From positions 306,513-370,512 of the forward strand of contig JAHDIQ010000001.1 in assembly GCA_020630715.1 (NCBI GenBank): a DNA stretch of 64,000 bases, read 5' to 3'. The position numbers and the translations under genes were made by a program. Under the pieces are notes generated by a model that ran no database searches, was not told where the DNA came from, and worked only from the letters and a program-made list of their open reading frames with translations. Position 1 is the first letter of the stretch. Each line of letters starts with the position of its first letter. This stretch comes from Nonlabens sp. (GTDB lineage Bacteria > Bacteroidota > Bacteroidia > Flavobacteriales > Flavobacteriaceae). Below are positions 1 to 64,000 of the stretch, in pieces.

Positions 1-55
1 GCGATGCGTCGCGTCCAAACAGCGATGCGTCGCGTCCAAACAGCGATGCGTCGCG
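1..55 (+). repeat. 21-bp tandem repeat, two full copies plus a partial third
   Basis: The unit GCGATGCGTCGCGTCCAAAC plus A occurs at 1-21 and 22-42 and continues as a partial copy from 43. It may extend beyond the window. It is in frame with the ATPase and encodes DASRPNS heptapeptides. The unit core has GCGA/TCGC inverted arms. A period of 21 bp keeps the frame whatever the copy number. Confidence 0.85.
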
Positions 56-3000
56 CCCCATCGGCGAGAGCGCTACACATCTTGACTCAGGAACCTACGA
101 GATCATCCAGAACAGGTTGCGCAAGCAAAAAACAGACCTGCAACAACGACTAGCGACACTCAATGAGGAACGCAAAAAAGTCTTCGGTTCTCTAGAAACC
201 CAATTGATCGCAAATGATCGTATCAATACAGAAAATAACTGTATCGCACGCGATATCATCGCTTTGGGTAATACCTGCATCTTTGGATATAATGTACATT
301 TTGGACTGCGCACAGAAATACAGCTTAGTGATGTTTTTAGTGTTTATGAATTTACTCGTGATGGTGAGGAATTAAGCTTTCGCGAAAGCGAAACAGGACT
401 CAACATCATCGCAGATCCAGTGTTTCAAACAGATTTTGAAAACTTATATAAGTACTACCGCAATACTATATTTTCAAAGTTTGCGGTCATGGGGAATTAC
501 CTACACATGGTGTTTCAGCTAAGTGACTCTATTACAGATATCAAGACTTTTAAATGGCTTATTAAAGAAAATAGCCTGGAATATATTGATAATAGAAGTG
601 ATCATGAATATCGTTTTCCAGATCAGTATGGTTTTAAATGGATAGAGGCTGGACGTGATGACCAGCGTTATGGAGTGCATGCTCATGTTTCAATAAAAGA
701 TAAAGTCTTTGTAGAAGCTATAGGCGGTGATATCACCATTAAAGTAGAAGATAATACTGATGATGGTCTAGGGATTTATAATGAACCGGTAGAACATCGC
801 GACCAGACGCTAGATGACGGCCAGTACCGTTATGCAGATTTGGGTAATTTAATCGCCATAGAAATCAAGCCTTTTCAAGAAGAGTCTCGCTTTTTTATCT
901 ATAATCATAAGATCAAACAGGTAGAAAAAATAGATAGTATCGCACAGGCAGCGATATTACTACCAGATGATCAGGGAATTATTTTCCCTAGTGGTTATTA
1001 TTTACAAACTGGTGAATACAATGTTTTTCCGTCTGAAACTGGTGCGCTTAAATTTCAAGATAAAATAGCATCACCTAATGGTGAAGATCATTTGTATGTG
1101 TTTTACAATCCAAAAAAAGGATTGTATGTACTGATGTCTTATAACGTGATAGAGCAAGAGGTGAAAACACCTATTATTTGTAACGGTTTTACGATTATGG
1201 ATGGTGGTGAGCTGGCTTACTTCCGTACAGAACAAGAACAGACTAAACATCACATGATGCAAATATGGCAAACGCCATACATTAAAGGTGCTGTACTACC
1301 ATCAGAACATCAGGATACGTTACTTTTTAAAATAGGAAATAAAGACATCGTAAGAGCGATGGCGTCATCTTATGAACTCATCACACTTTTAAATAAGGAA
1401 GATAGCTATGAAGGGTTATACGATGACATCGCTAGATCTTCTAAAGACATTACAGATGCTTTTTACTGGCTAGATGAGAAAGAAACGCAACAGCTTTCTA
1501 TACCTATAAGCGAAATTAATAAAGCTGCAAATGCTGCTATTGACGAGTTTGAAAAAGTAAAACAACTGCGTCGCAATGCAACTGCGCAAACTAAGGCGAT
1601 AAGTAAAAGCTCTGAAGAGCTGTTTAACAAAGTAAAAAGCACATCCTTTAAATCGATTAATGATTTTGTACAGTTACTTACACAGTTGCGCACTTTGCGC
1701 GGTGAGGCGATAGGACTTTATGAAATACGTTATATAGATACTGATTTTATTAAAGGTATTGAAGAACAAATCATTGAGCAAAATGAATTGATCTCTAGAC
1801 GTGCTGTTACGTTTTTACTAGATGATAAAGCACTGGCACCATACCATGATGCGGTACAGGAAAAACAAGAAGCGCTAGACGATACTAAAAAAGTCATCGA
1901 GATTAAAGCGCTGGAGAAAGATGTCAACCAGATTGCACAAGATCTAGAATTACTGATAGAAATAGTTTCTAATTTAGAAATCGAAGACACTTCTCATTCT
2001 ACTAAAATCATTGAGAACATTTCGCTCATTTTTGCGACGATCAACCAGCTAAAAGCGGCGATAAAAAATAAAGTTACCACAGTAGGTAAAAAAGAAGCTC
2101 AAGCAGATTTTGCCGCACAATTAAAACTGGTGGATCAAAGCATTATCAACTATCTAGACATTGCAGATACGCCAGAGAAATGCGATGAGTTTTTGACAAA
2201 AATTTCTATTGCTCTAGAAGAGTTAGAAGGAAAGTTTGCAGATTTTGATGAGTATCTCACAGCAATAATAGAAAAACGGGAAGAAGTTTATGCGGCTTTT
2301 GATAACCGTAAAAACAACATCGTTGCCGCACGCAATAAAAAAGCACTTGCTTTACAAAATGCAGCACAACGCATCATAAAAGGTGTACAAAATCGAGCAA
2401 AATCACTAGATAGTGCTACAGAAATTAATGGCTACTTTGCCAGTGATTTAATGATTAATAAAGTGCGCGATATCGTTGTGCAACTCAATGATCTGGACGA
2501 TGCAGGAAAGGCCGAAGCTATTGAAACTGCCCTTAAAGTAGCTCGAGAAGATGCCCTGCGTAAGTTAAAAGACAAGCAGGAACTCTATGAAGATGGTGAT
2601 AACATCATTAAGTTAGGGAAACATAAATTTGGTGTCAATAAACAGGAGTTAGATTTAACCATTGTCTTTAAAGATGATCAGTTATTTTATCACTTAACTG
2701 GTACTGATTTTTACCAGCCACTTCATCACGACGTTTTAGAACAATCTCGCGATATCTGGAATCAGGAATTAGTTTCAGAAGACGCTACGGTGTATCGATC
2801 TAGCTATTTAGCATATACTATTTTTAGCTCTCATGATATACAGAAATTACGCGAGTTAACTAATACAGAATTACTAGAAACCGTTCAAGAAGCCGCTAGT
2901 CAGAATTATGCCGCTGGCTATGTAAAAGGTGTTCATGATCAGGATGCTGCTCAAATATTACACGTGCTATTGTCAAAACATCACGATCTAGGACTACTCA

Positions 3001-4946
3001 CCTATCCGGCTGCAGTAAGAGCGCAAGCTCAATTTTTTTGGAATTCATTGTCTACAGAAAAAAGAGCTCATTTTAATAAATTATTGAAGAATGCAGGATC
3101 AGTTTTGGCAGTTTTTCCTAGCAGTAAAGACTATGATTTTGTTATAGATGAACTGGCAGATGAGATTTTTAAATCAAAGGAGCAGTTAGACACCTCAGCA
3201 GGCGCAGCGCAACATAATCTCAATGCTCGCCATGTCGCTCAGTACCTCTTTTATGAATTAAAAGATAACGACCAGTTTGCGTTAAGTGCCAGCACGCACC
3301 AGTTGAAACAGGCTTTTGAAAAGAAACTTAAAGGCACTAATGCAGATTTAAAATTCAAAAACAGCTTAGAGGCTTGTGAAAATGATTTAGAACGTATAGA
3401 ACTGGTGAGACATTGGGTTTCTGCTTTCGCGAAAGCGGAATCACCACAATCATTATTACCTTATATAGATGAGTGTGTTGCCTACATCCTTTATGGAATT
3501 GAAGGATTACAACAACCTAATGCGGTAAGTGCCATATATGAAATAAAAGGTTTAAAAGGATCACACGCGACTATTGAAGAAGGTGTTTTCCAGTTTAATT
3601 ATCATGAATTTGTAGGTGATCTAAGCTTATTTGTAAGCACAAAAGTACCAGCTTATGAACATTTTAAAACGGCAAAACATGAAGTGACAGAACGTCTAAA
3701 ACAAGAATTACGTCTCGAGGAATTTAAGCCTAGAGTCTTAAGCTCTTTTGTGCGTAATAAATTAATAGACCAAGTGTATTTCCCAATAATAGGCGATAAT
3801 CTATCTAAACAACTAGGAACTGTAGGTGATACAAAACGTACAGACCGTATGGGAATGTTGCTATTAATATCGCCACCAGGATATGGAAAAACAACATTGA
3901 TGGAATATATGGCAAATAGATTAGGCCTTATATTTATGAAAATCAATGGACCAGCGATAGGTCACGAGGTCACTAACGTTGATCCAGAAGCTGCGTCAAA
4001 TGTTGCTACTCGTGAAGAACTTAAAAAGCTAAACATGGCTTTTGAAATGGGTGATAACGTAATGCTATATCTAGATGATATCCAGCATTGTAATCCAGAA
4101 TTTCTACAAAAATTCATTAGCCTAGCAGATGGTACACGACGTATTGAAGGTGTCTATAATGGTCAACCTAAAACTTACGACTTGCGCAGTAAGAAGTTTT
4201 GCGTTGTGATGGCTGGTAATCCTTATACAGAAAGTGGTGATAAATTCCAGATTCCAGATATGCTGGCAAACCGTGCAGACATTTATAATCTAGGTGATAT
4301 CATAGGTGACACGGCTCATTTATTTAAGTTGAGTTTAATTGAAAATGCGCTTACTAGTAATCCTGTATTACAACAATTAAGTAATAAGTATTTTGATGAT
4401 GTTTATGCGTTATTAGATCGTGTAGAAAATGGAGCTACAGAAAATGATCTGAAAGGAAATCACAGTACTCAAGAAATTGCAGATTATGAAGCGGTACTAG
4501 ATAAAGTGGTACGTATACGTGATACAGTTCTTAAAGTAAACGAGACCTATATTTCTAGCGCTGCAATGGACGATGCTTATCGTACAGAACCTAGCTTTAA
4601 ACTACAAGGTTCTTATCGTGATATGAATAAATTAGTGGCAAAAGTGGTGCCTATCATGGATGATAAAGAGTTAGACACCTTACTGATGACGCATTATGAA
4701 AGTGAATCACAAACACTTACCACAGCTGCCGAAGCTAATGTGTTAAAATACAAAGAGCTAATCCATCAATTGACCGACGAAGAGCTGGAACGATGGAATA
4801 GCATTAAAGAAACCTTTGTAAAAAATAATAAACTAAAAGGTCTAGGCGATAGTCAATCCATGGCGCAAATCCTATCTCAAATGATGGAATTTACAGATAA
4901 TCTAGAAGGTATTAAAGAGGTGTTGAGGAAAGGGTTGTCTAAGTGA
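1..4946 (+). CDS. Giant AAA+ DNA-repair-type ATPase (DUF3686 family), 5' end outside window
   Basis: The reading frame is open from the first bases, so the gene starts upstream; the TTG at 117 is only an internal codon. Counted from that TTG there are 1609 residues. The protein resembles the flavobacterial ATPases annotated as DNA repair ATPase (DUF3686 plus AAA, family assignment from memory). A long N-terminal part with predicted coiled coil (about residues 490-880) precedes an AAA+ module with a Walker A motif PPGYGKTT at about residue 1253 and a Walker B motif LYLDDIQ near 1315. The visible N-terminal end carries a seven-residue tandem repeat (DASRPNS). Two copies of the GCTTTCGCGAAAGC palindrome lie in the gene and read as FRES and AFAKA. 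The next gene is convergent. Its cellular role is unproven. Confidence 0.85.
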   Translation, partial: DASRPNSDASRPNSDASRPIGESATHLDSGTYEIIQNRLRKQKTDLQQRLATLNEERKKVFGSLETQLIANDRINTENNCIARDIIALGNTCIFGYNVHFGLRTEIQLSDVFSVYEFTRDGEELSFRESETGLNIIADPVFQTDFENLYKYYRNTIFSKFAVMGNYLHMVFQLSDSITDIKTFKWLIKENSLEYIDNRSDHEYRFPDQYGFKWIEAGRDDQRYGVHAHVSIKDKVFVEAIGGDITIKVEDNTDDGLGIYNEPVEHRDQTLDDGQYRYADLGNLIAIEIKPFQEESRFFIYNHKIKQVEKIDSIAQAAILLPDDQGIIFPSGYYLQTGEYNVFPSETGALKFQDKIASPNGEDHLYVFYNPKKGLYVLMSYNVIEQEVKTPIICNGFTIMDGGELAYFRTEQEQTKHHMMQIWQTPYIKGAVLPSEHQDTLLFKIGNKDIVRAMASSYELITLLNKEDSYEGLYDDIARSSKDITDAFYWLDEKETQQLSIPISEINKAANAAIDEFEKVKQLRRNATAQTKAISKSSEELFNKVKSTSFKSINDFVQLLTQLRTLRGEAIGLYEIRYIDTDFIKGIEEQIIEQNELISRRAVTFLLDDKALAPYHDAVQEKQEALDDTKKVIEIKALEKDVNQIAQDLELLIEIVSNLEIEDTSHSTKIIENISLIFATINQLKAAIKNKVTTVGKKEAQADFAAQLKLVDQSIINYLDIADTPEKCDEFLTKISIALEELEGKFADFDEYLTAIIEKREEVYAAFDNRKNNIVAARNKKALALQNAAQRIIKGVQNRAKSLDSATEINGYFASDLMINKVRDIVVQLNDLDDAGKAEAIETALKVAREDALRKLKDKQELYEDGDNIIKLGKHKFGVNKQELDLTIVFKDDQLFYHLTGTDFYQPLHHDVLEQSRDIWNQELVSEDATVYRSSYLAYTIFSSHDIQKLRELTNTELLETVQEAASQNYAAGYVKGVHDQDAAQILHVLLSKHHDLGLLTYPAAVRAQAQFFWNSLSTEKRAHFNKLLKNAGSVLAVFPSSKDYDFVIDELADEIFKSKEQLDTSAGAAQHNLNARHVAQYLFYELKDNDQFALSASTHQLKQAFEKKLKGTNADLKFKNSLEACENDLERIELVRHWVSAFAKAESPQSLLPYIDECVAYILYGIEGLQQPNAVSAIYEIKGLKGSHATIEEGVFQFNYHEFVGDLSLFVSTKVPAYEHFKTAKHEVTERLKQELRLEEFKPRVLSSFVRNKLIDQVYFPIIGDNLSKQLGTVGDTKRTDRMGMLLLISPPGYGKTTLMEYMANRLGLIFMKINGPAIGHEVTNVDPEAASNVATREELKKLNMAFEMGDNVMLYLDDIQHCNPEFLQKFISLADGTRRIEGVYNGQPKTYDLRSKKFCVVMAGNPYTESGDKFQIPDMLANRADIYNLGDIIGDTAHLFKLSLIENALTSNPVLQQLSNKYFDDVYALLDRVENGATENDLKGNHSTQEIADYEAVLDKVVRIRDTVLKVNETYISSAAMDDAYRTEPSFKLQGSYRDMNKLVAKVVPIMDDKELDTLLMTHYESESQTLTTAAEANVLKYKELIHQLTDEELERWNSIKETFVKNNKLKGLGDSQSMAQILSQMMEFTDNLEGIKEVLRKGLSK
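376..389. repeat. Dispersed palindrome GCTTTCGCGAAAGC (copy 1)
   Basis: Perfect 14-bp palindrome inside the AAA+ ATPase gene, read in frame as S-FRES-E. Confidence 0.95.
3423..3436. repeat. Dispersed palindrome GCTTTCGCGAAAGC (copy 2)
   Basis: Perfect copy inside the AAA+ ATPase gene, read in frame as AFAKA. Confidence 0.95.
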
Positions 4947-4960
4947 TAAAAATGGTTAGT

Positions 4961-6796
4961 TTATAGTGTGTAATACAAAGAAAACGTGACAATAAAATTG
5001 TTTACCATATGAAAAACTATTCCTGTTGTAAGACCTTGAGATCTTTTAACGAAATAACCAGTCACCAAGCCAAAAATGAAATAATAGATGAAAAGGCTAA
5101 GATTAAAATGAATTAAAGCAAACAAACAAGCTTGTATAGTATTTGCCATCTTAAATCCTAAATGCTTGTGAGTAGCTGTTAGTATAATACCTCTAAATAT
5201 TATTTCTTCATAAAAAGGTACAATTACAGCAACGACTAATACTGTTATATAAAATCCATATTCTCGTAAAAGCGCTTGTATTTCTTCTTTTGCACTTAAA
5301 GTGGTAATGAACTCTGCGCCTTCTGTAAGGTCAATAAATGTACCTAGTATTCTAATGAGAATAGCATTGAAAACTATAAACAGAATGCTCAAACCTATAG
5401 TCTGTCTTATAGTATTAGTGTTTGTGAAGACAAATCGTAGTCTCTTTTTATTAAGTAATACTAAAGTGGAAAGAAGTAATAATCCTGAAAATAATAATTG
5501 GGCATTTGCTGATACCAGATCTGTCACTTCAGTGAAATCATCCAGATATTCTAGAATATCAAAGTAATAATTGAGTTCTTCTTGATAATTAAAAACTAAG
5601 ATGATTATGAATAAGGTAAGAAGATAAAGAAAGCTTATTAGCCAAAAATGTCTCAAGGTCCAATCGCCACCTAGTTGAATATCTGATTTTATCTTTTTAA
5701 AATCAAAGTAGTTACTCAAACTATATACTGGTAATACCCATAAATACGGAATAACAAGGAGCAAAAGTACAAATAGTACTAAAATGAGTACATGCATAAT
5801 TTCCCCAAAAGACCAAAAGTAACTGGGTGATTTTAACGCTAATCTGATTCTTTTTATAGCAAGAAAATCATCATAATAACTCTCTTGATACATACGTCTT
5901 AAAGAGAGTAACGCCACATTAGCTTCTGAATATTTTAAATCATGATTTGCGAGCTTTTGAAGTGCTGCAACTTTATTCCAAGTTTGAATTGTGTCGTTTA
6001 CTAAATAGGTTCTCGCTTGTTGATAGTTTTCTTTTTGTAGAAAAATCTGATATAAATTCTCATTTGCAGAAAATGTAGAATCTTTTGCTTTAATACGATC
6101 ATAAAGTTTTAAAGCTACTTCATCTTGATTTAATTCAATTAGTAATTCTCCTTTTGTGTTTAAAACCCAATTTACCTGATCTTTATCCAGATGTTCAAGG
6201 ATACTTTCTTTTGCTTTTTCTTCGTTTTCTAATCGTAAATATGCTCTGGTTTTCAGAATGGATAAATCCAATGTGTCATTATATTTTTCGGCTAGATTTG
6301 CGTGTTTTACCGCTTTATAATCATCTTCCTCTTGATAATAATAAGCTCCTATTTCAAACAACAATGACACATCTTCTAGATCCCAAGTAATCGTTTTACT
6401 TTCATATAATGCGATTGCCTCTTGTAGTAATGTTTCTCTTTCTTCCCCATAGGTGTTGTTCAACTTATAGATTAAAACTTTTGAATTTCTAGGGAAATTA
6501 GCAACTAAGCTGTTGATACATTGCTCTGTTTCATCGTATTTTAAATTATAATCTTCATATTCATCGTAATAAGCCGAACCTATAAATTTACATCTATAGA
6601 TTTGTACATCAACATCATTAGGATGAGCTTCTAGATACTTATCATAATCTTGAAGAATGGCGTTATAACGGTCATCTTTAGAGTTACTAAGGGTTTTTAC
6701 GAATGCTTCATGACTATTTTCTGAATTTACCTTAATGTTTTGCGCTGTGGAAGATAAGATCGAGAATAAACAAAGAAATAAAACACTTCTAATCAT
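4961..6796 (-). CDS. CPBP-family intramembrane metalloprotease with N-terminal TPR region
   Basis: This 611-residue protein has a signal peptide (about residues 1-18), a periplasmic-type helical repeat region resembling TPRs up to about 310, and then several membrane helices. The C-terminal part carries the CPBP (CAAX protease/Abi) signature: EE at 530-531 with R535 (EEIIFRG), F559 with H563 (FALIH) and H596 with N600 (HMVNN), all in helices. Family members cleave membrane or prenylated substrates or act in immunity to bacteriocins; the substrate here is unknown. It converges with the preceding ATPase with 14 bases between the stops. The TPR fusion suggests docking of a partner protein. Confidence 0.85.
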   Translation of the reverse strand: MIRSVLFLCLFSILSSTAQNIKVNSENSHEAFVKTLSNSKDDRYNAILQDYDKYLEAHPNDVDVQIYRCKFIGSAYYDEYEDYNLKYDETEQCINSLVANFPRNSKVLIYKLNNTYGEERETLLQEAIALYESKTITWDLEDVSLLFEIGAYYYQEEDDYKAVKHANLAEKYNDTLDLSILKTRAYLRLENEEKAKESILEHLDKDQVNWVLNTKGELLIELNQDEVALKLYDRIKAKDSTFSANENLYQIFLQKENYQQARTYLVNDTIQTWNKVAALQKLANHDLKYSEANVALLSLRRMYQESYYDDFLAIKRIRLALKSPSYFWSFGEIMHVLILVLFVLLLLVIPYLWVLPVYSLSNYFDFKKIKSDIQLGGDWTLRHFWLISFLYLLTLFIIILVFNYQEELNYYFDILEYLDDFTEVTDLVSANAQLLFSGLLLLSTLVLLNKKRLRFVFTNTNTIRQTIGLSILFIVFNAILIRILGTFIDLTEGAEFITTLSAKEEIQALLREYGFYITVLVVAVIVPFYEEIIFRGIILTATHKHLGFKMANTIQACLFALIHFNLSLFIYYFIFGLVTGYFVKRSQGLTTGIVFHMVNNFIVTFSLYYTL

Positions 6797-6952
6797 ATGT
6801 ATAATTTATAGCAATAATATGAAGATAAGGCAGTTTCTTAACACAAAAATATAGTCGAAATCTATACACATTAAGCTTTCATAAATATAGATGAATTACA
6901 CAAAATATTGGGCTTTAAGTTAAAGAGTAAAACTTAACTCATGGAAACTTTT

Positions 6953-7555
6953 TTAAACCGCTTTCAACATTTCCACGAGATCATTCTCGGTATCTTTTCC
7001 TTTGTCCTTGTTATACCAGTTTTGTAGTTCTTGTTTGAATTCTGGCCCTAAAGATCCTTTAGCAGTTTTCTCTGCTGCAACTAGTTCAGTTGCTTTTGTA
7101 GGTCGTGGTCCCCATGTGGTCACTGGCAATCCAGTAGATTGATCTACTAGAATTAATTTTGCAATAGAACGACCACCATTTGTTAAGAATTGATCCATTA
7201 ACTCTGGATTCTCATCACGCAATACGATTTTAAAATCCACACCTGCCGCTTGCGCTACTTTATACATCATAGGCATGGTTTGGGCTGCATCGCCACACCA
7301 GCTTTCTGTAATGATCAGGAAGTAAACCTCTTTATCAAAAGCTTCTAGAAATTCCTGATTTTCTGGTAGGATTTTCATGGTTTTATCCAGTCGCTTCATG
7401 CGCTGGTTATTTAGCATGGTATAGTTAGCTAGATCTGGAGTAACCGCGGCACCAGTGTTGCTTTCACTACTTACATGTTGTGCCATTAATTCTCTATATT
7501 CAGGATATGAGATGGCATTTTCAGAAGCGATGGAAATAATTTGTTGTAAATTCAT
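6953..7555 (-). CDS. Thioredoxin-fold protein with a single active-site cysteine
   Basis: A 200-residue cytoplasmic protein without a signal peptide. The segment ITESWCGDAAQTMPMM matches the thioredoxin active-site turn, but the second cysteine of CxxC is replaced (WCGDA), as in a widespread bacterial thioredoxin-like family. It therefore cannot form the usual dithiol and may act by a monothiol mechanism or as a binding protein. The gene is monocistronic. A TACATTTG box ends exactly four bases before the ATG, which suggests a leaderless transcript. The function is not established. Confidence 0.8.
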   Translation of the reverse strand: MNLQQIISIASENAISYPEYRELMAQHVSSESNTGAAVTPDLANYTMLNNQRMKRLDKTMKILPENQEFLEAFDKEVYFLIITESWCGDAAQTMPMMYKVAQAAGVDFKIVLRDENPELMDQFLTNGGRSIAKLILVDQSTGLPVTTWGPRPTKATELVAAEKTAKGSLGPEFKQELQNWYNKDKGKDTENDLVEMLKAV

Positions 7556-7559
7556 GATA

Positions 7560-7567
7560 CAAATGTA
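7560..7567 (-). promoter_or_regulatory. Bacteroidetes -7 box TACATTTG, four bases before an ATG
   Basis: On the minus strand TACATTTG matches TAnnTTTG and is followed by TATC and then the ATG of the thioredoxin-like gene. No clear -33 TTG was found. Confidence 0.5.
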
Positions 7568-7642
7568 CGTTTGAATACCGTTTAAGATTAATGATATAGG
7601 TCATGAAATATTAAACATTATTCCTACTCAAAATTAAATGTA

Positions 7643-7945
7643 ATGAGATCTAATAACACGCTAAAACTAGACAGATATATTTTAGGTGCTTCAGTAATTA
7701 CATTACTGTTTTTTACATGGATATATGTTACTTATATCTTTCAAATAGAATGGACAATTGCTGGTGTAATCCATGAGTTATTGATGATCCCAATGATACT
7801 AGTAGCTCCCATATTGTTGTTTTTATCAATTAGACAAGTCAAAAAATCAGGTTTTAACGCAAGTAATACAGCATCTCTAATTATTTCATGTCTTATAACT
7901 ATTGTTATTACTAGTTTATTTGTAGCTGAATTTTTATTGCATTAG
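7643..7945 (+). CDS. Small membrane protein of unknown function
   Basis: One hundred residues with three predicted membrane helices (about 13-32, 40-60 and 77-97) joined by short basic loops. I recognise no family. It lies alone on the plus strand between two minus-strand genes, and its stop overlaps the stop of arfB by four bases (TTAG). The composition is typical of a real small membrane protein, but no partner is evident. Confidence 0.6.
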   Translation: MRSNNTLKLDRYILGASVITLLFFTWIYVTYIFQIEWTIAGVIHELLMIPMILVAPILLFLSIRQVKKSGFNASNTASLIISCLITIVITSLFVAEFLLH

Positions 7946-8340
7946 TATTTAAACCTTCTATTTTCCTTTTTCTCGCTTTGCTTGCGTTTATCGTTCATTC
8001 GTTTGCGTTTTACTGCTTTAGGAATGCTTCTTTTACGCCTGCGTTTTGGTACAATTGCGGCATTATGTAATACGGTAATGAGTTTCTTAAAAGCTAGTTC
8101 TTTGTTCTTTGCCTGACTTCTGGATTCCTGACAGCTTATTTTTAAAAGGCCATTTTGAGTAAGTCTGCTTTTTAAGGAGTTTAATATTTGTAGATATTCC
8201 GCTTTCGCGAAAGCGAGACTATTCACAACATCTAGCTCTAGTTGAACTTTTGTCGCTACTTTATTAGCATGCTGACCACCAGGACCACTGCTGGCCACTG
8301 CGGTATATTTTACCTCTTTATGTAGTTGATCGACGTCCAT
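7942..8340 (-). CDS. arfB: Peptidyl-tRNA hydrolase ArfB (ribosome rescue)
   Basis: A 132-residue ICT1/YaeJ-type protein that releases nascent chains from ribosomes stalled without a stop codon. It has the catalytic GGQ in SSGPGGQHANK (residues 18-28) and the strongly basic C-terminal tail (about 100-132, rich in K and R) that enters the empty mRNA channel. It is the last gene of the seven-gene operon; its ATG follows the DUF4301 stop with no gap. A GCTTTCGCGAAAGC palindrome at 8201-8214 codes for AFAKA in the domain between GGQ and tail. The length is normal for the family. Confidence 0.92.
   Translation of the reverse strand: MDVDQLHKEVKYTAVASSGPGGQHANKVATKVQLELDVVNSLAFAKAEYLQILNSLKSRLTQNGLLKISCQESRSQAKNKELAFKKLITVLHNAAIVPKRRRKRSIPKAVKRKRMNDKRKQSEKKENRRFKY
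8201..8214. repeat. Dispersed palindrome GCTTTCGCGAAAGC (copy 3)
   Basis: Perfect copy inside arfB, read as AFAKA, with flanks ATTCC and GAGAC. Confidence 0.95.
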
Positions 8341-9891
8341 TTAATTCTGGTGCGCTGGTTTTAATAAGTCATTCACGGTTTTTACAGGATTGAAGGTAAG
8401 CAACGGTACCTCAACAAAAACGGTGTTCCAGTAAGCCATACCACCATTCCATAATCCTGGACGTTCTTGCGCTTTAATCTCTTTTCCTAATCGAGATTTA
8501 TAGGTAATAAAACCAGTATCTGGATCACAAAACTGATGCAAATCAAATTTTTTACCTTGATAATCTTTGATCCCACAAACCAGATCTACTGGATTAAAAT
8601 GAGTCCCATTTTTAAATATTTGCTGTTGTCTTTTATCCGTTTGATCTACTTGAGCTCCTTCTACAATTTCTAGCGAAATTTCTCCTTTTTGGTTTTTTAC
8701 CCAGAATGGTCCGCCACCAGGTTCTCCTTCATTCTTTACCATACCACAAACTCGTAATGGTCTATTCAAACGATCATGTAGATAGGCTAATTGATGATCT
8801 GGCGCATATTTTACATAGTCCTTAGGAAAAACTGCTCCTAGATCACGTTGTAAGAATTGCTCAATTTCTACCTTTAAAACCTCATCGACATCACCATCAT
8901 CAATCTGTTTTAAATAATCAAATGACTGTTGTTGTAATTCTAGCAACAATCCAGCGATCATTTTTTTATAAGAAGCCACTTCTTGTTCTAGACTGCTTAC
9001 AGTAACATTGTCAATATTTTTTATAAAAAGAACGTCTGCAGTTAAGTCATTAAGGTTAGACAGCAAGGCTCCATGACCAGATGGACGAAAGAATAGTAAA
9101 CCATCTTCTGTTACCACTGGTTGATTATTTTTATCTACGGCAATCGTGTCTGTATGCTCATGCTGGTATGAAAAATCAATATCGATACTGGTATTTGTTT
9201 TCTTTTCTACAATATGTTCTATCCGCTCAAATTCTGATTTAAAATGACCTTTAAACGCTGGTGCAATGGTAAAATGTAGTTTTGCCTGATTACCACTAGA
9301 CGCATAAATAGATGCTTCAAAGAGGTGTTCTTCAAAAGCAGTTGCGCTGTGATCTTTATATTGATGGAATGGTACGAGACCTTTAGGCATATTACCATAA
9401 TTCATTCCAGCATCTGTAAGCACATATTTTGCAAAGAGTAATTTCTTCATGCGATCTGGTTTTGCCAGCCAGTCCGGATGTTCTTCTTTAAGTTTTGTAA
9501 TCACATCGCTGTAAAAAGGAAATTTTTCTATTGCGATAAAAAAGGTAAATAATTCCCTAGCCTTATTTTTATTAATGTAAGCATTTATCGATTCCTGATC
9601 TGGATCGTAAGAATTTACAAACTGATGTAAAAACTTAAACATGCGCGTTGCCGCGCCACTGGCAGGAACAAACTTTAATATCTCTAGTTGTGGTGACATA
9701 CGGTCATAAAAATCGATAAGCTCATTTTTATGATCATCGTCTATTTCTAAGATTCCGTCATTGATGATGGCGGCACGTTCTAAGCTAACACCAGGAAATC
9801 CATTTTTAAATCTAGCTAACTGTTGCTTAATCGTTGCTGGATCTATCCCTTTACGATCTAGCTGCGCTAGTTGTTGTGAGGTAAACTTCAT
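8341..9891 (-). CDS. DUF4301 family protein
   Basis: A 516-residue soluble protein recognised as the Bacteroidetes family DUF4301, whose function is unknown. It begins with a helical segment, then the conserved PASGAATRMFKFL motif (about residues 77-89) that looks like a phosphate- or nucleotide-binding loop. The rest alternates alpha and beta structure, with RPSGHGALLSNLND near 268 and GGGPFW near 391. The loop style recalls sugar nucleotidyltransferases, but that is inference. It sits between the NadR-like kinase (four-base gap) and arfB (no gap), so it is co-transcribed. No truncation is evident. Confidence 0.8.
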   Translation of the reverse strand: MKFTSQQLAQLDRKGIDPATIKQQLARFKNGFPGVSLERAAIINDGILEIDDDHKNELIDFYDRMSPQLEILKFVPASGAATRMFKFLHQFVNSYDPDQESINAYINKNKARELFTFFIAIEKFPFYSDVITKLKEEHPDWLAKPDRMKKLLFAKYVLTDAGMNYGNMPKGLVPFHQYKDHSATAFEEHLFEASIYASSGNQAKLHFTIAPAFKGHFKSEFERIEHIVEKKTNTSIDIDFSYQHEHTDTIAVDKNNQPVVTEDGLLFFRPSGHGALLSNLNDLTADVLFIKNIDNVTVSSLEQEVASYKKMIAGLLLELQQQSFDYLKQIDDGDVDEVLKVEIEQFLQRDLGAVFPKDYVKYAPDHQLAYLHDRLNRPLRVCGMVKNEGEPGGGPFWVKNQKGEISLEIVEGAQVDQTDKRQQQIFKNGTHFNPVDLVCGIKDYQGKKFDLHQFCDPDTGFITYKSRLGKEIKAQERPGLWNGGMAYWNTVFVEVPLLTFNPVKTVNDLLKPAHQN

Positions 9892-9895
9892 ATAA

Positions 9896-10447
9896 TTAGA
9901 GCGTTTGTAACGCTTTTAATGCATTATTCAATCTATCGTCGCCTAGACCTGAAATTAACTGATAAGGTTTATTGAACTCCTCTAGCGCATTTTTAAATAG
10001 GTTGAAAAATGCTTCTCGCTGTTCTGGTCTATCTCTTAAATCGTCATTAGTCCACGGCGTGTCTATATCCATTAATAAATATAAGTCATAATATGCATTA
10101 TGCACTGCTTCTAGTAATGGATCTGGTACTTTGTCAAAATATGCCTTACAATACACATAGGTTTCTAGCACATCTGTATCACAAAACAAATAATCTGTTG
10201 CGCGATCTAAGGCTTCATTTTCTGCAACTCTTTGTCCTATGGCTATAGGCATAATATCGTCATAGGTAGCGGCGAGTTGCGTACGGTTAAATTTTTCCTG
10301 TAGGTAATCGCGAGCAAATTCTTCAATATAGGTAGTATTGTGGTGTTGAGCTAGCTTTCGCGAAAGCGTGCTTTTTCCAGTACTTTCTGGACCATACAGC
10401 ACTATTTTTTTACCAGAGAAATGTCGTTGTTCAGGTATTTTTTCCAT
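9896..10447 (-). CDS. NadR-type ribosylnicotinamide kinase (P-loop)
   Basis: A 183-residue P-loop kinase resembling the C-terminal domain of NadR, which phosphorylates nicotinamide riboside to NMN. The Walker A motif GPESTGKST lies at about residues 19-27, followed by the conserved EEFARDYL and later FCDTDVLET. There is no adenylyltransferase domain and no helix-turn-helix, so it is a stand-alone kinase. It overlaps pnuC by 46 bases, so the transporter and kinase are translationally coupled, as expected for uptake and trapping of nicotinamide riboside. The palindrome at 10354-10367 codes for LSRK directly after the P-loop. Confidence 0.85.
   Translation of the reverse strand: MEKIPEQRHFSGKKIVLYGPESTGKSTLSRKLAQHHNTTYIEEFARDYLQEKFNRTQLAATYDDIMPIAIGQRVAENEALDRATDYLFCDTDVLETYVYCKAYFDKVPDPLLEAVHNAYYDLYLLMDIDTPWTNDDLRDRPEQREAFFNLFKNALEEFNKPYQLISGLGDDRLNNALKALQTL
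10354..10367. repeat. Dispersed palindrome GCTTTCGCGAAAGC (copy 4)
   Basis: Perfect copy inside the NadR-type kinase gene, read as LSRK in the helix following the P-loop. Confidence 0.95.
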
Positions 10448-11037
10448 TCTACATAACCTATTACGGCAATGATAGCAAGAAATAGGTAAAGTAGCGCGCT
10501 AAAGCTATATCCTTTATAAAAATATAGCGGTACTGATATCACATTACCGACGAATAGCACGAGCCAGTGCTCAATCTTGCGCAATGCCATCAACCACATT
10601 CCGGCAAAAAAGATTCCTGTAGTGATCATATCTACATAACTCACTACATTTTCTAATCGATGCGTAACATAATACAAGAGATAAATCCCAAATGCGGTGG
10701 CTATAAAAAGACCAGCGCTTTTCATCCATTCTAACGATGTGGTTTTAGTCACTGGTGTCACCTGACTAGCATCAACTTTACGCGTCCAGATGTACCAGCC
10801 GTAAATGCTCATGATTAAATAATATCCATTGATGACCATATCACCCAGCAGATTCCATTTGTGTAATAAATAAATGAAAATGATAGTGCAAATAATCCCA
10901 AAAGGAAATACCAACACTTTATTCTTAAATGAAAAAATCACGCTAATTACAGAAGCCGTAATTGCTGTTAATTCTAAGACAACATCAATAGTCTCATATT
11001 CTGAATACTGACCAAATATGTAATCTATAAATTCCAT
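10402..11037 (-). CDS. pnuC: PnuC-family vitamin precursor transporter
   Basis: A 211-residue protein with about seven membrane helices and the PnuC-type WxxW segment (YGWYIWTRK, near residues 80-88). PnuC proteins facilitate uptake of nicotinamide riboside; the paralogue PnuT carries thiamine. The downstream, overlapping NadR-type kinase argues for nicotinamide riboside, while the upstream YkoF-like thiamine-binding protein argues for thiamine. I see no TPP-riboswitch-like sequence upstream of the operon, so I favour PnuC. The ATG overlaps the stop of the upstream gene by one base (TAATG). Confidence 0.82.
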   Translation of the reverse strand: MEFIDYIFGQYSEYETIDVVLELTAITASVISVIFSFKNKVLVFPFGIICTIIFIYLLHKWNLLGDMVINGYYLIMSIYGWYIWTRKVDASQVTPVTKTTSLEWMKSAGLFIATAFGIYLLYYVTHRLENVVSYVDMITTGIFFAGMWLMALRKIEHWLVLFVGNVISVPLYFYKGYSFSALLYLFLAIIAVIGYVEWKKYLNNDISLVKK

Positions 11038-11297
11038 TAAAAGAATGGCTCGTAATCGCTACGATCTGTTTTTACTAACTTGATATAAAACAATACAACG
11101 CCAGTTTGTTCCATGCTTTCTCCTATGACATTAGTAAGAAATTTCATTAATGGATAGTAGTCACCATAAATTTGAGTGCTTAATGGATTTTCTAAAACGG
11201 TAAATTCAGAATCTCTTAGCTTTTTTATAAAAGTAATAATGTGTTCTTCATAATCTGCCTGTAACGGCGACATGGTTAATTCTATAGATGCTTTCAT
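11037..11297 (-). CDS. Small YkoF/MTH1187-like thiamine-binding protein
   Basis: An 86-residue ferredoxin-fold protein of the MTH1187/YkoF type: MKASIELTMSPL at the start, then alternating strands and helices. Family members bind thiamine or hydroxymethylpyrimidine in a dimer cleft, and some are fused to transporters. It overlaps the GGGP synthase gene by four bases and pnuC by one, so it is part of the operon. The ligand is inferred only from the family. The position directly before a PnuC-family transporter suggests a role in vitamin handling. Confidence 0.7.
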   Translation of the reverse strand: MKASIELTMSPLQADYEEHIITFIKKLRDSEFTVLENPLSTQIYGDYYPLMKFLTNVIGESMEQTGVVLFYIKLVKTDRSDYEPFF

Positions 11298-12013
11298 AAG
11301 ATATTGTGTTCTATTGCTGTTCCTATCACGACCATATTTGCTCCAGCTTCAAAAACTGCTTGTATTTGTTCCTGACTGCGCAATCCACCGCCTACAATGA
11401 TAGGAATGTTTAAAATTTCATTTACTGCGGTTATTATTTCTGTTGAAATAGATCTAGTTGCGCCACTACCTGCTTCTAGATAAACCAATTGATTTCCCAT
11501 CAACTGTGCGGCATAAGCCGTATCAAGAATGGTAGGAATATCTTTCTGAGACAGTGGTTGTGTTTTTGATTGCTCTTGTACTGCACTTATGGTTTCTCCA
11601 TCAATTAATACATAACCTGTTGGGATTACTTCTAATTGAGTGTTTTTTAATTGTCTAGCAGCACGTACTTGCTGTTCTATTAAATACTCTAGATTACGAC
11701 CACTTACTAGGTTTAAGAATAGTAATCCATGAGCGTTTTCAGATAATTGTTCATGTGATCCTGGAAAGATAACGATCGGTATATTAGTGATTGTTTTAAA
11801 CGTAGCTAACCATTGATCCATATCTATATTCATGGTACTACCACCTATAAAATAAAAGCAGCATTCAACACTTAAAGTTGCTTTCCAATCATTGAATTGT
11901 TTTTCGCAATGTCTAGCATATTCAGATTGCTGGTCTACGGTAATCTTTTCTGGATCTAATAGAATAGCAATGCTGCGTGTTGCCCTTTTGATATGGTTTA
12001 GAATGTTATGCAT
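11294..12013 (-). CDS. Geranylgeranylglyceryl phosphate synthase family protein (PcrB-like)
   Basis: A 239-residue TIM-barrel prenyltransferase that joins a polyprenyl diphosphate to glycerol-1-phosphate. Family motifs visible are LLDPEK at 18-23, FIGGST (about 54-59), FPGS near 82, the VIPTGYVLIDG strand, the YLEAGSGA turn near 173 and the C-terminal phosphate site IIVGGGLRS plus VIGTAIEHN. Flavobacterial homologues of this group have been shown to be active enzymes, but the lipid they make is unclear. It overlaps the preceding phosphopantetheinyl transferase gene by eight bases. Confidence 0.87.
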   Translation of the reverse strand: MHNILNHIKRATRSIAILLDPEKITVDQQSEYARHCEKQFNDWKATLSVECCFYFIGGSTMNIDMDQWLATFKTITNIPIVIFPGSHEQLSENAHGLLFLNLVSGRNLEYLIEQQVRAARQLKNTQLEVIPTGYVLIDGETISAVQEQSKTQPLSQKDIPTILDTAYAAQLMGNQLVYLEAGSGATRSISTEIITAVNEILNIPIIVGGGLRSQEQIQAVFEAGANMVVIGTAIEHNIL

Positions 12014-12641
12014 TTAGGGCTGGTAAGGTATATGCCATCATAAAATTTTCTAGCTCAGTAAAGTACACGTCAAATTTTAAATTATCCTGTTGATACACTA
12101 ACCGTGCAGTGGTATGATTCAATTCCATATCAAATGGTTCAACATAACAGTGTGCCTTAAAACCTAAACCACGAGTTCCATACAGCTTATACATGGATTC
12201 TTTAGCACACCAGATTACTGATAATTCTTTTACAGGAGCTTTAAAACTCTCTATAAACGACTGCTCGTATCCTATAAATTTTGTCGCAATGCGCATGATT
12301 TTCTCGCGTTGCTTTTCAATATCGATTCCTATTACGTCATCGCTTATTACAATTCCCGTAAATTCAAAACTATGTGTTATAGAAATATGTCGTCCGTCTT
12401 TTAAAAATGGTTTTCCTTCATCACTATAATATAAATCCTGATCTGTTAATCCAGCTTCACGTAGTAAATGACGTATGCTCAAAAAACCACGTCTATGTAA
12501 TTCAGAACTCATAGTAAACAGTCTGTTTACAGAATTCTCGTTGAGATCTAAACCACTGCGCAGCCATGCCTCTGATTCTATGATGTACCAGATATAGACT
12601 GTGGTATTATTGCGATTTGTTAGTGTTTTGTAAAGAGGCAC
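12006..12641 (-). CDS. 4'-phosphopantetheinyl transferase (Sfp superfamily)
   Basis: A 211-residue enzyme that transfers phosphopantetheine from CoA to carrier proteins. The Mg-binding motif IGIDIEK (about 103-109) and the WCAKESMYK motif (about 143-151) are intact, and an ITHS histidine precedes them. It starts with GTG and is the first gene of the operon that runs to arfB. Single-domain Sfp-type enzymes of this size can serve fatty-acid ACP or secondary-metabolite carriers; which carrier is not visible here. The divergent neighbour is ahcY. Confidence 0.88.
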   Translation of the reverse strand: MPLYKTLTNRNNTTVYIWYIIESEAWLRSGLDLNENSVNRLFTMSSELHRRGFLSIRHLLREAGLTDQDLYYSDEGKPFLKDGRHISITHSFEFTGIVISDDVIGIDIEKQREKIMRIATKFIGYEQSFIESFKAPVKELSVIWCAKESMYKLYGTRGLGFKAHCYVEPFDMELNHTTARLVYQQDNLKFDVYFTELENFMMAYTLPALNA

Positions 12642-12742
12642 AGTAATCCTTTGTTTTTACGTAGATTTGCAGCCGCAATTTAAGAATTATATAACGCATA
12701 TAAATTGTTGATTTCTAAGAATATCTGCGACTATATGCACAA

Positions 12743-14074
12743 ATGAATAACAATTATATGAGTACTTCAACAATACCTTACGTTCCTTACAAAGTAAAAG
12801 ACATGTCTCTTGCAGCATACGGACGTTTAGAAATAGAACTTGCCGAAGCTGAAATGCCAGGATTAATGGCATTACGTGAAGAATATAAAGATGAGCAACC
12901 ATTAAAAGGTGCTCGCATCGCTGGATGTTTACATATGACGATCCAGACTGCGGTTCTTATAGAAACATTAGTAGCACTAGGAGCAGATGTAACTTGGTCC
13001 TCTTGTAACATTTTCTCTACTCAAGATCACGCAGCTGCAGCGATTGCAGCCGCTGGAATTCCTGTTTATGCATGGAAAGGAATGAGTGAAGAAGAATTTA
13101 ACTGGTGTATAGAGCAAACCTTATTCTTTGGTGAAGATCGTCAACCACTAAATATGATTTTAGATGATGGTGGTGATTTAACAAATATGGTTTTTGACGA
13201 GTATCCAGAACTTGCTGCAGGAATCAATGGTTTATCAGAAGAAACGACAACAGGTGTTCACCGTTTATACGAGCGTATGAAAAACGGAACATTAGTAATG
13301 CCTGCGATTAATGTAAACGATTCTGTTACAAAATCTAAGTTTGATAACAAGTATGGTTGTCGTGAAAGTGCAGTAGATGCAGTACGTCGTGCGACAGATA
13401 CGATGCTAGCTGGTAAACGTGTAGTAGTTTGTGGTTACGGTGATGTAGGTAAAGGTACTGCAGCGTCTTTCCGTGGTGCTGGTTCTATTGTTACTGTTAC
13501 AGAAATTGATCCTATTTGTGCATTACAAGCTGTAATGGACGGATTTGAAGTGAAGAAATTAGAAAATGTAGTGTCAACTGCAGATATCGTAATTACTACC
13601 ACTGGTAATAAAGACATTATACGTGGTGAGCACTTTAAGAGTATGCGTGATAAAGTAATCGTATGTAATATAGGACACTTTGATAACGAGATAGACGTAG
13701 CTTTCTTAAATGAAAATTACGGTACTACTAAAGTTGAGATCAAACCACAAGTAGATAAATATACCATCGATGGTAAAGATATCATCTTACTTGCCGAAGG
13801 TCGTCTTGTAAATTTAGGTTGTGCTACCGGTCACCCTAGTTTTGTGATGAGTAACTCTTTTACAAACCAGACACTAGCACAAATCGAATTGTGGAACAAT
13901 GCAGACAACTACAAAAACGAAGTTTATATGCTGCCTAAACACTTAGACGAGAAAGTAGCTGCCTTACACCTTTCACGTATGGGCGCAGAATTAACTGAGC
14001 TTAAACAAGATCAAGCAGAGTATATAGGCGTAGAAGTAAAAGGCCCATTTAAACCAGAATATTACAGATACTAG
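12743..14074 (+). CDS. ahcY: Adenosylhomocysteinase
   Basis: This enzyme hydrolyses S-adenosylhomocysteine to adenosine and homocysteine, relieving inhibition of methyltransferases. The 443-residue protein has the substrate-binding N-terminal domain ([23 protein letters not shown]), the NAD-binding motif [26 protein letters not shown] and the terminal KPEYYRY tail. A second in-frame ATG at 12758 gives [15 protein letters not shown], which fits family starts better and may be the true start. It is probably transcribed alone. A TAGATTTG box at 12662-12669 is a possible promoter, but without a correctly spaced TTG. Confidence 0.97.
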
Positions 14075-14153
14075 GAATTTTCTTAAAATTCTGTTGAGTA
14101 TTTAATAAATATTTTTAACTTGGGCGATCGCGTGGCGTGGTAATTGCTATTAC

Positions 14154-14167
14154 GCTTTCGCGAAAGC
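14154..14167. repeat. Dispersed palindrome GCTTTCGCGAAAGC (copy 5, intergenic)
   Basis: Perfect copy between ahcY and the next gene, with flanks ATTAC and GAATTA. It ends 16 bases before an ATG and has no U-run, so it does not look like a terminator. Confidence 0.95.
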
Positions 14168-14183
14168 GAATTAAAAACAATTT

Positions 14184-14399
14184 ATGAAGATTATAGAAGA
14201 AGCTCTAGCTTGGGAAAGTGAAAGTATGAGCAACATGTCTACAAGTGATCGCGTGCATGCCTCTAGAAAGGCAAAAGCATTGATCTTAGGTATTAATGAC
14301 ATTTACAAAGAAACCAAAGACGAGGAATTAATGGATTTAATGAAACGTCTCACTGCAAAAAAGCAGAAAATTGAAAAACGATTAAAAGGTCGTCCATAA
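14184..14399 (+). CDS. Conserved small helical protein
   Basis: A 71-residue charged protein, mostly helical, with a basic end (KKQKIEKRLKGRP). I do not know the family. A clear intrinsic terminator follows at 14421, and the gene lies 110 bases after ahcY. The GCTTTCGCGAAAGC palindrome occupies its upstream region. No membrane segment or motif is visible; a nucleic-acid or ribosome association would be a guess from charge only. Confidence 0.65.
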   Translation: MKIIEEALAWESESMSNMSTSDRVHASRKAKALILGINDIYKETKDEELMDLMKRLTAKKQKIEKRLKGRP

Positions 14400-14420
14400 C
14401 GACTTAAATCATAAACAATA

Positions 14421-14457
14421 AAAGCCGAAAAGAAATTAGATTCTTTTCGGCTTTTTT
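14421..14457 (+). terminator. Intrinsic terminator
   Basis: A 14-bp stem (AAAGCCGAAAAGAA with TTCTTTTCGGCTTT), a six-base loop and a T-run, after the 71-residue gene. Confidence 0.9.
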
Positions 14458-14507
14458 AATGTTGTAATTTTAAGGCTTTAGAACCGTTTACCTATAAATC
14501 GCTTATC

Positions 14508-14870
14508 ATGAAATTACGACGCATCGCCTCTATCTTTTTAATAACACTACTTATCACTGCTTGTAGCACTGATTTTCCACAAAAAGATATTGATACAAAA
14601 CACCTTTCTGGTTTTATTGTAGGTGGAAATGCTGGCGGTATTTATGGTGATGCTGGTCTTAAAATCACTACAGATAGTATTCAAATGACAGACTGGCCAG
14701 TATCTAGACTTACAGATAATCTGAATTCATTACTAGATACCACACTTACTAATCAGACTAGTTTTACAGATGTTTATACCATTCAAATTGCAAATAAAGG
14801 TGAATTAGAACAACGTGAATTTGTGGATTCATTAGTAGTTATCTTGAGTGAGAATGGATTGTTGAAGTAG
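14508..14870 (+). CDS. Lipoprotein of unknown function
   Basis: A 120-residue protein with a lipoprotein signal peptide and lipobox LITAC (cysteine at about residue 19). The mature part is a small alpha-beta domain without a recognised family. Its stop codon directly abuts the ATG of the M20 amidohydrolase, so the two are one operon and likely act together at the cell envelope. It follows a terminator, so transcription must start in the short gap at 14458-14507. Confidence 0.7.
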   Translation: MKLRRIASIFLITLLITACSTDFPQKDIDTKHLSGFIVGGNAGGIYGDAGLKITTDSIQMTDWPVSRLTDNLNSLLDTTLTNQTSFTDVYTIQIANKGELEQREFVDSLVVILSENGLLK

Positions 14871-16151
14871 ATGAAAAATCGAATATTATTTTATTGGCTA
14901 TTGACCTTTAATACCATTTGTCTTATCAAATGTGATAATAATGTGCCCAGTGAAATACATAATAACATTAGACATCAGACAGATGATATCTATACCAGCA
15001 TTATTCAAATCAAAAGAGATCTTCATAAAAATCCTGAGTTAGCAGGCAACGAAATAAGAACCTCAAAGCTGGTAGCGAAATATTTACTAGAATTAGGTCT
15101 GGAGGTAACCACTAATGTTGGTGGCCATGGAGTTGTAGGTGTTTTAAAAGGTACAAAAAGTGGTAACGGAAAAGCCATTGCATGGAGAGCAGATATGGAT
15201 GCACTACCTCATCCATTAAATGAGTCAGATGTCTTTAAATCTGTCATAAAGAATGTAAGTCATGGATGTGGACATGATGCACATGTCGCTATAGGGTTAG
15301 GTATTGCAACTGTATTGTCAAAAAATAGAGAGTCTTTTTCTGGTAAGGTGTATTTTATTTTTCAAGCAGAGGAAGAAACCTTTTTAGGTGCTAATAAAAT
15401 GATGAAAAGTGAATTCTTTTTAAATCATCACATTGATGAAATATATACCAGTCATATCACGGCGTTACCTGTAAATACGATAGCAGTAAAACCTAAGGAA
15501 GTATTTGCCTACCAAACAAGAATTAAGTTATCTCTGTCAAAGGAAATTCCTTTAAACACTATTGATTCAGTGTATTCTTTAATTCAAATTAAACTGAATG
15601 ACGTTAAAGAAAATACTAATCCTTACAGTATTGAAAATGCATTTAAACAACCTGTAGGAATCCTAAATGAAAAATCTCATTTTCATCAATACTCTTTTCT
15701 GCAGGACGGTTATGTTAGAGAAATAAATCAGGATGATATCGTTATAAAAGCCTTCTACTACAGTACGAAAAACTCAAAAAATATCACATCCAGAGTTGAA
15801 AACATCCTCTCAAAGAGCAGGTTTAATAGTTATTTCAATTCAATATCTATAATACAAAATAATCCTACTGTATTAAATGATGATAATCTAGTTAATAGTG
15901 CGATTGAGACACTTAACGATATTTATGAAAACAATCCTATTGAAGTTTCAAATGGACAGATTCCTTATTTTAATGATGACTTTATCTACTTCCAACAACA
16001 AATTCCAGGAGTTTACTTTTTGCTAGGCGCATCAAATGAAGAGTCTAAAATCATAGCTCTAAACCACTCACCTGATTTCAAAGTAGATGAAAGCTCTATC
16101 AAAACAGGTGTTCAAGAATTCTCTTCCTTAATATTTGAAAGAGCAAAATAA
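14871..16151 (+). CDS. M20-family amidohydrolase/peptidase, secreted
   Basis: A 426-residue metallohydrolase of the M20D (aminoacylase/IAA-amino-acid hydrolase) type. It has an N-terminal hydrophobic signal segment ending in LIKC, an imperfect lipobox. Metal-binding motifs visible are RADMDALP (about 104-111), HGCGHDAH (about 129-136) and AEEE (about 166-169). It probably cleaves N-acyl or N-peptidyl amino acids in the periplasm. Start and preceding stop are adjacent, so translation is coupled to the upstream lipoprotein. The central dimerisation domain is more divergent than usual. Confidence 0.85.
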   Translation: MKNRILFYWLLTFNTICLIKCDNNVPSEIHNNIRHQTDDIYTSIIQIKRDLHKNPELAGNEIRTSKLVAKYLLELGLEVTTNVGGHGVVGVLKGTKSGNGKAIAWRADMDALPHPLNESDVFKSVIKNVSHGCGHDAHVAIGLGIATVLSKNRESFSGKVYFIFQAEEETFLGANKMMKSEFFLNHHIDEIYTSHITALPVNTIAVKPKEVFAYQTRIKLSLSKEIPLNTIDSVYSLIQIKLNDVKENTNPYSIENAFKQPVGILNEKSHFHQYSFLQDGYVREINQDDIVIKAFYYSTKNSKNITSRVENILSKSRFNSYFNSISIIQNNPTVLNDDNLVNSAIETLNDIYENNPIEVSNGQIPYFNDDFIYFQQQIPGVYFLLGASNEESKIIALNHSPDFKVDESSIKTGVQEFSSLIFERAK

Positions 16152-16172
16152 AAACAGTTCATAGTAGACCAC

Positions 16173-16210
16173 AAAAATCCCAAGTCGCTTAAAGCAACTT
16201 GGGATTTTTT
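16173..16210. terminator. Bidirectional intrinsic terminator
   Basis: The stem AAAAATCCCAAGT/ACTTGGGATTTTT has T-runs on both strands, between the convergent M20 and rpmA genes. Confidence 0.9.
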
Positions 16211-16231
16211 ATGATTGAACAACAGTGTTTC

Positions 16232-16492
16232 TTAAGCCTGTGCAGGCACTATAGAAACATAAGATCTGTTATTTCTTTTCTTTGTGAACTTCACGGTACC
16301 GTCTATTTGTGCGTGTAATGTAAAATCTTTACCTGCATAAACGTTTTCTCCTGGGTGATGCTCCATACCGCGCTGGCGTATGATAATATTACCAGCTATA
16401 GCATCCTGACCACCAAAAATCTTAACACCTAATCGTTTTGATGCTGATTCTCTACCGTTTTTAGAACTACCTACTCCTTTTTTGTGAGCCAT
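16232..16492 (-). CDS. rpmA: 50S ribosomal protein L27
   Basis: An 86-residue L27 with the standard start [16 protein letters not shown], whose N-terminal tail reaches toward the peptidyl transferase centre, and the conserved IIRQRG and [14 protein letters not shown] segments. There is no N-terminal extension of the Firmicutes type that needs cleavage. It lies 42 bases after rplU in the usual rplU-rpmA order and shares its promoter. A bidirectional terminator follows. Confidence 0.98.
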
Positions 16493-16534
16493 GGTTATAA
16501 ATTTTAATGATATTAAATATCGGTTCTACTTTAA

Positions 16535-17245
16535 TTAACTTGGCATAACGCCGCCATTAGCTTCGTCTTGCCATTTTTTAAGCTCGTCCCATTTACCATC
16601 TGCAGCTAGGCCAGCTTGCATAGGCCATGAATCTGGCACGTGATTACCTCTTACTCCTGCAATGATTTCAGCGATTTTTGCTGGATCCGCTTTAGCTAGA
16701 TCTGCAAATGTTGCGATTCCAGCCTCAGTAAGTGTTGATGCGATTTTAGGGCCTATTCCTTCAATTTTCTTTAAATCATCACCTTTTGCAGCTTTTTTAG
16801 GTGCAGCTTTCTTTGCTGCTTTTGGAGCAGCGACTTTTACCTCTTTTGCTGGTGCAGCTGGCTCTGCTTTCACAGGTGCAGCCTTTTTAGCTGGTGCTTT
16901 CTTTTCTGCCTTTGGAGCAGCTTTCTTGCCACCAGTTGCAGCGATGCTAGAGATTTGAATCTCTGTAAATAATTGACGGTGACCGTTTTTCTTACGGTAT
17001 CCTTTTCTACGTTTTTTCTTAAAAACGATTACTTTGTCACCTTTTAGGTGGCTCAGGACCTTTGCCTCGGCAAATGCTCCATCTATAGCTGGGGCGCCGA
17101 GAGTGATGTTGTCGCCATCTCCTAAAAGAAGAACTTTATCGATAGAAACCGTAGCTCCTTCGTCTTCTTTTAATCGATGTACAAACAACTTCTGATCTTT
17201 CTCGATCTTGAATTGTTGCCCTGCTATCTCTACGATTGCGTACAT
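16535..17245 (-). CDS. rplU: 50S ribosomal protein L21 with C-terminal HhH extension
   Basis: Residues 1-105 are a full L21 ([13 protein letters not shown] at the start, [16 protein letters not shown] in the rRNA-binding loop). A low-complexity Ala/Lys/Pro linker (about 106-155) follows, then a helix-hairpin-helix domain (about 157-200) with [19 protein letters not shown], and a short tail. Typical L21 is about 103 residues, so the protein is more than doubled. The frame is open throughout, so this is a genuine fusion and not a frameshift. HhH domains normally bind nucleic acid backbones; here the role is unknown. A strong promoter lies just upstream. Confidence 0.95.
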
Positions 17246-17277
17246 AATTGTAATTTAACTTTGTTAAAAAATGGATG

Positions 17278-17307
17278 CAAATATACTTCTATTCCTATAA
17301 TCTACAA
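17278..17307 (-). promoter_or_regulatory. Promoter of rplU-rpmA (TTG-N19-TATATTTG)
   Basis: On the minus strand a TTG (complement of 17305-17307) is followed after 19 bases by TATATTTG (17278-17285). This is the consensus Bacteroidetes housekeeping promoter, about 33 bases before the rplU ATG. Confidence 0.85.
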
Positions 17308-17325
17308 AGTATTTTAAAAAACATA

Positions 17326-17365
17326 AAAATCACAACCATAGCTGTTTACCTATTCTATGGTCGTG
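17326..17365 (-). terminator. Intrinsic terminator of the DUF4199-like gene
   Basis: On the minus strand an 11-bp stem (CACGACCATAG with CTATGGTTGTG, one G-U pair) is followed by ATTTTTA. It insulates the rplU promoter from the upstream gene. Confidence 0.6.
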
Positions 17366-17390
17366 AGAAGGATGAGGTGATCGTTATTAC

Positions 17391-17404
17391 GCTTTCGCGA
17401 AAGC
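17391..17404. repeat. Dispersed palindrome GCTTTCGCGAAAGC (copy 6, intergenic)
   Basis: Perfect copy 15 bases beyond the stop of the DUF4199-like gene, with flanks ATTAC and GAAAT. Confidence 0.95.
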
Positions 17405-17419
17405 GAAATTCTCAACCAC

Positions 17420-17905
17420 CTATGAGGTATAATTTTCAATAATCTCTTGTTTTCTAGATGATTGCTTGATATTCCAACTAGGTTTAAAAATAGGAATTAC
17501 AATTAAAGAAGAAACTATGGCTGTAGAAATACCGGATAATAATATGAAAAACAATAATGGGCCTCTAGTGGTACCTGACGCTAAATTCAATGATTCATTT
17601 AGCATGACCGCGATTTCAGGATTGAGTTCAAACATATAGAATCCCATAAAAATGGTAAATAATACAGATGAAAGAATCCCTACGGCCAGACTGGTAACAA
17701 ATCCTTTCATATAGGTAAAGTCTTTGCCAGCATCTTTATGCGTTTGACGTATCACAAAATACAAACCTACCATCATTATGGCTGCGTTTAAAAAACTGAG
17801 ATAAAAATGATCTACTGCGCCCAAAAAATTTATGAATAAGAAGAATAGGATTAACGCTGTGGTTATAAAGAGTGATATTAGGAGTGATTTTCTTGTAAAA
17901 AGCAT
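17420..17905 (-). CDS. Four-helix membrane protein, DUF4199-like
   Basis: A 161-residue protein with four predicted membrane helices (about 9-28, 34-52, 68-92 and 118-142) and the pattern YFVIRQTHKDAGKDFTYMKGF between helices 2 and 3, typical of the Bacteroidetes DUF4199 proteins. The function of that family is unknown. The gene stands alone, followed by a dispersed palindrome and a terminator-like hairpin. Assignment to DUF4199 is by resemblance only. Confidence 0.6.
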   Translation of the reverse strand: MLFTRKSLLISLFITTALILFFLFINFLGAVDHFYLSFLNAAIMMVGLYFVIRQTHKDAGKDFTYMKGFVTSLAVGILSSVLFTIFMGFYMFELNPEIAVMLNESLNLASGTTRGPLLFFILLSGISTAIVSSLIVIPIFKPSWNIKQSSRKQEIIENYTS

Positions 17906-18079
17906 AATTTAATTTTTGATTCTCCTTAATATGGATGAATATCGCGTCAGCGCCTAGTTTTTGATAGTATTTTAACGTGAAGCACTAGGGTTTTAGCCTA
18001 ATTTTGATAATTCATAAAGATATCTGTAACGTTTACAGGTATTTTTAAACCAATAGATCAATAATTAAAAATTGTAACA

Positions 18080-19411
18080 ATGAAAAGAATCGTATTGAGT
18101 CTTGCCGCAGCTTTAATTGCTGTTTCAGGATTTTCTCAAAAGGTAGAATTCATCGAATATGACCTACCTAATGGACTGCACGTTATCCTACATCAAGAAA
18201 ACAGTGCTCCAGTAGTTACTGCTGGTGTGATGTATCAAGTAGGTGCAAAAGATGAAATCGCTGGAAGAACCGGATTTGCCCACTTTTTTGAGCACTTACT
18301 ATTTGAAGGTACAGAGAATATTGAACGTGGTAAATGGTTTGATATCGTAAGTGCAAATGGTGGTCGTAACAACGCTAACACGTCACAGGATAGAACGTAC
18401 TACTATGAAACTTTTCCTTCAAACAACCTAGAACTAGCTTTATGGATGGAAAGTGAGCGTATGCTACATCCTAAAATTGAGCAAATAGGTGTAGATACTC
18501 AGAATGAGGTTGTAAAAGAAGAAAAACGCCAACGTATAGATAACGCACCTTACGGTAAAATTCTTTATAGAACTGGTATTGATAAGCACTTATTTAAAAC
18601 ACATCCTTATGGAAGATCTGTTATAGGATCTATGGATGATCTTAATGCTGCAAAACTAGAAGAGTTCATCGATTTTAAGGAGCAGTACTACAATCCTAAC
18701 AATGCAACATTAGTAGTTGCTGGTGATATCAATATTGAGGAAACTAAGAAAATGATCGCAGATTACTTTGGCCCAATAGAAAACAAGGCGCCACGTAATG
18801 TACGTGAAACAATTGTTGAACAACCTATTACAGAAACAAGATATGCGACAGAGTATGACGCAAACATCCAGATTCCTGCGATGATCTATTCTTATATCAC
18901 GCCTAAATCTGTAGATCGTGATGCTTACGTATTAGACTACATCTCTACCTTATTAACTGGTGGTGCTAGTTCACGTATGTACAAGCGTATGGTTGAAGAT
19001 GAAAAAGTGGCATTACAAGTTCTTGCTTTTAATCAAGCTAACCAAGATTACGGTACCTACACAATGGGTGCTCTTATTAAAGGTGAACCGGACTTTGACA
19101 TGATTAAAGGAATCATGGATGAAGAAATTAAAAAGCTTCAAACAGAATTAATCTCTGAACGTGAATATGAAAAATTGAGAAATCAATTTGAAACTCGTTA
19201 CGTGAGTGCTAATTCTAGTGTAGAAGGAATTGCATCATCTCTAGCAACTTATAATATGCTTAAAGGTGGAACTAATCGTATTAATGAAGAGTTAGGAATC
19301 TATAAAGATATTACTAGAGAAGACATTAAAAGAGTTGCAAACAAATACTTAAATGCTAACCAAAGATTAGAGCTTACTTACCTAGCAGGTGAAGCTCCAG
19401 CAGCAGAATAA
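18080..19411 (+). CDS. M16-family zinc peptidase (active subunit)
   Basis: A 443-residue secreted peptidase with a signal peptide (MKRIVLSLAAALIAVSGFSQ). The inverted zinc motif HFFEH lies near residues 68-72, with the third ligand glutamate in EVVKEEKRQR further on. It has the two-domain clamshell length of bacterial M16 subunits. The next gene, 20 bases downstream, is a homologue without the zinc motif, so the two probably form a heterodimer in the periplasm, as in other active/inactive M16 pairs. Expected substrates are unfolded peptides. Confidence 0.93.
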   Translation: MKRIVLSLAAALIAVSGFSQKVEFIEYDLPNGLHVILHQENSAPVVTAGVMYQVGAKDEIAGRTGFAHFFEHLLFEGTENIERGKWFDIVSANGGRNNANTSQDRTYYYETFPSNNLELALWMESERMLHPKIEQIGVDTQNEVVKEEKRQRIDNAPYGKILYRTGIDKHLFKTHPYGRSVIGSMDDLNAAKLEEFIDFKEQYYNPNNATLVVAGDINIEETKKMIADYFGPIENKAPRNVRETIVEQPITETRYATEYDANIQIPAMIYSYITPKSVDRDAYVLDYISTLLTGGASSRMYKRMVEDEKVALQVLAFNQANQDYGTYTMGALIKGEPDFDMIKGIMDEEIKKLQTELISEREYEKLRNQFETRYVSANSSVEGIASSLATYNMLKGGTNRINEELGIYKDITREDIKRVANKYLNANQRLELTYLAGEAPAAE

Positions 19412-19431
19412 GAAATCATATAATCACGATC

Positions 19432-21498
19432 ATGAAAAAACAAATTATAGTTATGATGGCTTTATTCCTAACAGGAATTACAGCTATTGCACAAATAGAT
19501 AGATCACAAATCCCTACTTCTGGTCCAGAACCCGAAATCCCACTAGTAGAACCAGAACGTTTTAGTTTTAAAAATGGAATGGAAGTACTAGTAGTAGAGG
19601 ATGATAAATTTCCTACCGTAAGTTTTAGCTTACGATTAGATAATCCACCAGTATATGAAGGTGAAAAAGCAGGTGTTGCTTCACTAGCTAGTGCGTTACT
19701 AGGTAAAGGAACTCAAAAGACTTCTAAAGAAGCATTTGCAGAAGAAATCGACTTCCTAGGGGCAAGTGTGAGCATGTCACCTAATGGCGGATTTGCCTAT
19801 GGATTAAAACGATACAAAGAACGTATCGTTGAATTAATGGCAGAGGCTGCTTTCATGCCTAAATTCACTCAAGAAGAATTAGACTTTGAAAAAGAGCAAC
19901 TTATTGAAGGGATTAAATCTGGCGCAAATAGTGCCGCTGCAATTGCTGGAACCGTACGCAACGCACTAGCTTATGGAACAAATCATCCTAACGGTGAATT
20001 TGCTACAGAAGAAAGTATCAACGCTGTTACTTTAGAAGATGTTCAAAAATATTATGAAGATCAATTCAAACCAGAGAATGCATACATGGTAGTAAGTGGA
20101 GATATAACTGCAAAAGAAGCAAAAAAACTACTGAAAAAGTATTTCAAAAAATGGGAAAAAGGTAGTGCACCAACTTATAATTATCCTGAAATTAGTGACG
20201 TACCTGCAACAGAGATCAACTTTGTAAACGTTCCTAATGCAGTTCAAACAGAGCTGGCAATCATGAATCTTTCTGATCTTAAAATGGGTGATGAGGATTA
20301 TTTCCCAGCTTTAGTAGCAAACTATATTTATGGTGGTGCTTTCGGTTCTTATTTAAACATGAACCTAAGAGAAGCAAATGGATATACATATGGTGCAAGA
20401 TCTAGTCTAGGTGCAGGAAATAAATTGAAATCTACTTTTAGAGCTACTACTAAGGTACGTAACGAAGTTACCGATAGTGCTATTGTAGAAACACTTAAAG
20501 AATTAGAGCGTATCAGAACTACCTATGTAGATGATGAAATGTTATCTAATGCAAAAGCAAAATTCCTAGGAAACTTCATCATGTCTTCTGAGAATACGCA
20601 AACAATGGCAAATAGAATGATCACCATCGCTACACGTAATCTACCACAAGATTTTTATAGCAATTACATCGCAAATATCAATGCAGTTACTAAAGAAGAT
20701 GTGAAGCGCATTGCAAATAAATACATGAAGCTAGATAACTTAAGAATCGTAGTGGTAGGAAAAGCTAGTGATATTCTTGAGCCTATTGAAAACATGGAAT
20801 TTAACGGACAAAAATTTCCTATTAAATTCTATGATAAATATGCTAAACCTACAGAGCGTCCATCTACTATTGCCATTCCTGCAGGAACTACGGTAGCAAC
20901 TGTACTTAATAAGTATGTTGAAGCTATAGGTGGTAAAAGTGCCGTGGAAAGTATCAATACCATAAGCTATGACGCTGTCTTATCTACTCCTATGGGAGAT
21001 GTTATTCTTACAGAAAAAAGAGCTAAGGATAACAAATGGCGCATGACGATTAGCATGGCTGGTAACGCAATGAGCGATCAGATTTATGCTGATGGAAAAG
21101 GTAAAATCGTTGCTCAAGGTCGTACCATCGTTCCAGAAGGTGAAATGGCAGATGCACTAGCAAATGAAGCGAGGTTCATCCCAGAATTAAATGCCGTTTC
21201 TAATGCAGAGTTAGTAGGTGCAGAAGAAATGGGTGATACAACTGTTTATGTCGTAAAATGGTCTGACAATTTAAAAACCTATTATGATATGGAGACTGGA
21301 TTGATGGTTGCAAAAGCAACTACCATGAAACAAGGTGAACAAGAAGTAGAGCAAGTATTGCGCTATTCAAATTACCAAGCTTCTAACGGTGTGAAATTCC
21401 CTATGACTCTTACTCAAACTATGATGGGAAGAGAAATGGATTTCAATGTAAAAGAAGTAAAAGTTAACAGTGAAGTAACAGACGCAGATTTCCAGTAA
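19432..21498 (+). CDS. M16-family non-catalytic subunit with extra C-terminal domain
   Basis: A 688-residue protein with a signal peptide (about residues 1-20). Residues about 40-460 match the M16 fold, but the HxxEH site is absent, as expected for the non-catalytic partner. About 200 residues (from about 485) form an added beta-rich domain resembling outer-membrane lipoprotein-sorting (LolA-like) folds, judged only by pattern. It is co-transcribed with the preceding active subunit. The extra domain is unusual in length compared with plain M16B subunits. Confidence 0.88.
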   Translation: MKKQIIVMMALFLTGITAIAQIDRSQIPTSGPEPEIPLVEPERFSFKNGMEVLVVEDDKFPTVSFSLRLDNPPVYEGEKAGVASLASALLGKGTQKTSKEAFAEEIDFLGASVSMSPNGGFAYGLKRYKERIVELMAEAAFMPKFTQEELDFEKEQLIEGIKSGANSAAAIAGTVRNALAYGTNHPNGEFATEESINAVTLEDVQKYYEDQFKPENAYMVVSGDITAKEAKKLLKKYFKKWEKGSAPTYNYPEISDVPATEINFVNVPNAVQTELAIMNLSDLKMGDEDYFPALVANYIYGGAFGSYLNMNLREANGYTYGARSSLGAGNKLKSTFRATTKVRNEVTDSAIVETLKELERIRTTYVDDEMLSNAKAKFLGNFIMSSENTQTMANRMITIATRNLPQDFYSNYIANINAVTKEDVKRIANKYMKLDNLRIVVVGKASDILEPIENMEFNGQKFPIKFYDKYAKPTERPSTIAIPAGTTVATVLNKYVEAIGGKSAVESINTISYDAVLSTPMGDVILTEKRAKDNKWRMTISMAGNAMSDQIYADGKGKIVAQGRTIVPEGEMADALANEARFIPELNAVSNAELVGAEEMGDTTVYVVKWSDNLKTYYDMETGLMVAKATTMKQGEQEVEQVLRYSNYQASNGVKFPMTLTQTMMGREMDFNVKEVKVNSEVTDADFQ

Positions 21499-21520
21499 GA
21501 TCTATTAAGAATCCTTCATT

Positions 21521-21563
21521 TCGCTTTCGCGCGATGCACTGAGCTTGCCGAAGTGAAAGCGTA
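21521..21563. repeat. Interrupted copy of the dispersed palindrome
   Basis: TCGCTTTCGCG and GTGAAAGCG arms, normally adjacent, are separated by an insert containing CACTGAGCTTGCCGAAGTG (21537-21555), itself ending in CACT/AGTG inverted ends. This is a different dispersed repeat type inside, or recombined with, the GCTTTCGCGAAAGC palindrome. Confidence 0.7.
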
Positions 21564-21594
21564 AACGATTCATTATTATTATCAAAACCAGTAT

Positions 21595-22503
21595 CTATTC
21601 AGATGCTGGTTTTTTCTTTTCACGAGTTACTAAAATCACTGCTAGTATAATTACTCCAGTAGCTATAGCTTGCCATATATTAAAAGACTCACCATCTAAA
21701 ATTCCCCATGTCAATCCTATGACTGGCATTAAATAAGTTACAGAACTTGCAAATACCGGCGAAGTCATTTGAACTAATTTATTGAACATAATCTTTGCCG
21801 CTACAGTACCAAAAACACACAGCACCATAATATATCCTAAGCTTTCTAATACTGGCTCACTAGTAAACTCTAGTGAAGAACCATCTGCAGAGAAGAAAAC
21901 AATCACAGCCAGCGGAATTATGAAAACAAAATTTCCCGTAGCAATTGCAAGAGGTCTTACATTTTGTAAATAGCGCTTAATAATATTGACATTACTAGCA
22001 TAACAGGTACATGCGATTAATACTAAGCCAGCAAATAAATAATTTTGATCAGGATTGTTATCCATTCCCGCAAGAACTAGTCCTATCGCACCAGCAAGAC
22101 CTATGATCACTCCTATTAGTTGATTACGTGTAAAAGCAATACCAAAGACAATCGCGCCTAGAATTAAGGTTATTAATGGAACCGTAGAATTTAGAATCGC
22201 ACTTACTGCACTATCGATTTCTGTCTGAGCATAAGCAAATAAAAATGCAGGAAAAAAGGTTCCTAAAAGTCCAGAAATAAACAGCCATTTCCAGTCACTA
22301 CGTTTTGTAGCTTTAAAACTTTTCCAGCCTATGGCAACTAAAATAATTCCAGATAAGATCGTTCTTATGGCTCCTAATTGTAATGGCTGTAATATTAGCA
22401 CGCCATCTTCCTGTCCTAGTGCTTTTTTTATCAATATAAAACTAGAACCCCATATCAAACTTAGAATAATGAGGTAAACGTATTTAAGCTGGTTGTCTTG
22501 CAT
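21595..22503 (-). CDS. EamA-family (DMT) transporter
   Basis: A 302-residue protein with ten predicted membrane helices arranged as two EamA repeats (about 7-140 and 155-295). An early LIWGSSFILIKKAL segment and YLMPVIGLTWGILDGE in the second repeat are typical of drug/metabolite exporters. The substrate cannot be read from the sequence. The start follows a GACATTTG box by four bases, one mismatch from the TAnnTTTG-N4-ATG arrangement seen elsewhere in the window. The gene appears monocistronic. Confidence 0.88.
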   Translation of the reverse strand: MQDNQLKYVYLIILSLIWGSSFILIKKALGQEDGVLILQPLQLGAIRTILSGIILVAIGWKSFKATKRSDWKWLFISGLLGTFFPAFLFAYAQTEIDSAVSAILNSTVPLITLILGAIVFGIAFTRNQLIGVIIGLAGAIGLVLAGMDNNPDQNYLFAGLVLIACTCYASNVNIIKRYLQNVRPLAIATGNFVFIIPLAVIVFFSADGSSLEFTSEPVLESLGYIMVLCVFGTVAAKIMFNKLVQMTSPVFASSVTYLMPVIGLTWGILDGESFNIWQAIATGVIILAVILVTREKKKPASE

Positions 22504-22567
22504 GCTGCAAATGTCAGCTATTTATAAGGTTGTAGTAAGTTATAGAAAGGTTAATCAATGAAAGTGA

Positions 22568-23134
22568 TTACTTCCAATTCATGGATTCCATCATCTGTCT
22601 CATATCTAACTTAATGTAATTAACTGCTGGATATAAGCTATCATAATTAGGTTTGCGGTCAAAATAAAGCGAAGCCGTCACAAAATTCTTCACACTATCT
22701 GTTGCATAAAATTGAACATTTGACGCGGCGTCACCTTCTATGCTGTAAAACATCCCGTAAACACCTTTATCAGGATTAAGATAGATTTTATCGTCTATCA
22801 CATCTGCCATACGGTTATGAGCTATGGACAGCTTCTGACCATCTATGAGTAATTCATTAATGTTATTACGTACCGGTGCATAATCTACGTAAACGGTTGC
22901 ATCCATTTGAGGATATTCAATCTTCATACTGCAATCACTCTTTGATAATACTCTAGCATAAGAATTCACTTCAAAATCAAAAGGGCAATTATTAGATTCG
23001 ATTACCTTATATGTAGATTCTGGATATTGTAATGCCATCATTGCCGCCGGCTTAGGACGCAATTCATCATCACCACAAGAGGCTGTAATTAGTATAATTA
23101 CAATAAATAAATAAGATCTTAGGGTAGTGTACAT
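22568..23134 (-). CDS. gldD: Gliding motility lipoprotein GldD
   Basis: A 188-residue lipoprotein (lipobox ITASC, cysteine near residue 20) with the family landmarks RPKPAAMMALQYPE, CPFDFEVNSYA and YVDYAPV. In Flavobacterium johnsoniae GldD is required for gliding and for the type IX secretion machinery. The start overlaps gldE by 16 bases, so the two are co-translated. The order ssb-gldE-gldD beside mutY matches other flavobacteria. The length is normal. Confidence 0.93.
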   Translation of the reverse strand: MYTTLRSYLFIVIILITASCGDDELRPKPAAMMALQYPESTYKVIESNNCPFDFEVNSYARVLSKSDCSMKIEYPQMDATVYVDYAPVRNNINELLIDGQKLSIAHNRMADVIDDKIYLNPDKGVYGMFYSIEGDAASNVQFYATDSVKNFVTASLYFDRKPNYDSLYPAVNYIKLDMRQMMESMNWK

Positions 23135-24426
23135 TTAACTTGTTTAATACGTTTTTTATCCATGGACTCTACCAGAAACGTAAAACCATAGAAAGTTATT
23201 TTATCTAATTTTCTAGGGAAAGCACCTGTTTGCTCTAATAAAAAACCAGCAATAGTTTCTGATTCACCTTTGTGACTGTCATAAAGTTCTAGTTGTTCAT
23301 CGTCTAAATTAATAATACGGTAAAAATCTTTAAGAGGCGTTTTTCCTTCAAATACATAATTCTGATTATCTAGTTTTGAATAGACCAAGTTTTCATCGTC
23401 AAATTCATCACTAATATCACCTACTATTTCTTCAATAATATCTTCTAAAGTAATTAGACCACTGGTACCACCATATTCATCTACCACAATAGCGAGGTGT
23501 TTTTTCTGCTCTTGAAATTCTGCAAGTAAATCATCTAACTTCTTATTCTCTGGAACAAAGTACGCCTCGCGCAGTAGTTTAGTCCATTCATAGTTCTTGC
23601 GATCTAGATACGGTAATAGATCCTTGACATATAAAACACCGGTAATTTGATCTATACTTTCTTTAAAAACGGGTATTCTAGAGTAACCATGATCTATAAC
23701 TAGCGGTATGATCTCTTTAAATTCTAGCGATTCATCCAGTGCAAAAACATCTGTACGATTGCGCATCACATTTTTAGTATCTGTTTTTCCAAAGCTTACA
23801 ATTCCTTGTAATAACTGCTGTTCTTCATCTGTGGTGTCTTCATGATCTGTAAGCTCTAGTGCTTGTGATAAGTGTGAAACGGTAAGACCTGTTTTTTTAC
23901 TACCTAAAGTATCTTGTATTTTAATCGTTACATACCGCATAGGTAAACTTAAAAAGCTGAAAACTTTATCTAGAATATTTAATGGTACCGCCATAAAATT
24001 TGCAAACGCAACTGCATTACGATTTGCATAAACTTTTGGGAATATCTCACCAAACAATAAAATCAAAAACGTAACAACGACTACTTCTAGAAAAAACTTC
24101 AGCTCTACGGTTTCAATATGACTAAACCATGAGTCTGCAAGGACAGTAAATATTAATACCGTAGAAATATTAATCGCATTATTAGCAATTAATATTGTGG
24201 CTAGTAATTTTTTAGGTCGGTCTAGTAATTTTGCAACGATATGTTGTCTAGGAAACGCCTCATTTTCTTCTTCCAGATCTAGAGAATCCAGAGAGAAAAA
24301 AGCAACTTCTGCACCGCTTACTAATGCACTACCCATAAGTAATGCTATGAAAATACCTAGATATAACAACTGGTTTGAACCAGATAAGAGTATTAAATGT
24401 GATAAAAGCGCGGGATCAGGATCCAT
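23119..24426 (-). CDS. gldE: Gliding motility protein GldE (CNNM/CBS transporter-like)
   Basis: A 435-residue membrane protein. An N-terminal DUF21/CNNM region with about four helices (residues 15-170) contains [13 protein letters not shown] pair follows (about 205-320), and then a CorC/HlyC-type C-terminal domain (about 340-430). Homologues transport or sense divalent cations, and GldE assists GldD in gliding. It lies 10 bases after ssb and overlaps gldD. The DEYGG(T)SGLITLEDI(I)EEI segment in the second CBS domain is intact. Confidence 0.92.
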
Positions 24427-24436
24427 TTAGTATAAA

Positions 24437-24907
24437 TTAAAATGGTAAATCGTCATCATCTGTGGCAGTAGGTTGTGCCTGTGGAGAAGATGGCGCTGGC
24501 TGGCTAGATGGTGGTGCTGATTGCGACTGTTGCGGTTGTGCTGGACGTTGTGCCGGCGCACTAGCTTCACCTTTAGGCGTTAAAAAGGTAAATTCCTGCA
24601 CCTGAATCTCTGTCGTATAGCGTTGTTGTCCATCATCACCAGTCCATTGACGGTTTTTAATGCGTCCTTCTATATATACTTTGTCACCTTTTTTTAGGTA
24701 TTTCTCGCAAACCTCTGCCGCTTTATTACGCACCACACAGTTGTGCCATTCTGTATTGGAAACGCGTTCTCCAGTAGATCTATTCACATATTCCTCATTA
24801 GTCGCTAGTGGGAAACGCCCTATGCAATTTCCACCTTCAAAATACTTCATCTTCACCTCATCACCGGTGTGTCCTATTAGAATAACTTTATTTACTGTTC
24901 CTGCCAT
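24437..24907 (-). CDS. ssb: Single-stranded DNA-binding protein
   Basis: A 156-residue SSB: an OB-fold of about 110 residues (MAGTVNKVILIGHTGD to VQEFTFLTPK), a Pro/Gln/Ser-rich linker, and the acidic tail DDDDLPF that recruits repair and replication partners. It is first in the ssb-gldE-gldD transcript, preceded by a TATCTTTG box. mutY ends 34 bases upstream on the same strand. The linker composition is typical of flavobacteria. Confidence 0.97.
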   Translation of the reverse strand: MAGTVNKVILIGHTGDEVKMKYFEGGNCIGRFPLATNEEYVNRSTGERVSNTEWHNCVVRNKAAEVCEKYLKKGDKVYIEGRIKNRQWTGDDGQQRYTTEIQVQEFTFLTPKGEASAPAQRPAQPQQSQSAPPSSQPAPSSPQAQPTATDDDDLPF

Positions 24908-24926
24908 GGTTAAAAATTTAAGCTGT

Positions 24927-24934
24927 CAAAGATA
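24927..24934 (-). promoter_or_regulatory. -7 box TATCTTTG before ssb
   Basis: Minus-strand TATCTTTG matches TAnnTTTG 19 bases upstream of the ssb ATG. No well-spaced TTG is seen. Confidence 0.5.
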
Positions 24935-24941
24935 ATTATTC

Positions 24942-26012
24942 CTAAAGATATGAATTCCAGTAAGAACTCATAAATCGGTGAATTAAAATAGGTAATGGTT
25001 TTTGAAAAGCATCCTGAATAGAAATAGCTTCTTCTACGTGGTAATCTAACTGTAATACCCAGAAATACGCATGAATTTTGCGGTGTGAAAGTTTATGAAT
25101 AATCGGTTCAGGATTATAGATGGTGATGGGTAATGATGTGGTGGTGATTCCGCTTTCGCGAAAGCGTAATTCCATCAATTCTCTCATTCCATCCAGCTGT
25201 AGTAACTCATCTAACAATATAGGACCGTTACTTTCTAGATAGGGAAATTCAAATAATCCAGCCCATATTCCTGATTGTGGTCTTTGTTGCATCACGGTTT
25301 TATGATCTGGAGTATCTAATACAATGTAATGGTGAAACAGGTTTTTAACTTTCGTCTTTTTACTCTTTACTGGCAATTCATCTATTCTAGAATCGTTAAA
25401 AGCAACGCAATCTGTCTGAAATGGACATATATTACAATTAGGATTTTTAGGCACACATTGTAAAGCGCCTAATTCCATGATGGCCTGATTATGTGTTGCT
25501 GCATTTTTAGGATCCAGCAATTGATTTGCTAGTTTCTTAAATTCTTTTATTCCAGCAGACTCGTTAATAGGAGTTGCAATTCCATAAATACGTGATAGCA
25601 CTCTGTAGACATTTCCATCTACCACGGCTACAGCTTCATTAAAAGCAAAACTAGCAATCGCCGCTGCGGTGTATTCGCCTACTCCTTTTAACTCTAGTAA
25701 ATCTTTAAAATTATCTGGGAATTCACCTGATGCTACTACTTGCTGTGCGGCTTTATGAAGATTACGTGCTCTGGAATAATAGCCTAATCCTTGCCATAAT
25801 TTAAGAACGTCCTCTTGTGGTGCTAGTGCAAGATCCTTCACGGTAGGAAACGCTTCTACAAACCGTTCATAGTAAGGTAAACCTTGCTGTACTCTAGTTT
25901 GTTGTAGGATCACTTCACTTAACCATATATAATAAGGATCTGTAGTTTCTCGCCATGGCAATTCTCTTTTGTGAATATGATACCAATTTAATAGCTTATT
26001 AGAAAAACTCAT
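24942..26012 (-). CDS. mutY: A/G-specific adenine glycosylase
   Basis: A 356-residue MutY that removes adenine mispaired with 8-oxoguanine. It shows the catalytic glutamate in SEVILQQTRV, the helix-hairpin-helix LKGVGEYTAAAIASFAF followed by the VVDGNVYRVLSR aspartate, and the 4Fe-4S cysteines in CVPKNPNCNICPFQTDC (about residues 191-207). A NUDIX-like C-terminal domain follows. The palindrome at 25152-25165 inserts FRES into that C-terminal domain. It diverges from the HU gene. Confidence 0.97.
   Translation of the reverse strand: MSFSNKLLNWYHIHKRELPWRETTDPYYIWLSEVILQQTRVQQGLPYYERFVEAFPTVKDLALAPQEDVLKLWQGLGYYSRARNLHKAAQQVVASGEFPDNFKDLLELKGVGEYTAAAIASFAFNEAVAVVDGNVYRVLSRIYGIATPINESAGIKEFKKLANQLLDPKNAATHNQAIMELGALQCVPKNPNCNICPFQTDCVAFNDSRIDELPVKSKKTKVKNLFHHYIVLDTPDHKTVMQQRPQSGIWAGLFEFPYLESNGPILLDELLQLDGMRELMELRFRESGITTTSLPITIYNPEPIIHKLSHRKIHAYFWVLQLDYHVEEAISIQDAFQKPLPILIHRFMSSYWNSYL
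25152..25165. repeat. Dispersed palindrome GCTTTCGCGAAAGC (copy 7)
   Basis: Perfect copy in mutY, read as FRES, with flanks ATTCC and GTAAT. Confidence 0.95.
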
Positions 26013-26092
26013 AGACGCAATTTAAAGCAGGACGCAAGATATATCTTCTTAAAATTTAATCAATTAGAGATTCCATATTACTTTTATTACTG

Positions 26093-26100
26093 TATATTTG
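26093..26100 (+). promoter_or_regulatory. -7 box TATATTTG of the HU gene
   Basis: TATATTTG followed by GC matches TAnnTTTG 43 bases before the HU ATG. The -33 position has TTC instead of TTG at the expected 19-base spacing. Confidence 0.65.
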
Positions 26101-26143
26101 CGCCCTGTTTAATAAAATGCTAAGAATTAAATAATTATAAGAA

Positions 26144-26434
26144 ATGACTAAAGCGGATATCGTATCTAAAATTTCAGATAAATTAGGAATGGAAAAGACT
26201 GATGTACAGGCAGCTGTAGAGTCTTTTATGAATGAAGTGAAAGGATCTTTAGAAACTGGTGAGAATGTTTATTTACGTGGTTTCGGTAGTTTTATCGTTA
26301 AAACTAGAGCCGAAAAAACGGGACGTAACATTTCAAAGAACACCACAATTAAAATACCTGCGCACAACATACCTGCATTTAAACCTGCAAAAGTATTTGT
26401 TGAAAGCGTAAAAGAAAACGTAAAAGTAAAGTAA
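26144..26434 (+). CDS. HU-family DNA-binding protein
   Basis: A 96-residue histone-like protein with the HU core: MTKADIVSKISDKLG, LRGFGSFIVKTRAEKTGRN at the beta-arm base, and IPAHNIPAFKPAKVF. It bends and packages DNA as a dimer. It is followed 12 bases later by the 29-residue basic protein gene and then by RNase G, an arrangement I recognise from other flavobacteria. The basic tail VKENVKVK is slightly longer than in E. coli HU. Confidence 0.95.
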   Translation: MTKADIVSKISDKLGMEKTDVQAAVESFMNEVKGSLETGENVYLRGFGSFIVKTRAEKTGRNISKNTTIKIPAHNIPAFKPAKVFVESVKENVKVK

Positions 26435-26446
26435 AATATAAGAGAT

Positions 26447-26536
26447 ATGCCAAGCGGTAAAAAAAGAAAAAGACATAAGGTAGCAACGCACAAACGTAAA
26501 AAACGTCGTCGTGCTAATCGTCACAAGAAGAAGTAG
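26447..26536 (+). CDS. 29-residue highly basic, ribosomal-type small protein
   Basis: ATG at 26447 opens a short frame of 29 codons (MPSGKKRKRHKV..., ending NRHKKK, stop TAG at 26534). About two thirds of the residues are Lys, Arg or His. The pattern resembles the small Bacteroidetes proteins related to AURKAIP1/mS38 (bS22-type), which sit on the small ribosomal subunit; that link is from memory. It lies 12 bases after HU, with an A-rich leader, and is followed by a hairpin. Its codons are too regular for chance. Confidence 0.8.
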   Translation: MPSGKKRKRHKVATHKRKKRRRANRHKKK

Positions 26537-26570
26537 TAAATAGCTGCTTTTTCTGTTTATAAATAGAAAA

Positions 26571-26603
26571 AATAGCATAGCACTAAGTGTCTATGCTATT
26601 TGC
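26571..26603 (+). terminator. Hairpin terminator after HU and the 29-residue gene
   Basis: Stem AATAGCATAG/CTATGCTATT, extended by CAC/GTG in the loop. The trailing U-run is weak, so termination may be partial. Confidence 0.6.
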
Positions 26604-26635
26604 TATTTATAACAATCCCTAAGTTCTTTGACATC

Positions 26636-26734
26636 GAGCGATTCTTACTGGAATCACTCTACGAGTTAATGGATATGCGTATCCTTAACTATATAATGTA
26701 CAACCTATCTATAGCGATAAACAGACTATAGATA
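26636..26734 (+). promoter_or_regulatory. Three-hairpin leader of RNase G
   Basis: Three consecutive inverted repeats: GAGCGATTC/GAATCACTC (26636-26659, one mismatch), GTTAATGGATA/TATCCTTAAC (26665-26689, one bulge, TGCG loop) and TATCTATAG/CTATAGATA (26706-26734, perfect). They fill the 5' side of the rng message. RNase E of enterobacteria is known to autoregulate through its 5' leader hairpin; a similar role here is inference. Confidence 0.5.
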
Positions 26735-26750
26735 ATAACTAATTGGAATC

Positions 26751-28289
26751 ATGGATAAAGAAATTATTATCCGTTCCGGTGCTACTAAAGTAGACTATGC
26801 CTTAACTAAAAATGGTAGGCTAGTTGAATTACATCAAGATGAAGATGAAAATAAGTTTGCAGTAAGCGATATATTTATTGCCAAAACTAGAAAAGTCCTT
26901 TCTGGACTCAATGCCACATTTGTAGATGTAGGCTATGAAAAAGATGGTTTTTTACACTACCACGATCTAGGACCACAATATCGCACACAACTTAAATTCA
27001 CTAAGCAAATTTTAAGCGGTAGACGCAAAAATTATGCTCTTAAAGATATTAAACTAGAAAAGGAATTAGAAAAATCAGGCAGCATTACAGATGTTGTCAC
27101 TCCTAATCAACCCGTTCTAGTTCAAGTAGTTAAAGAACCTATATCTACAAAAGGACCTAGATTAAGCGCAGAGCTTTCTTTACCTGGTAGATATGTAGTT
27201 CTCGTGCCGTTTTCTGATCGTATTTCTATTTCTCAAAAAATAGAAGATCGTGAAGAAAAAAGCCGACTTAAGAGACTTGTAAAAAGTATAAAGCCAGCAG
27301 GTTTTGGTGTGATTGTACGCACCGTAGCCTCAGGCAAACTAGTAGCAGAACTGGATCAGGACTTACAAAACCTCATCACGAGATGGGAAAACATGTGTAG
27401 TAAATTACACAAAACTAATTATCCCGTTAAAGTAATGACAGAGGTAAGCAGGACTAACTCCATCATGAGAGATGTCTTTAATGACACCTACACAGGAATT
27501 GTGGTAGATGATGAAGAAGTGGCCGAAGAGATTAAGGATTACCTTAAAACCATAGCGCCTGGTAAACAATCCATTGTTAAATATCACAATCCGCGTACGC
27601 CAGTATTTGAAAAATACGGAATTGAAAGGCAGATTAAAACGTCTTTTGGCCGTACCGTTTCTATGAGTAAAGGTGCTTACCTAGTCATAGAACATACTGA
27701 GGCAATGCACGTGATAGATGTCAACTCTGGAAATAGATCTAATAAAGCAGACAGTCAGGAAGATACTGCCCTAGAAACTAATATCATTAGTGCTACAGAA
27801 ATAGCACGGCAACTAAGATTGCGTGATATGGGTGGAATTATAGTAGTAGACTTTATAGACATGCGCAAGGCAGAAAATAGAAAGAAACTCTATGAACACA
27901 TGCGCGACGAAATGTCTGATGATCGTGCTAAACATAAAATTCTTCCTCCTAGTAAATTTGGTTTAATTCAAATTACTAGACAACGTGTTAGAAAAGAGAT
28001 GGAAATCAAAACACGTGAAGAAAACCCAGATGGTAATGGTGAGGAAATTCAAGCTCCTATTCTTATTATCAATAAGATACAGGAAGAGTTTGAAAAACAC
28101 CTAAAAAGCGGTGCAAAAAAGATAACGCTTAATGCGCATCCTTTTGTAGCAGCCTTTATAACAAAAGGCTATCCTTCGATACGATCTAAATGGTTTATGA
28201 AACACAAAAAATGGATCAAGGTCTTACCTAGAGATGCGTATACTTATCTAGAATATAAATTCACAGATAAAGACGGTAACGTACTCTAA
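26751..28289 (+). CDS. rng: Ribonuclease G (RNase E/G family)
   Basis: A 512-residue endoribonuclease for rRNA maturation and mRNA decay. An S1 RNA-binding domain (about 38-110) is followed by the catalytic domain with the metal ligands D323 in HVIDVNSGNRS and D367 in GGIIVVDFIDM. The region where E. coli enzymes carry the zinc-link CPxC motif reads REENPDGNGEE, so those cysteines are missing. There is no long C-terminal scaffold region. It has a 115-base upstream leader with three hairpins and a strong terminator after the stop. Confidence 0.95.
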   Translation: MDKEIIIRSGATKVDYALTKNGRLVELHQDEDENKFAVSDIFIAKTRKVLSGLNATFVDVGYEKDGFLHYHDLGPQYRTQLKFTKQILSGRRKNYALKDIKLEKELEKSGSITDVVTPNQPVLVQVVKEPISTKGPRLSAELSLPGRYVVLVPFSDRISISQKIEDREEKSRLKRLVKSIKPAGFGVIVRTVASGKLVAELDQDLQNLITRWENMCSKLHKTNYPVKVMTEVSRTNSIMRDVFNDTYTGIVVDDEEVAEEIKDYLKTIAPGKQSIVKYHNPRTPVFEKYGIERQIKTSFGRTVSMSKGAYLVIEHTEAMHVIDVNSGNRSNKADSQEDTALETNIISATEIARQLRLRDMGGIIVVDFIDMRKAENRKKLYEHMRDEMSDDRAKHKILPPSKFGLIQITRQRVRKEMEIKTREENPDGNGEEIQAPILIINKIQEEFEKHLKSGAKKITLNAHPFVAAFITKGYPSIRSKWFMKHKKWIKVLPRDAYTYLEYKFTDKDGNVL

Positions 28290-28300
28290 ATTAAATTTAA

Positions 28301-28334
28301 AACGCCTGCAGGCTAGACTTGCAGGCGTTTTTTT
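28301..28334 (+). terminator. Intrinsic terminator of rng
   Basis: Ten-bp stem AACGCCTGCA/TGCAGGCGTT, nine-base loop and a run of seven T. The descending arm also holds the -33 TTG of the recX promoter. Confidence 0.92.
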
Positions 28335-28348
28335 GTACGCTATATTTG
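28319..28348 (+). promoter_or_regulatory. recX promoter TTG-N19-TATATTTG overlapping the terminator
   Basis: TTG (28319-28321), 19 bases, then TATATTTG (28341-28348), then CTTA and the recX ATG. The fit to the consensus is perfect, and transcription would start at or next to the ATG. Confidence 0.75.
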
Positions 28349-28352
28349 CTTA

Positions 28353-28826
28353 ATGCCACAAGAATCTTATACCGTAGAACAAGCGATGCGTTCCATAGAG
28401 CGATACTGTGCTTATCAAGAGCGCTGTCATAAAGAGGTAGAAGATAAACTGCGCAAGATGGGAATGATCCCACTAGCGATAGATGAAATAATAGGCCATC
28501 TCATCCAGCACAATTTTCTAAATGAAACTCGATTTGCACAAAGTTATGCGCGTGGAAAATTTCGTCATAAACATTGGGGACGCAATAGAATCATTAGAGA
28601 ACTTAAAATGCGTAAGATTAACCAGCGCACTATCGATCTCGCTCTTAAAGAAATAGATAGTGATGAATACTGGGATTCTTTTATTTCGCTTTCGCGAAAG
28701 CGAAATGACCAACTTCAAAGTGAAAAAGATAAGTATCGTAAACGTAAAAAACTAGCAGACTACTTATTGTATAGAGGCTGGGAAGGAGATCTAGTCTACG
28801 ACCGTGTAAAAGAACTGATCCCGTAA
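28353..28826 (+). CDS. recX: Regulatory protein RecX
   Basis: A 157-residue RecX, a modulator of RecA filaments, built of three-helix repeats. Recognisable segments are MRSIERYCAYQERCHKEV, LRKMGM, IIGHLIQHNFLNETRFAQSYARGKFRHKHWGRNRI and DYLLYRGWEGDLVYDRVKEL. The promoter box lies four bases before the ATG, so a leaderless message is likely. The palindrome at 28688-28701 codes for LSRKR. recA is not in the window. Confidence 0.92.
   Translation: MPQESYTVEQAMRSIERYCAYQERCHKEVEDKLRKMGMIPLAIDEIIGHLIQHNFLNETRFAQSYARGKFRHKHWGRNRIIRELKMRKINQRTIDLALKEIDSDEYWDSFISLSRKRNDQLQSEKDKYRKRKKLADYLLYRGWEGDLVYDRVKELIP
28688..28701. repeat. Dispersed palindrome GCTTTCGCGAAAGC (copy 8)
   Basis: Perfect copy in recX, read as LSRKR, with flanks TTTC and GAAAT. 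Confidence 0.95.
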
Positions 28827-28844
28827 TTGAATGGAACTTGGGTA

Positions 28845-29711
28845 TTAAATCCCTAACTTACTATGAGTGCGTTCTATGGCTTGCTCATTTTTATGATCTA
28901 TCCATTGCTGTCCTTTCCTGCGACGCATTAAATTATCATAGTATCGCATGAATAATAAATTATATAGTGCTTTACCTAAATGTTTGATATTACGAGGATA
29001 GCTACGCAAACTTATAGAGAAACCTGGCGTTACATAATGCATATAATGCCAGTAACCTTCTGGCATATAGAGCATTTCACCATGGTTCAATTCACAAACA
29101 TAACCTTTTGCCATTTTTAGAGCCGGCCATTTATCTAGGTCTGGATTACTAAAGTCTATATCTTCTCTTGCAATTAATGAATATGGAACTTTATACAGGT
29201 ACTTACTTTGATCTGGTGGGAAAATCACGCAACGCTTTTTACCGTTAAAATGAAAGTGCAAAATATTAGTGAAATCAATATCAAAATGCATAAAAACCTT
29301 TGCATCAGTACCGCCAAAAAACATCATAGGAAGACCTTTGATAAGACGCATTCCTAGTTTTGGAAACTTGTAATCTGCTTGTAAGGCCGGAACTTCCTTA
29401 ATGATGTTGTAAAGAAATATTCTAAAATTAGTAGGTTTAGTTTTAAGCAACTGGATATAGTCACTCATTTTCATTGTTGCGTGTGCCTGGTTAAAACCTT
29501 CGTCGTGTTTTACAGGCCTATCATCATAAAGAGGAACTGTTTTATCACCAGCCAGTTGATTGATATAATCTAGATTCCATTTTTCATAGGCTGGCCAGTC
29601 TGCCGTGAGCTGTTCAATAACTACAGGACGCTGTGGCTTGAGATAATTTTTTATAAAATCATCTTTGGATATCTTTTTAACACGTGGTATTTGTTTAAGA
29701 TCAAGCGACAT
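28845..29711 (-). CDS. JmjC/cupin_8-type Fe(II)/2-oxoglutarate oxygenase-like protein
   Basis: A 288-residue cupin-like protein of the FIH/JmjC hydroxylase class. RPVVIEQLTADWPAYEKW opens the fold. The metal ligands are H142 and D144 (HFDID), with the distal histidine in GYWHYMHY (222 or 225). FHFNGKKRCVIFPP is the usual strand before the C-terminal lid. Bacterial members hydroxylate proteins, including ribosomal proteins, or have unknown targets. It lies on the minus strand after bioB, but 49 bases away and without an obvious biotin link. Confidence 0.85.
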   Translation of the reverse strand: MSLDLKQIPRVKKISKDDFIKNYLKPQRPVVIEQLTADWPAYEKWNLDYINQLAGDKTVPLYDDRPVKHDEGFNQAHATMKMSDYIQLLKTKPTNFRIFLYNIIKEVPALQADYKFPKLGMRLIKGLPMMFFGGTDAKVFMHFDIDFTNILHFHFNGKKRCVIFPPDQSKYLYKVPYSLIAREDIDFSNPDLDKWPALKMAKGYVCELNHGEMLYMPEGYWHYMHYVTPGFSISLRSYPRNIKHLGKALYNLLFMRYYDNLMRRRKGQQWIDHKNEQAIERTHSKLGI

Positions 29712-29760
29712 AATAATCGTTTTACCTTAACTAAAGATATAAAAAACTCTAATTTCTACC

Positions 29761-30849
29761 TTAAGCTTTCACAGACTTTGCAGCTGCTTTTGCCTCTTCA
29801 TTACGTTCTATGGTATGACCAGGACGCGTCCATTTAGGCTTTTCACCTAGTGCTTTATATTCAGAATATTGAGCTTCTACGGTTTCTGGTTGTGCCTTTT
29901 TTACAAATGGCTTCATAGGTTCTAATCCTAGTAATTTAAACATTTCCATGTCTTCATTCACATCTGGATTAGGTGTGGTTAATAGTTTATCACCTGCAAA
30001 AATAGAATTTGCTCCTGCAAAGAAACACATTGCCTGTCCTTCTCTTGTCATTTGAGTTCTTCCTGCGCTTAATCGCACTTGGGTTTGTGGCATTACAATA
30101 CGCGTGGTTGCTACCATACGTACCATATCCCATATAGAAACAGGTTGTTGCTCTTCTAGCGGTGTTCCTTCTACAGCAACTAACGCATTTATAGGTGTAC
30201 TCTCAGGTTGAGGACTTAAACTAGCTAGAGCCACTAACATTCCTGCTCTATCCTCGGCGCTTTCTCCCATTCCTATAATTCCACCACTACAAACCGTCAC
30301 ATTAGTTTTACGTACGTTATCTATCGTATCTAATCGATCCTGATAACCACGTGTAGAAATCACTTCTTTATAATATTCTTCACTACTATCTAGGTTGTGG
30401 TTGTAGGCATATAATCCAGCTTCGGCCAGGCGTTTTGCCTGGTTTTCTGTAATCATTCCTAGAGTACAACATACTTCCATGTCCAGCTTATTAATCGTGC
30501 GTACCATTTCTAGAACTTGGTCAAATTCTGGTCCGTCCTTTACATTACGCCAGGCTGCGCCCATACATACGCGAGAACTACCACTAGATTTAGCACGCAA
30601 CGCCTGCGCTTTCACTTGTTGCACGGACATCAAATCATTTCCTTCAATATCTGTATGATATCGTGCGGCTTGTGGACAGTATCCACAATCCTCTGGACAA
30701 CCACCTGTTTTTATAGACAGTAAAGTAGAGACTTGAACCTGATTAGGATTATGAGAAGCTCTATGAATCGTTGCTGCTTCATAAAGTAAATCCATTAATG
30801 GTTTATTATAAATGTCTAATACTTCTTCTTTTGTCCAGTTATGTCTCAT
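29761..30849 (-). CDS. bioB: Biotin synthase
   Basis: A 362-residue radical-SAM enzyme inserting sulfur into dethiobiotin. The 4Fe-4S motif is in GGCPEDCGYCPQ (about residues 50-61), with YNHNLDSSEEYY, GMGE and the C-terminal FAGANSIFAGDKLLTT (2Fe-2S arginine region nearby). A charged C-terminal extension of about 30 residues ends the protein. It lies 59 bases after the ketoacyl synthase gene on the same strand, at the end of the biotin cluster. Confidence 0.97.
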   Translation of the reverse strand: MRHNWTKEEVLDIYNKPLMDLLYEAATIHRASHNPNQVQVSTLLSIKTGGCPEDCGYCPQAARYHTDIEGNDLMSVQQVKAQALRAKSSGSSRVCMGAAWRNVKDGPEFDQVLEMVRTINKLDMEVCCTLGMITENQAKRLAEAGLYAYNHNLDSSEEYYKEVISTRGYQDRLDTIDNVRKTNVTVCSGGIIGMGESAEDRAGMLVALASLSPQPESTPINALVAVEGTPLEEQQPVSIWDMVRMVATTRIVMPQTQVRLSAGRTQMTREGQAMCFFAGANSIFAGDKLLTTPNPDVNEDMEMFKLLGLEPMKPFVKKAQPETVEAQYSEYKALGEKPKWTRPGHTIERNEEAKAAAKSVKA

Positions 30850-30908
30850 AGGTAATAGTTGAAAGGGTAAAAATAGTGAACTATACTAAATAGACCACTT
30901 ATAAATAA

Positions 30909-32036
30909 TTATTGCTTTTCTAATAATAAACTTACGGCATTACCACCAAAACCTGTTGCGTTTATTAAAATTAGTTTAGGGTTTGTAATTCCTTTAGGGT
31001 TAGAAAAGGATTTTTTTAAATAAGGTATTTTAAAAATCTGATCTTCTTTAAACATTTGTAAAGCCATAGCTATACTCATCGCACTGCTAGCACCTAGCGT
31101 ATGACCTATTTGCCATTTATTATTACATAACGCTGGATGCTGTTTTCCAAATACCTTACAAATAGCATTATATTCTGCCTGATCTCCTTTTATAGTTCCA
31201 GGTGAATGAGTAATAATGACATCCACAGCATCTCTATCAATTTGCGCCATAGCATTCTTCATAGCTTGTTGTAATCCTATTCCATCATCTGTAACGCTGG
31301 TGGCACTTTTTAAAGACTCTATAGAACTTCCATATCCTATGATACGGGCATTACAACTTGGTTGCTTCTCTTTTGATAGTAAAAAGCAAGCTGCAGCTTC
31401 TCCTAATATCATAGAGTTTGATTTTTTATTGAGATCTAGCGCTCTACATGGAAATTCCTTTAAATCATTTGCATAAATGCGTAAGGATCGCATTTGTTCT
31501 ATGGTAAAAGATGTCAACGGCGCTTCTGATCCACCAGCTATAAATTGATCTACCATATCACTTTGCAACCATGCCATCCCATTTAAAATTGAATGTGATG
31601 CTGTTGCACAAGTGATAGAATGTGAAAATGCTACTGCATCTATCCCTAAATCCTGAGCGATCCACGTTGATATATTCCCTAGAGTTGTTAATGGTGATGT
31701 TTGAGTTGGAGTGATGCCGCTTTCGCGAAAGCAAGAATAACCATCTTCCCAGACCTGAGTAGCACCACGACTAGAACCTATATTAATAGCTGTTTTACCA
31801 GTAGTTAAATGCAATTCGCGCGCTGTAAGAATCGCTAATAAGACAGATCGATCTAATTGTGAATAGTTACGAGATTCCTTCTTTAGAGCATTTACTAACG
31901 CTTCACTATTATCACTGAGTTGTGAAACTATAGCATTTGAAGATTCAGAAAAATAAGCCTGATCGCTTTGAAACCCTTCAGATGTTAAAGGGGAAATCGT
32001 TGCCGACTGATTGATATAAATAGGTTGTTGTAGCAC
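30909..32036 (-). CDS. Beta-ketoacyl synthase (KAS I/II-like) within the biotin cluster
   Basis: A 375-residue condensing enzyme starting with GTG. The nucleophile C143 lies in SITCATASHS, with catalytic histidines in THSPGT (about 277) and IGHTLGASSA (about 310), so it should be active. It is shorter than FabF by about 35 residues. It is flanked by bioB and, across one secreted-protein gene, by bioA-bioD-bioF. No bioC, bioH or bioW is visible here, so a role in making the pimeloyl chain is an attractive inference. The palindrome at 31719 codes for FRES near residue 103. Confidence 0.88.
   Translation of the reverse strand: MLQQPIYINQSATISPLTSEGFQSDQAYFSESSNAIVSQLSDNSEALVNALKKESRNYSQLDRSVLLAILTARELHLTTGKTAINIGSSRGATQVWEDGYSCFRESGITPTQTSPLTTLGNISTWIAQDLGIDAVAFSHSITCATASHSILNGMAWLQSDMVDQFIAGGSEAPLTSFTIEQMRSLRIYANDLKEFPCRALDLNKKSNSMILGEAAACFLLSKEKQPSCNARIIGYGSSIESLKSATSVTDDGIGLQQAMKNAMAQIDRDAVDVIITHSPGTIKGDQAEYNAICKVFGKQHPALCNNKWQIGHTLGASSAMSIAMALQMFKEDQIFKIPYLKKSFSNPKGITNPKLILINATGFGGNAVSLLLEKQ
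31719..31732. repeat. Dispersed palindrome GCTTTCGCGAAAGC (copy 9)
   Basis: Perfect copy in the ketoacyl synthase gene, read as FRES, with flanks TGCC and AAGAA. Confidence 0.95.
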
Positions 32037-32083
32037 ACCGCAAAAATCGCATTCTTGATGTTGTTATGCTAATAAGAAGGCAT

Positions 32084-32110
32084 AAAAAAACCCAGCAAAA
32101 GCTGGGTTTT
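32084..32110 (-). terminator. Intrinsic terminator of the T9SS-secreted protein gene
   Basis: Stem AAAACCCAGC/GCTGGGTTTT with an AAAA/TTTT loop; on the minus strand it ends in a run of seven T. It separates this gene from the ketoacyl synthase. Confidence 0.88.
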
Positions 32111-32132
32111 AAAGTTATTTAAAAAGGAAGTA

Positions 32133-33203
32133 TTACTTCTTTACAAACTGCTTTGTAGTAGTTCCATTATCGTTTGATAATTGTAATAAGTAAGTACCTG
32201 TGCTTAATGAAGTTGTATCGATAGTAGAAGTCTCATTAAGATTTGCTGTCTTAATTACGCGACCAGAAAAATCTAAAATACTGTACGAAGTTAATTCCAC
32301 ATCAGATGAAATATTTAGACGATCTGTTGTAGGATTTGGAAAGATTGTAATATCTGCTACTTCTATTGTCGCATCTTCTTCACTTAGTAAAGAATCTGCT
32401 GCGCTAGCTCTAACTTCCATATCGTCAATTATGATAGTATGTGCCGCTGCATTATCTACAACTGGTGGTCCTGCTGCAGATCCATCAAATGATATCATAA
32501 TAAAGTCATCTGGCGTCTGTCCAGAAATCACATTTGCTGCATTAGTAAATGCCGCATCGAGATTATTAAAATCTGATTTCCATCTTAATTCTCCTGTAGT
32601 AGTGTCATAAGACATTCCAACATTAATCCAAGTATTATCTGGAAGAATCAAGTCTGTATTCATTGCACCTAAGTTGATACCAAAAAAACCTTCAGTACCA
32701 CCGTTATTAAGGTTAGCTAATCCAAGAAGTTCGTTAGTATCAGTGTTAAATTCTAAAGCCACAGCAGTACGTGTAGTTGTACCGTCATCACTTCTTAATA
32801 TCCATCTAAATCTATTAACACTAGTAGTAGGAGCTCCAGTATTAAATGCAAACTCGACTTCAATAAAATCATTCCCTGCTGTACGAGTGGTCCAATCAAA
32901 TGCTGGTTGTTGAATTTGAGCAAACCCATCAGACCCATCCGCACCTATGAATTGTAGGCCGTTTGAAGACATTTGCCCACCAGCAACAATCTGAAATGTG
33001 CTGTTTCCAGCATTAGTTGAGGTAGAACCAGCCGCTCCATTATTGGCAAGTGTAAAGAATCCACCTTGTCCAGCAGCCGTAAAGTCTACGTCAGTACCAA
33101 CGTTTCCTATGGTAAGAGCATTAAAGTCCTCCGAATGAAAGACCTGTGCAGATAAAGCGCTAGTAGCACCAACTGCCATAATTGTAAGTAGTAATTTTTT
33201 CAT
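32133..33203 (-). CDS. Secreted protein with T9SS type A sorting domain
   Basis: A 356-residue exported protein. A signal peptide (MKKLLLTIMAVGATSALSAQ) is followed by a beta-rich concanavalin-like region with many Asn, Thr and Gly (about 25-255) and a C-terminal sorting domain (about 283-356) with IFPNPTTDRLNISS and TGTYLLQLSNDNGTTTKQFVKK, the signal for export and surface attachment by the type IX system. It interrupts the biotin gene cluster but has its own terminator. The binding partner or substrate is unknown. Confidence 0.9.
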   Translation of the reverse strand: MKKLLLTIMAVGATSALSAQVFHSEDFNALTIGNVGTDVDFTAAGQGGFFTLANNGAAGSTSTNAGNSTFQIVAGGQMSSNGLQFIGADGSDGFAQIQQPAFDWTTRTAGNDFIEVEFAFNTGAPTTSVNRFRWILRSDDGTTTRTAVALEFNTDTNELLGLANLNNGGTEGFFGINLGAMNTDLILPDNTWINVGMSYDTTTGELRWKSDFNNLDAAFTNAANVISGQTPDDFIMISFDGSAAGPPVVDNAAAHTIIIDDMEVRASAADSLLSEEDATIEVADITIFPNPTTDRLNISSDVELTSYSILDFSGRVIKTANLNETSTIDTTSLSTGTYLLQLSNDNGTTTKQFVKK

Positions 33204-33288
33204 AATAGTAGTAATTTGGGTTAAAAATAAACAATTAATATGAACTGAATACTTTTTAACAAAACTTAAATGATTGTCATATAGTTAC

Positions 33289-34569
33289 TTATATTTCATT
33301 AAGTATTAAATTTATTTTTTGGTAGGTGTCATTTAGTTCTGATACATGGCTTGTAAAAGGTGGCACTAAGTAAACCGTATTTCCTAAAGGCCTTAAGAAA
33401 ATACCATGATCCATAAACCATTTTAATATTTCATCACGTTCATTTCCATAGCGTTGCATCTTTATATTCAAATCTATAGCTAGGATCACGCCACAAGATC
33501 TAGTGTGCATAACCTTAGGATGATCTTTAATGGTATCTATAAAATAAAGATGTGATTCACTAATAATTTTTATATTATCCTGAATTTCCTGAGAAATTAA
33601 TAGGTCTATTGCTGCACTGGCTACCGCACATCCTAGCGGATTCCCACTGTAAGTATGACCATGGAAAAAACCTTTGGCAAGTTCATCATCATAAAAAGCC
33701 TCATAAACCTCCTGCGTACAGCTAGTTATTGCCATAGGCATAATGCCACCTGTAAGCGCTTTAGAAAAACACATGATATCTGGCTTATTCATCACCTGAT
33801 CACTCGCAAATAAAGTTCCTGTTTTGCCAAAACCTGTCATCACCTCATCTGCGATGGTGAGAATTCCGCTTTCGCGAAAGCGTAATAACAACCTACATAA
33901 ATCCTCTGGCTTATGCATTTGCATTGCCGCAGCACCTTGCACTAATGGTTCATAAATAAAGGACGCTACCTTATGATTTGCGACTAAATCATCAATTTGA
34001 GCTAGAACAGATTCTATATTATGAGCATTAGGGACGGGAATGCGTTTTACGTCAATGAAAAAGTCTTCAAATGGCCCATTATAAACAGACAAACTGCTGG
34101 CACTCATCGCTCCAAACGTGTCGCCATGAAATCCATTATCAAATGCGATCACCACGTTGCGTTTCTCACCGCGATTAAAATGATACTGAAATGCCATTTT
34201 TAAAGCGATCTCTACACTGGTAGATCCATTTTCTGAAAAGAAAAGCTTTTGTTGATTATACGGTAAGATACCTATCAGTTTCTTTGATAACACTACTGCT
34301 GGTTCATGCGTCATTCCTGCAAAAACAACATGATGTAATTGATCTACCTGATCTTTTATCGCCTTAGTAAGTACTGGGTTTGCATGACCATAACTACAAG
34401 TATACCAGCTGGAAATAGCGTCAAAATATTCATTTCCATCTACGTCGTATAAGTAATTTCCAGAGGCATGAGAAATTGCTAATGGTTCACTGGCTGTTTT
34501 ATACTGTGTTAGTGGATGCCAGATATGTTGCTGGTCCAGATGCTGGATTTCTTCCTTATTTAATGGCAT
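33289..34569 (-). CDS. bioA: Adenosylmethionine-8-amino-7-oxononanoate aminotransferase
   Basis: A 426-residue class III aminotransferase making 7,8-diaminopelargonic acid. Landmarks are LDQQHIWHPLTQYKT at the start, FFSENGSTSVEIALKMAFQY, IADEVMTGFGKTG and the PLP lysine in MCFSKALTGG (about residue 272). The start overlaps bioD by 14 bases. The palindrome at 33868-33881 rewrites the segment before IADE as FRESGIL, in a position that varies in the family. Confidence 0.96.
   Translation of the reverse strand: MPLNKEEIQHLDQQHIWHPLTQYKTASEPLAISHASGNYLYDVDGNEYFDAISSWYTCSYGHANPVLTKAIKDQVDQLHHVVFAGMTHEPAVVLSKKLIGILPYNQQKLFFSENGSTSVEIALKMAFQYHFNRGEKRNVVIAFDNGFHGDTFGAMSASSLSVYNGPFEDFFIDVKRIPVPNAHNIESVLAQIDDLVANHKVASFIYEPLVQGAAAMQMHKPEDLCRLLLRFRESGILTIADEVMTGFGKTGTLFASDQVMNKPDIMCFSKALTGGIMPMAITSCTQEVYEAFYDDELAKGFFHGHTYSGNPLGCAVASAAIDLLISQEIQDNIKIISESHLYFIDTIKDHPKVMHTRSCGVILAIDLNIKMQRYGNERDEILKWFMDHGIFLRPLGNTVYLVPPFTSHVSELNDTYQKINLILNEI
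33868..33881. repeat. Dispersed palindrome GCTTTCGCGAAAGC (copy 10)
   Basis: Perfect copy in bioA, read as FRES, with flanks ATTCC and GTAAT. Confidence 0.95.
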
Positions 34570-35179
34570 CTAATTGTGGTTTTAAATCATGAGCTAATTG
34601 AGCAATGATTTCTGGTGTTACCATTTCTAATTTTTCTAAATGACCTATAGTAGGAACTCCTGTCATGGTTTCTATGATTTCAATGGTTCCTTGCAGTTCT
34701 ACTTGATTATATAAAATCCCAGCACATTTTAAACCACGTGACTTTAATAATTCAACACTAAGTAAGGTATGATTAATACTTCCTAAATAACCAGAACTTA
34801 CTAGAATGACCTTATCATCTGGCTGTATTAAATCTGCGATGGTATGGTGATCATTAAGCGGTACTAATAATCCACCAGCACCTTCTATGACTAGATGGTT
34901 TACCGTTTCTGGTCTAGTCAATTGATCTAATTCTATAGTAACATCATCTATTGTAGCAGCCGCATGCGGACTCATAGGCGTTTTTAGAAAATAGCGTTCT
35001 GGATGAAACTTTGATTTAGCATTACGTACTAGTCGGGTGACTTCATCACGATCGCTGTGATCCATGCCACCACTTTGTAGTGGTTTCCAGTAATCTGCCT
35101 CTAGGGCTTGTGTGATGATGGCAGCAGCTAGTGTTTTCCCTACATCTGTACTTATTCCTGTTATAAATAGATGACTCAT
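34556..35179 (-). CDS. bioD: Dethiobiotin synthetase
   Basis: An ATP-dependent carboxylase with the P-loop TGISTDVGKT at the N-terminus, KPLQSGGMD, and the EGAGGLLVPL motif. I chose the ATG at 35179 (MSHLFITG), because family members start about three residues before the FITG strand and because a TATCTTTG box at 35201-35208 would put the transcription start downstream of the alternative codon at 35203. It overlaps bioA. The length of 207 residues is normal. Confidence 0.95.
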   Translation of the reverse strand: MSHLFITGISTDVGKTLAAAIITQALEADYWKPLQSGGMDHSDRDEVTRLVRNAKSKFHPERYFLKTPMSPHAAATIDDVTIELDQLTRPETVNHLVIEGAGGLLVPLNDHHTIADLIQPDDKVILVSSGYLGSINHTLLSVELLKSRGLKCAGILYNQVELQGTIEIIETMTGVPTIGHLEKLEMVTPEIIAQLAHDLKPQLDAIK

Positions 35180-35200
35180 TAAGATCTTGTTATTTACTAA

Positions 35201-35227
35201 CAAAGATAAAATCTAGGAATCCATCAA
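35201..35227 (-). promoter_or_regulatory. Candidate bioD promoter (TTG-N16-TATCTTTG)
   Basis: Minus-strand TTG (complement of 35225-35227), 16 bases, TATCTTTG (35201-35208), 21 bases before the chosen bioD ATG. The spacer is shorter than the consensus. Confidence 0.5.
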
Positions 35228-35236
35228 CCGTATGAT

Positions 35237-35659
35237 CTAGACTATATCTTTTGCTTCTTTCTCAAATTCATGACTGCAATTACCGCAACGATAATAGGTA
35301 GATGTAGATGGGAATAAACTAAGTCTTATAGCTCTAAGTCGTTGTGAAAACGTAGTCGCAGTATGGATGTCTTGTTGATCTTGTAATTTATGTAGTCCAC
35401 AGCTAGGGCATTTTATAGTGGCGACATTAGCTGGTAATAATTCTGGTGCGTATTGCTCAATCAGTCCCATTGCCTTTATATAATCCTCTTTATAGACTTG
35501 TAATTTCACGCCACCTATGGCATTTGTAGCAAATGGATCTGTAGCCACGGTGAATTCATCTTTAAGAATCACCGTTACATTTTCACTTTCTAATTTTGAC
35601 TTGATTACACCAGCTTCTGCAGGATACGATACAACGGCGATGGTTCTAAATTTACTCAT
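35237..35659 (-). CDS. DUF2007-like protein with zinc-ribbon cysteines
   Basis: A 140-residue protein. An N-terminal signal-transducing-type DUF2007 fold (MSKFRTIAVVSYPAEAGVIKSKLESENVTV..., up to about 75) is followed by two CxxC pairs, CPSCG (about 94-98) and CGNCSHEF (about 128-135), that can bind zinc. The function is unknown. It lies two bases after bioF and before bioD, so it is embedded in the biotin operon without an evident biotin function. Confidence 0.75.
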   Translation of the reverse strand: MSKFRTIAVVSYPAEAGVIKSKLESENVTVILKDEFTVATDPFATNAIGGVKLQVYKEDYIKAMGLIEQYAPELLPANVATIKCPSCGLHKLQDQQDIHTATTFSQRLRAIRLSLFPSTSTYYRCGNCSHEFEKEAKDIV

Positions 35660-35661
35660 GA

Positions 35662-36780
35662 TTATTTTAAGATTCTGGCTAGGATGTGAAGCATTCCTTC
35701 TATTTGAGTTTCAGTATTATAACTGTGCAAACATAGTCGTAATCGTTCTTGCCCGTGCGGTACAGTAGGAGAAAGAATTGCTCTTACATCGTATCCATTT
35801 TTCTGCAAGGCTTTTGCTGCTGCTTTTGCTACCTCATTGCCTGTGATAAGGCATATTTGTATGGCTGTTTCGCTTTCGCGAAAGCGTAATCGCAATCCAT
35901 TCTGAATCACTAAACGATTAAACCGCTGGATCAACTGCTGTAGTTTTGGCACATTTTCATGACCTGACTCTAGTAGTTCATAACCAGCCTGAATGCAACC
36001 CAAAGCGTGCGGTGGGATCGCCGTGGTATAAATAAAACTGCGCGCAAAATTGATCAAATATTGTTGTAAGTCAAAACTGCCCAAAACGGCAGCACCATGA
36101 CTACCCAGCGCTTTACCAAAGGTCACTACTCTTGCAAAAACCGAATCCTGCAATCCTAAATCCTGAGCCAGTCCAGCACCGTGCTTACCTAGGACACCTA
36201 GCGAATGCGCCTCATCCAGAATGAGCCGTGCATGATCATGTTTTTCAACTAGTTTCACAATGGTTTTTAAGGGTGCCATGTCACCATCCATGGAAAAAAC
36301 AGATTCTGTAATCACATAGACGTTTTGATCTTCACCTTTACCAAATTTATCTAGTAAGATCGCTAGATGATCCATATCATTATGGCGGTATTTAAGCGAT
36401 CGCGCCATACTTAACTGGATGCCATCACGTATGCTAGCATGAACTAACTCGTCATAAAGAATTAAGTCACCACGCAATGCAACACTACTTATTAAACCTA
36501 TGTTAGCATCATATCCAGAGTTAAACAACAAGGCGTTTTCAACCTGATGGAAATGGGCAATTTGCTGTTCTATCTGATCGTGCAAGGCACTATGACCTGA
36601 TAGTAGTCTAGAACCTGTCGCGCCACTAGCATAATCGCCATGAGGTTGAATGATTTTGGCAAATCCTAGATAATCATTTGATGAAAAATCGATGAGTTCC
36701 TGATCAGGTACCACGAGTTCGCGCATGCTTTTGCCTAGATGGCGCATTCCTAGTTTACGTAGTAATTTATCAGGTAACAT
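35662..36780 (-). CDS. bioF: 8-amino-7-oxononanoate synthase
   Basis: A 372-residue PLP enzyme condensing pimeloyl-ACP or -CoA with alanine. It shows IDFSSNDYLGFA, ATGSRLLSGHSALHDQIE, LILDEAHSLGVLGKHGAG and the PLP lysine in VTFGKALGSHGA (about residue 227). The palindrome at 35872-35885 codes for FRESET. It is the first gene of the biotin cluster on this strand and lies next to the 596-bp non-coding stretch. Confidence 0.95.
   Translation of the reverse strand: MLPDKLLRKLGMRHLGKSMRELVVPDQELIDFSSNDYLGFAKIIQPHGDYASGATGSRLLSGHSALHDQIEQQIAHFHQVENALLFNSGYDANIGLISSVALRGDLILYDELVHASIRDGIQLSMARSLKYRHNDMDHLAILLDKFGKGEDQNVYVITESVFSMDGDMAPLKTIVKLVEKHDHARLILDEAHSLGVLGKHGAGLAQDLGLQDSVFARVVTFGKALGSHGAAVLGSFDLQQYLINFARSFIYTTAIPPHALGCIQAGYELLESGHENVPKLQQLIQRFNRLVIQNGLRLRFRESETAIQICLITGNEVAKAAAKALQKNGYDVRAILSPTVPHGQERLRLCLHSYNTETQIEGMLHILARILK
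35872..35885. repeat. Dispersed palindrome GCTTTCGCGAAAGC (copy 11)
   Basis: Perfect copy in bioF, read as FRES, with flanks GTTTC and GTAAT. Confidence 0.95.
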
Positions 36781-37303
36781 GTGGTAAAAATAAGTATAAG
36801 TTTGTGAGTTTCGACTCCTAGTTCCCGTTCCCCAACCCTAAAGGGCGCAGAAACTTAACGGGATTTATCAAAGAGTCGAAAATTGATTTTGATTTTTACA
36901 CTACTTTCATTCAGGTTCCTATTGCAGAAACCTCATTCTTTAGGGCTGTGGAAAAGGTTTCGGTTATTAGTTATCAGTGTACAGTTAACAGTTAATGGTT
37001 AGTAACGACCATAGATTTGAGTTGAACTTCATGAAAAAAATCTCAACAATTCTGTTCCTAACGTTTTTATTTAAAAATACTAAACCGTATTTCCAGAGCC
37101 TCAATGCTCGCCGTGTGGAAATGCAGAAATTGATTATAGTTTTGATCCTTAAATTCCAGTTCGAGCGATAGTTGAGAACGGTCTGTGTTGTTCTTGAGTC
37201 ATTGCGCCGTATGGCGGAATCGCTTAATCGTAAAGTTGATACTGATTAAGATGCGTTTTTAAACAACTGTTAATCAGTATAAAAGTATTTTTAATTATCA
37301 TTT

Positions 37304-37333
37304 AACAATAACTAATTATTGTTTTTCAATAAT
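37304..37333 (+). promoter_or_regulatory. Operator-like repeat array over the DUF2975-Xre promoter
   Basis: AACAATAA-CTAA-TTATTGTT is a perfect 8-bp-arm palindrome (37304-37323), and a third half-site CAATAAT follows at 37327-37333. The half-sites cover the -33 TTG and part of the spacer, a good place for repression by the Xre protein encoded at the end of the operon (inference). Confidence 0.6.
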
Positions 37334-37348
37334 TTTAATTTAGTTTTG
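37319..37348 (+). promoter_or_regulatory. Promoter TTG-N19-TAGTTTTG of the DUF2975 operon
   Basis: TTG (37319-37321), 19 bases, TAGTTTTG (37341-37348): a full match to the Bacteroidetes consensus, 28 bases before the first ATG. Confidence 0.8.
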
Positions 37349-37376
37349 TTGTTGTTAAACGATAATAATAGTTGAA

Positions 37377-37907
37377 ATGAAATGGATTAGTGTATTTAGA
37401 GCAATCATTGATTTTGTATATTTTTTCTCCTTGCTCGCTGCGGTTGCATCACCTTTAATATTATACACTGCGTTTTTTGAAAACGATGTAGCATTTGAAT
37501 TAGGTGGACAGACAATTATAAATAAGCACTGGTCATTCTACATTGTTGCAGTTTTAGGAATGTTAGGCTACTTGTGTTTTGTAAGAATGTTATATCTCAT
37601 GAAAAAGTCTGCATGGAAAATCAACAAAAAACAACTCTTCAATTTAGAAGTTGCCTCATGGATACATGAAGCAGGTCAATACTGTATCGCGGCAGCCTTA
37701 TTAACTAAAATCCCAGTAATTATCTACACTATTGCGATAAGAAGTGTTATTGCAAGAGATGTTATGGATACTTCATTTAAAATGAGTTTTGGATTTGGGT
37801 TTGATACTTTATTTGTCACTATCTCCTTTGGGTTCTTTTTAATGCTTACCGGTATTATTATAAAGAACGGTTTACAATTGAAACAAGAAAACGATTTAAC
37901 GATATAG
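37377..37907 (+). CDS. DUF2975 membrane protein, paralogue 1
   Basis: A 176-residue protein with four predicted membrane helices (about 9-31, 52-72, 100-120 and 140-162) and the C-terminal tail KQENDLTI. The DUF2975 family is typically encoded next to small YozG-like Xre regulators, as here; its function is unknown. It is first of three tandem paralogues. The last 23 bases are identical to the end of the second paralogue, which points to recent duplication or strong selection on the tail. Confidence 0.82.
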   Translation: MKWISVFRAIIDFVYFFSLLAAVASPLILYTAFFENDVAFELGGQTIINKHWSFYIVAVLGMLGYLCFVRMLYLMKKSAWKINKKQLFNLEVASWIHEAGQYCIAAALLTKIPVIIYTIAIRSVIARDVMDTSFKMSFGFGFDTLFVTISFGFFLMLTGIIIKNGLQLKQENDLTI

Positions 37908-37909
37908 GA

Positions 37910-38389
37910 ATGGAAACTATAAAATGGCTTAAAAAATTACTGAATCTAATTTTTATCCTTGGAATTGCAGCATTATTAATTATGCCACTAGTAATAGCAT
38001 CTAGTAGTGATATTAAAATTGATGGAGAATACATTAAAGAATGGACTTTCTATAGTATTAGTAAAGTTATCATTTCTTCTATCATATACATTCTGTGTTT
38101 AATAGGTATATCTAAATTAAGAGAAGCAATCACAGATTTTTATTTACATCAAATGTTTAGTGATTTGATTAGTAAATGTTTTAAGCAGATAGGATACCTT
38201 ATTATTATAGGAACTTCAATTCACATTTTATTAAATTGGATTATTGAAAGTGTTCAAAATGAAGGAATAGAATTTCATTTAAATTTAGGCTATTTAATAC
38301 ATCTTGCTATCGCTTTATTCTTTTTTACGCTATCTATAATGATAGATAAAGCAAAAGGTATTCAAAAAGAAAACGATTTAACGATATAG
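37910..38389 (+). CDS. DUF2975 membrane protein, paralogue 2
   Basis: A 159-residue four-helix membrane protein (helices about 10-30, 50-70, 92-112 and 120-143), two bases after paralogue 1, ending QKENDLTI. It differs clearly from its neighbours in the helices but keeps the tail. It contains many Ile and Leu and is AT-rich. The tail lies on the same side of the membrane as the N-terminus if four helices are correct, so it would face the cytoplasm and could contact the regulator (inference). Confidence 0.8.
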   Translation: METIKWLKKLLNLIFILGIAALLIMPLVIASSSDIKIDGEYIKEWTFYSISKVIISSIIYILCLIGISKLREAITDFYLHQMFSDLISKCFKQIGYLIIIGTSIHILLNWIIESVQNEGIEFHLNLGYLIHLAIALFFFTLSIMIDKAKGIQKENDLTI

Positions 38390-38391
38390 CT

Positions 38392-38814
38392 ATGAAAAAA
38401 TACTTTAATCCTAGCATGTTCTGGTTAAGTTATGCATTTATCATATACTTTGTTTATCACTTGTATTCACATGTATCTCAAATAATTTTTAGCAGTGATT
38501 ATTCTTTTATCTGGACAGATCTAATGATGATGATAAAGCCGGTTATTGCAATTATCATACTAGTGCAGTTAATAATTCTTTTAAAAGCAATTAATATAAA
38601 GGGATTCTTTCAATCAAAAGTTAGTTCTTGTTTAGAACGTATTTCGATTTTTTTACTAGCATACGGCTTGTTTTGTTTCCTACAAATTCAATTCTCAAAT
38701 GCACCAAGTTTTGAATTTGCCATGGTTATATTCTTATCTACATTAAGTTACTCTTTTAGTCAAGGATTCAAAAAAGCATCAATTCTCAAACAAGAAAACG
38801 ATTTAACAATTTAA
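38392..38814 (+). CDS. DUF2975 membrane protein, paralogue 3
   Basis: A 140-residue member, the shortest of the three, with four predicted helices and the tail KQENDLTI. It starts two bases after paralogue 2 and ends two bases before the Xre gene, so all four genes are tightly coupled. The first helix is atypical (FWLSYAFIIYFVYHLYSHV). I found no catalytic motif in any of the three proteins. Confidence 0.78.
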   Translation: MKKYFNPSMFWLSYAFIIYFVYHLYSHVSQIIFSSDYSFIWTDLMMMIKPVIAIIILVQLIILLKAINIKGFFQSKVSSCLERISIFLLAYGLFCFLQIQFSNAPSFEFAMVIFLSTLSYSFSQGFKKASILKQENDLTI

Positions 38815-38816
38815 TC

Positions 38817-39023
38817 ATGCCCATAAAAATCAATCTAGATATTGTACTAGCTCAACGTGGCATGAAGAGCAATGAACTTGCAGAAAAAATAGGAATCACT
38901 ACTGCTAATCTTTCTATACTGAAAACGGGTAAGGCAAAAGCCGTACGCTTTTCCACTCTAGAAGCTATTTGTGAAGTGCTGGATTGCCAGCCTGGTGATA
39001 TCATTGTTCATGAAAAATCTTAA
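38817..39023 (+). CDS. YozG-like Xre-family regulator
   Basis: A 68-residue one-domain repressor. Its helix-turn-helix (about residues 16-58) reads SNELAEKIGITTANLSILKTGKAKAVRFSTLEAICEVLDC, typical of Cro/Xre proteins paired with DUF2975. It closes the four-gene operon and probably binds the palindrome on the operon promoter (inference). It has no dimerisation or sensor domain, so signal input may come from the membrane partners. Confidence 0.9.
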   Translation: MPIKINLDIVLAQRGMKSNELAEKIGITTANLSILKTGKAKAVRFSTLEAICEVLDCQPGDIIVHEKS

Positions 39024-39062
39024 AGATTATTACTATATTAGCATTTCATTAATAATTCACAG

Positions 39063-39488
39063 ATGAAAAAAGCAATTTTTTTAGTAGCACTATGTTTAGG
39101 AACGCTAACAAGTGCTCAACAACTAACTAAAGAAATGACGGTAGCATTAAAAAACGATGATACGCAGACACTTTCTACATTAATCAGCGATGCAAATAAA
39201 GATGCTTGTCTACAGGTAGGAAGAACTGAATCTTCTATAACAGGACTTGCTGTGGATATGCGCAGTTCTGATGTATTACAAATGCTAATCGCAAAAGGTG
39301 TGGATTTAAACAATACTTGTGGTGGTGCAACACCTTTAATGAGAGCAGTGAATTCAGGGCAGCCTGATCTAGTAGAAATACTTATGGATGCTGGTGCTGA
39401 TCCATCTGTAAACATTGACGGTAAAAAAGCAATGGATCTAGTTAATGGAAACAACGCTACAGCAATTAAAAAATTACTTTCTAAGTAA
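39063..39488 (+). CDS. Secreted ankyrin-repeat protein
   Basis: A 141-residue protein with a signal peptide (MKKAIFLVALCLGTLTSAQQ). About three ankyrin repeats follow, with the clearest being GGATPLMRAVNSGQPDLVEILMDAGADPSVNIDGKKAMDL (about residues 87-126). Two cysteines (about 49 and 86) could form a disulfide in the periplasm. It lies 39 bases after the Xre gene, has its own terminator, and may be a separate unit. The binding partner is unknown. Confidence 0.82.
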   Translation: MKKAIFLVALCLGTLTSAQQLTKEMTVALKNDDTQTLSTLISDANKDACLQVGRTESSITGLAVDMRSSDVLQMLIAKGVDLNNTCGGATPLMRAVNSGQPDLVEILMDAGADPSVNIDGKKAMDLVNGNNATAIKKLLSK

Positions 39489-39513
39489 ATAATAGAAAAA
39501 AGTTTATACTATT

Positions 39514-39542
39514 AAAAAAGCCTCGCAATGCGAGGCTTTTTT
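39514..39542. terminator. Bidirectional terminator between ankyrin and STAND genes
   Basis: GCCTCGC/GCGAGGC stem with an AAT loop between six A and six T, serving both convergent genes. It is part of the 32-bp direct repeat. Confidence 0.9.
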
Positions 39543-39546
39543 GATA
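39515..39546. repeat. 32-bp direct repeat, left copy
   Basis: Identical to 43653-43684. It consists of the terminator plus GATA. The copies bracket 4106 bp holding the STAND gene and the small membrane protein. Confidence 0.85.
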
Positions 39547-39549
39547 ATG

Positions 39550-42500
39550 CTAACCTGATTTTTTTAGAAGAACTCTTCTTTTTAATGAATTCATATAATA
39601 CCTATTGAATTTACCAAAATCTTCATCAACTAAATGTCTACTAGCGTTTTGATAGATTTCTGATACATCTCTTTTTAAAAGATAATGAAATTCTATTTGA
39701 TGTATATAGTAAAAAGGATTAAAAATTAATGCATCCAAATTATTCTTCTCAAAATTTAAATAACCTTGTAAATCACTTTTGATTAAATGGCATTTTAATA
39801 CCTTGTTTGAATACAATGAAATTTCATTAGGTTCTAAATTAAGTTCTAAAACCTCAATATATTTATTGAAAGCGAAATCTATATTAGAAGTATCAAGTCT
39901 AAAAATTAAATCTGCTTTAATTATCTCTTCATGATCACTAGGGTTATTGATTAGATTTAATTTATCTAATAGCCAAAATTGATGTTCATGAGAAAATTTT
40001 TCATGACCATATTTCATTCGTGATAAATACGTGATTGTTTTATGATAATCCTCCATATTTACTTCAAATGGTAATTCATCTGGAGATTCCACCTTATAAT
40101 AAAGGTGTAGTAATGAATATATCTTTTTTTTCTTTCTTGAATTAAGATTTAATGTAATTAATTCATCATTTAAAGTCTTATAACTCATAAAATGTGCCGA
40201 TGCATAATATTTAATATTATATAAAAAACCAGTTTTGTCACATTCAGTAAGAACCTTATAAACTCTTTTATAATGACCATAATTTAACAATAGAGTCGCA
40301 TAGTTCAATAAACAATCCAATTGATTATTCCTTTTACGTTTAGAAGGTTCTATAGAAAGCATGCGTTCTAAATTTTCAAAAATATCCGTTAAATTGATAT
40401 TTTGGTATATTGAATAATTGCTGTTAATATGATAAACTATCTTGGAAATAAATCGATATCTAAATACTGGAGACTGCATATATTTAGAATATACAAGAGC
40501 TTGTTTGAAATATTCTATGTTGTTTATTTCTTGTTTATCAGCTGATAATAAAAAACTAATTAAACTAATTACTAGTGCTAAATCATCCTTTTTTGTTTCA
40601 GGTTTTAATCCACAATTTTCAAGTAAGTCTATTGCTTCAATTAAAAGATTGAAATCTGGTTGATCGTGATGATCAAAATAATAGGTGTAAGATTTGATGA
40701 GGACAGCAAATAGGTGTCTATTTTTAAATCTATTTAAATATTTTCTGTCTCTTAAAATTTTAATTGACTCTAAATAATAATCTGGGTTGTCGTGATAGTC
40801 TCCTAACTCATTATAACATTGCGCTAAAACAGTAACATATGCTGGATTTCTATTTTTAGCATATGATTTAAGGTGTTTAATGGCTTCATTTTGCAAATTA
40901 TCTTCCCATGTGTTAAACAACGTTCTACATAATTGTATTCTGATATGGTTATTTTTCTTAAAGTCATTTTCTAAAGCATCTTTTAATGTTTTTATATTCT
41001 TATTATTTAACTCATCATAATCTTGGATATCTAAATTAGCTAAAGCTTCTAGTGCCTTGGAATAATTAGAAATTGTATAATGGTTATAGTCATCATTTTC
41101 TAAGTGACCTTCTATTAAACTAATAGTTTCTGTAAGGTTTTCAAACTTAGGATGTGAAGGATAGACAATGGCAATCTGTGCCATCTCATGAAGAAAATAT
41201 AAACTACCTTGATGGTCGACTTTATAATATTTCTTACATTTAATGAAAGCTGATTGATAATTCTTTAATCTTTTTAAAGCACGAACCTCTTGTAATTTAT
41301 ATATTGGATTTTCTGGGTAAAGCTTAATTCCCGCAATACTTTTGCTTAAAATTAGTTCATCCTCATCATTTAGGAATTCCCTGATGGCAAATTTGTTGGG
41401 TACTATTTTTTCTAATTCTCCACGAACCTTATATAGATACTCCTCATGAAGACCGTCTGTGTCAATGTTTCTAATTTTATCTGAATAATCTAAAACCTCA
41501 TAAACTTGTTCGAAATTATTATCAGTATTGAATGGTTTAAGCAAATAATTGATTGCGGTCCTGTAAACATTAATTCTAACTTTAACGCTTATGAAATTTT
41601 CTGATGAAGCCGCCGCTCTAATCAAAGCATGACATTTATAGCTGTTTTCATTTTCTGAGGAAAGTTGAATTAGGTTGCGAAAATTTACCAGTTTAGAGAA
41701 GGTTATATTAAACTTTTTATATGCAAGTTGAGACACTTTACTAATTAACTTGAGATCTACAGGTTCATTTAGTAAAGAGAATTTAGACAGTAATTCTAAT
41801 TCGGCCTTTTTTTCATAGGCTAATTCATCTTGCTGATGTTTAAAAATGTCTTGTAAAACTCTCTTGGTAAAACTTAATCCTTTGATCCCAATTTCTTCTT
41901 TTGAATTGATTAACAACTCATAATATTCAGAAAAACCAGAAGGCACCACATACTGCGCCCTCAATTCAAATAGCTGTTTAGCAGCAAACATCCATCCACC
42001 AATTTTATCATGGATCTCTTTACAAAAGCCCTCATCATATTTAATATGATATCTATTGTTACAATAGTTTTTAATAGCCTCTTTAAATGAATCATAGTCA
42101 ATCCCTTTTAATTCTATTGTATGATCTAAGGTGGGGAAATCAAATCCTTTTAAAGGACCCCTTGTAACTATAATTGATTTAATTGATGTAACACCGTTTA
42201 TCAAAGCTCGTGTAAGAGCTTTAACATCTTCGTCATATATGTTTAATTCATAATAATCATCTATAATCAAGATAATTTCTTGCCCGTCTAGAGACTCAAT
42301 AATACTTTGAACAGGATTTTCTACTCTTTGAAGGTTTCTTACATTTAGAATTTTTTCTTTTAAAAAATTAATTCCCTGATTAGGTTCTCCATTGACATAT
42401 AATACCTTGTCTTGTAACTTGTTTTTTTCAATCCAATAAAATAACAAATGACTTTTACCTATACCTCCATGTCCCATTAAATTAAAAAATCTAGTATTAT

Positions 42501-43173
42501 TTTCAGGATCAAGAATTCTATCCATTTTGGCTAGATCATTAGTTCGCCCATAGAGACGACCATATTTATTAGATACTTTAGTTTTATTTAATGGATAAAT
42601 TTTTGCACTGGTTTTTCTATCAGTGTTTTTTTTAATATGATTTAATAGCTCTTTATCTTTATTTAAATACAAGTAAAGCTTCAACACCTCTTTATACCAG
42701 GCTTCAAAACTAACTTTTTGAGACGCAAGCTGTTTACTGAAACCTAAAAGTTTTGCATTAATTTTATTTGAGGTAAGAATACTATTTAACTGTTCTTCAG
42801 GATCAATTAATTCATCAATAGTACTTTTAAATTCGTTTATTAAGGAATAGGGATATTCAAAATTTTCTGTTATATCATGCCCTGTGTCATATAGCATTAC
42901 CAAAATTTTTACCCAAACTTGAGGAGATAGATTTACATCTTTTTCGCCTTCTTTTGGATAATTAAAAACTTTGTTAATCCTATTCCTAGATGAAATACCC
43001 TTATATGTAATTTCCCTTTGAAATTCCGTAGAGAAATTATTCAATTGCCTTTTACAAGATAAATTCTCATCCAACAATTCCCATTTATCCATCAAAACAA
43101 AAGCACTGATCCATAAGTAGGTCGCACCATTAAGTGAGTCAGTAGCAATATTCTCTATTTTTCTTTGGTTCAT
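39550..43173 (-). CDS. STAND-type NTPase with C-terminal helical repeats, candidate defence protein
   Basis: A 1207-residue signalling NTPase. A novel helical N-terminal region (1-200) precedes RLYGRTNDL (206-214), the Walker A motif GHGGIGKSH (234-242), the Walker B motif LIIDDYYEL (302-310) and a sensor IIVTRG (about 335), as in NACHT/NB-ARC STAND proteins. Residues about 380-560 look like the winged-helix region, and the rest is TPR-like helical repeats for ligand sensing. No known effector (nuclease, TIR, protease) is recognised. It is visibly more AT-rich than the flanks. Avs and bNACHT defence proteins share this plan, so a phage-defence role is inferred, not shown. Confidence 0.85.
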   Translation of the reverse strand: MNQRKIENIATDSLNGATYLWISAFVLMDKWELLDENLSCKRQLNNFSTEFQREITYKGISSRNRINKVFNYPKEGEKDVNLSPQVWVKILVMLYDTGHDITENFEYPYSLINEFKSTIDELIDPEEQLNSILTSNKINAKLLGFSKQLASQKVSFEAWYKEVLKLYLYLNKDKELLNHIKKNTDRKTSAKIYPLNKTKVSNKYGRLYGRTNDLAKMDRILDPENNTRFFNLMGHGGIGKSHLLFYWIEKNKLQDKVLYVNGEPNQGINFLKEKILNVRNLQRVENPVQSIIESLDGQEIILIIDDYYELNIYDEDVKALTRALINGVTSIKSIIVTRGPLKGFDFPTLDHTIELKGIDYDSFKEAIKNYCNNRYHIKYDEGFCKEIHDKIGGWMFAAKQLFELRAQYVVPSGFSEYYELLINSKEEIGIKGLSFTKRVLQDIFKHQQDELAYEKKAELELLSKFSLLNEPVDLKLISKVSQLAYKKFNITFSKLVNFRNLIQLSSENENSYKCHALIRAAASSENFISVKVRINVYRTAINYLLKPFNTDNNFEQVYEVLDYSDKIRNIDTDGLHEEYLYKVRGELEKIVPNKFAIREFLNDEDELILSKSIAGIKLYPENPIYKLQEVRALKRLKNYQSAFIKCKKYYKVDHQGSLYFLHEMAQIAIVYPSHPKFENLTETISLIEGHLENDDYNHYTISNYSKALEALANLDIQDYDELNNKNIKTLKDALENDFKKNNHIRIQLCRTLFNTWEDNLQNEAIKHLKSYAKNRNPAYVTVLAQCYNELGDYHDNPDYYLESIKILRDRKYLNRFKNRHLFAVLIKSYTYYFDHHDQPDFNLLIEAIDLLENCGLKPETKKDDLALVISLISFLLSADKQEINNIEYFKQALVYSKYMQSPVFRYRFISKIVYHINSNYSIYQNINLTDIFENLERMLSIEPSKRKRNNQLDCLLNYATLLLNYGHYKRVYKVLTECDKTGFLYNIKYYASAHFMSYKTLNDELITLNLNSRKKKKIYSLLHLYYKVESPDELPFEVNMEDYHKTITYLSRMKYGHEKFSHEHQFWLLDKLNLINNPSDHEEIIKADLIFRLDTSNIDFAFNKYIEVLELNLEPNEISLYSNKVLKCHLIKSDLQGYLNFEKNNLDALIFNPFYYIHQIEFHYLLKRDVSEIYQNASRHLVDEDFGKFNRYYMNSLKRRVLLKKSG

Positions 43174-43181
43174 ACAAAATG

Positions 43182-43217
43182 GTTCATGTGTATGTTCGTG
43201 TGTATGTTCGTGTGTAA
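43182..43217. repeat. 12-bp tandem repeat, three copies, upstream of the STAND gene
   Basis: GTTCATGTGTAT, GTTCGTGTGTAT and GTTCGTGTGTAA follow each other at 43182-43217, eight bases outside the STAND ATG. Copy-number change here would alter the leader or promoter spacing without touching the frame. Confidence 0.9.
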
Positions 43218-43270
43218 CACAGTGATTTATAGAGATTTAAATTTGAAATGTAATTCTTAAAACACTCGCT

Positions 43271-43648
43271 ATGAAATCAAAGTTACTCAAAATCACTGAC
43301 ATTTGTATTGGTATAAAGACTATTACCGATGTAATTTGTCACCTATCGCACATTCATTTTTTACCAGGACTATTAGCCTCTTTAGTTGTGTATTTTTTAG
43401 CTGGAACGTTAAAGCCTAAAACAAGTCATCTTACTCATTGTACTTTTTTCATAATACATATTGTACAAGCATTAATTTATGGGTTGAGTATTCCTTCTTT
43501 ACTGCTTCTATTTGGTGAATGTTACTTTTTAAGTAGACACCATGGTCATCTTTTTCCAAATTATAAGCAAATATTATTGAGAATTAAAAAGTATAGAAAA
43601 GTCTTTGAATGGCTATCAATTGTTCTAATAATTAACTGTATTTATTGA
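43271..43648 (+). CDS. Small membrane protein divergent from the STAND gene
   Basis: A 125-residue protein with about three to four hydrophobic helices (about 25-48, 56-84 and 112-125), many histidines in the loops (CHLSHIHF, SRHHGHLF) and a basic stretch near 100-112. I recognise no family. It is divergently arranged from the STAND gene with about 97 bases between and lies inside the same 32-bp repeats. It could be a membrane effector or partner, but that is inference. No clear ribosome-binding site is visible. Confidence 0.6.
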   Translation: MKSKLLKITDICIGIKTITDVICHLSHIHFLPGLLASLVVYFLAGTLKPKTSHLTHCTFFIIHIVQALIYGLSIPSLLLLFGECYFLSRHHGHLFPNYKQILLRIKKYRKVFEWLSIVLIINCIY

Positions 43649-43652
43649 AAGC

Positions 43653-43680
43653 AAAAAGCCTCGCAATGCGAGGCTTTTTT
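43653..43680. terminator. Bidirectional terminator between membrane protein and atpC
   Basis: Same GCCTCGC/GCGAGGC stem as at 39514, with an A-run and a T-run on either side. Confidence 0.9.
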
Positions 43681-43684
43681 GATA
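43653..43684. repeat. 32-bp direct repeat, right copy
   Basis: Identical to 39515-39546. It is the bidirectional terminator between the small membrane protein and atpC. Confidence 0.85.
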
Positions 43685-43701
43685 TCTGATAATTTGATGA
43701 A

Positions 43702-43977
43702 CTAGTCTGCTAGTACAATCGCTTTATTATCTTTCATTTCTATCACTCCACCAGTAATAGCAAAATCAGTCGTACCGTTTCCTTTTGTAAAAAGGTTTGC
43801 AACGTCTTCTTTTAACTCTACATTACCGTAAATCTTAATAGATCCTGTAGTTAATAACGACACTACTGGTGCGTGATTATCTAACATCTGGAATTCTCCA
43901 TTTATTCCTGGTACAGATACACTTTCTACCTCACCACTATATAAAGTTACTTCTGGAGTTACTATTTCTAAGATCAT
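43702..43977 (-). CDS. atpC: ATP synthase F1 epsilon subunit (short form)
   Basis: A 91-residue epsilon subunit with only the N-terminal beta-sandwich (MILEIVTPEVTLYSGEVESVSVPGINGEFQMLDNHAP at the start). The C-terminal helical hairpin that inhibits rotation in E. coli (about 139 residues in total) is absent, as usual for Bacteroidetes. It follows atpD by 28 bases. The other F1Fo genes lie elsewhere, also as usual for this phylum. Confidence 0.95.
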   Translation of the reverse strand: MILEIVTPEVTLYSGEVESVSVPGINGEFQMLDNHAPVVSLLTTGSIKIYGNVELKEDVANLFTKGNGTTDFAITGGVIEMKDNKAIVLAD

Positions 43978-44005
43978 AATTCTTTAATTTAGAATGATAG
44001 TGTGA

Positions 44006-45517
<1,512 letters not shown>

Positions 45518-45544
45518 CTAATGTTTTTAAACTTAAAAAGATAC

Positions 45545-45580
45545 GGCTCTAATGAGCCTTTTTTCAGTGGTGCAAAGATA
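45545..45580 (-). promoter_or_regulatory. atpD promoter box and leader hairpin
   Basis: Minus-strand TATCTTTG (45573-45580) matches TAnnTTTG 58 bases before the ATG. Between it and the ATG lies GGCTC-ATTA-GAGCC (45545-45558), a stable leader hairpin. On the plus strand the hairpin is followed by six T and could stop antisense transcription. Confidence 0.5.
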
Positions 45581-45670
45581 CTGCATTCCTTTTTATAAAA
45601 ACATGGCTTTTTTTGATTTTTTTAGTGTCCTAAAATGCTTCTGTTAAGTAGTGATGATTGAGGTGATTCT

Positions 45671-45684
45671 GCTTTCGCGAAAGC
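45671..45684. repeat. Dispersed palindrome GCTTTCGCGAAAGC (copy 12, intergenic)
   Basis: Perfect copy between glmS and atpD, with flanks ATTCT and GGAAT. Confidence 0.95.
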
Positions 45685-45756
45685 GGAATACAAACAACCC
45701 TAAAACACAAAATCTACCTAGTTGCCTAGATGGATCTTTATAAGATAATAACCGTG

Positions 45757-47604
45757 CTATTCTACCGTCACAGATTTTGCTAGATTTCTAGGTTGATCTA
45801 CGTTTTTATCTAATAAAACTGCAATATGATACGACAGTAATTGCAATGGTATAGTAGTCAATAATGGAGTCAAAAACTCTATGGTATCTGGTACTTCAAT
45901 CACGTGATCTGCAAGATTTTTTACGTCCACGTCACCTTCTGTAACGATACCGATTATTTTACCGCTACGTGATTTTATTTCCTGAATGTTGCTCACCACT
46001 TTTTCATAATGTCCTTTAAGAGTAGCTATAACCACTACTGGCATTTCTTCATCAATTAAAGCGATAGGACCGTGCTTCATTTCGGCAGCTGGATAACCTT
46101 CTGCATGGATATAACTTATTTCTTTAAGTTTTAGCGCACCTTCTAGAGCTACTGGAAAATTGAATCCGCGACCTAGATAGAGACAGTTTTTAGCGTTTTT
46201 ATAAACATCTGCTATTTGCTCTATAATGTCGTTAGATTCTAATGCTTTTTCAACCTTTTGTGGAATTGCCTCTAGTTCACGCAAGTAATTATGGAAATCA
46301 CTGGTTGAGATTTTGCCTTTCTTTTTAGCTAGTTGTAGTGCGATTAAAGTAAGCACCGTAATTTGAGTCGTAAATGCTTTTGTAGAAGCAACACCTATTT
46401 CTGGACCAGCATGTGTATATGCACCAGCATGAGTTTCACGAGAAATAGAACTACCTACCACATTACAAACACCGAACACGAATGCGCCTTTTTCTTTAGC
46501 AAGTTTAATAGCGGCCATGGTATCTGCCGTTTCACCACTTTGAGAAATTGCAATTAATACATCGTCTTTATCAATTACCGGATTACGATATCTAAATTCT
46601 GACGCATATTCTACCTCAACAGGAACGCGAGCCAGCTCTTCAAAAATATATTCTGCCACTAAGCCTGCGTGCCATGAAGTACCACAAGCAACGATAAGAA
46701 TACGACGTGCATTGATAAATTTATCGATATGATCATCTATTCCTGCCATTTTGATCAATCCTTGATCTACCAGCATGCGTCCTCTAAAAGTATCTTTAAT
46801 CGCTTCCGGCTGTTCATAGATTTCCTTAAGCATAAAGTGGTCGTAACCACCTTTTTCTATTTGCTCTAGATTCATTTGTAGTTCCTGTACATAAGGATCT
46901 ACTAAAGAGTCATCATGAATTTTACGGATTTTTATTTTCTTATGTGTACGCACCACAGCCATTTCTCCGTCTTCCAGATAAATAGCGTCTTTTGTAAACT
47001 CTAAAAATGGTGAGGCATCACTTGCAATAAAAAACTCATTTTCTCCTACTCCTATAGCAAGTGGAGAACCTAGTCTTGCTACTACGATCTCATTAGGCTT
47101 ATTTTTATCAAAAACAGCAATTGCATAAGCCCCTATGGTTTGATTAAGTGCAATTTGCACTGCTTTACCTAACTTGACTTTTTCTTTTTTCTTTACATCT
47201 TCAATTAGGTTTACAAGTACCTCTGTATCTGTATCTGATTGAAATGTGTAACCACGATTGATTAATTCCTGTCGTAACGGCTCATAGTTTTCTATGATTC
47301 CATTATGTATAATTACTAAATCGCCACTGTTTGAAAAATGTGGATGTGAATTCACATCGTTAGGAACACCATGAGTTGCCCATCTGGTATGACCTATTCC
47401 TATGGTTCCATTAGTAGAAATTTGGGATTCTAATTTCTTTTCAAGATCTGCAACCTTTCCTTTAGTCTTAGAAAACTTAAGTTCGTTACCATCATATAAT
47501 GCTATTCCAGCACTATCGTAACCTCTATACTCTAGACGTTTCAGTCCGTTAAGGACGATAGGATATGCATCTCTATGACCTATATAACCTACAATTCCGC
47601 ACAT
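45757..47604 (-). CDS. glmS: Glutamine-fructose-6-phosphate aminotransferase
   Basis: A 615-residue enzyme making glucosamine-6-phosphate for cell wall synthesis. The catalytic C2 opens the glutaminase domain (MCGIVGYIGHRDA, to about 225). Two SIS domains follow (about 290-420 and 460-590), and the protein ends NLAKSVTVE as in all GlmS. It is the third gene of GT5-DUF4270-glmS (three-base gap). No ribozyme-like element of the glmS type is expected or seen. Confidence 0.97.
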   Translation of the reverse strand: MCGIVGYIGHRDAYPIVLNGLKRLEYRGYDSAGIALYDGNELKFSKTKGKVADLEKKLESQISTNGTIGIGHTRWATHGVPNDVNSHPHFSNSGDLVIIHNGIIENYEPLRQELINRGYTFQSDTDTEVLVNLIEDVKKKEKVKLGKAVQIALNQTIGAYAIAVFDKNKPNEIVVARLGSPLAIGVGENEFFIASDASPFLEFTKDAIYLEDGEMAVVRTHKKIKIRKIHDDSLVDPYVQELQMNLEQIEKGGYDHFMLKEIYEQPEAIKDTFRGRMLVDQGLIKMAGIDDHIDKFINARRILIVACGTSWHAGLVAEYIFEELARVPVEVEYASEFRYRNPVIDKDDVLIAISQSGETADTMAAIKLAKEKGAFVFGVCNVVGSSISRETHAGAYTHAGPEIGVASTKAFTTQITVLTLIALQLAKKKGKISTSDFHNYLRELEAIPQKVEKALESNDIIEQIADVYKNAKNCLYLGRGFNFPVALEGALKLKEISYIHAEGYPAAEMKHGPIALIDEEMPVVVIATLKGHYEKVVSNIQEIKSRSGKIIGIVTEGDVDVKNLADHVIEVPDTIEFLTPLLTTIPLQLLSYHIAVLLDKNVDQPRNLAKSVTVE

Positions 47605-47607
47605 AAT

Positions 47608-49239
47608 TTAATCTTCAATAGGTGTATAATATATTTCTAGCTTTAATCGCTTATCTGGATCTGGTGATAAATTACCATGAAGAACGGTCCCTTCATGACT
47701 ATAGGCAGCACTAGTAGGTATACTTTCTATGTCTACAGGTGATATTTGACTTTCAATCTGACTATTAGTTATAAACGTAACGTTTTGAGATACCGCAAGA
47801 CCTAATCTAACATTGGACTGATTTTGTTCTAGAATCCTTCTAACATGTTCTGTAATTCTAATCTTATAGCTTATTCCGGCAGAGAATTCATTTTCATTAT
47901 CTTCCCTTACAATTCTTCCTAGGTGATTTGTTGCAGCATTTAGGGCAGCAGTAGTATTACCCAAAGGAAAGTCTGCCAATAATGTGTTGTCATCTATGTT
48001 ATAGATAATAATACGTTCTGGCTCTGTAGCACCTGGAGTAACTTTTGACTGGTCTACGTAAAAGGTTAAAAATGCATCATTTAATAACCAATTATTTTGC
48101 TTGAGATTAGTTAGTTCATCAGCCTCACCATTCATATCGATATCAGGTCCAAAAAGTTCAATAATTGCCATAGATCCCTGACCACCTTTAAGGTAGAGAT
48201 TCTCTTCACCATTTATGATATCATTAGAGGCTTGAATATCTGCGATTATTGCAGGATTAAAATCATTTCTTATAAAATTAACTCTGTTGTTTGAAGCTCC
48301 GCCTAGCTCTAATCTTGTGATTGTTTCAACTGGAAGTAGTTCTGTAGTGTCGTTATTATTATTAGTATCTCCAACATCCACGATGTCAAAGGTAATGTGC
48401 ACGTTGATAGATCCTTGTTGAATGTTGAGTGCTGTTAAATTCCCATCTGTTCCAGGTACTGGACCATTCATCTTGAAATACAAGCCTCTAAAATAATTTT
48501 GAAAGTCACTATTGCTCTGAAGATTTACCGTTCCTTCTTGATCTAGAATTCTTTCTTCCCAGAAATCTGAATCTAGCTTTACTCTAAAAGCAGGTGCGCT
48601 TCTATCAGTACTGATAATTTCTCCTTCATCATCTCGTTCTATTTCTACAATTTCTTTTTCAGAAGGTAAAAAATGTTCTGTTGTAGCGGTCTCTGCAGTT
48701 TCGTACAATAATTCCTGCTTGTTTGCGTCCACAACGGCTCTTAAATCATTAAAGTAAACCGCAGTTTCAGCTGGATTTATAGGATCAAAATCGTTTAAGA
48801 AATAACCATTCTCATAAATTTGTAACTGAATTTTTTCATCACCATAAACAGAATCTAATTCATATAAGACTGATTCATTTTCTATTCCAACAGTTCTTGC
48901 AAAATAAGGTATAGAAAGTATAACACTATCAACTCGTGCATTCAACCCAAAAGACGGATTGACATTACCTAAACTAACTTGTGTTACAAAATCATAAGAA
49001 GAAACACCATAAACTGGATCATTATACGTTCCGATTAAAAAGGACGAGAAATTATTAGTTTGTACCGGATTTAATAAAGCATTATAAGATGTAACTTCAA
49101 AATCTTGTTGTTGAATCCTATCTGATAATTCATCTGCACCTAGGATATTACCTCCTAACGTATTAAAATCATCATTACAAGACATTAATCCAGCTATTAC
49201 AATTGCAATAACCGAAGTATAAATAATTAATTTTTTCAT
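47608..49239 (-). CDS. DUF4270 lipoprotein
   Basis: A 543-residue envelope lipoprotein (signal ending VIAGLMSC, cysteine near residue 21) of the Bacteroidetes DUF4270 family. It begins NDDFNTLGGNIL and contains many short beta strands and Asn/Asp-rich loops (VDVGDTNNNNDTTELLP). The function is unknown; it could be a surface or outer-membrane lipoprotein. The gene lies one base after the GT5-like gene and three before glmS, a gene order that looks conserved in flavobacteria. Confidence 0.85.
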   Translation of the reverse strand: MKKLIIYTSVIAIVIAGLMSCNDDFNTLGGNILGADELSDRIQQQDFEVTSYNALLNPVQTNNFSSFLIGTYNDPVYGVSSYDFVTQVSLGNVNPSFGLNARVDSVILSIPYFARTVGIENESVLYELDSVYGDEKIQLQIYENGYFLNDFDPINPAETAVYFNDLRAVVDANKQELLYETAETATTEHFLPSEKEIVEIERDDEGEIISTDRSAPAFRVKLDSDFWEERILDQEGTVNLQSNSDFQNYFRGLYFKMNGPVPGTDGNLTALNIQQGSINVHITFDIVDVGDTNNNNDTTELLPVETITRLELGGASNNRVNFIRNDFNPAIIADIQASNDIINGEENLYLKGGQGSMAIIELFGPDIDMNGEADELTNLKQNNWLLNDAFLTFYVDQSKVTPGATEPERIIIYNIDDNTLLADFPLGNTTAALNAATNHLGRIVREDNENEFSAGISYKIRITEHVRRILEQNQSNVRLGLAVSQNVTFITNSQIESQISPVDIESIPTSAAYSHEGTVLHGNLSPDPDKRLKLEIYYTPIED

Positions 49240-49240
49240 C

Positions 49241-50068
49241 CTAAGCTTCTTCTATTTCTTCTTTTAAAACATCAGATAGATAGAAATTCTCATAAGCATC
49301 AGCAAAGTTCTCTGGAGATTGATACTCTAGTTTAGGTTTATCTTGCGATTCAATAAAAGCAGTCAATTCCTCATTTAGATCTTCACTACCAGTAATAATA
49401 GCATCACTATAGGTAATAGCACTTTTCATTAAGCTAATATAATCTGGCGTCGCTAGATCACTTACTGCATCATCATCTAAAGCATCAAACTTCAATTTAT
49501 CTATCATGTCCTCATCTAACGTTCCTTCAAATGAATCATTGTAAACAGAAGTAACAATTTTTGAATCTTCAAATAAAGGATCATTACCGTAATAGTTTTT
49601 TAAATACAAAGGCAGTAAACTAGCCATCCAGCCATGTACATGGATAATATCTGGATTCCAATTTAATTTCTTAACCGTTTCAATAACTCCTTTTGCAAAA
49701 AATATCGCACGTTCATCATTGTCTTCAAACAGCTCACCATTCTCATCAGTAAGCGTTGCTTTACGTTTAAAGTAATCTTCATTATCAATAAAATAAACCT
49801 GCATGCGTTCCTTAGGAATAGAAGCAACTTTTATAATTAACGGCATATCTAAGTCGTTAATTATAAGGTTCATACCGCTTAATCTAATTACTTCATGTAA
49901 TTGATGTCTACGCTCATTGATATTACCAAAACGAGGCATAAATATTCTAATTTGTCCGCCACGGTCGTTAACCATTTTAGGAGCAAAATAGGACATTGAT
50001 GATGTTTCTGTTTCTGGTAAATATGGAATTACTTCTGAAGATACGTATAAGACTCTTTTTTCCTTCAT
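49241..50068 (-). CDS. Single-domain GT5-like (starch/glycogen synthase N-terminal) protein
   Basis: A 275-residue protein matching the N-terminal catalytic half of GlgA-type synthases (MKEKRVLYVSSEVIPYLPET..., DIIHVHGWMASLLPLYLK). The C-terminal GT-B donor-binding domain is missing, so it is about half of a normal GlgA (470+ residues). The usual KTGGL-like acceptor loop reads SSMSYFAPKMVNDRGG. The frame ends cleanly with an acidic tail (DVLKEEIEEA), so this is a stable short form, not a truncation. It heads the operon with DUF4270 and glmS, divergent from panC. Confidence 0.85.
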   Translation of the reverse strand: MKEKRVLYVSSEVIPYLPETETSSMSYFAPKMVNDRGGQIRIFMPRFGNINERRHQLHEVIRLSGMNLIINDLDMPLIIKVASIPKERMQVYFIDNEDYFKRKATLTDENGELFEDNDERAIFFAKGVIETVKKLNWNPDIIHVHGWMASLLPLYLKNYYGNDPLFEDSKIVTSVYNDSFEGTLDEDMIDKLKFDALDDDAVSDLATPDYISLMKSAITYSDAIITGSEDLNEELTAFIESQDKPKLEYQSPENFADAYENFYLSDVLKEEIEEA

Positions 50069-50121
50069 AAACTGTTTTATTGTTGCCTAACTTTTAGCAA
50101 GTTGCAAAAATACACATTTTC

Positions 50122-50151
50122 TTGCACTTTATAGGATTAACCTTATGTTTG
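50122..50151 (+). promoter_or_regulatory. panC promoter TTG-N19-TATGTTTG
   Basis: TTG (50122-50124), 19 bases, TATGTTTG (50144-50151), 24 bases before the panC ATG. A weaker minus-strand TATTTTTG (50105-50112) may serve the divergent GT5 operon. Confidence 0.85.
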
Positions 50152-50175
50152 TAAGGTATAACAGCACTTACAACT

Positions 50176-51021
50176 ATGGTTTTTAAAACCCATAAATCAC
50201 TGACACAGCACTTATTAAAGTATAAAAATCAACAAGTAGGTTTTGTACCTACCATGGGTGCATTGCACAGTGGTCATTTATCTCTTATGGAACGAGCCAT
50301 GAAAGATTGTGATTTTCTAGTGGTTTCTATTTTTGTAAATCCTACCCAATTTGATAATGCTAGTGATTTAGATAAATATCCACGTACGGTAGATGATGAT
50401 GTAGCTTTAATTTATAAATCCTTCGGTACTAAAAATTGTGCTATCTACACACCTAGCGTTGATGATGTTTATAAAAATCAAACGGTAGCAAAAAACTATT
50501 CTTATGATGGACTAGAGCACGTCATGGAAGGTGCGAATAGGCCTGGACATTTTAATGGAGTAGGAACGATTCTTGAGTTTTTATTTACAGTAGTTCAACC
50601 TCAACGTGCTTATTTTGGTGAGAAAGATTTCCAGCAATTACAAATCGTTAAGAAGCTGGTTGAAAAACTAAAACTCAACATTAAAATCATAGGTTGTGCT
50701 ATTAAAAGAGAACCTCATGGACTAGCCATGAGTTCTAGAAATGAGCGATTATCAAAAGAAGCTAGAGCATGCGCCTCATTTATTTACAACAGCTTACAAA
50801 AGGCAAAAATTCATTTTAAAAATAATAGCATCAATAATACCATTAAAATGGTTGAAACATTATATGATCAACAATCACTCCTAAAATTAGAATACTTTAC
50901 GATCACTAGTGAAGAAACACTCATTCCTGTACAGCGTAAATACCATAAACATACATACAGGGCTTTTATCGTTGCCCACATAGATGGCGTGCGATTAATA
51001 GACAATATGCGATTGTCATAA
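50176..51021 (+). CDS. panC: Pantothenate synthetase
   Basis: A 281-residue ligase joining pantoate and beta-alanine. It contains the HIGH-like TMGALHSGHLS (26-36), the VSIFVNPTQF segment, the FGEKDFQQLQIVK loop and the KMSKS-like MSSRNERLS. The neighbour panD makes beta-alanine, so the two last steps of pantothenate synthesis are together; panB is not in the window. The gap to panD is 39 bases and contains a promoter-like sequence. Confidence 0.96.
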   Translation: MVFKTHKSLTQHLLKYKNQQVGFVPTMGALHSGHLSLMERAMKDCDFLVVSIFVNPTQFDNASDLDKYPRTVDDDVALIYKSFGTKNCAIYTPSVDDVYKNQTVAKNYSYDGLEHVMEGANRPGHFNGVGTILEFLFTVVQPQRAYFGEKDFQQLQIVKKLVEKLKLNIKIIGCAIKREPHGLAMSSRNERLSKEARACASFIYNSLQKAKIHFKNNSINNTIKMVETLYDQQSLLKLEYFTITSEETLIPVQRKYHKHTYRAFIVAHIDGVRLIDNMRLS

Positions 51022-51029
51022 TTTTAATA

Positions 51030-51056
51030 TTGAATTAGATAGTAATTGTATCTTTG
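51030..51056 (+). promoter_or_regulatory. panD promoter-like sequence (TTG-N16-TATCTTTG)
   Basis: TATCTTTG (51049-51056) is followed by CCAC and the panD ATG, the same four-base spacing as at recX. The TTG at 51030 has a short 16-base spacer. It may give a leaderless panD message in addition to readthrough from panC. Confidence 0.5.
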
Positions 51057-51060
51057 CCAC

Positions 51061-51411
51061 ATGTTAATTACTGTAGTAAAATCAAAAATTCACCGCGTTA
51101 AGGTCACAGGAGCAGATCTTAATTATATAGGTAGCATCACCATAGATGAAGATTTAATGGATGGTGCTAACATTGTAGAAGGTGAAAAAGTTCAAATCGT
51201 TAATAATAATAACGGTAATCGATTAGAAACTTATGCGATCCCAGGACCTCGTGGTAGTGGTGAAATCACTCTTAACGGTGCCGCAGCTCGCAAAGTTGCA
51301 AAAGGTGATGTGCTTATTCTAATCACTTATGCTCAAATGACCATGGATGAAGCACGCGCATTTAAACCTACGCTACTTTTTCCTAATGAAGCAGACAACA
51401 CACTTTCTTAG
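51061..51411 (+). CDS. panD: Aspartate 1-decarboxylase
   Basis: A pyruvoyl enzyme converting aspartate to beta-alanine. With the ATG at 51061 the protein starts [20 protein letters not shown] and the self-cleavage site is exactly G24-S25 (YIGSIT), as in the family; a longer reading from the TTG at 51046 would add five residues and is unlikely. NGAAARKV and [11 protein letters not shown] are the other landmarks. The length is 116 residues. The flippase gene follows after six bases. Confidence 0.96.
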
Positions 51412-51417
51412 AAAAGC

Positions 51418-52401
51418 TTGAAAAAAGCACTACTTAAAATCATAAAAATAGTTCTACCATTATTGTTAGGACTATTCCTGATATACATTTCTTACAGCCA
51501 GTTTTCTAGCGAACAGATAAACGCGATTAAAAAAGACATCATAGATGCAAATTACTGGTGGATCGCACTAGGAATGTTCCTTGCTTTATTAAGTCATTTA
51601 TCACGTGCATGGCGCTGGAATTATATGCTACACGCCATAGGATATCGCCCTAAATATTTACATAATGTTATCGCCATAGGTGCTGGTTATGCTATGAATT
51701 TACTCATCCCACGTAGCGGTGAAGTTTCTAGAGCTGTTATTGTAAATCGTACAGATGGTGTTCCTGTAGATAAAGCCATAGGAACCATTATTGCAGAGCG
51801 TGTTCTGGACTTTATCATTCTTTTGCTCATCACCGCAACGGCATTATTAGTAGCGGGCGATCGTGTGTTTCAATTCTTTAATGATCGTTTAGGTGCCGCT
51901 TTCGCGAAAGCGGAATTATCACAATTCATCTACCTAGCAATAGGCCTCGTTGTACTTACGACCTTAGTAGTTTTGGCACTGAAACATTTCAACATTCTTC
52001 ACAAACTACGTAATTTCATTTCTGGTTTAAAGGAAGGTTTTATGACCATCTGGACCATGAAAAAAAAGTGGTTATACCTAGCCCATACCGTTTTCATTTG
52101 GGTGATGTACTTGCTTATGTTTTACGTGAGTGTTTTTGCAATTCCGGCATTATCTACTATTCCTATCGCTGGGATTTTAAGCGCGTTTGTAGCAGGAAGT
52201 TTTGCCGTAGCATTTACAAATGGTGGTCTAGGTGCGTATCCACTTTTTATAGCACAAGTATTAGTATTGTTTCAAGTTCCAGAAACCTTAGGAACGGCAC
52301 TAGGCTGGATTTTATGGCTTAGCCAGACCGCTTTAGTACTGGTTTATGGGTTACTATCTTTTTTACTGCTGTCTTTAAAAAGCAGTGTTTCCACAAAATA
52401 A
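51418..52401 (+). CDS. YbhN/LPG-synthase-type flippase-like membrane protein
   Basis: A 327-residue protein with about eight membrane helices of the lysylphosphatidylglycerol synthetase membrane-domain family (PF03706-type). Typical segments are SHLSRAWRW (about 59-67) and NLLIPRSGEVSRAVIVNR. Related proteins move lipids or lipid-linked sugars. It starts with TTG six bases after panD, so translation may be coupled. The palindrome at 51898-51911 codes for AFAKAEL in a loop. The substrate is unknown. Confidence 0.85.
   Translation: MKKALLKIIKIVLPLLLGLFLIYISYSQFSSEQINAIKKDIIDANYWWIALGMFLALLSHLSRAWRWNYMLHAIGYRPKYLHNVIAIGAGYAMNLLIPRSGEVSRAVIVNRTDGVPVDKAIGTIIAERVLDFIILLLITATALLVAGDRVFQFFNDRLGAAFAKAELSQFIYLAIGLVVLTTLVVLALKHFNILHKLRNFISGLKEGFMTIWTMKKKWLYLAHTVFIWVMYLLMFYVSVFAIPALSTIPIAGILSAFVAGSFAVAFTNGGLGAYPLFIAQVLVLFQVPETLGTALGWILWLSQTALVLVYGLLSFLLLSLKSSVSTK
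51898..51911. repeat. Dispersed palindrome GCTTTCGCGAAAGC (copy 13)
   Basis: Perfect copy in the flippase-like gene, read as AFAKA, with flanks GTGCC and GGAAT. Confidence 0.95.
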
Positions 52402-52433
52402 ATTGTAAATTCCGATCCCTAAAAATTAGACCC

Positions 52434-53591
52434 ATGAAATCATTTTTTATTGGCATCGTATTCTTACTACTATCTCAAACCGCGTTTTCACAAGCGATGT
52501 ATAGAGCATATCCTAGTGATGTACTAGGTGTAGAACGTAACATAAAGGTATTGAAACCTAGAAACTATGCAGAAAATCCCGAGAAAACCTATCCGCTGGT
52601 AATTGTTTTAGATGGAGATTATTTATTTGAACCTGTTGCAGGAAATGTAGATTATCTATCCTACTGGGATCAAATGCCAGAAAGTTTTGTCGTAGGAATT
52701 AATCAGCGTGAAAGCCGTTTTGATGAAACTGCCGTAGATAGTGAATCTGGATTTCCAGCACCACAAAGTGCAGAGTTTATGGACTTCATCATGGAGGTTC
52801 ATCAGACGATGCAAGAGGAATTCCGTATTGCGCCATTTAGCATTATTGTAGGTAAAGATATCACCGCAAATCTGGCGACCTATTTCTTAATGCGTAAAAA
52901 AGTACCGTTTAAAGCCTTTATTAATATAGATCCAGATTATACAGAGCTTATAGAGCAAAATCTGGTCACTAAAATTTCTCAAATGCAAGAACAGCAATAC
53001 TACTATGTTGCTGTAGCTGGAAACTCTACTACAGGTGATCAGGTGTTTAACAAATCTGTAGATTCTTTATTAAGTAGTAAAGACAATATTCATTTGAAAT
53101 ATGACAAAATTGAAGATGTAGATAAATACGGTCTAGGCGCACATGCTATTCCTAGAGCATTATCCTATATTTTTCAAGAATATAAAATCGTAGACACTAA
53201 ACAACTAGCCGCAAACCTCGCATCAAAAAAAGGAACTGCAGATGCTAAAGATCCTGCTACCGCTTTAAAAGAACTGGAAGAAAAATATACTTTTATCAAA
53301 GATGTTTATGGAATTGATATGCGCATGCGACTGGTAGATATAGTCACTATTGCCGAGTTTTATATAGACAATAAGGATTATGAAGGATTGCTAGATGTTG
53401 CAGCAGTCGCTATTAGAGAATATCCAGATTTACTTTACGGTAGATTCATAGAAGGATTAGGCTATGAAGGAATAGGTCGTATTCCTAGAGCCATTAAATC
53501 CTACAATGCCGCTTATGCGTTAGAACCAGCCATAGGAATTACAAAAGACGATGTGCTAGATAAAGTAGAAAGACTTCAAGAAAAAGAATAA
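52434..53591 (+). CDS. Secreted esterase-like alpha/beta-hydrolase with altered nucleophile
   Basis: A 385-residue exported protein (signal MKSFFIGIVFLLLSQTAFSQ) with the fold of the Fes/esterase D-type hydrolases: YPLVIVLDGDYLF (53-65) and FVVGINQRESR. The nucleophile elbow GxSxG reads G140-K-D-I-T, so the serine is replaced by aspartate D142. The C-terminal part (about 275-385) is helical and TPR-like. It may be a binding protein or use Asp chemistry as dehalogenases do; both are inferences. Its stop directly precedes the radA ATG. Confidence 0.75.
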   Translation: MKSFFIGIVFLLLSQTAFSQAMYRAYPSDVLGVERNIKVLKPRNYAENPEKTYPLVIVLDGDYLFEPVAGNVDYLSYWDQMPESFVVGINQRESRFDETAVDSESGFPAPQSAEFMDFIMEVHQTMQEEFRIAPFSIIVGKDITANLATYFLMRKKVPFKAFINIDPDYTELIEQNLVTKISQMQEQQYYYVAVAGNSTTGDQVFNKSVDSLLSSKDNIHLKYDKIEDVDKYGLGAHAIPRALSYIFQEYKIVDTKQLAANLASKKGTADAKDPATALKELEEKYTFIKDVYGIDMRMRLVDIVTIAEFYIDNKDYEGLLDVAAVAIREYPDLLYGRFIEGLGYEGIGRIPRAIKSYNAAYALEPAIGITKDDVLDKVERLQEKE

Positions 53592-54965
53592 ATGGCAAAA
53601 GTAAAAACCACTTTTTTCTGCCAGAATTGTGGTGCACAACACGCACGATGGCAAGGACAGTGCAATACCTGTAAGGAATGGAACACACTGGTAGAAGAGG
53701 TTGTTGAGAAAACTAAAAAACCTAAATGGGATAGTAATGTGGATGATTCTAGCACGCTTGTGCAAAAGCGTACTCCACAACCACAATTAATTTCTCAAAT
53801 AGACGCCACAGAAGCACCACGCCTAGACACTACAAATCTAGAATTTAATCGTGTTCTGGGTGGTGGATTAGTTCCGGGATCTGTAACCTTATTAGGTGGT
53901 GAACCAGGAATAGGGAAATCTACCTTACTGTTACAAGTGTGTTTAAACTTACCATTTAAAACACTATATGTAAGTGGTGAAGAAAGCGCTCAACAAATTA
54001 AAATGCGCGCAGACCGTATTAAAAAAGATACACCTAACTGTTATATTCTTACAGAAACTAAAACACAAAACATCTTTAAACAACTAGCAGATGTACTGCC
54101 AGATGTACTGATCATAGATTCTATACAAACGTTACAAACTAATGTGATAGAAAGCACGGCTGGTAGCGTTTCACAGATAAGAGAATGTACTGGCGAACTG
54201 ATCAAATTTGCCAAAGAAACCAACACACCAGTATTATTAATAGGTCATATTACTAAAGATGGAAATATCGCCGGTCCTAAGATTCTTGAGCATATGGTAG
54301 ATACGGTACTTCAATTTGAAGGTGATCGCAATCATACCTATAGAATTTTACGAGCTTTGAAAAATCGTTTTGGTAGTACGCATGAGATTGGGATTTATGA
54401 AATGTTAGGTCATGGACTACGTGAAGTGAAAAACCCAAGTGAATTATTAATTTCACAGCGCGGTAATAGTTTAAGCGGTACCGCAATCGCCGCAACTATG
54501 GAAGGAATGCGACCGTTAATGATAGAAGTGCAGGCGCTAGTAAGCACAGCCGTTTATGGAACACCGCAACGCAGTGCCACTGGATATAATTTAAAACGCT
54601 TGAACATGATTCTAGCTGTTTTAGAAAAACGTGCTGGTTTTAAACTAGGTCAAAAAGATGTTTTCTTAAACATCACTGGTGGCATCACTGTAGATGATCC
54701 TGCAATAGATCTTGCAGTTGTTGCTGCTATACTATCATCTAATTTTGATATAGAACTAAGCTCTCAACACTGTTATAGTGCAGAGGTAGGTTTAGGTGGT
54801 GAAATTAGACCAGTTTCTAGACTAGAACAACGCGTCCATGAAGCGGCAAAATTAGGTTTTGAAAACATTATTGTTGCGCCGTCAAAACAACAATTCAAAG
54901 ATGCTGGAATTAATGTTCAAGCGTTCTCAAAAATTGAAGATTTAGTGAAATATTTGTTCTCTTAA
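53592..54965 (+). CDS. radA: DNA repair protein RadA
   Basis: A 457-residue RecA-like branch-migration ATPase. It has the C4 zinc finger CQNCGAQHARWQGQCNTC (10-27), the Walker A motif GGEPGIGKSTL (about 98-108), the RadA-specific KNRFGS motif (about 254-259) and a Lon-like C-terminal domain. It acts in recombinational repair and natural-transformation recombination. It follows the esterase-like gene without a gap and precedes a TlpA-like gene by 11 bases. Confidence 0.96.
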   Translation: MAKVKTTFFCQNCGAQHARWQGQCNTCKEWNTLVEEVVEKTKKPKWDSNVDDSSTLVQKRTPQPQLISQIDATEAPRLDTTNLEFNRVLGGGLVPGSVTLLGGEPGIGKSTLLLQVCLNLPFKTLYVSGEESAQQIKMRADRIKKDTPNCYILTETKTQNIFKQLADVLPDVLIIDSIQTLQTNVIESTAGSVSQIRECTGELIKFAKETNTPVLLIGHITKDGNIAGPKILEHMVDTVLQFEGDRNHTYRILRALKNRFGSTHEIGIYEMLGHGLREVKNPSELLISQRGNSLSGTAIAATMEGMRPLMIEVQALVSTAVYGTPQRSATGYNLKRLNMILAVLEKRAGFKLGQKDVFLNITGGITVDDPAIDLAVVAAILSSNFDIELSSQHCYSAEVGLGGEIRPVSRLEQRVHEAAKLGFENIIVAPSKQQFKDAGINVQAFSKIEDLVKYLFS

Positions 54966-54976
54966 ATAAGTAGATT

Positions 54977-55492
54977 ATGAAAACGAAATTTTTAGTAATA
55001 GCCATTCTTTTCTTAAGTATTTCTTGTAAAGAAAAAGAACAGGAAAAACATATCTATCTCACAGATAATAGCGTGATACACTTAGAAGATTTAGAAGGGA
55101 ATTCTTTCATTTATGAACAGATCATAGAACAACACAAAGGAAAAGTGATTTACGTAGATTTCTGGGCTAGCTGGTGCGCTCCATGTAGAGCAGAAATGCC
55201 TGCTTCTCAACAACTAAAAGAAAAATACAAAGATGAAGATGTTGTATTCCTCTACATTTCTGTAGATCAAAATAACAGTATGTGGGAAGGCGCAAATAAC
55301 TCTTTTCAATTAAATGAAAACTCTTTTATTGCACTTAATTATCCTAAAGCAAAGCTTTTTCAACTACGAGAAGTAAGTAACATTCCACGTTATATGTTAT
55401 ATGATAAAAATGGTCGCATGCTAGATGATAATGCGTTAAGACCATCTAATCCAGCGCTAAATACGGTAATTGATGGGTTGCTAAAAATATAA
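54977..55492 (+). CDS. TlpA-like thioredoxin lipoprotein
   Basis: A 171-residue lipoprotein (lipobox LSISC, cysteine near residue 17) with a complete thioredoxin active site in YVDFWASWCAPCRAEMP (WCAPC at about 66-70) and the cis-proline loop NIPRYML. It acts in the periplasm as a disulfide reductase or cytochrome-maturation-type oxidoreductase. It lies between radA and the M23 peptidase, one base from the latter, so co-expression is likely. The substrate is unknown. Confidence 0.9.
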   Translation: MKTKFLVIAILFLSISCKEKEQEKHIYLTDNSVIHLEDLEGNSFIYEQIIEQHKGKVIYVDFWASWCAPCRAEMPASQQLKEKYKDEDVVFLYISVDQNNSMWEGANNSFQLNENSFIALNYPKAKLFQLREVSNIPRYMLYDKNGRMLDDNALRPSNPALNTVIDGLLKI

Positions 55493-55493
55493 A

Positions 55494-56621
55494 TTGGCTT
55501 TAAACAGAACTCATAAATGGTGGATTCTAGCAGGTAGTCTAATCCTACTTTTAGGTATCATATATGTGGTGAAGCCTGAATGGTTAGACTTCATTCTAAG
55601 ACCATCACAACGTACTATTTATGAGCGCAGTTTTAAAGAACGTCCAGAGGATTTAAAAACTTGGGAAGCACTAACGTCCATCGCATTTAGTGATAACATC
55701 GCTATAAATAAGCCGTATTCATCCTATGTAGTAAATGAATCAAATGCTCACGCATCAGGTTATACTATTCCTATTCAATACGGTGAGCAACTTGTAGTCA
55801 CTATAGCATCAGATGATAAAAAACACTGGATTCTAGAGTTGCGTGATGGGAACCATAAACTACTAGAAGACGCCAGATTAAAAGAAGGCGTTTTGTACGC
55901 TACTTACACGCCAGAATCCTCTCAAAACCTGCGCGTTATTTTACAAGGTAAAATCAATCAATCAGCTGCTGGGTTCTTGAAAATCTATACACAACCTACT
56001 TATCGTTTTCCTGTTGCCGGAAAAGGGAATCATGATATTCAGAGTTTTTGGGGTGCACCTCGAGGTGGTGGCAGTAGATCTCATGAAGGTAATGATATTT
56101 TTGCGCCAAAAAAACATCCAGTAGTGGCTATAAGCTACGGTAGTATTTACAGCATACGCAATCGCGGACTAGGTGGAAAACAAGTTTGGGTAGAAGATTA
56201 CGATACTGGATTACTTCATTACTATGCACATCTAGATAGCTGGAGTGTTTATGAAGACCAGATGGTGTGGCCTGGTGATACCATAGGATTTATAGGAAAT
56301 ACTGGAAATGCAGCCACAACACCACCTCATTTACATTTTGGGATTTATAAAAATGGTAAAGCCGTAGACCCTAAACCGTTTATCTGGAAGATCACAGTTC
56401 CAGAAAACAGTGTCCAGTTGAAGTACAGCACTAAAGCTAGAGCGATGGGAATTGCCGCTAACTTAAGGGAAACGCCAGACTCAAATGCAGGAATTCTACA
56501 AGATTTAAAAAGACAAGAAGTTATAGTTTTAGGAAACAGTGGTAACTGGTATCAGGTAAGAACCTCGTCAGGTATGACTGGCTATGCTCATAAATCTGTG
56601 CTAGAATTAATAGCAGATTGA
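55494..56621 (+). CDS. M23 peptidase with C-terminal SH3 domain
   Basis: A 375-residue cell-wall hydrolase anchored by an N-terminal membrane helix (about 7-24). The LytM-type zinc site is complete: SHEGNDIFAP (HxxxD, about residue 197), HYYAHLDSW and HLHFGIY (about 280). A bacterial SH3 domain covers about 310-375 (KARAMGIAANLRETPDSNAG..., ending VRTSSGMTGYAHKSVLE). The start codon is TTG, one base after the stop of the TlpA gene. Its last 34 bases overlap the convergent TPR gene. Confidence 0.9.
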   Translation: MALNRTHKWWILAGSLILLLGIIYVVKPEWLDFILRPSQRTIYERSFKERPEDLKTWEALTSIAFSDNIAINKPYSSYVVNESNAHASGYTIPIQYGEQLVVTIASDDKKHWILELRDGNHKLLEDARLKEGVLYATYTPESSQNLRVILQGKINQSAAGFLKIYTQPTYRFPVAGKGNHDIQSFWGAPRGGGSRSHEGNDIFAPKKHPVVAISYGSIYSIRNRGLGGKQVWVEDYDTGLLHYYAHLDSWSVYEDQMVWPGDTIGFIGNTGNAATTPPHLHFGIYKNGKAVDPKPFIWKITVPENSVQLKYSTKARAMGIAANLRETPDSNAGILQDLKRQEVIVLGNSGNWYQVRTSSGMTGYAHKSVLELIAD

Positions 56622-58045
56622 ACCAAATCTAACGTAACAGCATACGTATCTCTTTGCTCCATTTTAGCTTTTAACCATGCGTAAAAACTCATCACAAATA
56701 AATCTTCACGTTCTACACCTATCCAGGTAAATGATCGCTCTACCCGATCTTTAAATTTTGTAGTCGTCATTATTTTAGGATCGTTATCATAAGCCTGTAA
56801 GAAACTAATGTAAGTAAGAACGCGATCTTCTCCACGAGCAATCAATTCTTTACGGTATTTTTTTACAAAACTGCGCAATCTAGAATGAACCAGATCTAAT
56901 TGATCACGTTCTATATGAATTAACAACTGGGTGATTTTTAATTTGATTAGATAGTTAAAACCTATGTTTTTCTCTATCCATGCATCTGTGTGGTGAATGT
57001 CCCTTAAAGTAATCGACGCTTCTTTAAATTGCAGGTTATGAAAAAGATAGGTTGCCTGTGCCAGTGCTAATTGAGGTGTTCCTTTTTTAATACTAGCTAC
57101 CACAGTGATCGCTTTATCATTATTTCCTGTAAAGTTGTAGACCAGCGATAGAATTAACGCATAACGTTGATGATCTGTATTGCTAAATTTATAATGCTTG
57201 ATCTCATCTAGTACTTGCTGCGCTTGGTTAAATTGCTTGTTACGCAAGTAAACATTTGCAATGATGAACAAGGTTTCTAAATGATAATAAGTATGTCTAA
57301 TCGCGAGATGCTTCTTTTCTGTGAGAATGTGATGTGCTCTTTGTATAAAAGGATAGATCGCATAGTAATTCAATTCTAAATGCGCTGCTTGTGCAGTAAT
57401 ATTCATCAATTGATAGATGGACTTATAACTTAACTGCTGGTCCAGTTGTATATCATGTACGGCCAGTTCTTGTTCTATAAGCTCCAGAACATTTTTAGAT
57501 TGCCCTATTTGCTGTTTGATACGTGCATAAACTATTGCTAGTTTCATTTCTTGAGCATACCATTTTTGATTACGTCCTACTAGTTTAATAAGCGGTTCTA
57601 GTGGTTTTTCTAAGACATGAATATATTGTAATTGTGTATGATAGATTTCATTCAATAAGGCATATAATTCTAATTCTCTTGCTTGCTTTTCAGCTTTTTC
57701 TAATTGTTTCCAGCCTAGTTTATAGAGTTTTCGTTCTAATAAAATACGGGAAGCTAGTAGGCGTTTTAACAATTCCATTTCTTGTTGTTGCTCGCCTTTA
57801 AAATGGTGTATCGCTAGATAATCGATGATGCTATCCTGTAATCTTTTGGTTAGTGCGTGCAGTGCATTTTTGTTTGATGCACCATATAATTTCATGTCCA
57901 GATCTTTATAAATTCCAGATGTTATGTATTGAAACAACTGTATGTTTTTAACGTCAGGTCTTTTGTTTTTTGCTTTCGCGAAAGCGTAATAACCCAACCT
58001 TTCTTCTTCACTTAAACTGTTTACTAGCTTAAAAATCGTACTCAT
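56588..58045 (-). CDS. Large helical-repeat protein of unknown function
   Basis: A soluble protein of about 485 residues, almost all helical, with degenerate TPR-like repeats and no enzymatic motif. The ATG at 58045 (MSTIFKLVNSLSEEERLGYY) is preferred to the one six codons upstream, because the charged start matches this protein type. The palindrome at 57972-57985 codes for AFAKAK near the N-terminus. Many flavobacterial proteins of this pattern have no known role. Its 3' end overlaps the M23 gene. Confidence 0.7.
   Translation of the reverse strand: MSTIFKLVNSLSEEERLGYYAFAKAKNKRPDVKNIQLFQYITSGIYKDLDMKLYGASNKNALHALTKRLQDSIIDYLAIHHFKGEQQQEMELLKRLLASRILLERKLYKLGWKQLEKAEKQARELELYALLNEIYHTQLQYIHVLEKPLEPLIKLVGRNQKWYAQEMKLAIVYARIKQQIGQSKNVLELIEQELAVHDIQLDQQLSYKSIYQLMNITAQAAHLELNYYAIYPFIQRAHHILTEKKHLAIRHTYYHLETLFIIANVYLRNKQFNQAQQVLDEIKHYKFSNTDHQRYALILSLVYNFTGNNDKAITVVASIKKGTPQLALAQATYLFHNLQFKEASITLRDIHHTDAWIEKNIGFNYLIKLKITQLLIHIERDQLDLVHSRLRSFVKKYRKELIARGEDRVLTYISFLQAYDNDPKIMTTTKFKDRVERSFTWIGVEREDLFVMSFYAWLKAKMEQRDTYAVTLDLVQSAINSSTDL
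57972..57985. repeat. Dispersed palindrome GCTTTCGCGAAAGC (copy 14)
   Basis: Perfect copy near the start of the helical-repeat protein gene, read as AFAKA, with flanks TTTT and GTAAT. Confidence 0.95.
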
Positions 58046-58199
58046 ATATCGTAAGTAATACAAATACTAATATACTTGTTTTAAATTATTTATAATATAT
58101 AGTTTGTGTTATTTATGTAAGAAAAGGTTAAAAATTGAATTTTGAGAACTTCATAACCGTCGCAAATTTGTCCCGTCTAACACATCAAAACAAACAGAC

Positions 58200-58664
58200 A
58201 TGGAAAATCAAACATTCAACCCAATAACGGTTAAAACAGAAAAGAAAGAAAAAGAAGCCTTTAACGGCAAACCTACACCAGCATTTATCAGCGCCTCATG
58301 GGTTGCATTATTGATAGGAATGGTTTCCTATTGTGTAGGATTATGGAATGCAGATATGGCGCTTAATGAGAAAGGATACTACTTTGTGATCTTACTCTTT
58401 GGACTATTTGCTGTCATCTCAGTTCAAAAATCTGTACGTGATAAACAAGAAGGCATCGCGGTGACAGATATTTATTACGGTATCAGCTGGTTTGTAACTA
58501 TTGCATCGCTGGTGCTTCTAGTTATCGGACTATGGAATGCAGATTTACTCTTGAGCGAAAAAGGATTCTACGGCATGTCATTCTCCCTAAGTCTATTTGC
58601 TGCTATCGCTGTGCAAAAAAACACTCGTGACGTAAAATTTATAGATGATCAGAAGAATTCATAA
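58200..58664 (+). CDS. YiaA/YiaB family inner-membrane protein
   Basis: A 154-residue protein with four helices in two YiaAB repeats (about 30-80 and 95-140); each repeat has the pattern GLWNADM/LxLxEKGF/YY followed by a helix and an AVQKxxRD end. The N-terminal 25 residues are charged. The function is unknown; homologues respond to envelope or growth-phase stress. It stands alone with a strong terminator behind it. Confidence 0.88.
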
Positions 58665-58666
58665 CA

Positions 58667-58706
58667 CAAAACAGGCTAGCGCTAATGCGCGCTAGCCTGT
58701 TTTGAT
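58667..58706 (+). terminator. Intrinsic terminator of the YiaAB gene
   Basis: Long stem AACAGGCTAGCGC/GCGCTAGCCTGTT followed by TTG. Confidence 0.85.
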
Positions 58707-58709
58707 GTA

Positions 58710-58738
58710 AAGCGATCACTAGAGATAGTGGTCGCTTT
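58710..58738 (-). terminator. Hairpin at the end of the minus-strand lipoprotein gene
   Basis: AAAGCGATCACT pairs with AGTGGTCGCTTT (one G-U). It overlaps the stop of the lipoprotein gene; there is no T-run, so termination is uncertain. Confidence 0.4.
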
Positions 58739-59174
58739 AGTAGTTATAGGAAATTTGGTTTAAACTAGTTCCTGAATTTGTGAAATTTAAGCTTACTTGA
58801 TTACCAGTAGTTTGTAGCGATGCTAGATCAAATACAAATTCTCTTGTAAATACTGCTAGACAAGCTTCATTATTAATGAATTCTAACGCCACATTACGCT
58901 GCGACGGATTAGTTCCAATAGGATTATCTTCATCAATGATATTTAATTCCCAGGTTGACGCGTCACAACCGCTTCCACCTATCACTATGGTTAAACAATC
59001 ACCTACAATTTGCAAATCTTCAATAAACACATCTGTGGTTATGGATTGAAATTGGCCGGCACTTATAATTGTGTTTCCTGTGGTTGTACAATTTGAGACA
59101 GCCACAAAATCATCATCACAATCAGTGCAAGATGATGTGATCATAATCAATAAAAGTAATATTACTTGTTTCAT
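58737..59174 (-). CDS. Small Cys-rich lipoprotein of unknown function
   Basis: A 145-residue lipoprotein (lipobox ITSSC, cysteine near residue 16) with mature cysteines in CTDCDDDF, SNCTTTG, GDCLT, GSGCDA and EACLAV, suggesting disulfides, and a beta-rich body. I recognise no family. It lies two bases after the CHAP gene on the same strand, so the pair is an operon. Similar small Bacteroidetes lipoproteins have no known function. Confidence 0.65.
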   Translation of the reverse strand: MKQVILLLLIMITSSCTDCDDDFVAVSNCTTTGNTIISAGQFQSITTDVFIEDLQIVGDCLTIVIGGSGCDASTWELNIIDEDNPIGTNPSQRNVALEFINNEACLAVFTREFVFDLASLQTTGNQVSLNFTNSGTSLNQISYNY

Positions 59175-59176
59175 AT

Positions 59177-59740
59177 CTACTGTTTTCTCAACCAGCCCAT
59201 TATTCTGTCATTATCAATCTTCCACTGTTTGTCTTTTACAATTAAAGAATAGGTTTCTCTCGAATCGCCAAGAGGACCAGGATTTTGCTGAATGATCTCA
59301 ACAGAATCATCAGTAACATCGCTAACTATCGCTACATGACCATATCGGTTAGTAATTATGGGCGCGTATACAACTAAGTCATTAACTTCAGGTCTAGAAT
59401 TACCAGAGTTAGTGAATTGTATTAAATCACGCTGTTTATTCTTTTCGCCGTCTTTTAAGCTAGTATCAAAGAAATCCTTAGCATGGCCATAACTATCTGG
59501 CATTTTATGATTTAAATACTCATAATAATAACGTTTTACAAATTCTACACATTGATATTCAAGCCCTAGATTGTATCCATCGTGAGTTAGATTTCTATCT
59601 TCTACATTGCCTACTCCATTGAGTTCGTCTATTTTTTCACCTACTTCATAATTCGGATTAAGATTGATTTTTTTAGCAACATAAAACCCTACTACTAATA
59701 CGAGGATCAATCCTAAAAAGTATATCAGTCGTTTTTTCAT
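59177..59740 (-). CDS. CHAP-domain amidase-like protein
   Basis: A 187-residue protein with an N-terminal membrane anchor (about 5-24) and a CHAP/glutathionylspermidine-amidase-type cysteine peptidase domain. The nucleophile is in EYQCVEFVKRYYYEYL (cysteine near 63) and the histidine in RYGHVAIVSDV (near 133). It may cut peptidoglycan peptides or amide bonds in the periplasm. It lies four bases after xth, followed closely by a lipoprotein gene. The predicted specificity is uncertain. Confidence 0.8.
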   Translation of the reverse strand: MKKRLIYFLGLILVLVVGFYVAKKINLNPNYEVGEKIDELNGVGNVEDRNLTHDGYNLGLEYQCVEFVKRYYYEYLNHKMPDSYGHAKDFFDTSLKDGEKNKQRDLIQFTNSGNSRPEVNDLVVYAPIITNRYGHVAIVSDVTDDSVEIIQQNPGPLGDSRETYSLIVKDKQWKIDNDRIMGWLRKQ

Positions 59741-59744
59741 TTCG

Positions 59745-60506
59745 CTAATCTATTTCAACGACCACCGGACAATGATCACTATGCACCGCACTTTGTAAAA
59801 TTACGGCGCGTTTTACACGATCACGTAGTGGTTCACTAGCCATGTGGTAGTCTAATCGCCATCCTTTATTTCTAGCTCTGGAACCACCACGGTAACTCCA
59901 CCAGCTGTACTGGTCTGGTTGATCATTAAACATTCTAAACGTATCTATAAATCCACTAGCGACAAATCGGTCCATCCACTCGCGTTCTTCTGGTAAAAAT
60001 CCTGAAGTATTTTTAAGTCCTTTAGGGTTGTGAATATCAATCGCTTTGTGACAAATATTATAATCACCACATACTATCAGGTTAGGTCGTTTTTTACGCA
60101 ATTCTTTGGAATATTCTAGAAACTCTTCCATATACTTGAACTTAAAGCTCAAACGATCATCATTTGTACCACTAGGTAAGTACATGCTCATAATCGATAC
60201 ATCACCAAAATCAACTCGCAAGTTTCGTCCCTCAAAATCCATGGCTTCTATTCCAGTACCATATTCCACGTGATCTGGTTTTGCCTTACACAGTATCGCA
60301 ACACCGCTGTAACCTTTCTTTTGAGCGCTGAAATAATATTGATATTCATATCCTGCTTCTTTAAAAGCATCAGTATCTACTTGGTCTTCTGTGGCCTTAA
60401 TTTCTTGTAAGCATAACACATCTGGATTTGCTGCATTTAACCAGCTAATAAAGTCTTTTTTCATCGCTGCACGTATTCCGTTTACATTGTAGGATATGAT
60501 TTTCAT
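59745..60506 (-). CDS. xth: Exodeoxyribonuclease III
   Basis: A 253-residue AP endonuclease/3'-exonuclease for base-excision repair. The catalytic glutamate is in VLCLQEIKA (about 30-38), with FCGDYN-type [12 protein letters not shown], the DYHMAS strand and the C-terminal [11 protein letters not shown] carrying the catalytic histidine. Its length equals that of typical ExoA/XthA. It heads a three-gene minus-strand unit with the CHAP and lipoprotein genes. Confidence 0.96.
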
Positions 60507-60566
60507 AAATGGATTTTATTATTTTACGAAGGTAATCATTGAACGGCATTTTGGTAGTAAAAACAG

Positions 60567-60587
60567 TTTCCGCATCAAGTGCGGAAA
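60567..60587 (-). terminator. Hairpin terminator of the asparaginase gene
   Basis: TTTCCGCA/TGCGGAAA stem with a five-base loop; on the minus strand a CTGTTTTT run follows. It lies about 94 bases after the stop at 60681. Confidence 0.55.
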
Positions 60588-60680
60588 TTCAGCCTCTAAA
60601 GCAAATTGATTGTTGCATTTGCAGATTCCGTTCCAAAGTGGAATGACAGACTGAGAACTGCAGACTAAAAGACTGAGGAC

Positions 60681-61769
60681 TTACTCCTTATACATCCCAA
60701 CGATTAACTCATCCTTATCATTCATAGTCGCGCGATACATTCCTGCGGTGTTGAATTCCATAGAAACATTTCCTAAATGGTCTAGTGCAACGATGCCACC
60801 AGTACCGCCTAAATTGACTAGTTTTTTCTGGATGACTTCTTCAGTAGCTTGTTCTAGCGACAAGTTTTTATATTCCATCAATGCGCTGATGTCGTAGGCA
60901 ACTTGGGCACGTATAAAATACTCGCCATGACCAGTACTACTGACACCACAGGTTGCATTGTTTGCATACGTACCACTACCAATAATAGGCGAATCGCCTA
61001 TACGACCGTATTTTTTATTGGTCATACCGCCAGTGCTGGTTCCGGCAGCGATATTGCCATTTTTATCCAGCGCTACACAACCTACGGTTCCATACTTAGA
61101 ATCCTTGATAAATGGATCTTCCAATTCTAATTGGGCTACTTTTTTATCGTTTTGCGCTGTTTTTTCGGCTTCTCTTTTTAAGACTCGTTGTAACGACTGG
61201 TAGCGATTTTCTGTATAGAAATAAGAGTTAGGTACGATCTCTATGTTCGGATCTTGTAACACTTTCGCGAAAGCGTCACCACCAGCACCACTCAACAACA
61301 CATGATCTGAGTCTGTCATCACCTTACGGGCTAGTGATATCGGGTTTTTCACGGTCGTCACGCCAGCTACCGCACCAGCGTTGAGTGTTTTCCCATCCAT
61401 AAAACTAGCATCTAACGAGTTGATTCCATCGTGCGTAAATACCGCTCCTTTACCTGAATTGAACAGTGGTGAATCTTCCATGATTCTAATGCTCGCCTCA
61501 ACAGCGTCCATCGCGTCACCGCCATTTTTAAGAATAATATGGCCAGCTTTAACAGCTTCAGTAAGTTTTTCGTTATACTGTTGTTCCAGCTCTGGAGTCA
61601 TGTTTTCCTTTTTTATCGTTCCAGCGCCGCCGTGAATGACAATGGCATATTCACTGGTACGTTGCTCAATACCATCTTCACTAATTACAATGGAACCATC
61701 ACCACTTTCTAATGTCATATTACAACTTATGACTACAACGGCTAAGAATAAATAGAAGAGATTTTTCAT
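60681..61769 (-). CDS. Isoaspartyl peptidase/L-asparaginase (Ntn hydrolase), exported
   Basis: A 362-residue Ntn-type asparaginase with a lipoprotein-like signal (VVVISC, cysteine near 16). IHGGAGTIKKEN opens the alpha chain, and the self-cleavage site precedes T in SKYGTVGCVA (near 227), followed by GGMTNKKYGRIGDSPIIGSGTYA and STGHGEYFIR. It processes isoaspartyl peptides and glycosyl- or free asparagine in the periplasm. A one-base variant of the palindrome (61261-61274) codes for AFAKV. No partner is adjacent. Confidence 0.93.
   Translation of the reverse strand: MKNLFYLFLAVVVISCNMTLESGDGSIVISEDGIEQRTSEYAIVIHGGAGTIKKENMTPELEQQYNEKLTEAVKAGHIILKNGGDAMDAVEASIRIMEDSPLFNSGKGAVFTHDGINSLDASFMDGKTLNAGAVAGVTTVKNPISLARKVMTDSDHVLLSGAGGDAFAKVLQDPNIEIVPNSYFYTENRYQSLQRVLKREAEKTAQNDKKVAQLELEDPFIKDSKYGTVGCVALDKNGNIAAGTSTGGMTNKKYGRIGDSPIIGSGTYANNATCGVSSTGHGEYFIRAQVAYDISALMEYKNLSLEQATEEVIQKKLVNLGGTGGIVALDHLGNVSMEFNTAGMYRATMNDKDELIVGMYKE
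61261..61274. repeat. Dispersed palindrome, one-base variant (ACTTTCGCGAAAGC)
   Basis: Thirteen of 14 bases match the family. It lies in the asparaginase gene and is read as AFAKV. Confidence 0.85.
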
Positions 61770-61881
61770 GCTGATTTTTTTAGAAGTAACAAGTTACTAA
61801 AAGATCACCGATTCTAGAAGAAGCTGTATCCTATCAAAGTCAATGTTATTGCGTAATTTTAAATTCTAAATACAATGCATT

Positions 61882-62415
61882 ATGGCTATTGCAAAACCAT
61901 TCAACCTCAACAAATGGATAGAAGAAAACAGAGATTCTTTAAAACCACCAGTAGGTAATAAAAATTTATATAAAGATGCTGGCGACTATATTGTCATGAT
62001 AGTGGCTGGACCTAATGCTCGTAAAGACTACCATTATAATGAGACCGAAGAGTTGTTTTACCAGCTAGAAGGAAACATTGAGGTTCATATTCAAGAAGAT
62101 GGCGAGAAAAAAACCATGAAGTTAGGTCCTGGTGATATGTACTTACATCCTGGTAAAGTACCACATTCTCCAGTACGTCATGAGAATTCTATAGGACTAG
62201 TGATTGAACGCAAACGCACCAGTAAAGATGCGGTAGATGGACTGCTTTGGTTTTGTGATAACTGCAACCATAAATTACACGAGACCTATTTTAAACTGGA
62301 CAACATAGAAAAGGACTTTTTACCACGTTTTAAAGAATATTATACGAGTGAAGAACTGCGTACTTGTGATAATTGTGGTGAAACCATGGAAATGGATGAG
62401 CGGTTTGTGGGGTGA
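61882..62415 (+). CDS. 3-hydroxyanthranilate 3,4-dioxygenase
   Basis: A 177-residue cupin opening the ring of 3-hydroxyanthranilate to the precursor of quinolinate (kynurenine pathway to NAD). The Fe ligands are in NARKDYHYNETEELFYQLEG (H and E) and HPGKVPHSPVRH. The C-terminal rubredoxin-like zinc site has CDNCNHKLHE and CDNCGETMEMDE (two CxxC). The symbol would be nbaC or haaO. No other kynurenine-pathway gene is in the window. Confidence 0.95.
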   Translation: MAIAKPFNLNKWIEENRDSLKPPVGNKNLYKDAGDYIVMIVAGPNARKDYHYNETEELFYQLEGNIEVHIQEDGEKKTMKLGPGDMYLHPGKVPHSPVRHENSIGLVIERKRTSKDAVDGLLWFCDNCNHKLHETYFKLDNIEKDFLPRFKEYYTSEELRTCDNCGETMEMDERFVG

Positions 62416-62428
62416 TAAAAATTGAAGA

Positions 62429-62977
62429 TTGGGAAATTTATTCGAAATTCTAAGTGGATTACCACCATATGGTAAAATGTATATTCCTATACCTAAAGAT
62501 AATTATTCCGAAGGATTACCCGTTAAATTTACAAAGGACGATGGCAGCCATTGGATTGCTAATTTTGAATATGACCTAGCAAATATTTCATTAAATCATA
62601 TTTCTGTATTATCCAGTACTAATGAAATTTTAGTTTTAGCAAAGAATATAGCTTATATCATAAACCGGAATGACGAATCTCCAGTTATTGCATTTAAAGG
62701 TTATTTTGAGAATATATTTCTACATAATGAGTTTAGTGTTTTGATAACCATAGATTGCATAATTATAATTAAAAATTCCAACCAAATAGAATTTATTGAC
62801 TATTTGCATTATGCTTTTGTAAGCGATGTCTCTCTAAGAAATGGTTTAATTGAGGTGTATTTAGATGAGTTCTCAGCTTTGAGCAACACAAAAGAAAAGA
62901 ACTATTTGATTAATTTAGGCGAAATTGATTTTAGTGATTTCAATTCAAACGATTATTATAAAAGGAATAAAATATAG
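62429..62977 (+). CDS. Hypothetical protein, TTG start
   Basis: A 182-residue protein without recognisable family, signal or motifs. It is rich in Ile, Asn and Tyr, with alternating strand-like segments (VLVLAKNIAYII, SVLITIDCIIII). The only in-frame start is the TTG at 62429 (a stop lies two codons upstream). It lies 13 bases after the dioxygenase gene and may be co-transcribed. The composition is more AT-rich than its neighbours, and its reality is not certain. Confidence 0.55.
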   Translation: MGNLFEILSGLPPYGKMYIPIPKDNYSEGLPVKFTKDDGSHWIANFEYDLANISLNHISVLSSTNEILVLAKNIAYIINRNDESPVIAFKGYFENIFLHNEFSVLITIDCIIIIKNSNQIEFIDYLHYAFVSDVSLRNGLIEVYLDEFSALSNTKEKNYLINLGEIDFSDFNSNDYYKRNKI

Positions 62978-63029
62978 TTTCACAAAAAATAAATTCAAAA
63001 CCATTAGTTCTTATTTCGCTTAATTATAA

Positions 63030-63779
63030 ATGAACACCATCACAAAAATCAATCTCTCTAAACTACGTTCCTGCAATCAGGTTTGGGATGATATGCCAGA
63101 AAATGAAAAAGGCAGGTTGTGTTTAAAATGTCAAAATACCATTATTGATTTTAGAGAAATGAGTGATGCACAGGTAGCACAAACTCACGTGTTTTCAAAA
63201 GGTAAGGTTTGCGGACTTTATAAACCATCACAAGTAGATAGTCCCAAACAGAAAACGACATCTACGAGGCCTAAAAGTAAACTAGTTAATTGGTACGTTG
63301 CTGCTTGTAGTTTATTAAGCCTGTCTGCAATTGCACAAGAAGAAAAACCTACCGTTCCTACAGAACAAACCGATCAAAAAACAGATTCTCTGGCACCATT
63401 AAAAGAGAATTTCAATAGAACAGTCGATAGCGTAAAAACGGATTCTGTTCTAGTTAAAGGAAAGGTCACAGACCTAGAAGGTGTTCCTATCATAGGTGCT
63501 AACGTTATTATCAAAGGAATTGAAATAGGTGCTTCCACAGATTTTGATGGGAATTACACCTTGTATAGCACAAAATCATTAGATAGCTTAAACCAAATAA
63601 AACTGCGTTTTTCCTCCATAGGATATGAAGATCAAGAACTAATATTAGAGAATCAAAGCGTTTTGAACGTAAGCTTGAGAGATGGAGAAATAACTGAGTT
63701 TATAGTCGTTGCAAGAAGACGCAATTTCTTCGGTAGAACCTGGCAAGGCATCAAAGGTGTTTTTAGGAAGAAGGATTGA
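63030..63779 (+). CDS. Membrane protein with N-terminal Cys motif and carboxypeptidase-like regulatory domain
   Basis: A 249-residue protein: an N-terminal cytoplasmic part with cysteines in RSCNQVWDDM, LCLKCQ and KVCGLY (about residues 15-61), which can bind zinc, then a membrane helix (about 88-104), a flexible Thr/Lys-rich linker, and a CarboxypepD_reg-like beta-sandwich (about 140-220) with VKGKVTDLEGVPIIGANVI. The same N-terminal pattern recurs in Bacteroidetes. The function is unknown; this architecture may link an envelope sensor to a surface domain. Confidence 0.75.
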   Translation: MNTITKINLSKLRSCNQVWDDMPENEKGRLCLKCQNTIIDFREMSDAQVAQTHVFSKGKVCGLYKPSQVDSPKQKTTSTRPKSKLVNWYVAACSLLSLSAIAQEEKPTVPTEQTDQKTDSLAPLKENFNRTVDSVKTDSVLVKGKVTDLEGVPIIGANVIIKGIEIGASTDFDGNYTLYSTKSLDSLNQIKLRFSSIGYEDQELILENQSVLNVSLRDGEITEFIVVARRRNFFGRTWQGIKGVFRKKD

Positions 63780-63788
63780 ATAAACAAT

Positions 63789-63816
63789 AAACCCCAATCT
63801 TGCGTTTGGGGTTTTG
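63789..63816. terminator. Intrinsic terminator
   Basis: AAACCCCAA/TTGGGGTTT stem with a T-run on the plus strand after the preceding gene; the minus strand can also use it. Confidence 0.8.
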
Positions 63817-63839
63817 TTGTTTACTATCTTGATTAGTAA

Positions 63840-64000
63840 TTACATCTTAGGAAGTAATACTTTGTCAATTACGTGGATAACACCATTTGTTTGATTTAAA
63901 TCTGCTACTGTTACCGTTGCCATTCCACCAGCTCCATCAGTAATGATAACCTTACCATCTTTTAATGATAATGTTAATGATGCTCCAGCTACAGTTTTTA
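63840..64000 (-). CDS. Fasciclin-domain protein (3' part only)
   Basis: The minus strand from 64000 to a TAA at 63840 reads KTVAGASLTLSLKDGK...ADLNQTNGVIHVIDKVLLPKM. This is the characteristic end of a fasciclin (FAS1) domain; the rest is outside the window. Flavobacterial proteins of this type are secreted or surface-bound. The last residues VIHVIDKVLLPKM are the usual H2-motif region. It converges with the preceding gene. Confidence 0.9.
   Translation of the reverse strand, partial: KTVAGASLTLSLKDGKVIITDGAGGMATVTVADLNQTNGVIHVIDKVLLPKM

Follow-up and report, generated by a model that had tools for sequence, protein, structure and literature searches.

The 14-bp perfect palindrome GCTTTCGCGAAAGC is found 609 times in the 2.98-Mb genome of Nonlabens sp., and its reversed control 0 times. 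The copies are abundant in related genomes, are preserved between species, turn over by ordinary mutation, repel each other over 1-3 kb and are enriched in non-coding DNA. One tract of low GC and two related phages lack them, and homologues of ComEC and DUF5689 are present. We tentatively propose that GCTTTCGCGAAAGC is a lineage-specific self-DNA tag whose mode of action resembles that of Haemophilus and Neisseria DNA uptake sequences, with a binding site of a chromosome-binding protein as the main rival.

Copies in the window, the genome and relatives

The window, that is the whole 64-kb stretch of DNA analysed, harbours 14 exact copies, one with a single mismatch and one interrupted copy. 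Matches with at most two mismatches number 15, compared to a mean of 0.10 in shuffled sequences, and 0 of 100 shuffles reached 15. All 14 exact starts given in the initial annotation were verified, as was the one-mismatch copy at 61261 (61261..61274, within the asparaginase ORF 60681-61769(-)). The interrupted copy that it reported is genuine, with halves spanning 21522..21561 and 24 extra bases splitting the site at its centre. Two exact copies (376..389 and 3423..3436) lie within the same ORF, 117-4946 (DUF3686 / AAA ATPase). Others were found within ORFs for an RF-1 domain (8201..8214 in 7942-8340(-)), an AAA domain (10354..10367 in 9896-10447(-)), RecX (28688..28701 in 28353-28826(+)), a ketoacyl-synthase (31719..31732 in 30909-32036(-)), a class-III aminotransferase (33868..33881 in 33289-34569(-)), a class I/II aminotransferase (35872..35885 in 35662-36780(-)) and LPG-synthase-TM (51898..51911 in 51418-52401(+)). 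The copy at 25152..25165 lies within ORF 24942-26012(-), which has HhH-GPD and NUDIX_4 domains and is presumably MutY-like; the aligned L009, L010 and L011 also have an exact copy there. Close to the 5' end of ORF 56588-58063(-), which has an uncertain TTG start and no Pfam match, is the copy at 57972..57985. Intergenic copies are located at 14154..14167 (between ORFs 12743-14074 and 14508-14870, considering ORFs of at least 100 aa), 17391..17404 (between 16535-17245 and 17420-17905) and 45671..45684 (between 44006-45514 and 45757-47604).

The copies occur genome-wide and, as initially described for the window, both between genes and in genes of unrelated function. The density is one site per 4.9 kb, or about 200 per Mb. 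Markov models of orders 1-4, built on the 450-kb stretch C15:1-450000 with the motif masked, predict 0.0004-0.005 copies per 2.98 Mb; the whole-genome count (609 versus <0.01) therefore confirms the excess that the initial annotation had noticed. Nor are the copies limited to the window or to this genome, as all 22 other Nonlabens genomes have 288-857 each (for instance, 634 in the about 2.87 Mb of G022). A sample of 397 genomes from the family revealed hundreds of copies in just two other genera (857 and 408), and the remaining genomes have at most 19. Similar palindromes were not seen in pooled loci from one region of other genera (Lutibacter; Croceivirga/Croceitalea/Muricauda; Tenacibaculum; a mixed group), these pools being small. 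No previous report of the repeat was found in the portion of the literature covered by our search.

Architecture, spacing and preservation of the sites

Each site is surrounded by a symmetric collar, ATTNC...GNAAT, and by G/T-rich arms. The agreement of the flanks (ATTNC / GNAAT) had been noted from the window and is borne out over the 93 exact copies of C15:1-450000, of which 88% have C directly beside the core, 77% have T at -3 and 83% have T at -4. Beyond the collar the left arm is rich in G and T and the right arm is its mirror image, out to about 25 bp; between copies, the flanks are alike in composition but not in sequence. G580 has the same core, but not the flank signature. In the same 450 kb, 14 copies with one mismatch and 9 with two accompany the 93 exact ones. 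The flank score of single-mismatch copies in G367 is 0.6 compared to 9.2 for exact copies, and there such copies are thus not like decayed sites.

Intervals shorter than 1 kb make up only 4 of 372 in nine stretches, whereas about 83 were expected, and the copies thus repel each other. The pair count regains its expectation near 3 kb in six pooled stretches (250 sites); this count left out G004, G007, G580 and contig C1, with G009ter and G022ter trimmed to 120 and 170 kb, respectively, and with 5,388 N in the G022 stretch, while the nine-stretch count brings back all of these except C1. The copies are unusually evenly spaced along the chromosomes of the marine genus Nonlabens and of the two other genera, but some results run counter to clean evenness and repulsion. 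In G004 (C4, 14-435 kb) the CV is 0.92 (P 0.25), even though just 5 of 93 intervals fall below 1 kb versus 18 expected. Two short intervals near gldE (700 and 828 bp) are found in each of G004 and G007, and G580 is less regular (CV 0.61, P 0.06). A lattice or strict periodicity was rejected: interval shuffling gave P <0.05 in 2 of 21 tests (0.004 and 0.028; four stretches), and neither this nor a periodogram peak of C15 at 2,930 bp (P 0.04) was built on.

Site density in non-coding DNA is 2.4-12 times that in ORFs (five stretches, ATG starts). A bias between origin and terminus, a check suggested in the initial annotation, was not observed in the sampled stretches, the terminus being assumed opposite parS; since the site is palindromic, strand bias is not applicable. 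The terminus-proximal stretch of G022 has 46 sites in 200 kb, similar to its genome average. That of G009 has 23 in its first 118 kb and 0 in its last 80 kb, a single tract of lower GC that was taken as foreign from its GC.

Between G004 and G007, 52 of 52 and 52 of 56 aligned sites are intact, compared to means of 31.5 and 34.1 for displaced 14-mers; the 52 of 52 were found at 95% identity. For G005 and G009, 25 of 26 and 26 of 33 sites are intact (displaced means 7.1 and 8.9). The displaced 14-mers were shifted by 20-300 bp in 2,000 draws each, which never reached the observed values. Among 12 copies broken in the close-pair partner, the core differs by 1-3 base changes in 7, the partner carries a 21-base insertion in 2, and the alignment around the other 3 is poor.

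A proposed uptake-like self tag and possible chromosome landmarks

Of the roles put forward in the initial annotation, an uptake signal appears to fit best. A putative competence-linked reader would favour DNA with the palindrome, collar and G/T-rich arms, so that site-bearing DNA of relatives would be taken up and recombined more often. Such a preference would restore and spread intact sites, and an additional site within a few kb would bring no gain. We infer both the role of this reader in DNA uptake and the upkeep of sites by transformation. The likeness to the USS of Pasteurellaceae and the DUS of Neisseriaceae, as far as these are described in the cited parts of PMC7811141 and PMC1939737, consists in hundreds of copies, genic and intergenic, that are depleted in coding DNA, scarce in newly acquired DNA, fairly evenly spaced and common to related species. 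According to PMC7811141, USS are under-represented in coding DNA and in DNA of recent acquisition, and molecular drive is expected to yield a fairly even distribution. GCTTTCGCGAAAGC likewise shows a large excess over chance in the genome and its relatives, and depletion in coding DNA (five stretches) and in acquired DNA (one low-GC tract). In addition, Riemerella columbina, placed in the Flavobacteriaceae by its authors, is described in part of PMC7965970 as competent with a preference for its own DNA.

On the other hand, the known uptake sequences covered in that part of PMC1939737 are non-palindromic, whereas GCTTTCGCGAAAGC is a perfect 14-bp palindrome with symmetric arms. The same source reports more one-mismatch than exact uptake-sequence copies for the Actinobacillus genome, and the scarcity of mismatched GCTTTCGCGAAAGC copies may count against the uptake reading. 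The 1-3 kb repulsion and the occurrence in Bacteroidota are further differences, and the uptake bias is a proposal. Members of the ComEC family were found in all 7 of the motif-rich genomes searched, but 10 of 14 controls have them too; DUF5689 is present in 11 of 11 motif-rich genomes and in 16 of the 17 motif-poor ones, so that neither gene discriminates by its presence. DUF5689, the sole surface gene tried, is probably not the sequence reader, because its copies in eight other Nonlabens are only 38-59% identical to that of the window genome and the motif-rich genera do not cluster in its tree. If GCTTTCGCGAAAGC is an uptake signal, it would be, to our knowledge, the first highly iterated uptake motif outside Pasteurellaceae and Neisseriaceae; the transformation machinery of a nearby group is reported as unusual in part of PMC8459023.

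Most of the evidence is compatible with any function whose benefit saturates within a few kb. One real, if tentative, possibility is a landmark system of a new kind, in which a reader would recognize the exact palindrome with its G/T-rich arms, each site would serve a few kb and exclude neighbours, and long-resident DNA such as temperate phages or a travelling copper-resistance island would acquire it. A chromosome landmark would reveal a new genome-wide DNA reader. Under either reading, GCTTTCGCGAAAGC can be used to tell native from foreign DNA and to trace which hosts mobile elements have had in the past.

The main rival, a binding site for a dimeric chromosome-organising or -servicing protein every few kb (a loop anchor or nucleoid protein), seems to us somewhat less likely than the uptake reading. 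A homodimer would read the palindrome as double-stranded DNA, with the G/T-rich arms adding contacts, and the exactness of the palindrome, the symmetry of its collar and arms, the strong preservation between species and the mutual repulsion are in line with this. So are the sites present in one copper-resistance island and some phage records, and the terminus-proximal density in G022. However, G009 tolerates the lack of any site over 80 kb or more, most sister genera do not have GCTTTCGCGAAAGC, and no candidate reader was found among those tried. The sites of the ParB family (parS and Noc) are palindromes of 14-16 bp with TTTC...GAAA halves that are read by a dimer, which resembles GCTTTCGCGAAAGC, but the latter has a different half-site spacing, hundreds of copies and no terminus depletion in the sampled stretches. 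ParB/Noc was rejected as reader, and with it the ParB version of the initially suggested segregation role: each genome examined has one normal chromosomal ParB of about 300 aa, and canonical parS is kept. Of the 9 motif-rich genomes, G019 alone has a second ParB-domain protein (about 600 aa), and no alignment column separates the 9 motif-rich from 11 motif-poor ParBs.

Less likely roles: recombination landmark, methylation and mobile repeat

A Chi-like recombination or repair landmark, which would control an end-processing nuclease and protect self DNA, is unlikely. The density of GCTTTCGCGAAAGC is near that of Chi in E. coli, for which a table in PMC1939737 gives 1,008 copies in a genome of about 4.64 Mb, and the surroundings are similarly G/T-rich. 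In addition, the related phages P12024L (whole) and P12024S (35,000 of 35,700 bases), which encode ERF and YqaJ recombination genes, have 0 copies and none within 2 mismatches. Chi, however, is oriented, whereas the palindrome is not, and the RecC family is missing in 26 of 26 genomes searched, motif-rich or not, by which a RecC-dependent Chi (RecBCD) was rejected.

It is quite improbable that GCTTTCGCGAAAGC owes its origin and upkeep to a DNA methyltransferase and repair, like HIP1 (GCGATCGC) of cyanobacteria. Both are highly iterated, palindromic, genome-wide and lineage-specific, GCTTTCGCGAAAGC includes TCGCGA, and 7 of the 14 single-mismatch copies have C-to-T or G-to-A at the two CpG steps, compatible with a methylated cytosine. 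Yet we know of no methylase with a 14-bp site, and the unit here is the 14-mer: outside it, TCGCGA occurs 55 times in 450 kb versus 48 expected from base composition. Furthermore, 13 of the 14 single mismatches lie at inner positions 5-10, the opposite of HIP1, whose deviations are mostly at outer bases according to part of PMC4390886, which also gives 500-2500 HIP-type sequences per Mb compared to about 200 here. The HIP1-like or methylation role proposed initially is thus not supported at the level of the hexamer.

A small mobile repeat of the REP or MITE kind, multiplying by insertion, is disfavoured to the point of being very improbable despite the high copy number and palindromic form, as 63 of 93 copies lie wholly within ORFs, the flanks lack sequence likeness and in 0 of the 12 copies broken in close pairs was just the site cleanly missing; REP / BIME, which are intergenic only and spread by insertion, were rejected on the same grounds. 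An 18-nt near-palindrome of Caldithrix abyssi is likewise repeated in one genome with its function unassigned, but differs in having 38 exact core copies, mostly intergenic, and a strand-specific centre, as described in part of PMC5317091.

Occurrence of the palindrome among genomes

The initial annotation had described, in the window, fourteen exact copies of a 14-bp palindrome containing TCGCGA, together with a one-mismatch copy and an interrupted copy. The fourteen exact copies and the one-mismatch copy were confirmed at their positions, and the interrupted copy (21522-21561) is real, its centre being split by extra bases. The motif is not confined to the window: the Nonlabens sp. assembly (G000; 2,978,537 bases) contains 609 exact copies, and the reversed control has no match there, so that the genome-wide excess was borne out, and 288-857 copies were found in 22 of 22 genomes of the same genus. 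It is absent from 16 further relatives representing 16 genera. When GldE (window 23119-24426) was used as query, 52 named loci were obtained. Eight of these, with 74-80% GldE identity, carry 2-6 exact copies each and are titled Nonlabens, except for one 'Flavobacteria bacterium BBFL7'. The remaining 44 have at most 63% identity; 43 lack the motif, and it occurs once in a locus titled Dokdonia.

The motif was matched in 80 of 397 genomes of a family sample, in 32 of 395 genomes of an order sample (at most 2 copies outside the family) and in 16 of 296 genomes of a phylum sample (never more than 1 outside the family). More than 19 copies occurred in the family sample only in Nonlabens (4 genomes) and in representatives of two further genera, G367 (857 copies) and G580 (408 copies). 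In a GldE tree, the Dokdonia locus groups with G367 and the motif-poor G371 with G580, and the three motif-rich genera do not come out as one demonstrated clade. Literature searches with the 14-mer gave matches just through the 10-mer TTTCGCGAAA, and the 14-mer itself was in none of them. No report of the motif appeared in titles, abstract starts and term counts on palindromes and repeats of Nonlabens and Dokdonia (few subscription papers covered), in a search for Nonlabens with uptake sequences within mostly non-subscription literature, or among the matches listed in broader searches.

Site anatomy and conservation

The stretch C15:1-450000 of the contig carrying the window holds 93 of the 609 copies and was used to study site anatomy. 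Besides the 93 exact copies it has 14 with one mismatch and 9 with two, while eight shuffled palindromes gave no exact, no one-mismatch and 0-2 two-mismatch copies. The core is surrounded by a collar (ATTNC/GNAAT) and, at positions 6-25, by a G/T-rich left arm and a mirrored right arm, in which TGTGG, GGTTG and GTGGT are enriched 8- to 11-fold; the signal fades by 30-40 bp. A score for these flanks, trained on C15, had an in-sample mean of 13.9 and a mean of -14.5 at random places. G367 sites scored 9.2 on average, whereas those of G580 scored -3.4; thus, G367 has flanks in common with the C15 sites and G580 the core only. Single-mismatch copies in C15 look like decayed true sites, since their score (13.1) is near that of exact copies; those of G367 (0.6) do not resemble decayed sites. 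The hexamer TCGCGA by itself is not enriched, which, together with the exactness of the core, points to the whole 14-mer as the recognised unit.

In 7 of the 14 single-mismatch copies of C15 the change is C-to-T or G-to-A at the two CpG steps, a weak hint of cytosine methylation. Split sites carry about 20-24 extra bases at their centre. In the split site at window 21522-21561 the insert is GCGATGCACTGAGCTTGCCGAAGT; those at two places near gldE in G004 and at one near the terminus in G022, both other Nonlabens genomes, are palindromic and contain CTGCCGGCAG. The palindrome centre may be a target for the insertion of small hairpin repeats.

Conservation was tested in two close pairs near gldE, with 200 kb aligned in each. 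From G004 to G007 (95% identity) 52 of 53 sites aligned, and all 52 were intact with 0 of 728 core positions changed; in the reverse direction 52 of 56 aligned sites were intact. For G005 and G009 (89% identity) the numbers were 25 of 26 one way and 26 of 33 in reverse. For displaced 14-mers the means were 31.5, 34.1, 7.1 and 8.9, and the observed values were never reached in 2,000 draws each. Twelve copies were broken in the partner, 7 by 1-3 core bases and 2 by a 21-base insertion, the other 3 being poorly aligned. In more distant comparisons the core often persists with a drifting collar; other sites are gained or lost.

Spacing, placement and mobile DNA

Intervals in C15 have a mean of 4,807 bp, a minimum not below 1,470 and a coefficient of variation (CV) of 0.49; 5,000 random placements gave a CV of 0.98, and none came down to the observed value. 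The CV was 0.45 in contig C1 (44 sites among the matches listed) and 0.54 in G367. Over nine fetched stretches only 4 of 372 intervals were shorter than 1 kb, where about 83 pairs were expected; all four fall in two closely related genomes, two in G004 and their counterparts in G007. Six pooled stretches (250 sites) had 4 pairs at 1-1.5 kb versus 25 expected, and the pair count equals expectation near 3 kb. With some exceptions, the pattern is mainly one of local repulsion.

As initially annotated, sites lie both in and between genes: 30 of the 93 sites in C15 lie partly or fully outside ORFs, with 9% of the sequence non-coding (ATG-start ORFs). Over five stretches, site density per kb in non-coding sequence was 2.4 to 12 times that in ORFs. 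C15 carries canonical parS at 446-448 kb, which suggests a position close to the origin. Stretches lying opposite parS were taken as terminus-proximal; in G022 this stretch holds 46 sites in 200 kb, and in G009 the first 118 kb contain 23 sites, the last 80 kb none. The site-free tract (G009:C1 about 2570000-2650000) has a GC content of 0.32-0.34 versus 0.36-0.38 in the site-bearing part, and from its GC we read it as putatively foreign. The motif may distinguish native from foreign DNA. A 1207-aa ORF without Pfam match (window 39550-43173) sits in a 9.8-kb inter-site gap with a GC content of 0.325.

Four genomes, G125, G343, G492 and G717 (4, 16, 5 and 8 copies in total), have site clusters whose surroundings are 67-97% identical across genera (alignments >600 bases, among the matches listed). 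Because it encodes an RND pump, an outer-membrane efflux protein, a multicopper oxidase, a heavy-metal P-type ATPase and a tyrosine integrase, the G125 region is read as a putative copper-resistance island. Several sites, including a pair 933 bp apart, are intact at matching places in more than one of the four islands (two or three), and other sites are decayed or missing. The simplest reading is that the island resided long in motif-rich hosts and was then transferred. Loci L092-L097 and L100 of these genomes belong to the putative island, which several flavobacterial genera share.

No copy was found in the phages P12024L (whole) and P12024S (35,000 of 35,700 bases), which are closely related and count as one observation. 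Both are recorded as Nonlabens phages with no integrase annotated, and we take them to be virulent. In IMG/VR, 11 of 85 sites (80 loci, among the matches listed) had a flank score >5; eleven records picked for score or multiplicity carry 2-7 copies each, two of them overlapping. A 37-kb phage record, G782:C1 (L230), has 7 copies, and its PHROGs annotation (repressor, transposase, DNA transposition protein) fits a temperate, transposable phage.

Candidate readers of the motif

We tentatively favour the motif as an uptake-sequence-like tag of self-DNA. Uptake sequences resemble it in population-level properties: passages of PMC7811141 describe them as under-represented in coding and in newly acquired DNA and state that molecular drive should lead to an even distribution, although its introduction also calls their distribution uneven. 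According to PMC1939737, Karlin and others saw in the even spacing of uptake sequences an indication of a role in replication, repair or compaction, while its own author considers the spacing not that even. R. columbina prefers its own DNA, but the k-mers reported in part of PMC7965970 (counts up to 10 bases) are A/T-rich and nothing among them resembles the Nonlabens motif. R. anatipestifer requires ComEC, DprA, ComF and RecA, and in addition four functionally uncharacterised proteins, one of which carries DUF5689 (PMC8459023). ComEC is present in all 7 of the motif-rich genomes searched for it, and DUF5689 in all 11 motif-rich genomes and in 16 of the 17 motif-poor ones. In G000 the DUF5689 gene adjoins an ORF that, in our reading, resembles the end of an outer-membrane barrel. 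DUF5689 itself is probably not the reader, being too variable for an invariant motif.

The main rival, only slightly less likely, is that the motif is the binding site of a putative chromosome-binding protein. A RecC-dependent, Chi-like role was rejected, since none of the 26 genomes searched has RecC, and the HIP1-type role that the initial annotation named as possible is not supported by hexamer enrichment. The ParB/parS reading was dismissed as well, since the chromosomal ParB is single and canonical parS is retained. Some flavobacterial genomes (G019, G125, G371, G110 and G160) encode a further protein with a ParB domain, about 600 aa long.
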